Assembly: GCF_002865645.1 (NCBI RefSeq)
Contig: NW_020194594.1
Coordinates: 124,001 to 188,000, forward strand
Length of the DNA: 64,000 nt
Source: Hyaloscypha bicolor E
Lineage: Eukaryota > Ascomycota > Leotiomycetes > Helotiales > Hyaloscyphaceae
Direction: 5' to 3'
A program made the position numbers and the translations under genes. Shown here piece by piece: positions 1 through 64,000 of the stretch. Below the pieces are notes generated by a model. It had not been told where the DNA came from. It searched no databases and was given only the letters and a program-made list of their open reading frames with translations. Each line of letters starts with the position of its first letter. The stretch's first letter is position 1.

Positions 1-1105
1 GCTCGATGGTCGCATATATGGATCCGGTTGTTATGGTCTCTGCTATGGCAGCTGTGACGAAGTCTGTGGCGTTTGGTATCACGGGGAGCACGAGCTACAT
101 TCGTAAGCTTGACCTCGGACCTGCTTTCCAAATACCAGTTGTTGATCTTAGATGCAGCTCCATACATGCTAGCTCGAACATGGTCAACCTTAGACCACAT
201 GACCAAAGGCCGAGTCGCCTGGAACGTACGTTTGTCTCCTCCCTCATCTCTCCCCTCTTCAGCACCTACTCACATCCCTTTCTTCCATAGGTCGTAACCA
301 GCTACAGCAACTCAGCCGCCAAGGCTTTTGGAAAAGACAAAGTCAAGCCCAGTGCGGAACGCTACGAAGCCGCAACCGAATACATGGACGTGTGCTACCA
401 ACTGTGGGAAAAATCCTGGGAAGACGGGGCGCCCACCTGGCAAGTGGAGCCCGAGATGGCGTACGACCCAAGCAAGATCCACCGCATCGACTACAAAGGA
501 CAACACCACCAGCTCTTTGCATATGGTTCGACGCATCCATCACCACAACGCACACCAGTCATCTCCCAAGCCGGGGCTTCGAAATCTGGCATCGATTTTG
601 CTGGCAAGCACGCAGAAGCTATTTATACAGACTACAGCACAGTTTTTATGCTAAAGGAATACGTCGAGCAAGTCCGAGCAGCAGCCGTTCGCCACGGCCG
701 CGCACCTACGGATGTCAAGATCTTCGCAGCCATGTGTCCCATTCTCGGTCGCACTCTCAAAGAAGCGCAAGCCAAGCATGACAAAGCTTTCTCCCTGATC
801 TCCATCCAGTCTGGCATGGCGAAATTTGGTGGCTACACGAACATTGATCTGAGCAAGTATCCGCTCAAGGAAGCGATCAACATCGAGGCTGAGGAAGCCG
901 ATAACCTCATTACAGGTGTGCTGAGAGATTTCAATGAGCGGGCGAAGAGGGCGAAGGAGCCGTTTACGCCGGAGAGTATTGGGCGGGCGGGAGGCTTTAA
1001 CACTACGCCTAAGCCGGTGGGAACTGCGGAGATGGTGGCGGATGAGTTGCAGAGTTGGTTTGAAGAGACGGGAATTGATGGGTTTAATCTTGTTTGTCGG
1101 TTCTC

Positions 1106-1156
<51 letters not shown>

Positions 1157-1507
1157 TCCTCCTAGCTCGCTTTCCTCCCCTATTCTCCTCGCGAAACTTA
1201 GCGCATAAAGCTAACTTATCTTGTTATTGCAGACGTATCGAACCCGATGTCCTACGAAGACATCGTGGAGCTGCTGGTCCCTGAACTGCAGAAGCGAGGC
1301 TTGATGTGGCAGAACTATCACGTCCCGGGTGGAACCTTCAGAGAGAATCTTCATAATATTCCTGGAGAGCCGGGTCTGAGTCCAAGACATCCTGGGTCGA
1401 AGTTTAAGTGGAGTGCTCCAGCGGATGAGAAGAGCGAGATGAATGGAAATGGAAATGGGGAAGTGAAGACGAATGGGCATACGGTGCCGATTGTGGTTGG
1501 GGCGTGA
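1..1507 (+). CDS. FMN-dependent monooxygenase, NtaA/SnaA/DszA type (5' truncated by window edge)
   Basis: Flavin-dependent monooxygenase of the bacterial-luciferase-like superfamily (nitrilotriacetate/dibenzothiophene-sulfone class), expected to oxidise a small substrate with reduced FMN and O2; the substrate is not readable. I read four exons: <1-102, 152-225, 291-1095, 1233-1507, with introns 103-151 (GTAAGC), 226-290 (GTACGT) and 1096-1232 (GTCGGT). Removing them joins family-typical stretches: ITGSTSY, LARTWSTLDHMTKGRVAWNV, VTSYSNSAAKAFGKD, YEAATEYMDVCYQLWEKSW, then SNPMSYEDIVELLVPELQKR and VPGGTFRENL. About 417 residues are present; families of this type are roughly 440-480, so the N terminus lies upstream of base 1. 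The C terminus has a Gly/Asn-rich tail and stop at 1505-1507. Intron 3 holds a TTTC microsatellite. Exon phases are consistent at every junction. Family assignment is strong; physiological substrate unknown. Confidence 0.88.
1107..1159 (+). repeat. (TTTC)n microsatellite inside intron 3 of the monooxygenase gene
   Basis: About 13 tandem TTTC units form a pyrimidine tract in the middle of the 137-bp intron, between the donor at 1096 and the acceptor at 1231-1232. Reading through it would add a run of F/L/S residues that the family lacks, which supports its intronic position. Confidence 0.9.
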
Positions 1508-2048
1508 GCCACTTTGGTTGTGATCTTAGACCTTCTTGAAGCCTATCCAATGCCAACATCACTATCGAGGGCCAGCCAGCCGGATTCCAAATACAACGCA
1601 TAGTTACATACAACAACTCACAGCCCGTTCTAGAATATTGAAATCAAATTAAGTTCTTCAATCCGCTGTGGACATAGGCGTGAGCCAAGTTTCCCGAAAC
1701 GTCATGCCAGAACAAAAACCTGGTTTCGCTCCCTTTCCCCGCGTTCCCGTCACACACTCTCGGCACAGAAGCCATGCAATGCGCCACACTAATATAAAGT
1801 GGCTGAATAGGAGTGACTTTGCTGGAGGATCGGCACGCCGTATGAGATCAATGTTATGTTGGAGTCTGCTGTTGCCTCTATGCCCGGTAAATTTAGTATC
1901 ATGACCTCACGCGTGACAAACGCCGAAGTACATAAGTATAAACCAAGTATATCAAGACAACCTCCCTCGTCCCAACCGTGAAAAAGGTCTCTAAAGAAGA
2001 AGAAAACATAACAATAAAACTGAATCGAATCAAATCTACACCGCAATC
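1508..2048. other. Intergenic region
   Basis: I see no convincing coding sequence between the monooxygenase stop and the small gene at 2049. Base composition is ordinary and shows no RIP. It should hold the terminator of the former and the promoter of the latter. An A-rich stretch (about 1978-2030) directly precedes the ATG of the next gene. Confidence 0.5.
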
Positions 2049-2504
2049 ATGTCTTCAAGAAACGCCGCTCCCACCGACCTCAAAGACCCCGAAGTTACAC
2101 AACAGAATCTGCCTAAGGGCGAAACATGGGATGGAAATGAGTGCGCGCCCCTCTCTTTTCTTCCTAAACCCGCTCCGCCTCCGCATATAGGAGTAAGTAC
2201 GATAAGTAGAAGGCTGATCATCATAGGCCAGAGCGTACAGAAGGGAAAGATCAAATCCAAAGTTCGGCGTGGGAGGGACTGCGTAAGTACTCCTTTCTAG
2301 TTGATTGCCGTATTTCGTCAGTGAAAAGAAATTGATAATACTATATAGGAGAGATGGCGGCATGAGCACTGCGGATACGGTGGCGGATGGAGGGCAGGAT
2401 GTGAGTAGTGTTCCCCGGTTCGAGGGTGGAATTGAGTGTATGATGAATGGTGGACTGACGACTTAAAGGCCCCGGAGCAAGATGAAGAGTACAAGCCTTC
2501 TTAA
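2049..2504 (+). CDS. Small hydrophilic protein of unknown function, four exons, about 76 aa
   Basis: I do not recognise this protein. Proposed exons are 2049-2140, 2232-2282, 2349-2400 and 2469-2504. Introns start GTGCGC, GTAAGT and GTGAGT and end CAG, TAG and AAG; a CTGAT branch-like site lies before the first acceptor. Phases (2, 2, 0) are compatible and the joined frame runs to TAA at 2502-2504. The product starts MSSRNAAPTDLKDPEV, has SNPKFGVGG and GGMSTADTVADGG in the middle, and ends in an acidic EQDEEYKPS tail. It has no signal peptide or membrane segment and is probably disordered. The first acceptor is the least certain: TAG at 2226 is also possible but breaks phase. The consistent downstream frame across two clean introns argues that the gene is real. 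Confidence 0.6.
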
Positions 2505-2757
2505 TTAAGATTTTGGAAGAGCCCGTTGATGAGGAGTGAGAAAAGGGGGAACTACCATAATGTACGGATGGTAGGCTTCCTGACGAGACTTCTCGATAGC
2601 AACCCCAATTCCAAAATATCTCTTACATCCGAGCTTGCGGCCTTGACAGAGAACTCTTTCCTCCAATAGATTCCATCTCAGGACTCATTCACCAAACCCT
2701 TCACAATCAAGGTCTTGTAATTATTAATAGATAAAAGGAATATAATATCCAGCCTAG

Positions 2758-3060
2758 TGTGGTACGGCAAGCCGTACTCCATGAAAATCGCTTTGTTTTG
2801 GTAGTTTTGAGGTTTTGGTCACATGTCAAAGGCTGGGGCCTTTCGCACGTGACTTGCGCGGAAATCACATAAGAAAGCTGGCTTTTCTGTAGTTCTAGAC
2901 AACAATCCCTCTTTCATATCCAATCAATTGAGCTTTTAAATAGCACACTGTTTATGCTTTACTGCTTATGTCTTTGTTCCTGCTGTTTTGCTGTCAAGTC
3001 ACGTTTTGCGCTCTGGTGTACTTTATGTGGGTTTTGTCTTGTCGCAGTTTCCCTCCCACA
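2758..3060 (-). mobile_element. Solo LTR of the element E family, nearly free of RIP
   Basis: A 303-bp unit that starts TGTGG and ends CCACA when read on either strand, flanked by a 4-bp direct repeat CTAG (2754-2757 and 3061-3064). Its reverse complement aligns along its whole length with the 303-bp LTRs at 12,632-12,934 and 32,760-33,062; the differences are mostly C-to-T and G-to-A in those two copies. This copy keeps normal GC. It contains a perfect hairpin GTACGGC-AA-GCCGTAC (2762-2777) and a long imperfect palindrome GTCACATG...CACGTGAC around 2819-2852. Being alone with its own TSD, it is read as a solo LTR left by recombination. Confidence 0.82.
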
Positions 3061-3391
3061 CTAGCTACTCCTAGTGAGATAGTCTCTACTTCTTAAGACA
3101 GAATATGGAATAGGGAAGATGCCGAATTTCCCATGCACCGTAGCCCGACGAACTAATAAGCCGTTTCTTTAGTGAGAACTTGATTCAAGGCTCTTATTTG
3201 CCTTGCTAAAGTAAGGGATGTGGCTGAATTAGATTAATGAGCCCTAAAGGAAAAGACAACTACGCGTGAAGAGTGCTCATCTGGAATTGAAGTATATTTC
3301 TAAACAGTGGAATAGTTGAAGTGAAGGTCCATGCAATGGAAGTGAATATAAGGCGCTATTCCGTTTTTAGCGAGCTAGGCACCCCCTATTC
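3061..3391. other. Intergenic stretch between two mobile elements
   Basis: There is nothing coding here. It starts with the CTAG duplication of the solo LTR and ends with ATTC (3388-3391), which is repeated after the TIR element. Composition is ordinary. Confidence 0.5.
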
Positions 3392-3987
3392 CGGGAAAAT
3401 GTAAAACGACCCCCCCTCCCCCCCCCCCCCGGGTGTCGATTGGGGGCTAGGCTAACCTAAAGTAGTGGCGCTCGGACAGGAACACCAAAACTCTGGCTTT
3501 TTCTTTAATTTAATTCAACTTTATAAGGAATTAATACAATTTAATACTTATTTTATTCGCTTATTGCACTAATTAAGAGCTATCTAAATATAAACTTTTT
3601 AAAAAGTTTGGATTAGTAATAAATCTTTAAATTAAAAAAGGTAAAAATTCCGTATTTTATAGTTTAAAGATAAGCTTAAGAAAGCCTAGAAATTTAGCAA
3701 ATAAGTCCCTAATTTATAGGGCCTTATAGGGTTCAAAAACTAGAACCTAATTAATTAGTATATAAACTCCCTTAAATTAAAATTCTATTTTAGGGAATTT
3801 TTTAATTATAAGTTTGGAAGCACGTGATTATAATACTAGGGTTATAATATACTAGCTTATGCTTATATTAAAAAATATAACTTAAGATTTTTGAAGAACT
3901 TAGGTAGCCAATTACAAGTTTATTAACACCCCTGCCCTAATCTACGCCCTTAATCGACACCTGAGGGGGGTCGTTTTACATTTTCCC
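3392..3987. mobile_element. Short TIR element (MITE-like), partly RIP-mutated
   Basis: The left end GGGAAAATGTAAAACGACCC (from 3393) and the right end (to 3987) are inverted copies, and the match resumes further in at GTGTCGATT / AATCGACAC. ATTC occurs directly outside both ends (3388-3391, 3988-3991) and may be the TSD. The total is about 0.6 kb, too short for a transposase, and I see no ORF. The interior (about 3500-3950) is strongly AT-rich, whereas 3440-3500 is not. A run of 13 C sits in the left arm. It is probably a non-autonomous DNA transposon; the superfamily is undetermined. Confidence 0.7.
3418..3430. repeat. Poly-C run of 13
   Basis: A homopolymer of 13 C in the left terminal repeat of the TIR element, missing from the right arm, where the matching part is only about six bases long. 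It is a likely slippage site. Confidence 0.85.
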
Positions 3988-5324
3988 ATTCTTCGGAGCC
4001 AATTCTAGATCCCCGTCAGCCAGAGCCGCACCTCACAACTTATTAAGCGAACTTCAACCTCATCGTATAAGAACACATCGCGTCAGTCTGTTAATCACCC
4101 ATTCAACTCCTCTCTGCCACAAGGAGTCGTACTCAAATACGCACGATACTGCTCTATAATGACCGTCGGTAGTTCTGTATGGTTTCGACTGGACAAGGGT
4201 TCCAATACATGATGACCTCACTAAGCGTCTAGGAGACTTGACGAAGCACTTTAAGCGGAAGTATCTAGCTAATATCAACGAAAGAGATTGGATCGGGTGT
4301 AAGGTCTGTCGGATATCTCTATAGCATAAGCCGCATCTGCAGAATCACGCAGAGAGCATCCACTGGACGGTTTCTTGACCCCTTGATGCTCTACGAAAAG
4401 TGTACGGCTACCTAGCCGACTTTGTTTTTGTCTTTTATTTTTGTGCTATCATGTATTACATAGGCATTTCCTTTCCACTATCTTCTAGAATATATAGATC
4501 AAGGGGGATTCAATTGCAAGAAAGAGGGCAAGCCTTAGGAGTGGATTTTTGGCAAGTTCCCTAGCAGGACTCGACCCGCAATACATACGCGCTGGAACAT
4601 GGTCCGACCCCGAGGCGAATAGGCTTCCTCCCATAGGTAGACGGGCAGCAGCTCAAGCTCTGTGCCTACTTGTCCCTTGGCATCTGCCGGGACGAACGTC
4701 TGAAAGGAATCTTGTCCTTCTGTCGGCCAGTCCCGACGCCGGAGCAGGTACAGTCAAGGGAAGCGGCGTTCAAGGCGTGGAGGTTTATGGGGGGGAATCA
4801 AATGCATGGGTGAAACACCACTTCCCGATTTGTCCAGAGTTGACAGCGCCTTCCTCCTCGAGCTCGCCGAATATCTGATCGCAAATAAACTATCAAAGCT
4901 TCTCGGACTTCGGGTCATTGACCTAAATCCACACGCATGTTAGAGCTCATTCCCCCTCAAGGAACTGTCATGCTGGATATCTCGGTTCTAAATGGTTGTG
5001 TCCCCGCTAGGCAGACTGGCTGGAAGTTCGAAAGTGAGGATGGCGAGCCACGCGTGTCAGGCAAATGAGTCGCACGGCCAGACTGCCACAACGCATGAGA
5101 TTTACAACAAAGGCGACCCTCATCCAAGGCTTTTCAAGATCTGAAGCATGTACTTGTGGAATTCTCTGTTTGTAGCTCAGAACTGGCACTGTGTTGACAC
5201 TAAGCTCTGAGGATAAGTGGCCTGAATTCCCTGCTATTTTCTATATAGATTCTAGCAATTCGTCTTTCCAGGGAAGTCTTGCTCATACGGGTTCGGATAG
5301 ACAGCGTTCCTCACTTGACAGATA
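3988..5324. other. Intergenic region without supported genes
   Basis: About 1.3 kb of ordinary composition. Short open frames at 4549-4878 (TTG start) and 4060-4278 have no recognisable domain and I do not support them. The region contains the 3' side of the NLR gene, whose stop is at 5325. Confidence 0.5.
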
Positions 5325-8300
5325 TCAAGAATCTTCCGAGCCTCGTGTAACATGATCCCTATCCTTCAGATTATCTCTGATTAGCCCCAACAATTCTTTG
5401 CAATTTGGAGGATGGTGCGTCTTGATGAAATCAACAAGGGAGATTCGTGACTTTCCATATCGTAGTCGGACGAACTCTGGTTCATAATAAAAGAAAAAAT
5501 CATTGGGGGATATGCTATAGAGCACTTCTCCGTCAGCTCCTGTCAGCACCCCCTTCTCCCATTCTCCGGCCTCAGCCAGCCATACTTGAGGGTCAGCTCC
5601 AAGCTTGAGCATGATCTCTATGCCCTTCCAATTGAAATGCTTCTCATAATCGTTATAGCCTGGATATTGACGCCATGCATGACTCGTTGCTTGGAAGAAT
5701 ACTTCTCTGGCCAAGAATTGGTACCATATCCATGCAGGGCAGCCAACGTTGTACTGCTTGCTCGTCCCGTCTGTTGAAAGACCCGCCGTCTCGAATGTCA
5801 GGCCGATGTCAACCAGTTTGCTTGCCAAGAACTCAGCGGAGCGAGATCGAACGTATGATTTCTTCGCTCCGACGGTAAAGAGGAGGTCGGTCAAGATTGT
5901 GTGAATCCGACTTTTGTCCTTTGGCAGGTTGAGATAGTTGTTAAGCGCCCAGTCGAGGTATTCGTGGATACCCAATATCTGGCACTGGCGGAAGACATCC
6001 ACGATTCGCCCAGTCGGGTGAAGATTCGTCTGGAAGTGGTGCAGGATCTCGGTTGTCCACTGGGGGTCCAACTGTGCCAGTCCCAGCTCGACATCGATTC
6101 GGCGAAGGAGGTGGAAGATTTTCTCGTGACCGATGAGGTCACACTCTCTAAGGCGGTGGAGCAAGTAAGGAGTTGTGATGATCCTGCGTTCAGGTGGGCT
6201 GCTCGAATCTGCCAGGACAAGCCAGGTGAGCATCTCCGCAACTCGGCCGTCACTGAGCCCCACCTCTGCCGCGTGTTTTGAGAGGTAGTGTTGTAGCGAC
6301 TCCGGTATAGCTCGATGGGTGAAGCGAATGAGGCCGTTGTCGTCAACCTCGACGAGGCCTCTGCATCGAATCGATAGTCTGTTTTCCCGTACGGCTCGAG
6401 ATCTCCGCAGTCGATGAGGGGCGTTTGTGAGGACGTCGGAGTCAAAGGCCAAGTGTTTGTTCTTGTCCGCTAGATCGAACACAAGCTCAGAGTGTTCTAG
6501 GGTTAGGAATTGTTCCTTACTCACAGGCAGAAGGATATCTTCTAAGATCCTCAGTTCGACTTTGGTCTTGGAAGCTGATATCAGAAGTCCGGACATCCTC
6601 ATGGCTCCTGCGAGAAGATAGTACGAGCCCGTTCGATGATGAGCTGGGACTGACTCGACAATCGTCTTGAAGAAGCTATCCAGGTCCTTGTCGGACGACT
6701 CTCTGACAATCCTCTCCATCACATCCATCACATCCACGGAATCACCTTCCGCGAGGGCGATCTCGATCTGGTTTAGGATCATTCCTACCCACAGAAAGAT
6801 GCCATTTGCCTCAGCGAAAACCTTGTCTCTGAGAGCAATACATCGTTCTCTCATCTCCTTTGACCCTTGCATCATTCTTGTAAAGTACGGGTTGTTGACC
6901 AATTTGTTGATGACAAGAGTCTCGATATCATCTTTCGTGAGATTCTGGAGCATAATTCTTTGAGATGTCGGAAAGACATTCAGGAACTCTGGCAGAGGGC
7001 GACTCGAAACGCACATCTTCACGTCCCCTTTTGAATCATTCGCCCATTTCTGTAGGTCGCACGCGAGGCGGTAGTGAGTTTGGTTCCTCTGCTCAAACTC
7101 GTCGAGGCCATCGATGAAGAAGCAGATACAATACTCTCCAAGTATCCCACGGTCGGTTAAAAGTATCTCGAACGCTTTGTTTATCTCTCGGTCTCCAAGC
7201 TCTAGGTGTGATATGTCTTGAACCATGTCTCTCCGTTGTTCCCACTGCCTAGGGAATAAACGTGGAGCCAGAGTTGGGACCTGTTGCAAGACACTGTGCA
7301 ACAGACTGTGGATGAGGCCTTTCCAGGTCTTCTGTTGCTCGACCGACGTGACCCTATAGAAGAAGAATTTACAGAAAATTGGAGTCTTGCTGCGTGAGGC
7401 TGCCCATCCATGCAATAGCATTTCAGCCTCACGGTCCTCATCGCCATCGCAGAGATACTTCATCAAAGTGGATTTACCCGACCCTGCTTTCCCTGCGATG
7501 TGAAAGATGCCCGAGCCTCTCTCAAGCCATTCAGTGAAGGTCAAGTCGAGATCACGCTGCATTTCGCGGAGTTTGTCCGGATTTTTATAAATCCAGCCAA
7601 AGGTGTTCGGCTCTGCGTTGCCGATGGTTCGAAATCGGGTATCGATACCAGGGAACCAGAGCGCTTCGAGGATCAGCTTTCTTCGGATCACATCTTGAGC
7701 TTCCTGGAATGCGGCTTTTAAGGACTCAATCTTCTGTCCCAAATCGCCTCCAGCATTTTTGATACTATCGTCGAGTTCCTCCAGGTTTCTTTCCAGGTTT
7801 CTTTTGATGGAATAAACCTCGTGGCTCATCTGCGTTTTAAGGTCTTCGAGCCTATCGACCATGTCTATAACTCTCTCGCTGTCGATACGTAAGTCAGAAA
7901 CTTGTGGCCTTTCTAGATGACCATGGCCATGCTTACCTAATGGTGGCTAGTAGAAGAGTCTCTAATTTCGTTCGGTAGCCTTCCAATTCCTTCTGGAACT
8001 TCGTGATATCAGAGCTCTTCAGCATTGTGCGGAGAGTAGCAGAAATTGCGGATCGCAATGAGCCTTTTTGGGCCTTGCACTCCCTAAGCACCTCACGAAG
8101 ATTGACACATGTTGTCTTCATTTTGCCAATCACCGTTGCCACCTCTAAATCTGTCTTGGACATTTGATGCTTGGCCATTATCTGTGCCGAATTGAGCTCT
8201 TTGACGACAATTTCCATCTTGTCAGCAGTCTCCTCTAGCTCTTTGTGTTCGTCTGTCGCTCCCAAGTCATGGAGTTTCTTGACGATCTTGCCGCACTGGA

Positions 8301-8364
8301 TGGCCCTATCGCATAGAGCCAGGAGGCCGTTCGTGATACTGATGGCAGTGAAGGGGTCCACCAT
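5325..8364 (-). CDS. NACHT-domain NLR-like protein (fungal STAND NTPase), two exons, about 993 aa
   Basis: Intracellular STAND-type signalling NTPase, the fungal counterpart of NLR receptors, typically linked to allorecognition or defence. Exons 8364-7937 and 7878-5325 are joined over a 58-bp intron (GTAAGC...CAG) in phase 2; without splicing the upstream frame stops at once. The start is the ATG at 8364 (VDPFTAISI...), the usual opening of fungal NLR N-terminal domains. Residues 1-145 are a helical N-terminal domain and about 150-210 look like coiled coil. LWFPGIDTRF (about 216-225) is the linker typical ahead of NACHT. Walker A GKAGSGKST is at about 272-280, Walker B FFIDGLDEFE at about 395-404, and SSRP at about 434-437. 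After NACHT comes a region like DUF7791. Near the C terminus GIEIMLKLGADP is a single ankyrin-like piece, with no full repeat array. It lies 4.3 kb from the RIP block but is itself unmutated. Its ligand and any death effector are not readable. Confidence 0.88.
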
Positions 8365-9126
8365 GATGTACCGCAAGCTAGTATCACAAAAAGCATTCGC
8401 AGGACTTGAATCTAGAGTTTCTGCGCGAGTGAAGACTGCTCTCTCGAAATTCTAGATGATGATAATTGCCTTTGGCGTCTGGGCACGTTCTCGGCTCGAC
8501 TGACGTGTCAATCCCGCACCCTCCATTATTGTCCCTCTCTCCTCCACACCACTAGCAAATCGGCTGCTGGCTGACGTGATTGTTGGCTGACTTCAGGGTC
8601 CTTATAGACACTAAAATTGCAGTGCTTCCGGGGAGAGATGGTTACGCTTCTCTGCCTAAGGTAGCGTCTATTCGGGGGGTGTTGTGTCGTCACATGACCT
8701 TTTAGCGTCTTAGCGCGGCACCCTGTATCTTAGTCTCGAGCTCCCCGCTCCTTCTTCTCTCTTTAGACGTAATACACCACACACCCGAATACAGCTGTTT
8801 TCCGCGAGAACACCAGCTCTAGGATCGTGATAGGGGGAAGCCATCGCGCGATGCCAGACATTCGTAAAGAATGTGTCTTATTTTACAGTCACGTGCGGTT
8901 TCAGATTCTGCTGCCACGTGCTACCCTATCAAAAGTTCACCCTCTCTAAATTCTTATGAGAATCATTACTAAGTTTACTATTCTTGGACAACAAGGAAGT
9001 GGACATTCAAGTTGATGTACTTACTGGCAAAGATTGGAATCCAGAAGCGTTAGGAAATGATGCCTCGGTGGAACCTTCCACGCGGCAAGAGGCAACGAGT
9101 GAGACAAGGAATCTGTCACATCATTT
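8365..9126. other. Upstream region of the NLR gene
   Basis: No supported gene. It contains several CACGTG-type motifs (for example around 8692 as CACATGAC, 8890 as CACGTGC and 8914 as CACGTGC), which could bind bHLH factors; this is suggestive only. It should hold the promoter of the NLR, which is read leftwards. Confidence 0.4.
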
Positions 9127-9663
9127 ATGGTTACTGACAGGGACCTAGTGGTGCACCCCAGATCATCTTTGGTCTCACAAATGCAGCCACCTTCTTCCTT
9201 CCCGACATTTTTTGGGCAAGTCATCGCAGCTGCATCACTCGCAGTCTTTCAACCACAACCATCCTATCCCGCAGGAAGACACCAAATGAGCCACCAAGCA
9301 GATGGTGTATCAAGTTCGTATCCTGGTGATCCAAACATAATGACTCCGAGCCAGGTTTCACCAACCCCTCTAAGGACCTACCAATCTTCCTCACCTCTGG
9401 CCGGTTTGCCAAAGAGTCTATCGAGACTGAACTTTGTTAACTTGCAAGGGATACAAGGCGGTCCTCCTTCGTGGAGCCCAACTGAGATGAGTGCGAGAAA
9501 CTCGATGGTCAACGGAGGACACGCCGGGCCCAATCCGGATGCCTTCCACCGCGACAATACCACGCACCAAGAAAAAGGCCAAAGGAAAAGAAAGGCCGAT
9601 GAAACCATTGATTATTCCGATACTGATACTGCGGGGAAGAGGAGGAAGGCTTTTGACCAGTGA
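9127..9663 (+). CDS. Hypothetical basic, low-complexity protein (178 aa)
   Basis: ATG-started open frame ending TGA at 9661-9663. I recognise no domain. The product is rich in Ser, Pro, Gln and Asn in its middle part and ends with two basic clusters, GQRKRKADE and GKRRKAFDQ, which look like a nuclear localisation signal around an acidic YSDTDT stretch. This is the composition of a disordered nuclear protein tail, so it may be the last exon of a longer gene or a chance ORF. The opposite strand also has shorter open frames. Confidence 0.35.
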   Translation: MVTDRDLVVHPRSSLVSQMQPPSSFPTFFGQVIAAASLAVFQPQPSYPAGRHQMSHQADGVSSSYPGDPNIMTPSQVSPTPLRTYQSSSPLAGLPKSLSRLNFVNLQGIQGGPPSWSPTEMSARNSMVNGGHAGPNPDAFHRDNTTHQEKGQRKRKADETIDYSDTDTAGKRRKAFDQ

Positions 9664-10656
9664 AGCACGCAAGATCTCTCGACTCGGGAGTCTCTTTCCT
9701 GATGATTATCAATATTGGCAAATATGGGTACTGTTTCTTCCGTTAATTAGAATGGCAAGAACTTTGGGGTCGGCATCCGGCTAAAGAAAGAGTAGGGTGG
9801 ATATTTGATTCATTTGAGAACTAGAAGGATGGCATCTTCAAGGCGCGTGTCTTACGAACTCAACATTAGGAATGGAACCGGCTACCAAGAGCATTAATTT
9901 GTTTCCGAGTCCAAATCCAAACTCAGTGGTAAAACACCGCAGATGTGAGTCGTGCAAGCCGAACATGGTTCGGAGGGACGTGGATTCCTGAGACTGCCAA
10001 AGCTCTGAGCCAATCAGAAACGAAGCAACGAGAGTCATCGAAAGCGGAATTCGAGTCTCTAGAACATGAAGGATGAAGGAAACAGGCTAAAATATCCTTT
10101 GAGTATCGTTATTTATGAGTCGCGCTCGCCGGAATCTTCCACACTGTACAGCGATGCAGAGTCCGTAGTGGTAGGCTGGCATTGCACCCTGCGTAGACTA
10201 CATGTCATATGACCGCTGCAAGCAGCCATTCCGCCGTGTCCACCTGTTCCAAGTGTATATGACTTGTTGTCTCATGGCCCGCAATCTGTAATGTATCTCT
10301 CCGCGGGTAGGCTCGTTAGATCTGAGTCTTCACTTCATTTATCTATGTTTCTGGAAGGTTTCTTCTCTGGAGCACGTGATTATGTCGCAGGACATTCTCA
10401 TTTAGCACAGCTGCTGGAGCCTACACTATTCTTCACAACGCCGACTATAATATATTTATGCCTCCAGAGATATCATACCAATATCCATGGTAAAGTTGAG
10501 TTGGATTCTTACCCAAGAATCCGGGATGGATGTCAAACTTCCAATTATCTCCCAAATCTGCCTCGTGAATGGGAGATCTCCGGGCTCCCATGCCCCGGAT
10601 TCCATTGGCTGGATCGTTATTTATTTCTGGGGAATCTCAAAGCATTTCTAAAAGCG
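9664..10656. other. Intergenic region
   Basis: I see no supported gene. A long plus-strand open frame that starts at 10,264 overlaps the better-looking minus-strand ORF at 10,657-11,109 and lacks recognisable motifs. Composition is ordinary and not RIP-like. Confidence 0.4.
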
Positions 10657-11109
10657 TTAAAAATGCAGCCTTCTATCGACAGCCTGGCGGAAAGCAGCAT
10701 ATGGAGCCGAGCTAGGGCGAGCGTTAGGCCGGTACAATGCCACGCCACTCTCCAGCTTCAAACTGTGCTCGAACCCCTTCACCACCGTGCCGCCACCATA
10801 CTGCGCCTGGCCTGTAAACGTACTACTCAGTACCTTAACCAGCATTTCCGAGTCAACGACTTCCTTGCTCTTTTGGATCACGGGGGAGAAGCGCCTTTGA
10901 AGACCTACGATAGCGAGTTTGGGGGTGTGGAGTTTGGAAATGGAGAGAAGTTCGTATTCCTCTATGGCTTTATGAGCGCACTCAGGGGTGGAATTGTAGA
11001 TTGCAGGTGGTTTGGGAGTCATCTGAAGCATCAAGGCATGGGAAGTGAGATTTCGTGCCCAGCCCCGATTATACGAAAGCCTGATAAAACCAGCACGGAT
11101 TGGTGCCAT
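10657..11109 (-). CDS. Hypothetical protein (150 aa)
   Basis: ATG at 11,109; unrecognised family. The composition is that of a genuine globular protein (balanced K/E/R, for example IEEYELLSISKLHTPKLAI and SEMLVKVLSSTF), unlike the overlapping plus-strand frame, which is rich in Cys, His and Trp. It has no signal peptide, membrane segment or known motif. It could be one exon of a spliced gene. The choice between strands rests only on composition. Confidence 0.35.
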   Translation of the reverse strand: MAPIRAGFIRLSYNRGWARNLTSHALMLQMTPKPPAIYNSTPECAHKAIEEYELLSISKLHTPKLAIVGLQRRFSPVIQKSKEVVDSEMLVKVLSSTFTGQAQYGGGTVVKGFEHSLKLESGVALYRPNARPSSAPYAAFRQAVDRRLHF

Positions 11110-11491
11110 ATCTCTACGCTTATCGTCAAATATTGTCAGTAAGAAGCCGGAAAGAAGGTGACATTGGAATCTTCAAGCTGAAGTGACTGAAAGGGACTGA
11201 GAAATGTGGATCACGTTTGACCCTTGGTACTTGTTTAAGGGACAGCAGGCAGCGGAAGACACAAAAAAAACAACATTACAGGGCCAACCAACTGTGGTAG
11301 GATGACTTTTCCAAATATTTCCATCTTCAGGTACGCAATGGGGGTACTACTGCCGAAGCTGAGGAGGTGGGGAGGCAAGCCGAGTGATGTTCGGCAGGAG
11401 TGGGATGAGTGAAGCTGTTCACGACCGTTCGTCAATACGAGCGGTTTACTAATCGGGTAATATTGAGATCTCGGAAATAGCAAAAGCTTTA
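11110..11491. other. Intergenic region, transition to degenerate repeats
   Basis: No supported gene. Composition falls from ordinary to AT-rich toward the right end. Confidence 0.4.
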
Positions 11492-11845
11492 CTATACATG
11501 CCTCCCACTATATCTAGGCGCTCCTATAGCTATCCTAGCCCTTTTTGGTACCCTCCCCTTTACTTGATTACCTGATTCTCTAGTTCTAGCTCCATTTTCA
11601 CGTACTTGCTCCTTAGCTACTCTTCTTTTTACTCTCTCAGATATCCTTCTAGCTTTCTGAACTAATATAATTAAACTATAATTATTCTTCTTTATTAACG
11701 CTTTAGGAAGGGTGATTTTATTCTTTTTATGGGTTATACTAGTAGTAGGTAAGTTAGGATAAGTTAATTGAGAGGTGATTTTATTAAGGGTACTATATAG
11801 CCAGAGAGTAGTAAGCTCGCTATGCTTAGTAGCTAAGTAATAGCC
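11492..11845 (-). pseudogene. Open 117-codon remnant, possibly the C-terminal part of a decayed transposase
   Basis: On the minus strand a frame stays open from the stop at 11,848-11,846 to the TAG at 11,494-11,492, although the surroundings are partly RIP-mutated. It lacks an ATG. The product is basic, with the run SERVKRRVAKEQVRENGART followed by GRVPKRARIAIGAPRYSG. A Lys/Arg-rich coiled C-terminal tail like this is usual for fungal pogo/Fot1-type transposases, but no catalytic motif is visible, so the assignment is weak. Confidence 0.35.
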
Positions 11846-12143
11846 CTATTTTAATTAGCTTTTACTAAAAGTAAGGCTTATAAACCATATATCTTTAGAG
11901 TTTTTTTTCCAGAACTCTTACTAGAATTCTAGCTATTGCCGTACTAAATCTGTATTACTTTGGGATCTAAAGAATTATAATCTCTTGAATATTATACTTA
12001 ATATTACGCTCTGCCGCTTTACTAGTAAATTTAGCGTCACGTGACCGCGATGACGCATGCGACTTGTTGAAATTAGGGGCCTGAGGCCCCTAATAGGCTT
12101 AGTAAGCCCTGGAACCGAACGCTATGGGGCTGTGCACTAGCTT
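11846..12143. other. AT-rich repeat remnant followed by a GC-normal island
   Basis: 11,846-12,030 is AT-rich and looks like decayed transposon sequence continuing from the frame at 11,492. From about 12,035 the composition is normal, with a CACGTGAC motif and a hairpin. Confidence 0.45.
12072..12094. repeat. Perfect 10-bp hairpin
   Basis: ATTAGGGGCC-TGA-GGCCCCTAAT is a perfect 10-bp inverted repeat with a 3-nt loop, at the start of the GC-normal island. It could be the edge of an unrecognised element. Confidence 0.8.
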
Positions 12144-12287
12144 AATACCCTGTCCAGCTGGAATACCCTGTATAGCTGGAATACCCTGTACGGCTGGAAT
12201 ACCCTGTATAGCTGGAATACCCTGTACGGCTGGAATACCCTGTATAGCTGGAATACCATATACGGCTGGAATACCCTGTATAGCTGT
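12144..12287 (+). repeat. 18-bp minisatellite, 8 units
   Basis: Eight tandem copies of AATACCCTGTATAGCTGG. Units alternate between TATAG and TACGG at the variable position for most of the array, which suggests a 36-bp higher-order unit. The array is open in one frame (hexapeptide IPCTAG/IPCIAG), but no gene context supports translation. Confidence 0.9.
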
Positions 12288-12631
12288 AATCGGTTCAGCT
12301 GGTATAGGGATTTAGTACATGTGACTTAGGGGGTTCAGGGCTATATATACGGGCTACTTACTACTGTAGAACAGCAGTCAATTCAGTATCGTTTACTTGG
12401 TTTACATTGCAAGCACGTGACCCTAGCTATATTGCTTTAGCTAGTTCAACACGACTGGGGCTAGTATTTAGAACACCAAGCTCCCGCACTTACGAGCTTC
12501 CCTCCTTAGTTTAGAATCCTCGGAATAGAGCCACTCTACCTGCTTTCCAAGCCCAGAGCCCGGTCTCGTAATACTTAAGAGCTTTGGAATTTGCCCTCTT
12601 TACTATATTCTCTCTCTGTTTTTTTATATAC
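12288..12631. other. GC-normal stretch between minisatellite and RIP block
   Basis: No gene is supported. A TATA-like CTATATATAC (about 12,341) followed by a pyrimidine/CA-rich stretch resembles an LTR or promoter core, but I found no second copy in the window. It ends with ATAC (12,628-12,631), one half of the TSD of element E. Confidence 0.4.
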
Positions 12632-12934
12632 TGTGGGAGGGAAACTGTAATAAGACAAAAACCCATATAAAGTACACCAGAGCACAAAACGTGACTTGAT
12701 AGCAAAATAATAAATCAAAAGCGTAAATAGTAAAGCATAAATAGTATATAGTATATAAAAGCTCAATTAATTAAATACTTATAAGGGATTATTCTCTAAG
12801 TCTATAGAAAAACTAGCTTTCTTATATAATTTCCGCAAGTTATATATAAAAGGCTATAGCCTTTACTATATAACCTAAATCTCAAAACCGCTAAAATAAT
12901 ATAATTTTTAATAAGTATAGCCTGCTATATTACA
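12632..12934 (-). repeat. LTR of element E (probable 3' LTR)
   Basis: It reads TGTGGGAGGGAAACTG on the plus strand and ends ...TATATTACA. It aligns without visible length change to the solo LTR (2758-3060, inverted) and to the LTR at 32,760. It is moderately RIP-mutated; a few GC-bearing words such as the first 12 bases survive. Confidence 0.82.
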
Positions 12935-15900
12935 TCCGATCCCCTATTTATTTATACTTGTTCCCTAAGTACCAAAAATAATAGAAAAATTCTACTTAGA
13001 GTTCGAAATAATAAAATATTCAAGATCTTCCTCTATTAGTTAATCTAATTTCTCCTCCGTATACCTAAAATAAGACTTATTACCCTTAAATAGTCTTATT
13101 TCATATTTCCGAACTTGCTTAAAGATAATCCGAATCCGCTTAGCTATATTCTTATACTAAATCTAATATAGTTCTCTATATTAATTAGTATCCGCCTTTA
13201 ATTATTATTTAATTTCTACCTTTATTACAGGATATTAAAGAGGCTTATTATAGTAAATTATATTATAAATTATACTAATATACTTCAAATAAATAGCTTT
13301 TTCGAATTTCGTATTATCTATTATATTTTTAAATTAACTTTTAGTAAGAGGAGAAAGCTCTAGATAAGAGGCTTTAATAACCTTATAGAAGACTTTATTT
13401 TCGTATATTCTATCCTTAATAATAACTAGACTTATTAGAACTATAATAAAAGGCCTATTAAATAGCAAATTATTATTAAGCTATTCTTTAACTTATATAT
13501 TATCTAAGAATTAATACTTTCCTATAATTCCAGACTTATAGATTACCTAGCTAAAAGCATTTATTTATCTAGTTAAATAGACTATATTCAAAGTCTTTTC
13601 TTCTATTATCTTTAGTAAATACTTACTTATTTCCTTAGCTATTTCTAGCTTAAATTTATTAGAAATAAAGAAGTAATTAATATCTTTAAAGAACTTCTTA
13701 TTAAAGATAGTAGCCTTCTTATAGTCTATAAGGAAAATATAGCTAATATTCCGATATTCTTTATTAAGATAGAATTCGCTATTTAAAGCTTTAGTAATAG
13801 CTAGATCTTTAGTATTATTTTTATACTAATTATAATTAATATTTCTAGAAGTAAAGTATTAGGCTAGCTAAGGGTAAATAACTAGATAAATAGGGTACTT
13901 ATTTAATATCTCGTAAAATCCGAGCTATATTAATAGATCTATTATTAAAAGTTAAGAGGCTAAAGTAAAATAACTATTACTAAGATCTTTATATATTAAT
14001 ATATTATTTTTTCGGAAATAAAACTATAATATTTCTATTCCTCTATTAAGAGTTCTTGAATACTAAGCTTTTTAATTTACTTTAAATAATTCTTCTTATA
14101 AATATAGCTATTTATACCTAGATTAATAGTACTAGATTCAGGAATAGGAACTATAGTATTAAATTAGAACTATAAATTAGGGCGGAATTAATTAGAAATA
14201 CGGTACTTATATTTATATTACTTAATTTCCTAGGTTTTAAAAAAGAAATTCCATATTTCCTTATTTATTTAAGTAATGGAAATATATTTCTTATTTTTAG
14301 TAACTTTATAAATCTTAGTAACTAGCTTTAGAATATTCTTAATATCTCGCATATTAATAGAGAAAATATTAGCAAGTTACTAAATATATCCTATATAAGA
14401 AGCTTTAAGGAATTTATTATTAATCCTATAATATTCTTACTTATAAATAGGTTTTATAATACTACTATATATTTCCTTAAAAGTATATTTATCTTACTAA
14501 GTAAGTATTAACTTCTATTTAGTTAGTATTTTATAAATATACTAAATGCCTTTATTAAGTTCTCTGAACTTAATATCCTTAGTTTTTTACTTCTTGGTTC
14601 TAAATATAATTACGGAAATCTTTCTAGATAATATTTTTCTTTTTAGAATAAAGGATTTCTCTTTACTTTTCTTTATTTTACTAATCTTATACTTAGTCTA
14701 ATACTCAGATTTCTACTATTTATTAAAAGCTTTAGGCTTAGTTTACTTTCTATTCTTGCCAGGTTCTTTTTATCTAGTTATACTAGTTCTACTAGCCTTA
14801 CTAGTAGTTTTCTTACTAGGCTTTATTAAATTAGCTTTATTTTTCTTAGCTAGATCTAATTAAGTTAAAGCTAAAATTATAATAGGAGCCTATTCTTTAG
14901 GCTTATCTTAGAAAGCAGGAAAAGGCTTATTACTATAAACTTCTTTAATTAGGATTCCGGAAGTATTAAAGATATATTATTTAGCCTTAAGATTATTAGC
15001 TAATAGTAGCTTAAACTCTAATTCTTTAGGTTCCGAAATAGCTTTAATATACTTAAATATTTTAATAATATCTAATTTAATAAATATACTAGTATTTTAA
15101 TACTTCTTATCCTTAATATACTTTAAAATAGCTTTATTAATTAACTAAATAGCTTTATATACTAAAGCTTTTATCTTAAAAAAAAGTATAATTTCTTATA
15201 GATATTTTTACTAAGATTATTATAAATATTATTAATATATTAGCTAAAAGCTTTATTATATAATATAATTCTATTCTGATTCTTAGTTTCTAGATTATTT
15301 ACTATAATCTTAATCTTATTAAGCTTCTCTTATTTACCTTTAGAAATGCCTTTAATAATATTCTCGAATTTTCTATTATTAGCTTAATAGTTCTTTAGCT
15401 CTTTCTTAGTTAATTCTAGTCTAGTTTTGTTTCTAATAAAGGTCTTTTATTTTAAGAGCTTATTATATATATTATTTAGTTTATTTAGGATATTTATATT
15501 AAATTCGGTAATTATAGCTATCTTTTCTAATATTAGTAAGCCTTCTATAACTACCCAAACTTCTTTAATACTCTAAACTTTAATACTATTAATTTATAGG
15601 CTTTTAATAATATTATAGCTTATAAGAACTAGCTATTATATTTTACTAGCTTAAGAAATTTATACTTTGGCTATTTTATTATTCTTAATAAGTTATAAAG
15701 ATATTATTAATATAATAGTTATAAATTATAGAGTTAAAGGTTTTTGAAATTATAAGAATTTCTTTTAAGTATATTTTAAAATAAAAAATAAATTGAAATA
15801 ATCTTAAATTATATAAAAGTATTATATATATTCGAGTTTTTCTTTCTTTCTAGTAAGAAAACAAAGCTAAAATAGTAGTATATATAATAGAGAAAGTAAG

Positions 15901-18900
15901 TATAATAAATTAGATATATTTAAGGTAATATAATTATAAATTAGAGATAATTATAGAAGGTAAAATATAAAGTTAAACTTCTATTATAGAAAAAAATATA
16001 AATATATATATTTAAGGAAATATAATTAAGGAAATAATTAAGGCAGGTTAAACTAAATAGTAATAATAGAGAAATAAGAAAGTAATATAATAGAAATATA
16101 AATATAATAATAGTATCTAAAATATTAGAATATAAAAAGAAATAATGAAAATTTTATAATATAAATATATTCTAATTTCTTATTTATTTAGAGATATTTC
16201 TATTAACTTAAAGAATAATATAAAAGAAGGGAAATAATATAGGAAATATATAAAAGGTAAGATATATAAATATACTAAAGATATTAGGAAAATATAAAAT
16301 AAGTATTAATAGAAAAAAAGTCAAAATAATAGAATTAAGAAATAATTTAGAATAAGATATTATTTCTTTTAAAACTAATTCGTATTTCTTCCGAAAGCTA
16401 ATTATATTTATTTAGTACTTATTAAAATCGACTTTATATAATATAAAACTATTTAATTAGTTAGAACTTTAAAATTATATTTATATTTATAAAAGTAATA
16501 CTAAAAGTATTAAAATATATAAAAAGAAAAATTATAAGATAATATAAATAGGGTTTATAATACTATTATTAAATTTAAAATAGTTAATATAAAATATAAA
16601 AAGATTAGATATTCCGAATTAGTATTAAAAATATAGGAATTATTTAGATAATATTTAATAATAAGAAATAGATTAATAATAAGAATTAGTAAATTATATT
16701 AGCTTTTTAAAAAAGTAACTAGTTTCTAGTAATAAAATAGTATTATAGTTAGAGAAAGAATTCTATATAGGAGAAGTTTTTTATAGAAATAGAAATATAT
16801 AATATACTAACTAAGCTTTAATATATACTTTTAAAATAGTTATAGTATATACCTTAAATATAGCTATAAGTATATAGGAAAAGAAATAGGTTTTCTAGTA
16901 TAAGATAGGCTTTAAATAAATAAATCTAGTTTATTTAATATCTAAAAAATTCCTAGAATTATATATTATTAAATATTTTTAGAAATAACTATTAGATTTA
17001 ATAAGGTTTTTCTTTTCTCTTATAGGACTTCTAGTTTAGCTATTCTAATTATATATAACTTCTAATTAGAAAGTTTATTTAGATATTATAAGGAAACTTA
17101 TAATAGTAGTTTAAATTAAAGTTAAGATCTATAAATATTATAATTAAGCTTTAGACTAGTATAAGCCATAAGAATAGCTAGTTAAAAAGGCAAGTAATAC
17201 TTTTAAAAGATTTCTAGTTTAGTAAAATATATATAAAAGGCTCTCTTTTTTCTTTTCTTTTCTCTTTATCTCTAAATATAGTTACTATTTATTATTATAA
17301 TTCGGAGTTAAGAATTCGTAAAATAATTTCTTAATTTCTTATTTATTTTTATATTAAAAGAAATACTTTATATTTAATTCTCAAGATCTAATAATAGAAT
17401 TTTATATATTAAGAATATTATCTAATAATAATAATTAGATAATAATAAGAAATAAGTAATAATAAAGTTTATCTAATTTCTAGAATAGTAGTTTAATAAT
17501 AATATTTTTTAAAAGTTATAAATAATAGTTAGAAGAAAAAATAAAAGATATATAAAAAATTAAAAATAATAAGCTTTATTTCAGGTTAGGAAAAGCTTTT
17601 ATTATTAAATACTTTCTTCTAGTTTTTTATAAAAGAAATATACTTTACTTTTTCTAATTCTAGTAATTCTAGAATATATATAATAATACTAGTAGCTTTC
17701 TTAATTTCCTAAATACTATTTTACTTATAATACTTTATAACTACTTTTTTTTCTAGTTCTATATCTATCTTAAAATATTTATTTACAGATATATACTTAC
17801 TATTAACTTTATTTTTAGGGAAATACCAGAATTTATTTCTTTTAATAAATTACTTAAATTAATTCCCGATATATATTCTTTAGAATATAATACTATTAAG
17901 TTCTTCTAGTATATAATATCCTTTTAATTAATCTATATATCTTATTTTATATAGGCTAAGCTAGTAATATAATAGCTTTATATTTCTTAACTTGTCTTAA
18001 TTTATTAATTTAATATTATATATAAGAACCAGATTTTTTTCGGAAATAGACTTTAAATAAATCTAATAAATAATATTAAATTACTCTTTTCTTTTTTAAT
18101 ATTATTTATTCTTTTTTATTCTGGCTTCTTTAATATCTTTATTTCTTATTTATATTTATTTTATATATATTTCCAGAAGCGTTTTCCTATTATAAACTTT
18201 ATTTTATCTAAGTATTCTCTAAGTTAGAAAGTATATTTTAATAAATAATATAGCTTCTTTACTATAAATTATATAAAAGAAAATAAATCCAGTTAGTTTA
18301 TATATAGTAACTCGATTAGTAAATAAAATAAATAGTAATAAATTTATCTAAGGCTTCTTTTTATTTATTATAAGTATAATAAGTATTTAAATAATTAATT
18401 AATATTTTTTTTAATTATACTATTTTCCTTGAAGTTATAGGCTAAAATAATAATTCTATTAATTTCTAGCTTATTAAATTCTTAAATTACTACTTTTTTA
18501 AATTCTAATTTACTATTTATCTTAAGTTATTTAAATAAACTATATTTATAAATAATTTCTTCCTAAATAAACTTAGTAATCTTCTTACTAGTTAGGTTTT
18601 TTAAAAATCTAGCCTTAACCTATTCTGAGAAGTTATTTCTAGTAATAACTAATAAGTTATATTCTTTATAATCTAGTAGTTTAATTATATTAATTCTAAG
18701 GTAATAGAAAAGAAATATAGCTTTTATTAAATATAGCTTTTATTAAATATAGCTTTTATTAAATATAGCTTTTATTAAATATAGCTTTTATTAAATATAG
18801 AACTTCTTTTTATTTTCTTTTAGTTTTATACTAATAAATCTTATAAATATTAATATATTTCTATATATAGTTATAATAATTTTCCTAGTAATAATAACTA

Positions 18901-19111
18901 GCTATTAAGTAAAAGATATTCTTTTTTCTTATATATCTAATCTTATTATATAGCTTTTTAATAATAATTTTCCTTTATTTTAATTATTAATAATAAGCTA
19001 AGGCAGATATATTTTAAATATAACTCTTTATAGTAACTAATCTCTTATATTATAATTTAAAGCTTTTTTTATTTAATTTTTAAAACTTGATTCTAGATAT
19101 TTCTTTTAGTC
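12935..19111 (-). pseudogene. Left internal half of element E: decayed minus-strand reading frames
   Basis: About 6.2 kb, very AT-rich. On the minus strand, 13,000-13,900 reads as a long frame with few stops, for example IFLIDYKKATIFNKKFFKDI and VIKASYLELSPLTKS. 14,700-15,000 reads as a Lys/Ser/Thr-rich linker and 15,200-15,600 as a helical, Asn/Lys-rich stretch. Most interruptions are TAA/TAG, as expected from RIP of CAA/CAG/TGG. I do not recognise the protein. A pentameric 16-bp tandem repeat lies at 18,721-18,800. TAGTC at 19,107-19,111 is the left copy of the duplication made by element A. Confidence 0.5.
18721..18800 (+). repeat. 16-bp tandem repeat, 5 units
   Basis: Five exact copies of CTTTTATTAAATATAG inside the RIP-mutated left half of element E. 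Exact identity in mutated DNA suggests that the array expanded after, or independently of, the mutation. Confidence 0.9.
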
Positions 19112-19414
19112 TATAAGGCACGTAATAGCAGGGTAATACACAAGTAGTTAAGGTAAGTAAGCTACGGAGTAATACTTGCAAGTATAACTGATTCCAAGAA
19201 TTAATTCCAACAAGAGACTAATTAATGCCCCTTTCAAAGCTAGAAGCGTCTCCCTATATATTCCCTAGTACTTAGCCAGGCATGCAAAGCCCTTTACTTA
19301 ATTAGGAAATCCCATGCGATCCATATGATTCCGATTGCAAGCTATACCCAAAATAGGAAACTAGATCTATAATATCTAATACCTGTCTATACGCCATTAC
19401 ATATACCTATTATA
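19112..19414 (-). repeat. 3' LTR of element A
   Basis: 303 bp, the least mutated of the four LTRs of this family: it keeps words such as GCATGCAAAGCC and CCCATGCGATCC that are TA-rich in the partner. Differences from 25,802-26,104 are nearly all C/T and G/A. Confidence 0.88.
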
Positions 19415-20781
19415 TTAACTCCCCCTCTGGGCCCTTATTTCCAAGAGGCCTGGGAAAACTACAAATAGCTTTACAAATATCCCCCTGAAACTTTCCTGGC
19501 CGCTAGCTTTCTCTAAAGACTCCCTATAATTACCCTATTATTATACCAGGTAATAGAGTTAAGGATATAGTTTACTAACCCTTCCTAGCTAGTTTGCAAA
19601 TTGCCTCTAGCGATTCCCCCTCATAAAGGTAGTACGAATATAGTATATACTATTAGATATAAAGCTTATCCGATCTCCTAATTAGTTCGTAAATCCCAAC
19701 TTAGCCTCTATTTGCGAATAAATTATTACTCTATAGGCCCAAGAGCTTGGAAAAGTTAATCTGATCTTCTGGTTTATTTATAAATCCTTTCTTTGGAATT
19801 TTCTGGGTATTTCTGGTATAGAGCCGGTTCCGAATTCGTAATTACTATTTGGGAAGAGGGTATTATAAAAAGGCCTCTCTTTTTCCACTAACTAACCTTT
19901 CTTTTCCTTAATTATAATATTATACCTAGCTTCTCTTTATCCCTTGCCTTTCTTCTTTAAGCCTTCTTTAAGCTCCTTTAAGCTCCTTTAAGCCTTATTT
20001 AAGCTTTATTTAAGTTCCTTTCTAATTTCCTCTTCTACTTCTTTATTTATTAAGATAAATACTTCTCTTAGTACTTATTAGCCTATTACTACCCGTTTGA
20101 CTAATACTCCTATATCCTTAATTTGCCCTTACTATCTTTAATATTCTAAGAATATTACCAAGTTTCCCGACCTCACTTATATTAAGAGTAATAATTACTC
20201 GGTATATAATTATTACCGCTCTAAGAATAAGAAGTATAATCCTATAAGTTATAAATTTCTTCTTTTATTCCTTATTCTAATACTATTTAAGGTTTCTCAA
20301 GCATATATAATATGGTTAAACTGCCTTTTTTAAGCCATTAATATATATAAGTATCTTCCTTATCCTTTGCCCGAAAGAAAGAAGGCTATTACTGCCTTTT
20401 TTCTATACTAAACTATATATATTTCTCGTATTAAAGCTATTATTTGAGGCTAACGGATTTCCCTAATAATCCAAGAAATAAGTTAAGTAATTCTCACTAG
20501 CTTAGTGCAAGTATAAAGTACTCTTAATAATATGGTTAATATTCTTTAGTATTAAGTAAGCTTACTTCTTCCTCGTTTCTTGCTAATAGCTAATAGCTTT
20601 ATAGGCTAATTTGCTACCTGTTTCTCGAGAGAATCCTAATAAGGATAATAATAAGGATAGTAGAGAGTAGTCGCAAGAGTAAAATATTTATAGGATACAG
20701 AAATTAGAGTTTTTAATAATTTTTATATAGTTTTTCCAAGAATAAATATATAGTTTTTTAATAGTTTCCTAATAAAAGCGT

Positions 20782-23700
20782 TTATCTTTTATGCCTCTAT
20801 TTGGCTAATAGTATTATAATATTACTCTTTTTCAAGTATTCTTGTAATTCTTGAGCTATATTCTCCAGATTACTTAGTAGTTCCCATATATTATCCGCTA
20901 GTAAGTAGCCCTTCTAATAAATGAGATACTCTCTTCCTTTTCTGCCCTCTTTATAGGCCATAATAGATTCTATTTCGAATTCCTCTTTGCCCTCGATCTT
21001 GACCGGCTCTGGTTCTACTATAATACTAGCTTGCGGGTATTATGGTTCTAAGAGGGAAATATAGAAAATATTATGGATCTAATATAATAGCGGTAATTTC
21101 AAGTAGTATACCTATCTATATATTCCTATAACTTCCAGAACTTTAAAAGGGCCGAGATATCTATTCGCTAGCTTTATACTAGGTCATAGCTATTAAATAT
21201 TCTTTATATAAAGCATGACTTTATTATATATCTTGAATTCCTTATTAATATATTTCTTATTATAGTACTTTTTCTATATATCTACTATTTCTTGCTATTA
21301 TTTCTCTAGTGCCTCCCGTTTTACTTAAATCCTTTATACTCTTTCCTATATTACTAGTACCCCTTCTTCTGGAATATTATCCTTAATATATAGTTTAATA
21401 CTGGGATGGAATTCATATAAGATATAGAATAGGAATATTCCTATTATTAAATATATAGAGTTATTATATGTAAATTCTATAAGAGTAAGCTTTACTACCT
21501 AGTTATTCTATTAGTAGCTAGTATAGTACCTCAAATATTATTCTAGAGTTTGGTTTAGATTCTTTGTTTATTTATTAGTTTATGGGTAAAATACTATACT
21601 TAGCTATTATTAAATCTTTAAGTAGAAATACAGACTTAACTAGAACTTACTTATAAAAACAGATCCTCTATTAGAGATTATATCTATAGGCGTGCCAAAG
21701 TCTTTAATAATATGGTATATAAATAGCTCTACTAGCTCAAGAGCCGAGACCTTTTTAGTAGTCGGAATATATTATATTATTTTCGTATATCTATTAATAA
21801 TAATAAGTATAGAATTATATACTTTACTATAAAACCTAAAAGGGGGCAGTCCCGTAATAAAGTCTATAGTAATTTCTTGCTATGGCTTAGAGGAGAGGAG
21901 AAATAAACTAAGTATATTATATAGCAGATATCTCTTTACCTTAGTCTATTAATATATAAGACAAGTTCTAATATAGTCTTTTATATTCTTTCTTATATTT
22001 TGCCAGAAGTACTTTCTCTAGAGGATCTCTAGTATCTTACTAGTACCAAAATACCTACCTATAGAATTATTATAGTTAGCTTATAATAATTCTTTTTTAA
22101 GAGGCAGCTTATTTGGTATATAAATAGCGCCCTAATATCTTAATAACCCAGATATATTAAGTTCCCAAGTCTTAATAGCTCTAGTAAAGGTTCTTTTTAA
22201 GAACTATTTATACTACTAGTATTATACTAATAGATTAAGCCTTTAGTACTATAATAGTAATTCAAGTAATATCTCTCTGCTTTTCTCGTATACTATTTCG
22301 GACCCAGCTACCCATATAGCTAGAATCCATAGTATATACTATTTATAACCAGCTATACTAGTAATAGGCTCAAGTAGTAGTATCTCCGGTACTATTCCGT
22401 TACTAAAATAGACTTCCTCTTTAGAATTCCTTAGTATCTCACTAATCGAGAAGTGCCTACCTTCTCTTTTCTGGGCCTTATATTACGGTATTATAGGGAT
22501 AGTATAGCGTCCTATTACCGCTATCTATAGGATTCTCTATTCTGTATTCTATAGCTTATTATAAAATATAGGTAATAAAGTATCTTTATTTATATCTACT
22601 ATAAAGTCTGGCCTCCTTAATAGCCCATTAGCGGAATTATTATACTCTGGCCGGTACTCTAAGACAAAGTTAAAGGCAGCTAGCTCCTTTGCCTATCTTA
22701 TCTATTAACTATTTAGTTTTCTCTTAGTTATAAAGTATTTCAAATTATTATAATCTGTCTTAATAATAATAGTATACCGGGTATATACTAGGTAATACTA
22801 CCAAGTACGGAATACTAGAATAATGGCCAAGAGTTCAGAGTTATATATCTTATATTTACTCTTAATTATAGTTATCTTTTTTAAATAGAAAATAATAGGG
22901 TATTACCTGGCTTCTACCTCTTTACTAAAGAGCTAGGAAATTATACTTATAATTATAAATCCTGAAGTATTCGTTTCTATATAAATCTTTAAGGCTAGGT
23001 CAAAATAATAAAGAATTAGTACTATTATAAATATAATTTATAGCTTCCTAAAAGCCTTATTTACCTCATCCGTCTAGCTAAACTAATATAGTAGTTTTCC
23101 GCTAGTTTTTAGTAAATTAGTTAACCCTTTTACTACCCTGGAATATCTATAAATAAACCTCTAGTAAAAGTTAGTAAAATCCAGGAATACTTGGACTTCT
23201 CGGATATTATTTTTTGGGGCCGGCTATTTCCTAATAGCTATAACCCGGCTAGCCTCTATTTCTATATTATCTGGGCTAATTATAAATCCCAGAAACTCTA
23301 TTCTCTCTATATTAAACTCGTATTTTGCCAAGTTTATAAAGAGCTAGTATTACTATAACTACTCGAGTATATATCGGACTACTATTATATACTATTCTAG
23401 GTTCTCTAAATAAATTAAAATATTATCTAGATAGACTATATAAATAATGTCTATAAGGCCCACTAATATATAGTTAATATATGCCTGAAATATTACCGGA
23501 GTATTAGATAGTTTAAAGGATATAATATAGTACTCAAAATATCTATAGTATATTCGGAATACTATCTTTTACTTATTACTTTCCCGTATTTATAACTAAT
23601 AGTAAGTATTTTTTAAGTCTAGCTTTATATATACCTTTGCTTTATAAAGCCTGTCTATTATCTTACTAATAAGTAGTAATGGCATTTAGTTCTTAATAAT

Positions 23701-25730
23701 AATTCTATTTAGATCCCGGTAGTTAATATATAGATATAGGCCGCCTTCTTTCTTTAGAACAAATATAATTAGGGTACTAGCTAGGCTAATAAAATAACGG
23801 ATTTATTCCTTCTCTAAGCTAGTATTAAGATATTCCCGAAGGACTTTAAGCTTCCTTTCTGACAAAGCATATATAGGACTATATAATAGTTGGAATCCTG
23901 GTTCCAGATCTATATAATACTTTATTATATAGTAGTCGGGCAGTATGCCTATAGCCTTTATAAAGAATACTCGGAAAAGGTCCTAATACTTTCTGGAAAG
24001 TATAGCTATTCTATTTATAGTAATAGTAGTAATTCTTTAGCTATCTATTATAGGATAGGTAATTAATAGAAAAACATATGCCTTATACTTTACTACTTTA
24101 GTAAATTTCCTGGTATTTAGAACTTTAATCTTCTATAGTCAAATCTAGTATCTTTATATTATCTCCCTAAAGGAAATCAGGGAGTTAACCTAGTAAAGCT
24201 ATAGGAATCCAAGTATTATATTAATATAGTTTAGATCGAAATCATATAATATAAAGTATATATTAGTCTTTCTTTAGTTCCCTAGTATATTCTCGGTAGT
24301 AATCCCAAGAATATAATCTCTATATAAATAAATCCTTCTTTCCTCTAGTAAGAATAAGGGAATTGCCCTTAATATTAACGGAATACCTATATCTAAGGCT
24401 AATTTCCTCTTTATATAATTAGCCTCTATACCCGAGTTAACTAATACTCTAATTCTTTACTTACCTTTCCTTATCTTAATAGTAACCTTAATTACTATTC
24501 TCGTTTTAGGGGCCTTGCCCTCTATAGTATAAATAAGTATAACTATTACGGGATATACCCGTTTCCTGGCTTCTTTAATTCTGGATACTTATATGCCTTA
24601 TAGCCAGACTTATTATAATTATAGTAAGTCGGTTTTCCCTAATTTGGGCAAATAGTAATATAGTAACCCTTCTTCTGGCAAATAAAGCAAGTTATATCCG
24701 GTCTTATAGATCCCGATACGGGTACTATATTAGACCCCGTTACTATACTTTTGCTATCCCGGTTATATGAACCTCGTAACGGGGATATATTTCTCTTCCG
24801 TTTCCCTTTATTATTTCCTTTTTCCTTTCTCTAATTTCCTTTTTTTTATTAACCTATTAGCTTATTATTATATTCCTATCAAGTAGACTAGTTTAAGTTA
24901 TTCTTGACTCTTATGGCCGCAGAAATAAGCTTCTCCCTTTCTTATAGAGTATTCCCTTAGTAATTAATCTCGTCTCGAATCTCTTGCCTCAAGCTACTAA
25001 ATAAGTTGTCCTGCTCTTATAATAAACTCGTATATCCCAAGTTATCTAATAGGCTATCCAAGTAGGATATAAAGCTTTGGATACTCTAACCTGGCTACTA
25101 TTTTATATCCTTGAACTTAGTAAGAGTATTATTACTATAATTCTCCGGATCCAAGATAGAATCCTTTATAAACTTAATAAAGGTCTCCCAATTCGTAGTA
25201 TTAATGCTCACTAATTACTTCCTATATTTCCAGATATTCCTAGCTATATTCTTAAAGTAGAAAGTATAATATATAACCTTTACTATATCTGTAGCCCAGG
25301 TAATCCCGCCGTTTTTATACTATTTTAGCTCTACTTAGTAGAAGAAGTCCTGGGCTTCCTTAATACTCTTTCCCTTATAAGTTAGTAATTCTCGGGTTTT
25401 TGGAGCCTTATAAACTAAATATATTACTAGTAGTATAATAGGTTCTATAATAAGTATCCAAATATTCTTAAGATAGTAAATCTGAGCTTCTAAATTCTCT
25501 AGATTCTCCCTCTATTATATCTCTGCTTCTAACTTAGTAATACGATAATGAGCTATTACTAGCTTTTCTATTATTATTATCCTACTAGCTAGTTCTAGAA
25601 ATATCTGAGTTCTACTTCCTTCTCCTAATTAGGCGGTAGCTAGAGTAGCTAACTAGGCGCTCCCCTGGATACCCGACTAGGTTACCCTAGTAATAGTAGA
25701 GGCACTTCTTCTAGTTAATACTCTAGCCAT
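20782..25730 (-). pseudogene. gag-pol relic of element A with C-terminal chromodomain
   Basis: The gag start codon is still present at 25,730 (reading MARVLTRRSASTITRVT) and the tail stop lies near 20,782. A retroviral zinc knuckle CX2CX4HX4C is at 24,689-24,648: three Cys remain and the His codon reads Tyr (CAC to TAC). The RT catalytic motif reads YLDNILIY at 23,433-23,410 (YLDD with the second Asp changed to Asn). A chromodomain is readable at about 21,004-20,833, including EEFEIESIMAY, GRKGREYLIY, KGYLLADNIWEL and SNLENIAQELQEYL, with its second aromatic Trp codon turned into TAG. Chromodomains of this kind guide integration to heterochromatin marked by H3K9 methylation. Many stops make it non-functional. 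Confidence 0.82.
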
Positions 25731-25801
25731 TAGTGGTTTTGTCTATTAATAGCTTAACTACCTCATAATAAACTATTTCCCGAAGATTAGATTAATTAGA
25801 A

Positions 25802-26104
25802 TATAAGGCACGTAATAGTAGGGTAATATATAAGTAGTTAAGATAAGTAAGCTACGGAGTAATACTTGTAAGTATAACTAATTCCAAGAATTAATTCTAA
25901 TAAGAGACTAATTAATACCTCTTCCAAAGCTAGGAGCATTTCCCTATATATTCCCTAGTACTTAGCCAGGTATATAAAGCCCTTTACTTAATTAGGAAAT
26001 CTCATATAATTCATATAATTCCGATTGCAAGCTATACCCAAAATAGGAAACTAGATTCACGATATCTAATACCTGTCTATGCGCCATCACGTGTGCCTAT
26101 TACA
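25802..26104 (-). repeat. 5' LTR of element A
   Basis: 303 bp. On the minus strand it begins TGTAATAGGCACACGTGATG and ends ...GCCTTATA (an expected terminal CA read as TA). It is immediately followed on the right by the duplication TAGTC (26,105-26,109). Confidence 0.88.
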
Positions 26105-26224
26105 TAGTCTAGAGAATATTATAAGATATTATATAATATTCTAGTATTATTCGAAATAGCTATTATTTAAGAAATCTAATAAAATAGTTAGGTTATTAAG
26201 TATTAGTATAGCTATTCCTTTGGG

Positions 26225-26490
26225 AGTCACGTGCGTAGTCACGAGACACGGGACACGGGACATGGGTAATAGGACATGGGATACGGGATATGGTCATGTG
26301 ACCTCGCGTCCCATTAGTGACTCGACTAGTAGACTAGACCCCTTTAGGCTTAGCAGATTTAGGGATCGCATATTAATACTATAATACTGCAATTCCTACT
26401 TCTAAACAAAAATAACAACTTTACTAACCATATATAAATAGCATTCCACGACTTATATAATGGTGCCATGCGTTACTAGTAAACCGACAT
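26225..26490. other. GC-normal island inside the RIP block
   Basis: About 265 bp with ordinary composition and many CpA/TpG sites that RIP would normally destroy, 120 bp from the edge of element A. It begins with CACGTG, contains a heptamer array and a second CATGTGAC motif, and has no ORF. It could be single-copy DNA, and so invisible to RIP, or later inserted DNA. Confidence 0.7.
26245..26293 (+). repeat. 7-bp tandem array, 7 units
   Basis: Units in order are GACACGG, GACACGG, GACATGG, GTAATAG, GACATGG, GATACGG, GATATGG. Most variants differ from GACACGG by C-to-T only, a small RIP-like ladder within one array. Confidence 0.85.
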
Positions 26491-26537
26491 TAAGTAAAGT
26501 ATAAGAATTAGTATTATTATTTATTATTTTACTAGAA

Positions 26538-26574
26538 GTTATATATAAAAGGCTATAGCCTTTATTATATAACT
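26538..26574. repeat. Palindrome shared with the E-family LTR core
   Basis: GAAGTTATATA...AAAGGCTATAGCCTTT...TATATAACTTC forms a long imperfect inverted repeat. Its core matches the RIP-mutated palindrome inside the LTRs at 12,632 and 32,760, but the flanks differ, so it is a separate fragment or a related element end. Confidence 0.6.
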
Positions 26575-29500
26575 TCCGGATTTTATTATTTTTTAATATT
26601 ACTAATTTACTTCCAGATATAATAAGGCTTTAATTATTAATCTCTAGTAACTAGATATTATTATTTAAATATCTAATAAAAGTCTTAGGAGTCTAATTTC
26701 TTAAAATAATATTATATAACTAAACCGGAACTACTTTCTTTAATTAAACTTTCTGTCTAATAAATATTATCCTAATAATATTAAGCTCTATTATTAACTA
26801 TTTATTAATATTCTTATTATTTTCGGTATTACTTTCTTATTATAAATATCTTAATAATTCATTAGTAATAATATATTTGATTTCTTTAATATACTTAATT
26901 TTAAAGTCAAATAATTAAATTTATACTAGCTAGTAAATAACTAGAGTTTTAGGAAGATCTATAGCTATTTTACTTAGCTATATAATAAATATATTAGTAT
27001 CTAGTTTAAGAATAAAATAAACTTTATATAGCCAGAATTATACTTTTTATAAATACTTTACTAGCCTTTAGTATTTTCTCTTAGTAATATTATATTTCTA
27101 TTTAGTATTATTTTAGATTTTAGACTTATATTATATAACTTTCTTTTTTCTTTTATTATTATATTAACTAAGGGTTCTGCCTTATTTATCTAGGCTAGTA
27201 TCTATTACTAATATAATTATTTCCTAATTTTCTAATAAATTATAATATAACTTATAAAATATTAGAATAGTAATAAGCTTTTTTTTAAAGAATTTATATA
27301 GCTTGCTTTTATTTATTATTCTAGTTCTATATTATATCTTTTCTTATTAAGTAATAAATAGATTTAGTAATAATTATAAGGCCTCTAATCTAAATATAAT
27401 AATAAATAATAATTCTAATAAATGCCTTATTTTTAGTTATATTATTATAATACTTCTATTTTAAGATTTTAGTAATTCCTGAGCTTAAAGGCTTTTTTTA
27501 AAGATTCTATAAATAAAGCTAATAATAACTATATTATTATAATGGAACTATAATTTTTCTCTAATACTAGCTCTAGCTTATTTAATTCTATCTAAAATTA
27601 TATTTAGGTTTTAAAGATATTTAAATATAAAACATTAAATTCCAGGTAAAATAAGCTATTTATTATAGTTTATATAAGGTCTCTTAACTCTAATATTATT
27701 AATAAATAATATAGTAATTTTGAGAAATAGATTTTCTAGAATAGTTATAATAACTTATATAAATTATATAACGGAATTAGTAGCTTCCTAAAGTAGTATA
27801 ATTATTTTTAATAGCTCTAGAGGTATTATAAATATAGTTAAATTTCTATTATAAATATCTAGTATAAGTTAATTATATCCGGAAAAGAAATTAATTAGAG
27901 AAATATAAGTATATCTAATAAATTCTTCTAAGATCTTATTAGTAAATAGAGATAAGTTAGTATTTTATAGGATTACTAAATTCATTTTTATAGTAGTATT
28001 AATTAGTTTATAAGTTCTAGTAATCTTTTTTATAACTAAAAACTATAGATTTTAATAAGGTTTATTATATTTCTTAAGAACTTTATAATTTAGATATTTT
28101 AATAATATTTTTATTATTACTAGTATTAGAGCTTTAAGATATAAGAAATTCTTTTCTTATTAGGCTTTATACTTAATAATCTTAATTAGAATAAGTAAGC
28201 TAATATTTTTATAAACTTTTCTTATTTCTTTCTAATTAAATATAATTATATTTTCTTAATTAATTATTAATTCTTGAAATATAGCTAGTTATTTTTTCTA
28301 GAGCTAGTTACTAATATCTAATTATTTAAGGCATTCTGAAATAAGTTATAAATCTCTTAAAATAGCTAATATTTTTAGTAAAAAATAGTTTTTATATTTT
28401 CTAGTATATTTCTATAGATATTCTCTAGCTTTAGATTTTTTAAACTAGTTTAGATATTTACTAGAGCTTTTTCTAGTTCTATTATTAGTATTTACTAATT
28501 AAATCTTTTTATTTTTTATTTTATATATTTCTATAACTAGAAATAAACTATAATTATTATCTTTTTTTTTAAGAGCTATAACTATTTTCTCTAGTATTTT
28601 TTTTATTTAATTTCCGGAATTTATAACTTTTCTATTTAACTTCTTTCTAGTTAGATATAAAAAGCGCCTTTTTATCTAGTATTTAATATATTTTCCTTAA
28701 GTTTCTATATATTTCAGAATTCTTTCTAGTTTTAGGTTTTATATTTCTTAGCTTTAGAAATATATTTCTTTATTATTAGGAAATACTACTTTATTATTTT
28801 TTTTAGAAATATTTTTATTTAATATTCTTTTTATTTCCTTTTCTATTAAATCCGGAATTACTTTTAATAATACTCTAATTAAAGTCTTTTTTATTTTAGT
28901 TTCTCTAAAAATATTATTAATTTCTTGAATTTCTAAACCTAAAATAAAAGAATCTATAGGAAATCCCGGTATCTTTCTATTTCCTCTAATATTACTACTA
29001 GTTATAATACTAGGCTCTATTTTTCCTTTTTATTTTTGGTTTTCTATTTTATATTACTTAATTTCTTAACTTTAAAAGCTTAATACTTTTAAACTATTAC
29101 TTTTTTCTATTTCCCGGTATTTTTTAAAAATGAAATAATTATAATAATATAGGTATTTTAGTTACTTTTAGAATTAGTAAACCTTTTATCTTATAAATTA
29201 TTACTTTTATATATAATATTTATTTTTATTTTTACTAAGAATAATTAATTAAATAGAATCTTTAAAGCTTTTTTAATTAGAAAAAACGTATTTTCGCATT
29301 TTACTCTATTTATAACTTTAATTCTAAGCTTTATTATTTCTATAAATTCAAATTCTGTTCTAGTAATAGTAAATATTTAATAATTTATAATATTATATAT
29401 TACTTTACTAATATTTCTAGAGATTTTTTCGGGGAAAATATTAACTTTAGCTCTAATATTAATTATTTCTTTATATTTAATATTTCCTTAAGGTTCTCGA

Positions 29501-32500
29501 AATATAAATTAGAAATATAAAGATTATATAATATATTTATAAGCTAGTAATATCTAAATATTAATACTATTACTTTTAAATTAAATAATTCTATTAGTAT
29601 TAGGTATTTAAGCTAGTATTTCTAATTTCTTAAATATTCTATCTATTATATAAGCTATAGCTACTAGTTTTATAGATTTCCTAGTATATTTAATTATATT
29701 TAATATAATAGTATTTCTTATTTATAAGATAATAAAATAAGAAGTATTATTCTTAATTTATTAGTTCTAAAATATAATAGCTAGATCTAGTATTTTTAAG
29801 ATATTAATAAGTATTTTTATTTCTTTTTAAGTTTTTAGAAATAAAATAGTTATTTTCTTTAATAGCCTTATTAGAATATTATTAATTTCAGAAATCCTAT
29901 ACTTATTATAATTAAGAATATACTAGGTTCCTAATTTATCTAGTTTATTTCTGGAAGTATTAATATCTATATCCTTAGCTAGGCTATTTCCTTATCTATT
30001 ATTTCTTGAAATAATATTCTTCTAGCTTCTTATATAAAGTAACTTTTCTTTTATTCTGGCTTATTTTCGGAAAACCTTTTTAGCTATTTCTATTTCTTTT
30101 TCCTTTTTCTTTAATAAGAAACTTGTTATAATATTAATAGAAATACTATTTATAGCCAAATCTTAATATTATTTATTAATTCCAGAACCTAAAATATTAG
30201 TAATTTTAATATAATTTCCTTTAAAGCAAAGCGGCTATTTAAATTCCCTAGATATAACTTATTTGCTTTTATATATAAATTCCGGTTAGCTAGTTCTCTT
30301 TTCTTTTTCTTGCCTAGTAAACTAGATATTTCCTATTAATCTCTAGATATTTTTAGATTAAATATTTAAGTTATAGTTAAATTCTTTTTTTTGGACTTAA
30401 GAAATAATTTAGTTAAATTACTAGTATTTACTAGTAAAAAAAAGAAAATACTTTCTTATTTAGGCTTAAATAGCTCTTTATACTATCTTTTATTAAATTA
30501 GTAAGTATATTTATAATTTATAAGCTCTTTTATTAGTAGGTAATAGAATTAAGAAATATAAATATATTCTAGATTAATATTATTATTTTTATTTCTATTA
30601 TAGTATTTATAGTAAATTTATTTTTTTAGTTCTAGATTTATATTATAGGCTATATTAACTTAAATAGTATTTTCTAATTATACTTATAACTAATTTCCTC
30701 TAGAATATAGTTATTTATATTCTTTATTTATTTTAGCTTAATTACTATAGTTATTATAATATTCTTTATATCTTTTATTATAACTTCTAGTATATTTTCT
30801 CTAAAGACCCGAATTATATCTATTAGGCTATTAATACTATTATATTAGTTATATTTACTATAATTAACTAGGTTATATAAGCAGGCTATAAATATTTTCC
30901 CGAATTATAATAATAGCTATATTGAATTATTTTTATAAGTTTTCTTAAATTATAATAGTAATAGATAGTTTTTTTAGACTTTTTACTAGTTAGTTAATAT
31001 TATTTCTTTTAGATTTATTACTTTTAATAGGTTTTATATAATTAGTTATAGGCTGAATTCTTTTTTTATTTATATTTATAGTAGCTTTAGGAAATATAAT
31101 AAAAGGAACTAGTAAAAAATAATTATTTTCTAGTTTAGAAACTATATTATAAACTACTATATCTAAATATTCTTATTTAAGTCTAGATATATCTGGGTTA
31201 TTAGTAATATTAAAATAGTATTTTTTCTTTTTATATTAATAGAATATTATTACTTTCTTATATATCTTATTATATTTATAAATAGAAATATCTATAGGTT
31301 TAAAGTTTATATTCTTAAGAATATAATTTTTTTATAAATTCTCGGTACTAAATAATTTTATCTATTTCTTTTCTCTTTAATAATTTCTTTAATACTTTAT
31401 TAAATATATTAATATAAGACTTAAAAAAGATCTCTTTATTTTAAGCTTATATAATAATCTAATTAAGAAAGTTATAGCTAATTTTAAGTATTTCCTAATT
31501 ATATTTTCGGAATTTCTTTAGTAAGGCCTTAAAGAACTTAGTTTCTTAGTAATCTTCTAAGTTATTAGTATAGTACTTTAGTATAGCCTTAATCTAATTC
31601 TTATAAATAAATAAGATATAATAAATAATTCTCTTTTTTTTTTAGTATTATTAGAAATATAATAGTTCTTATATATATTTATATACTATTCTAAGAATAT
31701 AGAGATATTACTTTTCTAAAACTATAGTATTTTAGAAGCTTTTATAAATAATAGATTCAAATCTAGTACTAGTATATACTTATTCTTAGCTATATTAATC
31801 TTAATAATTTCTTCTATAATTAATTATAGAGTTTCTATACCTGAGACTTTTATTAATAAGGTTCCTAAAAGGCTAATTTCTTATTTAAATATATCTTTTA
31901 ATTTAGGAACCGGAACTAGAAAGAAATTAGTTAATAATAATAAATATAATTAAGATTTGAGTTTTAATATTAGTAATAATAAAGTAATAGCTTTTTTAAT
32001 CTTATTTTTATTATTTATATTCTCTTTTTTATTTCTTTAGCTTAGTATTTATAGTATTTTCCCTTAATTTTACTAAACTAGATATATTTATTAATACTAT
32101 TAAAAATAATAATAAAAATAATAAAAATAATTTTTCTAACTTTTCTAACTTTTCTAACTTTTCTTTACTTAGTATTTATTTATTTCTCTAGAAGCTTCTC
32201 TAGTTTATCTATATAATTTCTTATTTCTAATTTCTTTTTAATTCTTATTTCCGATTTCTATTTATTATTCTACTTAAAATTAAGGATATTTCTTCTTTTA
32301 GATATCTTTTCCGAACTTAAAAGCAAGCTTTTTTACTAAAACTAATACTGCCTTTATTCCGGTCTTTATTATAACTAAAAATAATATATAAATTAATAAT
32401 ATAACTTCATTTCCGAATACTAAAGTCTATTTCTAAGGTCTAACTTATATTATTTTAGTATAATATTTCTTATTTTATTTCCTCTATTTCTATTATTTCT

Positions 32501-32759
32501 ATATACTATACTAGTAATTATATTTTATAGCTAATCTATATTTAAATTACTAGATATATTAGAAATTAATATAAGATATTAAAATTAATACTTATATATT
32601 CTTAATATTTTAGCTTTAGGCTTAAGATATTATAATAATTCTTTTCTTCTCTAATTTACTAAGCTAATAATCCGCTTTATAAATATTTCTTAAAACTTTA
32701 TAAGAGTATTACCTTAATTATAAAGTTTCTATTTTCCCTATATTATTTATTATAAAATA

Positions 32760-33062
32760 TATAAGAAAGAAACTATAATAAGACAAAAACCTATATAAAG
32801 TATATTAAAGTATAAAACATAACTTAATAATAAAATAATAAATTAAAAGTATAAATAATAAAATATAAATAGTATATAGTATATAAAAGCTTAATTAATT
32901 AAATATTTATAAGAAATTATTCTCTAAGTTTATAGAAAAACTAGCTTTCTTATATAATTTCCGTAAGTTATATATAAAAGGCTACGGCCTTTATTATATA
33001 ACCTAAATCTTAAAACTACTAAAATAATATAATTTTTAATAAATATAGCCTATTATATTATA
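32760..33062 (-). repeat. LTR of element E (probable 5' LTR), heavily mutated
   Basis: 303 bp in register with the copy at 12,632 and the inverted solo copy at 2758. It starts TATAAGAAAG where the solo LTR has TGTGGGAGGG and ends ATTATA where the solo LTR has TACCACA. It is followed by ATAC (33,063-33,066). Confidence 0.8.
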
Positions 33063-33351
33063 ATACTTTATAACTTTTCTAGTTAGTTTAGATAAAATTA
33101 TTTCCTTAGCTACTTTTTTCTATTTTATTTATTTATTTATAAAAAAGTTATTTTCTTTATTCTTTCTATTCTCTTTATTCTTTCTATTTTCTTTATTTTC
33201 TTTATTCTTTCTATTTTCTCTAGAAGTACTATTCTTAATAATACTTTCTATAAGCCTTATAGCTTTTAGGGCCATATATATATAATAAGTACTTTTCTTA
33301 TAATCTAAGAAATTAGTAAGTAGCTTTTATTTAAACTAGATCTTATATAAT
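33063..33351. other. Host or older repeat DNA between elements E and C
   Basis: AT-rich, with no gene. It contains a TTTATTCTTTCTATTC-type pyrimidine repeat at about 33,150-33,230. It ends in ATAAT (33,347-33,351), the left TSD of element C. Confidence 0.5.
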
Positions 33352-33649
33352 TGTAATATATATAAGGTCGCACGTGACTTAAGGGCATATAATAAACTTC
33401 GGATATCGCGGGTATTAATTAGGGAGTTTGGTAGCCCTTTAATATTCTAACTAATTACTATTTATATTATATGTATTAGGCTTATAAATTACTAATTATA
33501 TATATGCCATTGGGGCCTCCTATTTAGAGAGGGCTTCCCTAGACCTTATAGGAGAGATAGAGATTAGTTCTATACTAAATTTAATACTATGGTTTTATAA
33601 TATACTAATTTATTCTATTGTTTTATTACTTACTAATAAATATCTTATA
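33352..33649 (+). repeat. 5' LTR of element C
   Basis: 298 bp, starting TGTAATATATATAAGG and ending TATCTTATA (expected CA end read as TA). It is less mutated than its partner in the first 60 bases (GTCGCACGTGAC kept). Confidence 0.85.
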
Positions 33650-33689
33650 AGCTAATCTCTTTATCTTTAAAGGAGGTAGTTTAATAAGT

Positions 33690-34106
33690 AATTATATCTC
33701 GAAATCTGCGAAATATATAATCCCTTACTAAAGCTATTCCTATAGAAGAAATCAAATAGATTAACCCTAATACGGGTAATAGTAAAGGCTTATCTAATAC
33801 TTTTAACGGGGCCCCTCAGGAGCCTCCGAAAGCCAGTAATAATAATATAAATAATTCCGGTAATAATTAAGACACCGAGATTAATACCCGAGTTACTACT
33901 ACCCAAGCTATAAAATAGGGCTTGTATACTAAAGTCGAAGCGCTCTAACGAAAACAAGAATTAGTAAATATAATTAACTAATATATCCTATAATTAGAGT
34001 AATATAAGAATATCCTCAGGAATACCTTATGGTTTACTATATCTTATAGAAACTCTATTTATAAGTTTACTTTATCTTCCTTAGTAATTCCTACTAGGGA
34101 ACTTCC
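33690..34106 (+). pseudogene. N-terminal gag fragment of element C
   Basis: Relatively well preserved: it reads NPNTGNSKGLSNTFNGAPQ, EPPKASNNN and further to SSLVIPTREL, interrupted by a few TAA/TAG codons. It ends at the CTTCC target site of element B; the frame continues at 41,090 with PEIGLEPIPFPN. Confidence 0.7.
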
Positions 34107-34409
34107 TATAATAGGCATATATAATAGTATATAGATAGGTATTAGATATTATGAATCTAGTTTCCTATTTTGGGTATAGCTTGCAATCGGAATTATATAG
34201 ATTATATGGGATTTCCTAATTAAATAAAGGGCTTCATATACCTGGCTAAATACTAGGAAATATATAGGGAGACGCTTCTAGCTTTGGAAGAGGCATTAAT
34301 TAGTCTCTTATTAGAATTAATTCTTGGAATTAGTTATATTTGCAAGTATTACTTTATAGCTTACTTACCTTAACTACTTATATATTACCCTGCTATTACG
34401 TGCCTTATA
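34107..34409 (+). repeat. 5' LTR of element B
   Basis: 303 bp, from TATAATAGGC to ACGTGCCTTATA. Directly downstream is an AT-rich stretch where a primer-binding site would be; it is too mutated to match to a tRNA. Confidence 0.88.
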
Positions 34410-34480
34410 TTCTAATTAATCTAATCTTTGGGGAATAGTTTATTATAAGGTAGTTAAGCCATTAATAGACAAAATTACTA

Positions 34481-37400
34481 ATAGCTAGAGTATTAACTAG
34501 AAGAAGTACTTCTACTATTACTAGGGTAACCTAGTCGGGTATTCAGGGAAGTACCCAGTTAGCCACTCTAGCTATTGCCTAATTAGAAGAAGGAAATAGA
34601 ACTCAGATATTCCCAGAACTAGCTAGTAGGATAATAATAATAGAGAAGCTAGTAATAGCTCGTTATTATATTACTAAATTAGAAGCAGAGATATAATAGA
34701 GAGAGGATCTAAAAGATCTAGAAGCTTAGATTTGCTATCTTAAGAATATTCGGATACTTATTATAAAACCTATTATACTACCGGTAATATATTTGGTTTA
34801 TAGGACTTCAAAAACCCGAGAATTACTAACTTATAAGGGAAAGAGTATTAAGGAAGCCCAGGACTTCTTCTATTAGATAAAACTGAAATAGTATAAAGAT
34901 AGTAGGATTACTTGGGCTATAAATATAGTAAAGATTATATATTATACTTTCTATTTTAAGAATATAGCCAGGAATATCTGGAAATATAGGAAGTAATTAG
35001 TAGGTATTAATACTATGAATTAGGAGACCTTTATTAAGTTTATAAAGAATTCTATCTTGGATCCGGAGAACTATAGTAATAATACCCTTACTAAGTTTAA
35101 GAATATAAAATAATAGCCAGATTAGAATATCTAAAGCTTTATATCCTACTTAGATAGCCTATTAGATAACTTGGGATATACGGGTTTATTATAAGAGTAG
35201 AATGACTTATTTAGTAGCTTGAGGCAGGAAATTCGGAATAAGATTAATTACTAAGGGAATACTCTATAAGAAAGAGAGAAGCTTATTTCTGTAACTATAA
35301 GAGTCGAGAATAACTTAAACTAGTCTATTTAATAGGAATATAATAATAAGCTAACGGATTAATAAAAGGAAGGAAATTAGAGAAAGGAGAGAGGAAATAA
35401 TAAAGGGAAATAGAAGAGAAGTATATTTCTATTATAAGGTTTATATAACCGGAATAGTAAAAGTATAGTAATAGGATCTAATATAGTATTTATATTAGGA
35501 TTTATAAGATCGGGTATAACTTGCTTTACTTACTAGAAAAAGGGTTACTATATTATTACCTGTCCAAATTAGGGAAAACTGACTTACTATAACTATAATA
35601 AGTCTGGTTATAAGGTATATAAGTATCTAGAACCAAAGAAGCCAGGAAACGAATATATCCTATAGTAATTATACTTATTTATATTATAGAGGGCAAGGCT
35701 CCTAAAATAAGAATAGTAATTAAGGTTATTATTAAGACAAGGAAAGGTAAATAAAGGATTAGAGTATTAGTTAACTCGGATATAGAGACTAATTATATAA
35801 AGAGGAGATTAGCCTTGAATATAGATATTTCATTAATATTAAAGGCAATTTCCTTATTCTTATTAGAGGAAAAAAGAATTTATTTATATAAAAATTATAT
35901 TCTTGGGATTATTACTAAGAATATACTAGGGAACTAAAGAAAGGCTAATATATACTTTATATTATATAATTTTAATCTGAACTATATTAATATAATACTT
36001 GGATTTCTATAGCTTTATTAGGTTAATTCCCTAATTTCTTTTAGGGAGGTAATATAGAGATACTAGATTTAATTATAGAAGATTAAAGTTCTAAATACTA
36101 GGAAGTTTACTAAAATAGTAAAGTATAAGATATATATTTTTCTATTAATTACCTATTCTATAATAAATAGCCAAAGAATTACTACTATTACTATAAATAG
36201 AATAGCTATATTTTCTAGGAAGTATTAGGATCTTTTTCGAGTATTTTCTATAGAAGCTATAGATATATTACCTAATTACTATATAATAGAGTATTATATA
36301 AATCTGGAACCAGAATTCTAATTACTATATAGTTCTATATATACTTTATTAGAAAGAGAACTTAAAGTTCTTTGGGAATATTTTAATACTAGCTTAAAAA
36401 AGAAATAGATTTATTATTTTACTAGCCTAGCTAGTACTCTAATTATATTTATTTTAAAGAAAGAAAGCGGCCTATATTTATATATTAATTACCGGAATCT
36501 AAATAGGATTACTATTAAGAACTAAATACTATTACTACTTATTAGTAAAATAATAAATAGGCTTTATAGAATAAAGATATATATAAAGCTAGATTTAAAG
36601 AATATTTACTATTAGTTATAAATACGGGAAAGTAATAAATAAAAGACGGCATTTCGAATATATTATAGATATTTTAAATACTATATTATATTCTTTGAAC
36701 TATCTAATACTCTAGTAATATTTCAGGTATATATTAATTATATACTAGTAGGCCTTATAGATATTATTTATATAATCTATCTGAATAATATTTTAATTTA
36801 TTTAAAGAACCCAGAATAATATATAATAGTAGTCTAATATATACTCAAGCGGTTATAGTAATACTAGCTTTTTATAAACTTAGCAAAATGCGAATTTAAT
36901 ATAAAGAGAATAAAGTTCCTGGGATTTATAATTAGCCCAGATAGTATAGAAATAGAGGCTAGCTAGGTTATAGCTATTAGGAAATAGCCGGCTCTAAAAA
37001 ATAATATCCGAGAAGTTCAAGTATTTCTGGGTTTTACTAACTTTTACTAGAGATTTATTTATAGATATTTTAGAATAGTAAAAAAATTAACTAATTTATT
37101 AAAAACTGGCAGAAAACTACTATATTAGTTTAGCTAGACGGATAAGGCAAATAAGGCTTTTAGGAAGCTATAAATTATATTTATAATAGTACTAATCTTT
37201 TATTATTTTAACCTAGCCTTAAAGATTTATATAGAAATAGATACTTCAGGATTTATAGTTATAGATATAATTTCCTAGCTTTTTAGTAAGAGAGTAGAAG
37301 CCAGATAGTACCCTATTACTTTTTATTTAAAAAAGATAACTATAATTAAGAATAGATATAAAATATATAATTCTAAACTCTTAGCTATTATTCTAGTATT

Positions 37401-39430
37401 CCGTACTTAGTAGTATTATCTAGTATATATCTAGTATATTATTATTATTAAAACAGATTATAATAACTTAAAATACTTTATAATTAAGAGAAAACTAAAT
37501 AGTTAATAGATAAGATAGGCAGAGGAGCTAGCTGCCTTTAATTTTGTTTTAGAATATTGGCCGGGATATAGTAATTCTACTAATAGGCTATTAAGGAAGC
37601 CAGACTTTATAGTAGGTATAAATAAAGATACTTTACTATTTATACTTTATAATAAGCTATAGAATATAGAATAAAGAATCCTATAAATAATAGTAATAGG
37701 ATATTATACTATTTCTATAATATTATAATATAAGGCTTAGGAAAGAGGAAGTAGGCATTTCTTAATTAGTAAGATACTAAGGAATTCCGAAGAGGAAATC
37801 TATTTTAGTAACGGAATAATACCAGAAATACTATTACTTGAGCCTATTACTAGTATAGCTAGTTATAAATAGTATATACTATGGATTCTAGCTATATAGG
37901 TAGCTAGGTCCGAAATAGTATATAAAGAAAGCAGAGAGATATTACTTAAACTATTATTATAGTACTAAAGGCTCGATTTATTAGTATAATACCGGTAGTA
38001 TAAATAGTTTTTAAAAGAGACCTTTACTAGAGCTATTAAAACTTGGGAACTTAATATATCTGGGTTATTAAAATATTAGAATATTATCTATATACTAAAT
38101 AAGCTAGCTCTTAAAGAAGAATTACTATAAGCTAACTATAATAATCCTATAGATAGGTATTTTGGTACTAGTAAGATACTAGAGATCCTCTAGAGAAAAT
38201 ACTTCTAATAAAGTATAAGAAAGAATATAAAAGACTATATTAGAACTTATCCTATATATTAATAGATTAAGGTAAAGAGATATTTGCTATATAATATACT
38301 TAGTTTATTTCCCCTCTTCTCTAAGCTATAATAAGAAATTACTATAGATTTTATTATAGGACTATTTCCTTCTAGGTTTTATAGTAAAGTATATAATTCT
38401 ATACTTATTATTATTAATAGATATATGAAAATAGTATAATATATTCCGATTACTAAGGAGATCTCGGCTCCTGAACTAGTAGAGCTATTTATATACTATA
38501 TTATTAAAGACTTTAATATACTTATAAATATAATCTTTAATAAAAGATCTGTCTTTATAAATAAGTTCTAGTTAAGTTTATATTTCTATTTAAAGATTTA
38601 ATAATAGCTAAATATAGTATTTTATTTATAAACTAATAAATAAATAGAGAATCTGAACCAAACTCTAGAATAATACTTGAGATACTATACTAGCTATTAG
38701 TAGGATAACTAGATAGTAAAGCTTACTCTTATAGAATTCATATATAATAACTCTATATATTTAATAATAGGAATATCTCTATTCTATACCTTATACGGAT
38801 TCTATTCTAGTATTAAATTATATATTAAGGATAATATTTCAGAAGAAGAGGTACTAGTAATATAGAAAAGAATATAAAGGATTTAAATAAAATAGAAGAT
38901 ACTAGAGAAATAATAGTAAAAAGTAATAGATATATAGAAAAAGTACTATAATAAGAAATATATTAATAAGAAGTTTAAGATATATAATAAAGTCATACTT
39001 TATATAAAGAATATTTAATAGCTATAACCTAGTATAAAGCTAGCAGATAGATATCTTGATTCCTTTAAAGTTCTAGAAGTTATAAGAATATATAAATAGG
39101 TATACTATTTGGAATTACTACTATTATATTAAATCTATAATATTTTTTATATTTCTCTCTTAGAACTATAGTATCCGCAAGCTAATACTATAATAGAACT
39201 AGAACCGGTCAAGATTAAAGGCAAAGAGAAATTCGAGATGAAATCTATTATAGTTTATAGAAAAGGCAGAAAAGAAAGGAAATATTTTATTTATTAGAAA
39301 GGCTATTTACTAGTAGATAATATATAAGAACTACTAAGTAATCTAGAGAATATAACTTAAGAATTACAAGAATACTTGGAAAAGAGTAATATTATAATAC
39401 TATTAACTAAATAGAGATATAAAAAATAAA
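34481..39430 (+). pseudogene. gag-pol relic of element B
   Basis: The gag start is lost: ATG reads ATA at 34,481. The zinc knuckle at 35,522-35,563 reads C..Y....Y....C, with the second Cys and the His both changed to Tyr. RT at 36,778-36,801 reads YLNNILIY, so both catalytic Asp codons have become Asn. The integrase-core entry motif reads DFIIGLFPSR at 38,347-38,376. The chromodomain (about 39,220-39,380) is recognisable by alignment to element A (YRKGRKERKYFIY, KGYLLVDN), with two stop codons in it. The 1.35 kb between the chromodomain and the 3' LTR is non-coding. Confidence 0.8.
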
Positions 39431-40786
39431 TACTTTTATTAGAAAACTATTAAAAAACTATATATTTATTCTTGGAAAAACTATATGAAAATTATTAAAA
39501 ACTCTAATTTCTATATCCTATAAATACCTTACTCTTATAACTACTCTTTACTATTCTTATTATTATTTTTATTAGGATTCTTTCGAGAAATAGGTAGTAA
39601 ATTAGCCTATAAAGCTATTAGCTATTAGTAAGAAATAAGAAAGAAATAAGCTTACTTAATACTAAAAAATATTAATTATATTATTAAGAGTACTTTATAC
39701 TTATACTAAGCTAGTAAGAATTACTTAACTTATTCCTTAGATTATTAGAGAAATCTATTAGCCTCGAATAATAGCTTTAATATAAGAAGTATATATAGTT
39801 TAGTATAGAAAAAGAATAATAATAGCCTTTTTTCTTTTAGGCAAAAAATAGAAAAGATACTTATATATATTAATAGCTTAAAGAAAGTAATTTAATTATA
39901 CTATATATATTTAAGGAATCTTAGATAGTATTAGAATAAGAAATAAAAGAAGAAATTTATAACTTATAAGATTATATTTCTTATTCTTGGAATAGTAGTA
40001 ATTATATATCGAATAATTATTATTTTTAATATAAATAAGGTCGGGAAACTTAGTAATATTCTTGGAATATTAAAGATAATAAGGGCAAATTAAGAATATA
40101 AGAGTATTAGCTAAATAGGTAATAATAGACTAATAAGTACTAAGAGAAGTATTTATTTTAATAAATAAAAAAGTAAAAAAGGAAATTAGAAAGAGACTTA
40201 AATAAAGCTTAAATAAGGCTTAAAGGAGCTTAAAGAAGGCTTAAAGAAGGAAGGCAAGAGATAAAAAGAAGCTAGATATAGTATTATAGTTAAGGAAAAG
40301 AAAGATTAGTTAGTAGGAAAAGAAAGACCTTTTTATAATACCTTTTTCCTAAATAGTAATTATAAATTTAGAACTGGCTCTATACCAGAAATATCCAGAA
40401 AATTCTAAAAAAGGAATTTATAAATAAACTAGAAGATTGGATTAACTTTTCCAAGCTCTTGGGTTTATAAAATAATAATTTATTTATAAATAGAGGCTAA
40501 GTTAGGATTTATAAACTAATTAGAAGATTAGATAAGCTTTATATCCGATAGTATATATTATATTTATATTATCTTTATAAAAGAGAATTACTAGAGGCGA
40601 TTTACAAACTAGCTAGAAAGAATTAGTAAACTATATTCTTAATTCTATTACCTGGTATAATAATAGGGCAATTATAGGAAGTTTTTAGGGAAAGCTAGTA
40701 GCCAGGAAAGTTTTAGGAAGATATTTATAAAGCTATTTACAGTTTTCCCAGGCCTCTTGGGAATAAGGGTCTAAAGAGAGGATTAA

Positions 40787-41089
40787 TATAATAGGTATAT
40801 ATAATAGTATATAGACAGGTATTAGATATTATAGATCTAGTTTCCTATTTTGGATATAGCTTATAATCGGAATTATATGAATTATATAGGATTTCCTAAT
40901 TAAGTAAAGGGCTTTATATACCTGGCTAAATACTAGGAAATATATAGGAAGATACTCCTAGCTTTAGAAGAGGTATTAATTAGTTTCTTATTAGAATTAA
41001 TTCTTGGAATTAGTTATATTTACAAGTATTATTCCGTAGCTTATTTACCTTAATTACTTATATATTACCCTACTATTACATGCCTTATA
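40787..41089 (+). repeat. 3' LTR of element B
   Basis: 303 bp, preceded by a purine-rich tract (AAAGAGAGGATTAA) and followed by CTTCC. Compared with the 5' LTR it has further C-to-T changes, for example ACATGCC for ACGTGCC. Confidence 0.88.
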
Positions 41090-44000
41090 CTTCCTGAAAT
41101 AGGATTAGAACCTATTCCCTTTCCTAATATAATAAGCTTTAAAAGTAATCTTAATACTATTTATTAGAAGCTATTATATAATATCCTGAAAATATATTTA
41201 GACCAAAAGAAGCTTTTTAAGGTCCGGATACCTGACTTATATTATAGAAAGTCTCTTAAGAAATAGAGAATATTTATATTTTTCTGAGAAGCAGTTTTTA
41301 GGACCTAACCTTAAACTTATAATAGATACTTTTCTAGAATTAACTCTATTATAAGTGCCCTTAGAAACAAATCTTATAATACTTAGGAGGCTATAATAAA
41401 GTAAAGCCTACTATTATATAAGGTCTATTAGAAGTAATTCAAGGCCTACTTAGCTAATATACTCCAAGTATCTTAAACCCGTTAATAAGATATCTTTAAA
41501 GAATTCCGAGATCTTTATTAGAAAGATAGTAAGATAGTTACCAAGTTATATACTCGGATAATTAGTCTCGAAGTTAACTAGGACTTATATCCTAAAAGAA
41601 ACCAGGTCCGGACTTTTAATACTGCTTTATCTAATTATAAGACTTATTAGATACTTATATTTATTCTTTTAGAAAATAAAGCAGTATCTATTTCTGAATA
41701 ATTTGAGAAAGCTTAGAAAGTAAAATATACTACTTATTCTAAATTAAGAAAAGCAAAGACGGGAAAGTCTAGTAAGAGTAATTCGACTCCTAAAGACCCT
41801 GACTTAGCAAATTCTAATTCGTAAAGCTATTAAAAAAGGAAGAATAAGTTCCAAAGATTATATAAGAAATCCTTAGGTAATACTTTGGCCTCTTTAAGGC
41901 CTTAATAAAGTACTAGTTCTATTTCAGGTATAGTTTATTAGACTTATAAATAGAAAGAATATTTCTCAGGAAATATAAAATATTTTAAGTATACTAAATA
42001 GGCTTAATAGAACTCTAATAAGGCCAAAACTATAGAAAAATCAAGGTATTTATAAAAGCAGGTTAATATTATAGTTATAGAGAAGTACTCTAAAAAAGAC
42101 CCTCCTAAGAAATAGGGAAAAGAAAAGGCCAAATCTTAAATATTAATAATTTTAGCTATAATAAAAAAGATATATTACTTTATATAACTATTTAAATAAG
42201 ATTAATATAGCCAGAAATAGGTATCTTAGAAATATATAGTAGACTCGGTAATACCGGATCAGATTATAACTTCCTTAATAATAATTAGACTTAAAGCCGA
42301 GGCTTTATTACCTTAGCTAAATATAACCAAGAATTTATAACCTTTTATAAGAACTAATTTAAGATCTATTAAGCCTATAATCTTAAGGTATTTATTATAG
42401 ATAATTATAGTAAGATATATTCTTTTAAGCTCTAGTTCTATAAATATAAGAATATTAGCTCTTATAGTCTTATCTTTAGTATAGAATTTTATAAAATAAC
42501 TCTTATATAATATATAAATTATATTAAGAAATAATAGATATATATATCTATATAGCCTAATAATATTAAGATCCTAATATTAAAAGAATTTAGTAAAGAG
42601 CTTAACTAGTACCCTAAATTAGTACCTCAAGTCTTATTCTTAACTAAAGGCAAATATAACTATCCTAGATAATAGGCTTTATATATTTATAATAATTACT
42701 AGGTCTTTATTTTATTATATAATTCTAGTAATACTAAATAGGAGTTTTTAATATAGCAAATTAATACTTTCCGGAAAGGGGCCTTAGAGATACCTATTTA
42801 CCTCCGGAATAATAAATATAAAAACTTCTTAGAGGTTTTTAATTCTAATAAAGCTTTAGAACTTTCTGATTTTAGCAGTATTAAATACTCTATTAATATA
42901 GATAATATAGTCCCGTATAGGCCTTTATATAATCTATTAGAGACCTAACTAGAAGTATTATATCTATATTTATAGGATATACTTTATAAATATTAGATAA
43001 GGCCTAGTAAAAGCCTAATAAGGACGCCTATTCTTTTTATTCCTAAGAAGAATAGAGAACTATATCTTTATATTAATTATTATAGACTTAATTAAGTTAT
43101 AATTAAGAATTAGTATCTGCTTCCTCTTATTAATAAGACCCTTAACTGGCTCCGAGAAGCCAAGATCTTTATAAAGCTAGATCTCAAAAATATATATTAT
43201 TAGATAAAATTCATAAAAAATACGAGTAGAAAACGGCTTTTAGGACCTGCTATAGCTATTTTAAATATCTTATAATATCTTTTAGGCTAGCTAATATACT
43301 AGCCATATTTTAAGTATATATTAATACTATACTTATAGGATTCCTGGATTATTTTATAGTTATTTATTTAAATAATATTCTTATTTATTTCCGAAATAAA
43401 GGTAAATACTATAATTATATTTACTAAATACTTACTAGGCTATATAAAAATAACCTGTTTTATAAACTTAGTAAATATAAGTTTAATATTAAGGAAGTCG
43501 AATTTTTGGGCTTTTTTATTAGAATAAAAGATATTTATATAGATCCTAAATAGGTCTATAGTATTATTAAATAGCCAGAACCAGAATTATTCTATAATAT
43601 CCAAGTATTTCTTGGATTTACTAATTTCTACTATAGGTTTATCTACTATTACTCTTAAGTAATTATAGGCTTAATAGATCTCTTAAAAGAAATAGAAAAG
43701 GGCCGGAAATCCGGTCCCTTTATATAGATAGATAAAGCGGCTAAAAGCTTTAAGACTTTAAAAAAAGCTTTTATTATAATACCTGTCCTAGTTTATTTTG
43801 ACCCTTCCAAGAAGATTTATATTAAAACTAATATATCGAAATTCGTAATTACTAGTTATTATAGTAAGAATTACTAAATTGGGGCTAGTATAATTACTTT
43901 GCTTAGTTAGGATCTATATACTTATTTTCTAAAGCTTTATACTTTATTCAAGCTCTTTTCTAGCTAGTTTAATAAACTCTTTTATTATCTAATATAATTC

Positions 44001-46150
44001 CCTATTCTGTAATCTTTATATATATTACTAGTACTATTTTATAACAAGTTAATCCCAGTAATAGCCCGAAAAAACACTAGTATCTAGTAGTATTCTAGTT
44101 CCGGAAACTCTCTAGAGCCAAACGTAATTATAGTACCTATAATAGGGAGCTACTTATAATTATTAAAGCCTTTAAATATTAGTACTATTACCTTAAAAAG
44201 TCCAGGTTTATAATTAAGATTATTATAGACTATAATAACCTCTAATACTTTATAGAAATAAAGTATCTAGAAAGCTATTAAGTATATTAGGTAATATATC
44301 TTATAATATATAATTTTAATATTATTTACTATAGAAGTGCTTTAAACCTAGTAGACGGACCTAGTAAAAGACCTAATTATAAAGAAAGTCCTATTAATAT
44401 AACTTGGCTTCTAATCTTTTAGAATAAGTTAAAAAGAGCTTTTATAGTTATGATTTAGAGGTCCTTATAAATATCTAAAAAGTTCTCTCTTTGGAATAGG
44501 TATTATTTAATACTTGCTATATCTATAGTAGCTAAGGAGAAATATTTATTATAAGACAAGTAAATAGATTATCTTATAGATTCCTTAGCTATAGAATTAG
44601 TTAAGAAGTAAGGTATAGGGAGATGCCTTAAAGGCTCTACTACTATAGCTAAGGTAATAAGAATATTTATAACTATATTATTTAATAGAACTAAAGACTT
44701 CTCAATTTCCCGAGTTTTTGAATTAGATAATTATAAATACCTAATTCCTTATATATAGATATATACAGCTACTAAAAGAGCTATAGTATTAGTTCCTCTA
44801 TCTGAATTTCTTTTAAATATTATCTAGATAACTTAGAGAAATAATTCTCAATATTAGAATATTATAAAATAGAGACTTAGTAAAAAAGATACTAAGAGAA
44901 AAGAAATCTAGAAAAATAATTCGGGCCTATTTAGATACTATTCAAGAATTATTATACCTAATAATCCTGCTTTATATTAAGAAGTTATAAAGCTTTATTA
45001 TAATAACCTAATAGCTAGATACTATAGAATAAAGAAGACTCTCAAGCTTTTTAGAAAGTTCTGGTATTAGAAGAATATAAAAAGAAATATTTGTAATTAT
45101 TATTAAAAATATAATATTTACTAGAAAGTTAAGGTAAAGAGGTATTTACTATATAGTCTACTTAGTAATTTACTATAGCCTAAAAGATTCTAGGATAAGA
45201 TTTCTATAGATTTTATTATAGGTCTATTACTATATAAGAACCTAGTAAGAAGTCCTAATTTTAATATAATTCTTATAGTTATTAACTAGTACTCTAAAAT
45301 AGCAAGATATATTATATATTATAAGACTATTAACTTTCCAAAGCTTATTAAGATTATATAGGAATATATTTTCTTAATCTTTAGCTTCTCTAATAAAATT
45401 ATTTCCGACCGAGAAACGGTATTTACTAGCTAGTTCTAGTCTATTTTCTGCTTTTATTTAATATATAAATAGTATTTAAATATAGCTTATTATTCTTAGA
45501 TAAATAGTTAGATAAAAAGGCAAAACCAGGCCCTAGAATACTATCTAAGATATTATTATAATACCTAAAAGAATAACTAGTTTAAGAAATTATTTTTTAT
45601 GAAATTTATATATAATAACTCAAAATATTAGATTTTATAAAATATATCTTTTTATATATATTATAAATACTATCTTTAACTTCTATAGAATTCTGAGAAT
45701 AGAATTATAAAAGAGGTACTAGCTATATATAGGAGGCTAGAAACCTTTAAAATAAAATAGAGAAAGCTTAAGGATTTATAGTATTATATATAAAATAACC
45801 GGGAAACCTATTATAATAAATACTAATTAGCTAAATATTACTTTAAAAGAGCCTAGATAATACTATTAATAAAAAACATTAAACTTAAAATAGGAAAGCT
45901 TAAGCCAAAATTTATAGGTCTATTTAGGATCCTTAAATATATTAGTAATTTGGTATATAAGTTAGAACTACTAAGTATATATAATTATTTATATCTAACT
46001 TTCTATATTTTCTTTCTTAAAAAGTATATAATAAAAAAAAATTAGAAGCTATATTTATATTTCTCTAAAGAACTTCCGGAATTAGTAGATAATAATAAAG
46101 AATAAGAATAGGAAATAGAAGCTATTATTAATTATTAATAAAATAATAGA
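41090..46150 (+). pseudogene. gag (C-terminal part) and pol relic of element C
   Basis: After the TSD the gag frame resumes (PEIGLEPIPFPN). RT sequence is around 42,950-43,500, with the catalytic box YLNNILIY at 43,365-43,388 (YLDD with both Asp changed). RNase H-like and integrase-like sequence follows to about 45,950. Numerous TAA/TAG stops are present. A chromodomain is not evident. The gypsy assignment rests on the RT box, the surrounding spacing and the LTR structure. Confidence 0.7.
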
Positions 46151-46559
46151 AATAAAAAGTAATAGTATTTAATTAAATAGAAAGCCTAATCTAAAGATTA
46201 TAATATCTAGTTATTTACTTTCTCTAATCTTAAAAATTCCAAGAAACTTCTAAAATTATATAACTAAAACCATAACTTAGAATCCGAAACTATCTTTTAA
46301 TAATCTCTTAAAATTAAAAAGAATTCTAGACTATTAAGAAAAAGGCTATTTAAAAGAAAGAAAGAACCTAGATAGCTAAGAAAAGACCCGGAATAGTAAT
46401 AGAGATACTCTTTTCCTAGAATTTTTTTATTTATAAAGGTTTTCTAGGATTTTATTAAGGCTTATAAAAATCATATTTAAATTATTAGAAAAAGGTTTAG
46501 AATTAAGAAAAGTTTATTATAAATAAACTAGCTATAGGTATTTCAAATAAATAAATTCT

Positions 46560-47500
46560 AATTCCTATAAATTCCCAATTTCTAAAATAAGAATACCAAA
46601 TACTAGCCCTATTTAGGACTTAGTAAAGAATTAGCTAATACTCTCCGGAATTCGCTTATCTCTTAATAAGATATAGTTATATTATAATAATATTAGTATT
46701 AAGGATATTAAGAGAAGTAAATAAGAAACTTATAATAGCTATATATGCCTTATAAAAGGCCCGAACTTCTAAAGTTAGGTCCCGAATAGCTATAAGTATT
46801 ATATTATTAGTACTTAAAGTATTAGTAGTAAATTATTTAGTAATCTTAGTAATAAGCTTAATAATGAGATTAATATCTTAAAAATAGATATTATAGTATT
46901 TCTTTAAGGAATTAGTAAGTACCTAAGTATATTAGAAAAAACTTATTTTTAGAATACTAATCTAAATAATATTATTATCTGCCTTATTAAAATAGAAAGA
47001 AGAATTCCGAAGCTTATTAGTATTTTTCTAGTCTTTAAAAACCTAATTAATAATATTATTCTTATTAGTATAATACTATTTAGGATATACTTTAAGAAAT
47101 TTCTTAAAGATTATAATAGTATCTTCCCAGAACTAGTAAGCCTCTAATAAGTAGTAAGGAATCTGAAATCGTATTAGCTTTAATAGATATTAAAGCTAAA
47201 GAACTTACTAATATATAAGATTTAGAACCCTTATTATAATAGTTATAATTCTTCTTACTAGATACTATAGTATATAAGGTAAAAGAATTAATAAGCAAAT
47301 ACTTGAAATATTTCAAGTATCTACTAGTAATAGGAAAGAAGGCTATAAGATTACCTTTATACTTATTATTATAGGAATAGATAATAAAGCCAGAAGAAAA
47401 TATTATAGAATTAATTAAAAATAATTAAAAAAGACTTAGAAAAGGGCAGAAAAAGAGGCTAAAAGGCAATAATAGAAAAAGTTATATATATAGTTATTAG
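46560..47500 (+). pseudogene. Possible extra ORF relic downstream of pol in element C
   Basis: Between the end of pol and the 3' LTR, plus-strand stretches such as SEIVLALIDIKAKELTN and LLDTIVYKVKELISKYLKYF (47,165-47,320) read as protein. I recognise no domain. It could be the C-terminal end of pol or a separate ORF. Confidence 0.4.
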
Positions 47501-48045
47501 AAAAAAAGAAAGTATATAGTAATATAAAGAGGTCCTTTTATAAAAATAGAGAACTACCTGGATTAATTACTAGTTTTTATACTAGTCCTAATTAGAAACC
47601 AGTATAACTAATTAATATATATTTCCAGAAGCCTGTAAATAATCTCTAGGATCTCAGAAATATTTATATGGGTTTCTTATATAAATATTTATTAAATACT
47701 TTCTATATAGCTATTTAGATTATTTTAATACGAGATCTAATAGGTAGTATTAATTTTATAGGGTAGTACCTTGGTATTTTGGATTAAGCTAATTAGAATA
47801 CTCAGATCCCAAACGAAATCGCAATTACCGGCTAGCTCCTATATCTGGGATATAATTACCCTTTCTTCTCGCTTACTTAGCCCCGATCTAATTAGACGAT
47901 TTTTATATCTATTATCCAGATTATATTAGCAAAACCATTTCCCAAGATACTAGAAGTTTATATTAATTAAATAAATAATTAATTAAATATTTACCAGAAT
48001 AGATTAATAGATTTTGAGAATAAGATTCTAGGAAGAGAGTATAGT

Positions 48046-48343
48046 TATAATATATATAGGATTATACGTAACTTAAGGATATATAATAAATCTCGGATAT
48101 TGCGGGTATTAATTAGGAAGTTCGGTAGTCCTTTAATATCCCAACTAACTATTATTTATATTATATATATTAGGCTTATAAATTACTAATTATATATATG
48201 CCATCGGGGCCTCCTATTTAGAGGGGGCTTCCCTGGACCTTATAGGAGAAATAGAGATTAGTTCTATACTGAATTTAATACTATGGTTTTATAATATACT
48301 AATTCATTCTATTATCTTATTACTTATTAATAAATATCTTATA
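48046..48343 (+). repeat. 3' LTR of element C
   Basis: 298 bp, TATAATATATATAGG to TATCTTATA, preceded by the purine tract GGAAGAGAG (48,030-48,039) and followed by ATAAT. Confidence 0.85.
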
Positions 48344-48348
48344 ATAAT

Positions 48349-49399
48349 ATATTTCTTTTAAAAAGAACTAATATAGCTATAATATTAATTACTTATATAA
48401 TTAAAGAAAATAACTATATCTATAATTAGATACTAGTATTTACTTATATAGTATATAGTTATTTTTTAAAGATTTAATTAGTTATTTTAATAGAGTTCTA
48501 AAATTAAAAGTAATAAGCTTATTTATAAATAATTTTTATTTCTTTTTTCTTATAAATCTTAATTATTTTTTTTTAAACTCGCTTTTATTATATTATAATA
48601 ATAATATATAAATAAATCTAGAAAAAAGAAAATATAATATAAATAGCTAAAGCTTAAATATAGTAAATATAGTTATATAAGCCTATATATAACTACTAGT
48701 ATATAATTACTATATAATATATTATTATAGGCTAAAATAGAAATATATTTATTATTATTTAGTTATTTAATAAGCTAGTCTATAGCTTTATTTATAGTTT
48801 TAGCCTTAAATCTATAGATTTATATAAACTTGAAAAAGTAGTATTTTAATTACTAGATTTATATATATTCTTTATTCGGATTATATTATAATAGTATTAA
48901 TAATAATAATACTATAATATTAATTAAATATAAATAAAAAGATTCGGAAATTATAAAAATTACAGGAATTATAAAAATTATAGAAAAATTATAGGAAAAG
49001 CTTAAAAATTATAATATATAAGAATTAGACTTATACTATAGTTTACTAGACTAAAAGACTATAGTATTTACTATATAGTAAATATACCTAATTATAGTTA
49101 AATAACTGGATTATAGTTATATAATAGCTATATATAATAATTATATATGAAAATTGCAAAAATTATAAAAAAAGCTTAAAAATATATAAAATATAGGAAA
49201 TATAGGAATATAAAAGTAAATTATATAACTTAGGAAATACTTATATAAAAATTTATTAAATCTAGAATTATATATTTACTAGAATAATAAGATTAAATAA
49301 ATATAATTTCTTTAGTATTTTTCTAAATATTTTTCTTATTATAATAAATATAGTAAATATTTATTTAAATATAATTATTACGAAATAGGCTATACTAAC
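48349..49399. other. AT-rich DNA between elements C and D
   Basis: No coding signal on either strand; extremely AT-rich with many TATA/AATA runs. Probably an older degenerate repeat into which D inserted, since similar composition resumes after D at 57,414. CTAAC (49,395-49,399) is the left TSD of element D. Confidence 0.5.
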
Positions 49400-49604
49400 T
49401 ATAATAGCTAATATAAGAGTATAATTTATTAAGGACAGGATATTAGAAACAGGTATAAAACGAAACTAAGCCAGAATTACTTAGATAGAATAATACTAAA
49501 AATCAAGGCATTTTCTTTACTTTATTCTATAGCTTAGTATTTTCTAATATATAAGATTCTTTAAACTTTAAGCCTTTAATTATTATATTAATCCCGTTAT
49601 TATA
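49400..49604 (+). repeat. 5' LTR of element D
   Basis: 205 bp, from TATAATAGC to CCGTTATTATA. It carries more C-to-T and G-to-A changes than the partner at 57,204. Confidence 0.86.
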
Positions 49605-50099
49605 TAATACTAAACTCTCTTAACTCGGCCTATAGAGGTAATATAATACTACTAGTAAAAAACCTATATTTATTCTTAAAAAGCAAAGATAAAATACTAC
49701 TTTTAATATTTAATAACTTCCTTAAACTATAAAGAACTAGAGAGTTTAATTAGAAATATAATATTCTCTATAATCTAGTTAATTTCGGAGCCTAACCCTT
49801 AACTAGAGCAGATAATATTTCTCTTCTAGTAATTAGTTCTCTACTAATATAAAAGAAGAAAAATATTATTCTCTATAACCTAATTAATCTCGGAGCCTAA
49901 CCCTTAACTAGAGCAAATAATATTCCCTTAATACTAATAAAAATAAAAGAACCGGCCCCTTTCCCTAATATAAGAAGAATTAATAGTAGTCTACTAATTT
50001 AAAATAAGAAAAAATAATAGTTAGTTTTAGTCTACTAACTTAAAACTAGATAAAATAATAATTAGTTATAGTTTACTAATATTAAATAAGAAGAACTTA

Positions 50100-53000
50100 C
50101 TTAGTATTTATTTTTATAGCTAATATCTTTTCTAAAGTTACTATAAATAGCCCGGGGCCAAGTACTATTACTATAGGTATATTAGATAAGAGGCCCTAAT
50201 ATAATAAAACAGAGAAATTGAACTTTAATATTATAAACTCATATTACTAGGAAAGCCATTATAATACTATTTTAAAAAAAGATATTAAAAAATAATTAGC
50301 TAACTTAGAACTCAAAATTAATATAAATATTCCGAAAATAGATAAGGCCTAGCAGAAATTACTTATACGGGATAACCTTATTAATAAATACTATTTTATA
50401 GCTAATAAATAAGTAGAATATTACTAGAAATTTCACTTATATATTAACTAACTTACTAAGAAAGTTAATAAGCTAGAAGTAATTACTAGTTAATTTTATA
50501 TAAGGGAAAGACTAGTATAAGAAGAAGTAATAAAATAAAGATCTAAATAAGTAAATATTTAGGAATACTATAGATTCCCATTAAGAGAACTATTTAGGAG
50601 CTAATACTAAAACTCCCTCCCGCTTTTAGTCTATAGTAATTAATTATAGCTTATTAGAATTAAGAATCCCGCCCTATTTATAAATAAGAATAATTACTAG
50701 ATTAATAATTAGATATTTAATATAAGAAATAAACTAATATAGAACTTCTCTGAATTTAATAGTAAACTACTAAAAATTACTTATATAGTATAACTAGTTA
50801 CCGGAAACGCCCGTAACTTTATTTATAATTAACTAGAATCTGAATTAGTTAGATAAATCTTAACTATTAAATAGATCTTTAAGATCTTCTAGTAAGCTTA
50901 TAGTAAAAATAAAGAAATAAAGTACTAGAAAGTAAAAGAGGTATACCGGTACCTAAAATAAAGAAATAAGCTATTTCTGGTATTCTGGATAGAGTTTATT
51001 TACTTAATAATAAAACTAGAGAAGTTACCGGATAACTAATATAATAATTTAATAAATAAAATAAATCTCGAGCTACTTAAGAGCTTGGGTAATAAGAAGT
51101 TTAATACTTCCAGAGACCTTGCCAAATAGTATATAGAATAAGAAAATAGGCTTCTTTTAATTAAAAATCAGTAATTCCAGAAAAAATAACTAGTAGAAAT
51201 CACTTGCTATTAAATATTACCTCGGGCTAGAAAGCCTACCGGAATTTAAGAAGCTATAGTAATCCTATATCTAGCGAATTAACCTTAATAGCCGGTATTC
51301 TTATAGCTAAAGAAGGCAGTCTGCCTCGAATTTAAGAAGAAATTAGACTAGCCAGAAGGTTTTTATTATTATAGTTATAGAAAGCCTAGATATATAAAAA
51401 GTATTTATCCTGACTTTAATAAAGTTATACTTATTAAAGAGAATTATTTAGAGAAAGCCAATAATTCGGAAATAAATAATAAGAATACTAATTCCTATTT
51501 ATTATCTAATAAGAAATATAATATTAATAAGTCAGGAAAAGTCTAGCTTTAGATATAAAAGTAGCTCTTCTAGAATAAGAACTTTACTAAGAATCTATAG
51601 ATCTTATTTAGTTAATTAGTAGGAACTAGTTCTTTATTAATTATTAAGTATACTAGAAAAGTAAAACTATAATCTTCTAGTATTTAGTAAATACTAGAAT
51701 AAATATATATATATTCTAATTAACTAAAAATATATTTATTCCCTAATAAAAGTACTATAAATATTCTTATATAAACTCAAAACCTCTATCCCTTTATAAG
51801 GTTTTAATAAATAACCTAGTAAAGCTATTTAATATATAGCTATTATAGATCTAGTTATTAATTAATACTCCCAAATTTAATAATATCTATTTACTACTAA
51901 CCTTGGCTTTTATAATATAATCCTAGAAAGGAAATAACTAATAAAGTATAATATCCTACCGGACTATTAACGGAATTAATTCTATTAGCTAGAGAACTAT
52001 AAGACAAATTAGCCGGACCTTATTTAGAAAATCCGATATTTTAATAAAAAATATTAAAAAAATAACTATTTCAAAAATATTCTAACTAGAATCCTAAAAG
52101 AAACTAGTAAAACCAGATCCAAGAAATAAAAAGATATACTTCTTACTCTTTTATAAAACCTTCTTATAAAGAAAGCCAAATACTAGGTAAGAAAAAAAAA
52201 GCTAGACCTTAATATTCTTAAAATAGTCGAGCTACTAGACTATTCCTGCTATTTTATTAGAATAGCTGCCTTCTAATTAAGTACTAAAAACCCCGGTAAC
52301 TTAATCGGATTAGTTACTATTAATGAGATTAATTATATATTTAAGAAATAGAATTATAAACTAAAGAGATATCTATTATTACCTATAGTAATTAGATAAC
52401 TAATATTATAGTTTACTAGATACTATATTTAAACTAGTAACCTAATATATTTTTTAGATATAAATAAACCTAATATCCTTAGTAATATACTATTTTTTAA
52501 TTCTAAAGAACTTTAAGAGTTCCGGATATTTCTTTCTATATAGCTATATAATATAGCTAGGGTATTTTCTAAGAAAGTAGTAAATAAGCTTCCTTAATCT
52601 TAATTCTTTAACTATAAGCTCTATTTTAATAGACCAGACCCCTTAATAAAAATAGTTTACTTTTATAAAATAAGCTCTAGTAAACTCGAAAAAATAAAAA
52701 AGTATCTTATTAAGAACCTAAAAAAGAGTTTTATTAAGCTATCCGAATTTCCCTTTTTATTACTAGTTTTATTTATTAAAAAGAAAGACAATAGCCTATA
52801 ATTTTATATTAACTATTAATAGCTAAATACTATAATAAAAAAGAACTACTATTTCTTACTATTTATTATTAAGACTTTTAATTAATTAGCCGAATTATTA
52901 GTATTTATTAAATTAGATATTTAATATACTTTTAACCGAATTTATATAAAACTAGCTTCTATAATATAAGTAGCTTTTAGGATAAGATATAGATCCTTTA

Positions 53001-55500
53001 AACTAGTAGTTCTACTATTTGGATTCTATAATAGTCTAGTAATTTTCTAGTAATATATTAATATTATTCTAATAGATTATTTAGATAACTTTTATTCGGC
53101 CTATATTAATAATATACTAATCTTTTCCAAGAATAAGAAGAAGTATTAATAGTATATTAGAACGGTTCTATAGAAGCTCTAGGATATCGGATTATAAATT
53201 AATATTTATAAATATAAATTTAAAGTCTCTAAAATAATATTTTTAGGATTTATTATCTCGAATTAAGATATATAAATAGATTCTATTAAAACATTTATTA
53301 TCTAAAACTAGTACTAACCTATAATAAAAAGGGAAATATAGTTGTTTTTGGGCTTCTATAACTTCTATTATAGGTTTATCTAAGCCTATAGATATATCTC
53401 TTACTCCTTAAATTATCTAACTAAAAAGAATACTCTACTAAAGTTTATATTTAATAAAATTTAGCTAGATGCCTTTAATTAGCTTAAAGATCTATTTTTT
53501 TCTATTCTTATATTTCTCTATTTTAAATATAATAGGGAAACCTGTCTAGAAACTGACTATTTAGATCTAGCTATTATAGGTATACTCTCTCAAAAAAGCT
53601 CAGAGAACGAATAATAGTACCCGGTCTCATTCTATTCCAAAGCTTTTTAAGGAGTCAAAAGCTACTATAAAGTTTATAATAAGGAACTTTTTATTATTAT
53701 CTAAGGATTTCGGGAATAGCAAATAGAACTAATTAGCTTACTTAATTTTCTAATTATTACTAACTATAAAGCTCTCAAGTATTTTGGTACTAAGAGGCTC
53801 TTAAATAAATAATAAATCCGATAAATAGATTTCCTATTATAATTCTATTACTAGATTATCTATTAGCCGGGTAAAAATAATACTATTACTAATATCTTAT
53901 CCCGAAAAAATAAGCTTATATTAATTTAGAAATAAACTAAAGAAGCCAAAAAAACTAGATAAGTTATTTTATTAGACCTAATTCTTACTTTTACTAAGAT
54001 AATAGATATAGCTTATATTCCTATTAAAATAGAAGAAATAAATAAGCTATTTATTATAATTAAAGTTCTATAAGCTAATTAGATAAACCCAGTCCTAGAA
54101 AACAAATATAGGAAAGCCCGGAAAAATACGGAACTATAGGAAATATTAAATAGTTATATATTTTATAATAAAAGACTTATTATACTAGATAGATATAATA
54201 ATCTATAAATTAGACTCCTATAACAAATCTATAATATAATAACTATTATATATCCCGGTTAAAATAAAACAAAAATCTTAGTTCGGAAACTTTACTAATA
54301 GCCTACTTTTTCTATAGATATTAACTACTTTATAGTAAACTATTACAAATATTAAAGATCTTATAAGCTAAGAAATAAAATACCAGGCCTATTATATCTA
54401 TTACTAGTTTCCCTAAGAATATAGAATAATTTATTTATAGACTTCTATATTTCTGGTTCTATAAGTAAAGAATATAATAATATATTTATTATAATTAATT
54501 AATTATCTAAATAATATATAAGCCTATTAATAACCAAGAATACTATAGCTAGGACTATTACTGGCCTATTCTATTACTATATCTAGTAATTCCGAGGATT
54601 TTTCCTTATTATTATAAATAACCGAAAACCCTAATTTATTTCAGATTTTATAAATAAACTATTAAGATTAACTAGAATTAAGCTAAAGCTCTCGATTATA
54701 GAATATATCTAAACTAATAAATAAATAGAAATCATTAACTAGATTATTAATACCTGACTTTGTTTTTTTATTAATTACTTTTAGAATAATTAGGCAAATT
54801 TACTTCTGGTATTTAATATTATAGATACCGCTTGCTTATATAAATTAACCGGCTTATTTCCCTTAATAATTAATTATAGATATAAACCCAGGCTAAACTT
54901 TAACTAAATATTACTAATAATAGAATTTAAAATATTAAGAAAGAAACTTAATTAGAAGAAAATATAATAGTAGGCTAAGAGAATTAATACTATTATTAAT
55001 TATACCCGAGAATATATAGTAGTAGTTTAGGAATATTAAGCCAAATAAGCTAATAAGAAATAGTAAGGACCGGATTTTAGTCTAGAAAATATAATCTATA
55101 TAATTAAAAAAATATAGAAAACAGACTATTTATCTAATAAATTAGACTATTTCCTTATTAGACTATTTAAAATTAATAAAATAATTAATTATTTATATTA
55201 ATTAGATCTTTTCCTATTATATAGGATTTGGCTAATTTTTTATATAAATAGACTTTATAAAAATCCTACTAATCTATTATCCGGCTAGACTAATAAAGAG
55301 CCTAGTTTTACTAAACTTAATAGTAAACTTAAATAGGAAGTTAAAAAGATTCTCTCTTCTAAAATACTTTATAATAAGCTTTATTATAAGATTAGATAAA
55401 AGAAATAAGATATAAATAATAAATAGTACCTTATATTAAACTTTAAGAATTTAGTACTTAAACTATATAAATTTTACGAATAGAACCCTAGTAAAATAGG
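50100..55500 (+). pseudogene. gag-pol relic of element D
   Basis: gag occupies about 50,100-51,500. Its zinc knuckle (51,367-51,408) keeps the CX2CX4HX4C spacing exactly, but all three Cys and the His are now Tyr (TGT and CAT both to TAT). RT is recognised at 52,720-53,130, with a readable FYINY-like stretch and the box YINNILIFS at 53,102-53,128 (expected YIDD). RNase H-like and integrase-like sequence follows to about 55,500. Stops are frequent. No chromodomain was recognised. Confidence 0.72.
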
Positions 55501-56129
55501 ACCTCCTATTTAGTTAAATAAATAGATTTAGTATACTAAAAATTTTTTTTTAATAAAGATTACCCAGATAATAATAAACCTTAATAATAAGGCTTCTATA
55601 ACTAGAAAAAAAGAAAAAAAATCTAGATATTTCCCGGGTTTTATCTAAACCCTAATATATTTCTTTTATTTTATTATATTAATATCTATTTTTTTTTATA
55701 GAAATCTGGGCAAAATATCTTTCTTTATTATACTAGATTATACTTTACTATCTAGGTAAATTATAAAAAAAAAGTGAATTCTTAAAGCTAAATTAAAAAT
55801 AAATACTTACCTATATTAGTTCGAAATATTATTAAAAATTAAGAGAAACCTTTCTAATTACTTTAATCTTTATAACCTCAACTATTTATATTACTACTAC
55901 TGCCTTAATAGAACTATTAATAAAGATAAAATAAATAAGAAATCCCGGTAATATATTATCTATAGCCGGACTAAATAAAGCTACTTACTAGATTCTAGAT
56001 AACTTAAGTAGTAGTAGCAGTATCTCAAGTTTAGTAGCTATTACTATTATTAATATAACTACTAGCTAAACTATTTTTATAGACGAAAATAGCAATTTCC
56101 TTATCTAAGAATAAATTAATATATAGAAT

Positions 56130-57150
56130 ATAGCTCATATTACTCTTGAGAATATACCTGAAATTATTATAGAGAATATCTTAGTAAAATATTCTAAGAA
56201 TAATAAAATAAAGGTTTTAGTTATTAGTAATAATAAGTCTAATAGTTAAATAGGCGGAATAGATAGTACTAATAAGGGCTATCTAATTAACTTTATAGAG
56301 CCAAATACTAAGAAGGCAAAAAAGAGTAAGGCTAGCTTATCTAAAAAATATAAGGTATTAGATAATAATAAGAATTCTAATAATAAAAAGACTAAGGACG
56401 GAAAAACTTCTAGTAATAAAGAAGATTCTAACTATAATAAAGGTAGCTAAACTAGTATTAAGATACTTATTATAACTAGAAGATATATAGTACTAAGTAG
56501 TAGTTATTATATAAAGTACTAGTCTGAAACTAAAAGCTAGTAAATAATTCTAAAGGCCGAATTAAAGAAGTAATATCCTATAGATATTAATAAATTAGTA
56601 AATAATACTATTTAGGAAGTCGGAAAATCTTTTAGAAGTTTCTATAAAACCAAAATTATATAGCTTAAGGCCCGGGAATTTGATAATAAAGTAGCTCAAG
56701 TAATTGCTCTTAATATATAAGTTTCTACTATAGAGAGATAACTTGAGAATATATATATTAAGCTCGAAAAGGCCCAGAAGTTAATTAAGTAGCTCAGAAA
56801 CGGTATAATTAAGCCAAATGCCGCTATCCTAATTAAGAAGAAAGGCAAGTAAGCTATTATATTAAAGCTTGTATTAACGGATGAACTTGATCTGCTATCC
56901 CTATTTAAAGACCGCCCGATAATAATAGTCCTAATATTGGCTATGGCCTATATGGTACTTCCAGACTATATTATTAATATGAGTATAGGTATAATACGAG
57001 TAATAGATACTAAGAACTAGCCGGAATATACTAGGAACTGGGTTATTCTAGTAGAGTCAAGACTATACTTTGATTATAAGTAAGCTATAGGAATTAGACA
57101 GAATAGGATTAATGGCCGTTATTTCCTCTTTTTTCTTTTCTATACTGCGG
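56130..57150 (+). pseudogene. Additional ORF downstream of pol in element D
   Basis: One plus-strand frame runs for roughly 330 codons between pol and the polypurine tract, broken mainly by TAA/TAG that correspond to RIP of Gln/Trp codons. The N-terminal part is rich in Asn/Asp/Lys/Ser (EPNTKKAKKSKASLSKKYKV). The middle is helical (ENIYIKLEKAQKLIK). The C-terminal part is well preserved (KLVLTDELDLLSLFKDRP) and followed by a hydrophobic stretch IIIVLILAMAYMVLP (about 56,920-56,964). Position and hydrophobic segment recall env-like third ORFs of some gypsy elements, but I see no fusion peptide or cleavage site and cannot name a family. Confidence 0.55.
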
Positions 57151-57203
57151 CTGAATAATTCCCTAAATAAGGGTATTTAGACTTCTCTTTGGGAGGGGGG
57201 TAA

Positions 57204-57408
57204 TATAATGGCTGGTATAAGGGTATGATCTATTAAGAATAGGATATCGGAAACAGGTATAAAACGAAGCTAAGCCAGAATTACTTAAACGGAATAATAC
57301 TAAAGGTCGAGGCATTCTCTCTATTTTGTTCTATAGCTTAGTATTTTCTAATATATGAGATTCTTTGAACTTTGAGCCTTTAACTATTATATTAATCCCG
57401 CCATTATA
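57204..57408 (+). repeat. 3' LTR of element D
   Basis: 205 bp, from TATAATGGCTGGTATAAGGG to CCGCCATTATA. It keeps GC-bearing words such as ATCGGAAACAGG, GGTCGAGGC and CCGCC that are mutated in the 5' LTR. Confidence 0.88.
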
Positions 57409-57413
57409 CTAAC

Positions 57414-58551
57414 TATGTTTTATATACTTAAATATAGTATTAAAAGCTATTATATAGGTTATTAGTATAAAAATTAGTAAATTCAAGAGATATTTATTTA
57501 TATATATTAATTTCTTATAAATAGTAATTAAAACCTTAAAAGTATTATTATAATAAAAGATATACCGGACTAAAATAATCTTATTATAGCAGGTATTATA
57601 GTATTTTTTTATAATATATCTAATTATTTTAAAGCTTATATAATTGGGATTTATATTTAATATTAGCCTAATAGCGCTTTTCTGTTTTTGTTTTACTAGG
57701 AAATAAAGTATTAGAATTTTATAACTACTATCTAATATCTATATATTTCCTAATAGTAAGAATTTTCCTATTATTGCCTTTAATAAACCTTTAATTCTAT
57801 ATAGCTTCGTTTTTAGTAAACTAATTATTAGTAGGCTTTTTAGTAATAAGGGAGGATAAAAACTGAGTACTAGAGAAATATATTCCTGATATAGTAATAT
57901 TAAAATATTACTTTGCTTGGTTATAGATATATTAATGAGGTATATATAGGACTGGAAATAAACGAAGGGTTAAAAGAGATATATTAAAAGTAAGGTAATT
58001 AATTGAGAGATATATAGAATTAGTAATTATACTTGGAAAGTAGGTACTTATACTGTGAACTATATACTATAAACTGTGTCTAGGTAGTAAAAAGGGAGCA
58101 GAGGCCCTATACATATCTAGAAGCTCTGGAGAAGTGTCTTTACCCCTATTATATACTGAGAACTAAAGGGTTTCAGCCTCCTCAGCCCCGAAACCCCAAT
58201 ATCATGCGATTAATTAATCAGCCATTCGATTAATCAATCGGCCCCCTTATTAATTAATCAGGACCCACTGTGGCTTGCGAATCGTATTCCATTTCCTATT
58301 GATTAATCGTAGCGCCCCATTGGTAAACCGCTCGTGTTGACGAACGGGCGTGAACAAAGCGACTTCGCGATTCATCCACATCCATACCGCACCTATGCCA
58401 CAACAGGTCTAAACGTTGAAGTCAGAATTGCGTGTTGGCAGTCAAATAATTTCGCAAATAAGAGAATCTCAAACACGAAACAATGCTAAACAGCTGGTTT
58501 TGACTTTTGTGGTAGTGTAGTGAAGATCATATTCGCAGGCAAGACAGCCGC
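57414..58551. other. Right margin of the RIP block and downstream region of the HRI1-like gene
   Basis: 57,414-about 58,100 is AT-rich degenerate repeat, continuing the sequence found left of element D. GC rises from 58,100. No gene is supported. A cluster of ATTAATTAATCAG-like words lies at 58,203-58,310. Confidence 0.5.
58203..58310. repeat. Cluster of GATTAATTAATC-type palindromic words
   Basis: GATTAATTAATCAG, GATTAATCAATCGG, ATTAATTAATCAGG and TTGATTAATCG occur within about 100 bp, at the border where composition changes from RIP-like to normal. This could be the end of a TIR element whose other end is lost in mutated DNA. Confidence 0.55.
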
Positions 58552-59286
58552 TCACTCGAGGAGCTCGAAAGCTCGTACCAGGTATCCTCTCCCAAGAACA
58601 ATCACCGTATCCCCCATATTCCAATCTGCCTCGCCCTCGAAACCTTCAGCCCCGAGATCAGCAACAGAAGGAACATCTTCCACATCACCAATCTTGTATT
58701 TCAACTCCCAGCTCTTCCTCACCTTATCCCACTCTTCCCTCCTCGCGCCAAAAGTTTCTCCCTTCTTGTCACCCATGGCAATATATCCTCCCCCAATCCT
58801 CCCCAAGAAAACCTTCCTCCCCTCACCAGCACTCTCAAGTATCCATGCCCTCCTCGGTCCAGGCACAGGCAGTATCTGTCTCCACACCTCCTCATATTCC
58901 GTGACTTGCATCCCTCGCTCAGGACACGGCATCTTGCCTGTCTCGAAATCATCGCCGTTTGGGAGTTTTGTGAAGTCGCCTTCGTCTGGTTCAGTCATGT
59001 TTAGGGAGTCGAGGGTTTTGTTGAAGCGGACTTTCACTACAATGCTTACCATCTGATTAGCATTGAACTTTGGCCATGTGGGGAGGGAGAGGTATGAGAG
59101 CTTACTGGGATCTGTGGATATCACTTGTCGTTCGCCTGCCAGTGCCCAGTCTATAGAGTTGTTGGATTTGAGGACTCGCAAGTCGAGGTAGTAGGCGCCG
59201 ACGCCGAAGACGAGGGTATCTGTGGGTTCGGAGGCGGTATCGGGTAGCCAGCGGAGGCTGATGCGGATTGATACTCGCGGTGCCAT
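58552..59286 (-). CDS. HRI1-family protein, two exons, about 221 aa
   Basis: Resembles fungal HRI1 (in yeast an interactor of the casein kinase Hrr25): an SxxW-A-L-AG strand early on, a DEG turn in the middle and a TEYEEVWR motif later; the family is about 220-250 residues. The start is the ATG at 59,286 (APRVSIRISLRWLP); an upstream in-frame Met at 59,394 gives a low-complexity leader that the family lacks. I propose an intron at 59,105-59,037 (GTAAGC...GTAG, 69 bp, with GCTAAT branch-like site). It is a multiple of three, so the unspliced frame also stays open; without it a hydrophobic insert (YLSLPTWPKFNANQ) breaks the expected WALAG...DEG spacing. The protein appears cytosolic, with no signal peptide. 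Confidence 0.75.
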   Translation of the reverse strand: MAPRVSIRISLRWLPDTASEPTDTLVFGVGAYYLDLRVLKSNNSIDWALAGERQVISTDPSKLSYLSLPTWPKFNANQMVSIVVKVRFNKTLDSLNMTEPDEGDFTKLPNGDDFETGKMPCPERGMQVTEYEEVWRQILPVPGPRRAWILESAGEGRKVFLGRIGGGYIAMGDKKGETFGARREEWDKVRKSWELKYKIGDVEDVPSVADLGAEGFEGEADWNMGDTVIVLGRGYLVRAFELLE

Positions 59287-59665
59287 TGTTGGATGCTGGA
59301 GTGGGGAGAGTGAAGGAGGAGAGAAGGAGAGATGGAAGAAATGGCGAAAGCCGAAGCCAGAAGGACAAGCTTCCCTGGGAGGTTTGCTAAGCAACTTGAT
59401 CGAAATACCTACCGAACTTACCAGCTATCTATATAAAGAGCTGTGACATCGATTCGTGGCAGGTGAGTACTGTTTTGTCAACATTCGATGAAGTCTGTGG
59501 GCGTTAAGGTTCAGATGTTTGGTGTCTCTTGGACTTTCCCGATTGGGGCAAGCTTGCAATTTGGCCCCCACTTCATATCAAAGTGTCCCCTTTTCAGAAG
59601 CTCACCCCCTGGTCTAAGTATCCTCGGACCTCGAATTATAGTAATTGTTTCTCTCCTACTTCCAC
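59287..59665. other. Intergenic region between two minus-strand genes
   Basis: Holds the 5' region of the HRI1-like gene and the 3' end of the DUF4188 gene. I see no additional gene. Confidence 0.5.
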
Positions 59666-60648
59666 TTAATCATTATGAGCCTCTTTCTCTGTCGTCAAAT
59701 TCTTCATTCTGCTTTTCATTGACTTCCAAGTTGGCCCTTTTGCCTCCATCAACCCACTCGCGTGAGGGGCCCTCATTCCCTTCTTTCTCATGGAATCTGC
59801 TTCCTTAAAGGGTTGCTTTGCTTGCCCTACTTCTGTTAGCAAGACGGTAAGATTTGACGATCCGTATATAGTTAGCTCACCTAGTCCGAACGGTACGAAG
59901 TTGTGGTAAATAGTCTCCCAGTTCCCGGCCGGCACGACATATGTTTCGTGCATAATCCCAACAGACGGGTGCTTTCCTTTCATGTACCAATTGAGCCCCT
60001 TCTGGTGGGCTTCCGCTTGGGCAAAAGCTTGAAGGTGCTCTAGACTTCTCCAGTAGGAGATCCACGCCGCACTGTTGGTATTCTCCACATCTGTGGAGAG
60101 CAGGGTACCAGTTTTGCCAATGACTTTGATGGCTAATCAGTATTTCGTGACCGAGAGCAGACGGAAATAAATTAGAACTTACAACCCCATTTCTCTCGGT
60201 TATCAGACAGCTCTTTCCACATGTCTCCGAACATGTCACGAACTTCCAGGGTATCGGAATCAAAACGGCCATCGATTGCGCTGCAATGAGGAGTAAGCAA
60301 GGCACAACTCAATGAAAAATAGGATAGAACTCACTTGTTTGTACAAGAGCCTAACAGAAAGACGACGATCTCCTTATCGCATCCATTTTCAGGGACCGAT
60401 CCGTCATCGTTGACGATTTGTGCTGTGGTTCTCCCCACATATACTCTGTCAAAACTTGGGTCACGCATGAAGCCAAATCGGATCAACATGTTCTTCGTGA
60501 CAATACCAGCTAGCGTCAGAACTACGGGCATAGCAACAATGCGGTGAGGAGCGATGAGGAAAAGGACAGCTTGAATGAAGGCGCCCATGTAGAGCAATGT
60601 CGACAATTTGAAGTCATCCCGGAGGATTTGATGGGGCATTGGAGCCAT
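59666..60648 (-). CDS. DUF4188 (haem-type monooxygenase-like) membrane protein, three exons, about 289 aa
   Basis: Exons 60,648-60,335, 60,280-60,183 and 60,123-59,666, with introns of 54 bp (GTGAGT...CAG) and 59 bp (GTAAGT...AAG). Phases agree and splicing restores the family path: FLLGSCTN, then GDMWKELSDNREKWG, then IGKTGTLLSTD and ISYWRSLEHLQAFAQAEAH. The downstream HETYVVPAGNWETIYHNF and PFGLGEL are hallmarks of DUF4188 proteins, found in fungal secondary-metabolite and aldoxime-dehydratase-like neighbourhoods; the reaction is uncertain. Residues about 16-55 form two hydrophobic stretches (LLYMGAFIQAVLFLI and VVLTLAGIVT), so it is probably membrane-anchored. The start ATG at 60,648 precedes these. 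No cluster partners are visible nearby. Confidence 0.82.
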
Positions 60649-62131
60649 AGTAGGCTTGAGAGCTAAGAGAGAAACCTCAAGTGATGGGAGAAAATGTGCA
60701 TAAAATTTATTGAGGTCTGCAGTCGCGATTTTATCGTGAGGCTGAGGGAAGTTGTGATCTAGCCCTGCTGCGCCACACCAGGGCGTGGCGGGGCTGAAGC
60801 CGGCTCACGTCAGGCGACATCTCAAAATATCTTCTGAGTTCAGGCACTTTGAAATTGAGAATGATTCCCTCCATATATGAAGAGGAAGTTCACAAGGTGC
60901 GCATAGAACCTCTGGATGACTGTTCTGAAAGCTCTTTCCAACTTGTGAAACATGTTTTGGGCACGGGGGCTAGGTCGTCCGTTCTCTGTTCCGTCCACAA
61001 TGATTCAGTGAATCACAATTGGAATTCCATTGCGATTGAAGAAGAGAAACCAGCCCTAATTGGAATTTCTTTTGCCGTGCAAAGTTCGGGATATCTCAAG
61101 AAGAGCAAAATATATCCACGGGCCACTCAACACTTCAGCGTCCTTGCTGACTTTTCGGATCATGAGACGAGAAATATCGGAACAGTGACACCCCGCACTT
61201 TTGTCCTTCCCGGAGGAGTGTCTTCGCCTTCGTATTTGGTTTGAGTTTCGCGTCAACTGTTGCAGTCACTGGACCTGGGCTTGATCAGAAGGTCATAATG
61301 CGGAAGCAATAGAGCAGCTCGGTGCAGTGTGTCTAACTCGAGTTGTCACCTTCGACAGAAGAATCAGATCTAGAGAGGTCCTATTTGCAACACGTGTTGC
61401 GCGGGAAAGAAGTTCTGCAGACTTTAAAGGCTTGCAGGTACGAAATTTACTTCCAAGGAGTCTGACATCAGACTTCACCTGGATCGCCTCCGGATTTTGG
61501 GTCCATTGATTGTTACCCACTCTCCCGGATGAGATCTGATGCGGGCTGAGGTGGTCGAGGCTGCGCCTACCATGAGTCGCAGAGCAGTCGCTAGTTGGTT
61601 AGTTGGTTCCGAGCGTGTTTCCCGTCGTTTCACTATTATCATCCCAACTCTTTACCCAATCACAAATGTTTCCAACACGAAAACGATGGCCACCCTCATG
61701 AAAGATGTCAAACCTTAGGTGGTGGACCCAGTGAAGTCGTCAGCTTATACTTGTCTGAACATTGGATGTGATGCGAGGGCCCACTAAGACCCTCACGATG
61801 ACCCTCAGCCTCATTCAGTACAGAGAGAACCTTCGCGCGGCCTGGTTCTTTTCTTTTCGGATACCAAAGTTGGCGTTGGCTTATCTCCTGTCAGCGTGCA
61901 CCAATACTGGCCCCTCACTGCCTCCAGCACCGTCGAGGTTTTGCTTGCGCCACATCAGAGCGCGAATCTCTGGACTGATTACTTTGAAGGATCCTCAGAT
62001 AGCCATATAATGTCTATTTTTACGGATCTCAGGTTTTCATTCAAGACGTGGACTTATAAAGCGCACGATCCCGCTGTACTTGGAAATATCCCGGCACCGC
62101 CGTTGTTCGGTTGCCCCTTCACATCCTGATC
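60649..62131. other. Divergent intergenic region
   Basis: 1.5 kb of normal composition between the minus-strand DUF4188 gene and the plus-strand esterase. Open frames at 60,849-61,244 (TTG start) and 61,762-62,129 have no recognisable domain. It should hold both promoters. Confidence 0.5.
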
Positions 62132-62952
62132 ATGTTTATTACCCAAACTAAACTATCCCCGGTTCTCTACTTGATATGTAGCTTCTGTCTGTTGGGTTGT
62201 AAGTTCAAGATCCAGAGCGACCGAGAATTCAAACTCAAATTTCAGATTCAGCTGCAGCACCACCCACTAGAGCAGACAGGACACTCGTCGGCCAGCCAAT
62301 CGGAAATGGGAACCCAATCCCCTTGCGAATTCTCCCGCTCGGCGACTCAATCACATGGGGAACCCTAAGCACTGATGGCAACGGATACCGCCAGGATCTC
62401 CTAGACTTGCTTTCCGGAACTCCAGTTCAATACATCGGCTCCCAGCGCTCCGGAAACATGACAAATAACTTCAACGAAGGCCATCCAGGAGCGACCATCA
62501 GCCAAATCACTGGCTTTGCAAACCAAAGTCTACCACAAAGACCGAATCTCATCTTGCTGATGGCGGGTACCAACGATATGATCAAGGATGTCGACCCAGT
62601 GGACGCCCCACAGAGACTTGGCAATTTACTCGATGAGTGTTTGGCGGCTTGTCCAGACGCTGTTCTCATCAGCGCTCAATTGACGCCCACCACAAACGCA
62701 ACGGCAACAGCCTTTATGAACGTCTTCAACCCCACCATCTCCAGACTGGCAGCTAGTCGCGTGAGTGCTGGGAAGAAAGTCATGACTGTCGATATGCGCT
62801 CCTATGTTAATACGACGGAGCTGAAGGATGGGCTGCATCCGACAGATTGTGGGTATAATCAGATGGCGATTGGGTGGCAAGATGCGATTCGGCAGGCTAT
62901 TTCTATGGGGTGGATTACTCCTCCGGTGGCTGTGAATGGTCTTTCGAGTTGA
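62132..62952 (+). CDS. Secreted SGNH/GDSL hydrolase, CE3-like esterase, two exons, about 255 aa
   Basis: Extracellular esterase; CE3 members remove acetyl groups from xylan, but the substrate is not proven here. The apparent one-exon ORF starts at a TTG, so I looked upstream: ATG at 62,132 opens a signal-peptide-like sequence (KLSPVLYLICSFCLLG), exon 1 ends at 62,198, and a 53-bp intron (62,199-62,251, GTAAGT...TTCAG) joins it in phase to exon 2. The mature part begins near SAAAPPTRAD. SGNH blocks are all present: GDSIT (residues 53-57, Ser55 nucleophile), the block II Gly in EGHPGA (98-103), GTND (128-131, oxyanion Asn) and DGLHP with Asp215 and His218. The STDGNGYRQDL stretch after block I is typical of CE3. 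There is no carbohydrate-binding module. The catalytic set looks complete. Confidence 0.87.
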
Positions 62953-64000
62953 GACTTGAGCGTGTCTTTGTCTTAATATTGGTTATATTGGTTGCCGTGC
63001 CACTGGGATGTGGGATCCATAGTTGAAGTGGCACAGCAAGCCTTTTGTAATCTTACCATCACAAGTTCACAACACTTCAATGTATCAGAACGAGCTGGAA
63101 CGAAATTAGCAGGTTTCAACGGAGTGAGGTTGGAGAAGTATTTATTCACAAATTTATTAAGAAGCAATGTTAATTAGAGGAGCAAGGGACTTCTCCCTTT
63201 GAAGTTTGAAGTGTCTCAATTGCGATCATACAGGGAGGTGCCGCAGAGGTGACCAAATGTACTCACCAACTTGCCACAAACTTCAAATTTCGCTCTGGTC
63301 ACAGCATACACGCATCTCCGTAGAAAAAAAAGTCTGTATGCATCTGCTTAGACTCAAACATTCTGGTAGAGTCCCTTTCCTGCGAGACTTCTTTCGTCTG
63401 CCTGCTGTCATAGTATGCTGCAGTTCAATTCGCAGAAATGAAAGCTCCAACAATCTTCACTTCAATCATGCCACCATCACAACCTCAGAGTGTAGATCCC
63501 AACCCTCCATTAGTGCCTCATCCCCTCCACTCATCGCTCTTAATTTGATGTTTGTAGTGGCCTCGCTCTCCACTCCTGGCTTCGGCATCTCCTACCGATT
63601 CATGGACCCGATGCCGCCGTCGTGTTCTCCCGGTCATTCATGGAGCTCTTCACATCCTTCCCCGTCCCTGCATCTCACGCTTATTCTCCACTGCTCAGCT
63701 CAGAGTTATGCCGGTTCTCCTCATCCACAGTTTCAGCAATGATCCAGAGTTCGTTTCCACAGTTACTCAATTGCTTATATCCAACCAGCTAATCATCACA
63801 CTCTTTCTGTGCTCAATCCAATTCAGCGATGTCCCCATTTTTACTCTCCTGCGAACCAGCACTAAGACTGCATTCGAAAACATCCAGTTTGAAAGTAGGC
63901 CGTTGGATATCGGGGGGAGTTGGCAAGGGCTGCAGCTTGAGCACCTTTGTAAGCGGGAGCAATTGTTGTTCAGCTTGCTCTCGAGAAACACCTCTAGCCA
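62953..64000. other. Downstream region, no supported gene
   Basis: About 1 kb of ordinary composition. Open frames at 63,206-63,742 (TTG start, low complexity) and 63,767-63,991 have no recognisable features. I see no RNA gene. Confidence 0.45.

Follow-up and report, generated by a model that had tools for sequence, protein, structure and literature searches.

Introduction

AT-rich isochores carrying RIP-mutated transposons are present in the genome of Leptosphaeria maculans. In Pyrenophora teres, AT-rich, repeat-filled isochores lie between GC-balanced, gene-rich regions and show nested insertions and RIP, as described in the excerpted text of PMC5915480. The excerpted text of a paper on L. 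maculans (PMC4210507) does not mention nesting. The block analyzed here is similar to the isochores of both species, as far as these excerpts describe them, since it is AT-rich, repeat-filled, nested, and RIP-mutated.

Transposons of the Ginger groups are the other described systems that are relevant for this locus. According to the excerpted text of PMC2836005, Ginger2/Tdd elements have terminal inverted repeats (TIRs) of about 50-180 bp, a target site duplication (TSD) of 4 or 5 bp, TGTNR termini, and a preference for RTATAY targets, and Ginger1 elements have the TSD CCGG or CCGT/ACGG. The excerpted text of PMC11457142 lists Ginger-2 as one of the transposons of Metarhizium brunneum, an ascomycete. 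This was the sole true mention of Ginger elements in Ascomycota that we found in the literature, and none of the titles listed for Helotiales or Leotiomycetes was on such an element.

The window of this study is a stretch of 64,000 nt of the Hyaloscypha bicolor E genome (C34:124001-188000; the genome has 82 Mb in 76 contigs), and all positions given below refer to this window. We conclude, with a probability of about 0.94, that its AT-rich block is one small DNA transposon, designated G, which younger retrotransposons have split repeatedly and which bears mutations of the kind made by RIP, the premeiotic, RID-dependent defense of fungi against repeats.

Results

Five LTR elements with matched LTRs and exact target site duplications

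A sequence-only reading had described the block as five LTR elements, A to E, which kept length-matched LTR pairs and exact TSDs despite heavy mutation. BLAST of the window against itself recovered 5/5 LTR pairs. The two LTRs of each pair are equal in length (303 bp for E, A, and B, 298 bp for C, and 205 bp for D) and align end to end with 0 gap columns. E spans positions 12632-33062 on the minus strand, with LTRs at 12632-12934 and 32760-33062 and the TSD ATAC at 12628-12631 and 33063-33066. It harbors A (6993 bp, 19112-26104, minus strand), which has LTRs at 19112-19414 and 25802-26104 and the TSD TAGTC at 19107-19111 and 26105-26109. C is found at 33352-48343 on the plus strand (LTRs 33352-33649 and 48046-48343; TSD ATAAT at 33347-33351 and 48344-48348) and comprises 8004 bp when B is subtracted. 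B (6983 bp, 34107-41089, plus strand) has LTRs at 34107-34409 and 40787-41089 and the TSD CTTCC at 34102-34106 and 41090-41094; it belongs to the same family as A and is inserted in the opposite orientation. D (8009 bp, 49400-57408, plus strand) has LTRs at 49400-49604 and 57204-57408 and the TSD CTAAC at 49395-49399 and 57409-57413.

Thus, the TSD has 4 bp in E and 5 bp in A, B, C, and D. Two random positions of the block share an exact word with a frequency of 0.0146 for 4 bp and 0.0053 for 5 bp (200,000 pairs each). Since sharing of random 4-mers (1.46%) and 5-mers (0.53%) is that rare, the chance of five such matches is about 1e-11 for the base composition of the block. The element ends were fixed from the sequence and for A, C, D, and E also from other copies of the family. 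The start of the C LTR was set by nine other C-family LTRs and its end by the 3' LTR of the copy on contig C75; the TSD was not used. This 3' LTR puts the end of C at 48343, and ATAAT is therefore the correct TSD. An end at 48378, as guessed from a pairwise alignment, was ruled out by the same LTR. The LTR termini mostly read TA...TA, and TG or CA is kept in some copies of A, C, D, and E. Inspection by eye revealed no clear TGG-type tRNA primer binding site after the 5' LTRs of the five LTR elements.

The TSD of E was checked in eight copies. Three of them were dropped, since the second LTR was doubtful (C69) or no good second LTR was present at the predicted place (C70 and C29). An exact 4-bp TSD was found in 4/5 copies with both LTRs confirmed (window, C22, C19, and C1), and in the fifth, on C32, the flanking words differ by one transition. 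In contrast to the 4 bp of E, the families of A, C, D, and F have a TSD of 5 bp.

Coding remnants of the LTR elements

One minus-strand frame of A, which is broken by stops, matched RVT_1, RNase H, H2C2, SH3_Tf2-1, and Chromo. The integrase was seen through its zinc-binding domain and SH3, without an rve match. By the order RT-RNase H-integrase followed by a chromodomain, A is a Ty3 chromovirus, and so is B as a member of the same family. A and B resemble known members in RT, RNase H, integrase zinc finger, Tf2-1-type SH3, chromodomain, and the 5-bp TSD, and show nothing unusual. C matched RT_RNaseH (E 2e-8), with SH3_Tf2-1 just below the cutoff, a weak H2C2, and no RVT_1 match in the Pfam search, and D matched RVT_1 (E 5e-10) and RT_RNaseH (E 2e-12). 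By these RT/RNase H matches, C and D are assigned to the Ty3/gypsy type.

E comprises 13,139 bp when A and the short insertion F (see below) are subtracted, and its copies on C22 and C32 have about 13.10 and 13.17 kb. The C22 copy matched the Ty3 RT-RNase H (PDB 4ol8, E 7e-8) and the Ty3 Gag-Pol (7q5b, E 3e-7), and RT_RNaseH was found in the C22 copy (E 5e-6) and the C32 copy (E 2e-5). The RT-RNase H region that was matched in the C22 copy corresponds to about 26.85-28.1 kb in the window. The RT and RNase H matches of these two copies classify E as a Ty3-type element. No integrase was found in the C22 and C32 copies, both of which are heavily mutated. The approximately 5 kb located 3' of pol gave no Pfam match (searched on the minus strand for two copies, and on the plus strand for one copy and 3 kb of a further copy), and PDB searches with the 3' half (minus strand, part of one copy) returned nothing. 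A protein search with the RT region resulted in 0 matches at E <= 0.001 among 7987 scored candidates. Counts of shared stops (five copies for pol, nine for the 3' region) defined no open frame in E, because mutation is saturated and nearly all stops are common to the copies.

E, at 13 kb, is long for a Ty3 element of a fungus. This length and the 3' 5 kb without Pfam match on either strand could suggest that E is no single element and that two solo LTRs, or two different elements, frame 20 kb by coincidence. We consider this highly improbable, since the C22 and C32 copies align colinearly from end to end with 86-88% identity and bear an LTR at either end, the LTRs of E in the window share the ATAC duplication, and the 3' region adjoins pol at the expected spacing elsewhere, e.g., on C13, C19, and C73.

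Short insertions F, H, and J

Besides A, E contains F, a solo LTR of 289 bp at 26201-26489 with the TSD TTAAG at 26196-26200 and 26490-26494. The left TSD of F begins 86 bp past the right TSD of A. With a GC content of 41%, F is little mutated. Among the 40 matches listed for F, at least six same-strand pairs of LTRs span 6.28-6.44 kb, as full-length elements do. F in the window would have arisen by LTR-LTR recombination.

Two further short insertions are present near the left edge of the block. H (12002-12573) has 180 bp of its own sequence with the termini TATTACG...CGTAATA and the TSD CTTAA at 11997-12001 and 12574-12578. It is split by J (387 bp, 12065-12451), a solo LTR-like insertion with TG...CA termini and the TSD CGACT at 12060-12064 and 12452-12456. 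Exact 5-bp TSDs were found in 5/5 examined copies of J (window and L052-L055). Among the matches listed for J, 13 others are full-length at 97-99% identity, and the rest show 83-95%. In L052, a polypurine-rich stretch precedes the same start as that of H. We refer to H as LTR-like on account of its termini, its TSD, and this one polypurine-like neighbor. Both H and J are probably solo LTRs that resulted from LTR-LTR recombination.

One TIR transposon makes up the sequence between the elements

The sequences that separate the LTR elements, and those at both edges of the block, belong to the DNA transposon G (11416-58356, minus strand), which was recognized by its colinear pieces, joined flanks, TIRs, and TSD. 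The pieces of G at 11416-12001, 12579-12631, 33067-33351, 48349-49399, and 57414-58356 are colinear with the G copies L049, L048, and L051. In the alignment to L049, the copy on C42, the window segments 11442-12001, 12571-12631, 33071-33349, 48349-49398, and 57409-58313 follow directly on one another, and their internal lengths differ slightly. The interval between C and D and the sequence to the right of D also correspond to adjoining parts of one repeat elsewhere in the genome. What separates the elements is, hence, G sequence and not neutral spacer.

Without its guests, G in the window has about 2918 bp, and four other copies with both ends have 2899-2975 bp. The copies end in TGTTCACG...CGTGAACA or near-identical sequences. 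The TIRs of the C42 copy comprise 188 bp at 94% identity; in the window the left TIR lacks about 115-130 bp, and G shows slight internal differences in length. The TSD of G in the window is AAGC at 11412-11415 and 58357-58360. We examined eight copies of G for a TSD and left L048, L050, and L051 uncounted, as full ends were not found. All of the five copies with both full ends showed an exact 4-bp TSD (AAGC in the window, GGCC on C42, GTTC on C3, TCTC on C22, and GCTC on C54). Inspection by eye showed that the diverged ends of L051 are both flanked by TTAC. A second G copy, located on C71, also holds a C-family insertion.

The edges of the block coincide with the ends of G. The AT-rich block, therefore, extends from 11416 to 58356 (about 47 kb). 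It is composed of nine elements (G, H, J, E, A, F, C, B, and D), all of which have an exact TSD, and reaches a nesting depth of three. The sequence-only reading, which had assigned about 45 kb to five elements, two of them nested, is partly supported: the five elements are real and A and B are nested as claimed, but the block is larger, the host G and the short insertions F, H, and J were missing, and E, C, and D are nested as well, all within G. No Rfam match was obtained at gathering thresholds. To the right of the block, an esterase gene is located at 62323-62952. Its best named match is a protein of Stipitochalara longipes with 88% identity, and two metagenome proteins are closer (96% and 93%). 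Stipitochalara and Hyaloscypha both belong to the order Helotiales.

Remnants of the G transposase and relation to Ginger elements

A search with one frame of the C22 copy of G scored 7993 candidates, of which three proteins had E <= 0.001, two of them from Hyaloscypha sp. PMI_1271 and the third being P0122. The G frame and P0122 share 31% identity over 477 columns. P0122 matched rve (E 1.8e-9) and H2C2 (E 3e-5; 24.4 bits, compared to a curated cutoff of 25.5), and resembles the PFV integrase (E 2.6e-15). A Pfam search on all six frames of three G copies (with X at each stop) detected no transposase; G's own frames are broken.

Searches by tblastn located the transposase remnants of G in the window. 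The N-terminal part lies at 57496-57982 (P0121, E 5e-22) and the integrase core at 48721-48819 (P0121, E 6e-4). C-terminal parts are found between H and E at 12571-12631 (P0123, E 1.5e-6) and at 11904-12020 plus 11549-11845 (P0123, E 9e-9, and P0122, E 1e-6). The third match extends to 12666 and thus overruns by 35 bp into the LTR of E, and the fourth by 19 bp into H. All remnants are on the minus strand, in N-to-C order from 57982 to 11549, which indicates that a single transposase gene has been split by D, C, E, and H and now spreads across 46 kb.

The comparison with Ginger elements (PMC2836005, excerpted text) showed both likenesses and differences. G shares with Ginger2/Tdd the integrase-type transposase, with H2C2 and the DDE core seen in its relative P0122, the 4-bp TSD and TGT... 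ends, and a TIR that at 188 bp is slightly above the published range. The termini of G read TGTTC where unmutated; four of five letters fit TGTNR, but the fifth base is C and not a purine. Furthermore, 0/5 TSDs of G fit the RTATAY preference, and 0/5 fit the CCGG or CCGT/ACGG of Ginger1. IS481EU, IS3EU, and GingerRoot were weighed by their description in the excerpted text of PMC10045372. G deviates in its fifth terminal base and its target preference. We therefore refer to G as Ginger-like, which fits its features, and file it under neither Ginger1 nor Ginger2.

Empty sites and the order of insertions

For each insertion, the flanking sequences were joined without the guest and aligned to other copies of the host. 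The joined flanks of H, E, C, and D in G aligned with gap 0 and 79-88% identity to L049, L048, and L051. L050 showed only 62% identity at the H and E joints and 76% at C, while identity at D was 92%. Since this copy is itself interrupted and its identity at H, E, and C is low, it is informative for the D site alone. 

These results bear on the view that five independent LTR elements, two of them nested, were inserted into AT-rich spacer and have no common host element. The five LTR pairs and their TSDs are exact and would be expected in that case as well. However, the spacers and both edges have their counterparts in successive parts of a single repeat elsewhere in the genome, the transposase pieces follow a single order across the block, and the gap-free joints of H, E, C, and D at 79-88% identity refute an arrangement without a common host, so that we see very little chance for this view. 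G as the common host is in agreement with all of these observations.

The nesting of A in E and of B in C, and with it the order E before A and C before B, had also been proposed from the sequence alone, and both hold. Other copies in the genome are uninterrupted at these sites: E on C22 and C32 at the site of A, and C on C75 at the site of B. With joined flanks of 60 + 60 bases, the host is continuous with gap 0 for A in E in 2/2 copies (one over 92/120 bases only, where the fetched piece ended) and for B in C in 1/1 copy. Gap 0 at the joint was also seen for F in E (2/2 copies) and for J in H (1/1 copy). Judged from these joints, G precedes H, E, C, and D, E precedes A and F, C precedes B, and H precedes J. 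The order is fixed along the nests only, and H, E, C, and D have no mutual order. An A-family LTR is the site of E on C32, and C on C75 was inserted into a D-family LTR, with the TSD GTAAA. The families were, therefore, active over overlapping times, and the order found in the block is local.

Mutation pattern of the block

Alignment of the five LTR pairs gave 1412 columns, 157 of which (11%) differ, all by transitions, with 0 transversions. Of the changed C's, 88/157 are in CA or ambiguous CA/CG context and the other 69/157 in CT, CC, or CG context. A and B differ by 723 transitions and one transversion in 6187 columns. The heavy RIP-type mutation that had been proposed for the block agrees with these differences and with the composite RIP index, which is between +0.93 and +1.42 in 10/10 mutated segments of the block (280-7599 bp); in the two flanks it is -0.49 and -0.76. 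The GC content is 41-50% for F, J, and H, 30% for A, 23-24% for B, D, and most of C, 17-18% for E, and 13-34% for the pieces of G.

The block thus shows what characterizes RIP, CA-biased changes of C to T on both strands in repeats. RIP is deduced from such signatures, and the 69/157 changes in CT, CC, or CG context would also be compatible with AT-richness caused by ordinary long-term mutational decay. This explanation is barely credible, since none of the 157 LTR differences and just one of the 724 between A and B is a transversion, and in view of the CA bias and the RIP indices. We attribute the 11% divergence of the LTR pairs to RIP, not to age, as the pattern of changes suggests. The absence of transversions from the 1412 columns sets a 95% upper bound of about 0.2% for them. 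If ordinary transitions are assumed to be twice as frequent, the divergence not caused by RIP would be below about 0.64%, at least 17-fold below the apparent value.

Transversions per site between copies, taken from the best aligned segment of each copy pair, were 0.0002 between A and B, 0.0006 and 0.0015 for A and B versus others, 0.0003 for C, 0.0035 and 0.0042 for D, and 0.0061-0.0073 for E. For G they ranged from 0.0013 to 0.043 over 13 short comparisons, with L051 being highest. The higher divergence of the E family compared to A/B is in line with E preceding A, but such values reflect the divergence of families, not the dates of insertions.

Discussion

We propose the following history of the block. 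A Ginger-like G of about 2.9 kb with an integrase-type transposase would have landed between genes by cut-and-paste and duplicated AAGC. The Ty3-type elements E, C, and D and the short LTR element H would then have entered G at four separate sites, and later A and F would have inserted into E, B into C, and J into H, every insertion producing a duplication of 4 or 5 bp. RIP as the likely agent would have replaced C by T in both strands of the long repeats and lowered their GC content to 13-34%. The short single LTRs F, H, and J seem to have been largely spared, possibly because RIP is inefficient at such a short length or because they inserted too recently.

The 2.9 kb of G in the window were entered independently four times. 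Together with the C-family insertion in the G copy on C71, this raises the question of why insertions pile up in G. Heterochromatin formed after RIP and the chromodomain of A/B could be the cause. RIP-mutated G may then have acted as a heterochromatic landing pad that was hit repeatedly by Ty3 families, including the 13.1-kb E with its 4-bp TSD, and that seeded a growing AT-rich block. We regard this as a rather doubtful, speculative scenario. That the edges of the block are the ends of one small transposon suggests a possible mode of nucleation for blocks of this type.

An AT-rich fungal block can, hence, be read as an exact insertion history, with a TSD around every element and hosts that are continuous without their guests. 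Dating by LTR divergence is misleading under RIP, as an apparent 11% contains no transversion at all.

In contrast to the isochores of P. teres and L. maculans, as they are described in the excerpts cited above, the block in H. bicolor is fully resolved: each of its nine elements has an exact TSD, and a host transposon frames the whole. Nested, RIP-mutated elements in AT-rich blocks of ascomycetes are already known; less ordinary here are the Ginger-like host G and the element E.

Left Flank of the Block

The left flank contains a repeat of about 310 bp at about 2754-3063, in minus orientation relative to the LTR of E, the Ty3-type retrotransposon at 12632-33062. Self-comparison of the window showed that this repeat is 68-76% alike to the LTRs of E. 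At least 39 further matches were present in the genome (83-93%), and none of the genome matches listed was paired with another within 20 kb. It may be a solo LTR from a family related to E. The same flank harbors an 845-aa open frame (5325-7862, minus strand), which, as read from its own sequence, looks like a putative NACHT-type NTPase.

Insertions and Variation within the Block

The short single insertions, namely the solo LTR in E (F, 26201-26489) and the LTR-like insertion H with J nested in it (12002-12573), were little mutated, with a GC content of 41-50% compared to 13-34% for their hosts. This low mutation fits a need of RIP for longer repeats, or recent insertion. Within E, the base skews were reversed at 15900-17500 (GC skew of +0.39 at 16001-17000), and short tandem repeats were numerous in its 3' region. 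This stretch could mark an antisense segment.

The one compared copy of the Ty3-type element C, on contig C75, lacks about 155 bp present in the window at 43869-44023. Two stretches of the Ginger-like transposon G (48590-48720 and 49028-49150) were missing or differed in copy number in many G copies and look like small tandem duplications. Another interrupted G copy (C71:491600-495800) is split by a C-family element at a site different from that in the window, and a D-family element adjoins it.

All five 4-bp target-site duplications of G ended with C (AAGC, GGCC, GTTC, TCTC, and GCTC), a possible target preference, five copies being few.
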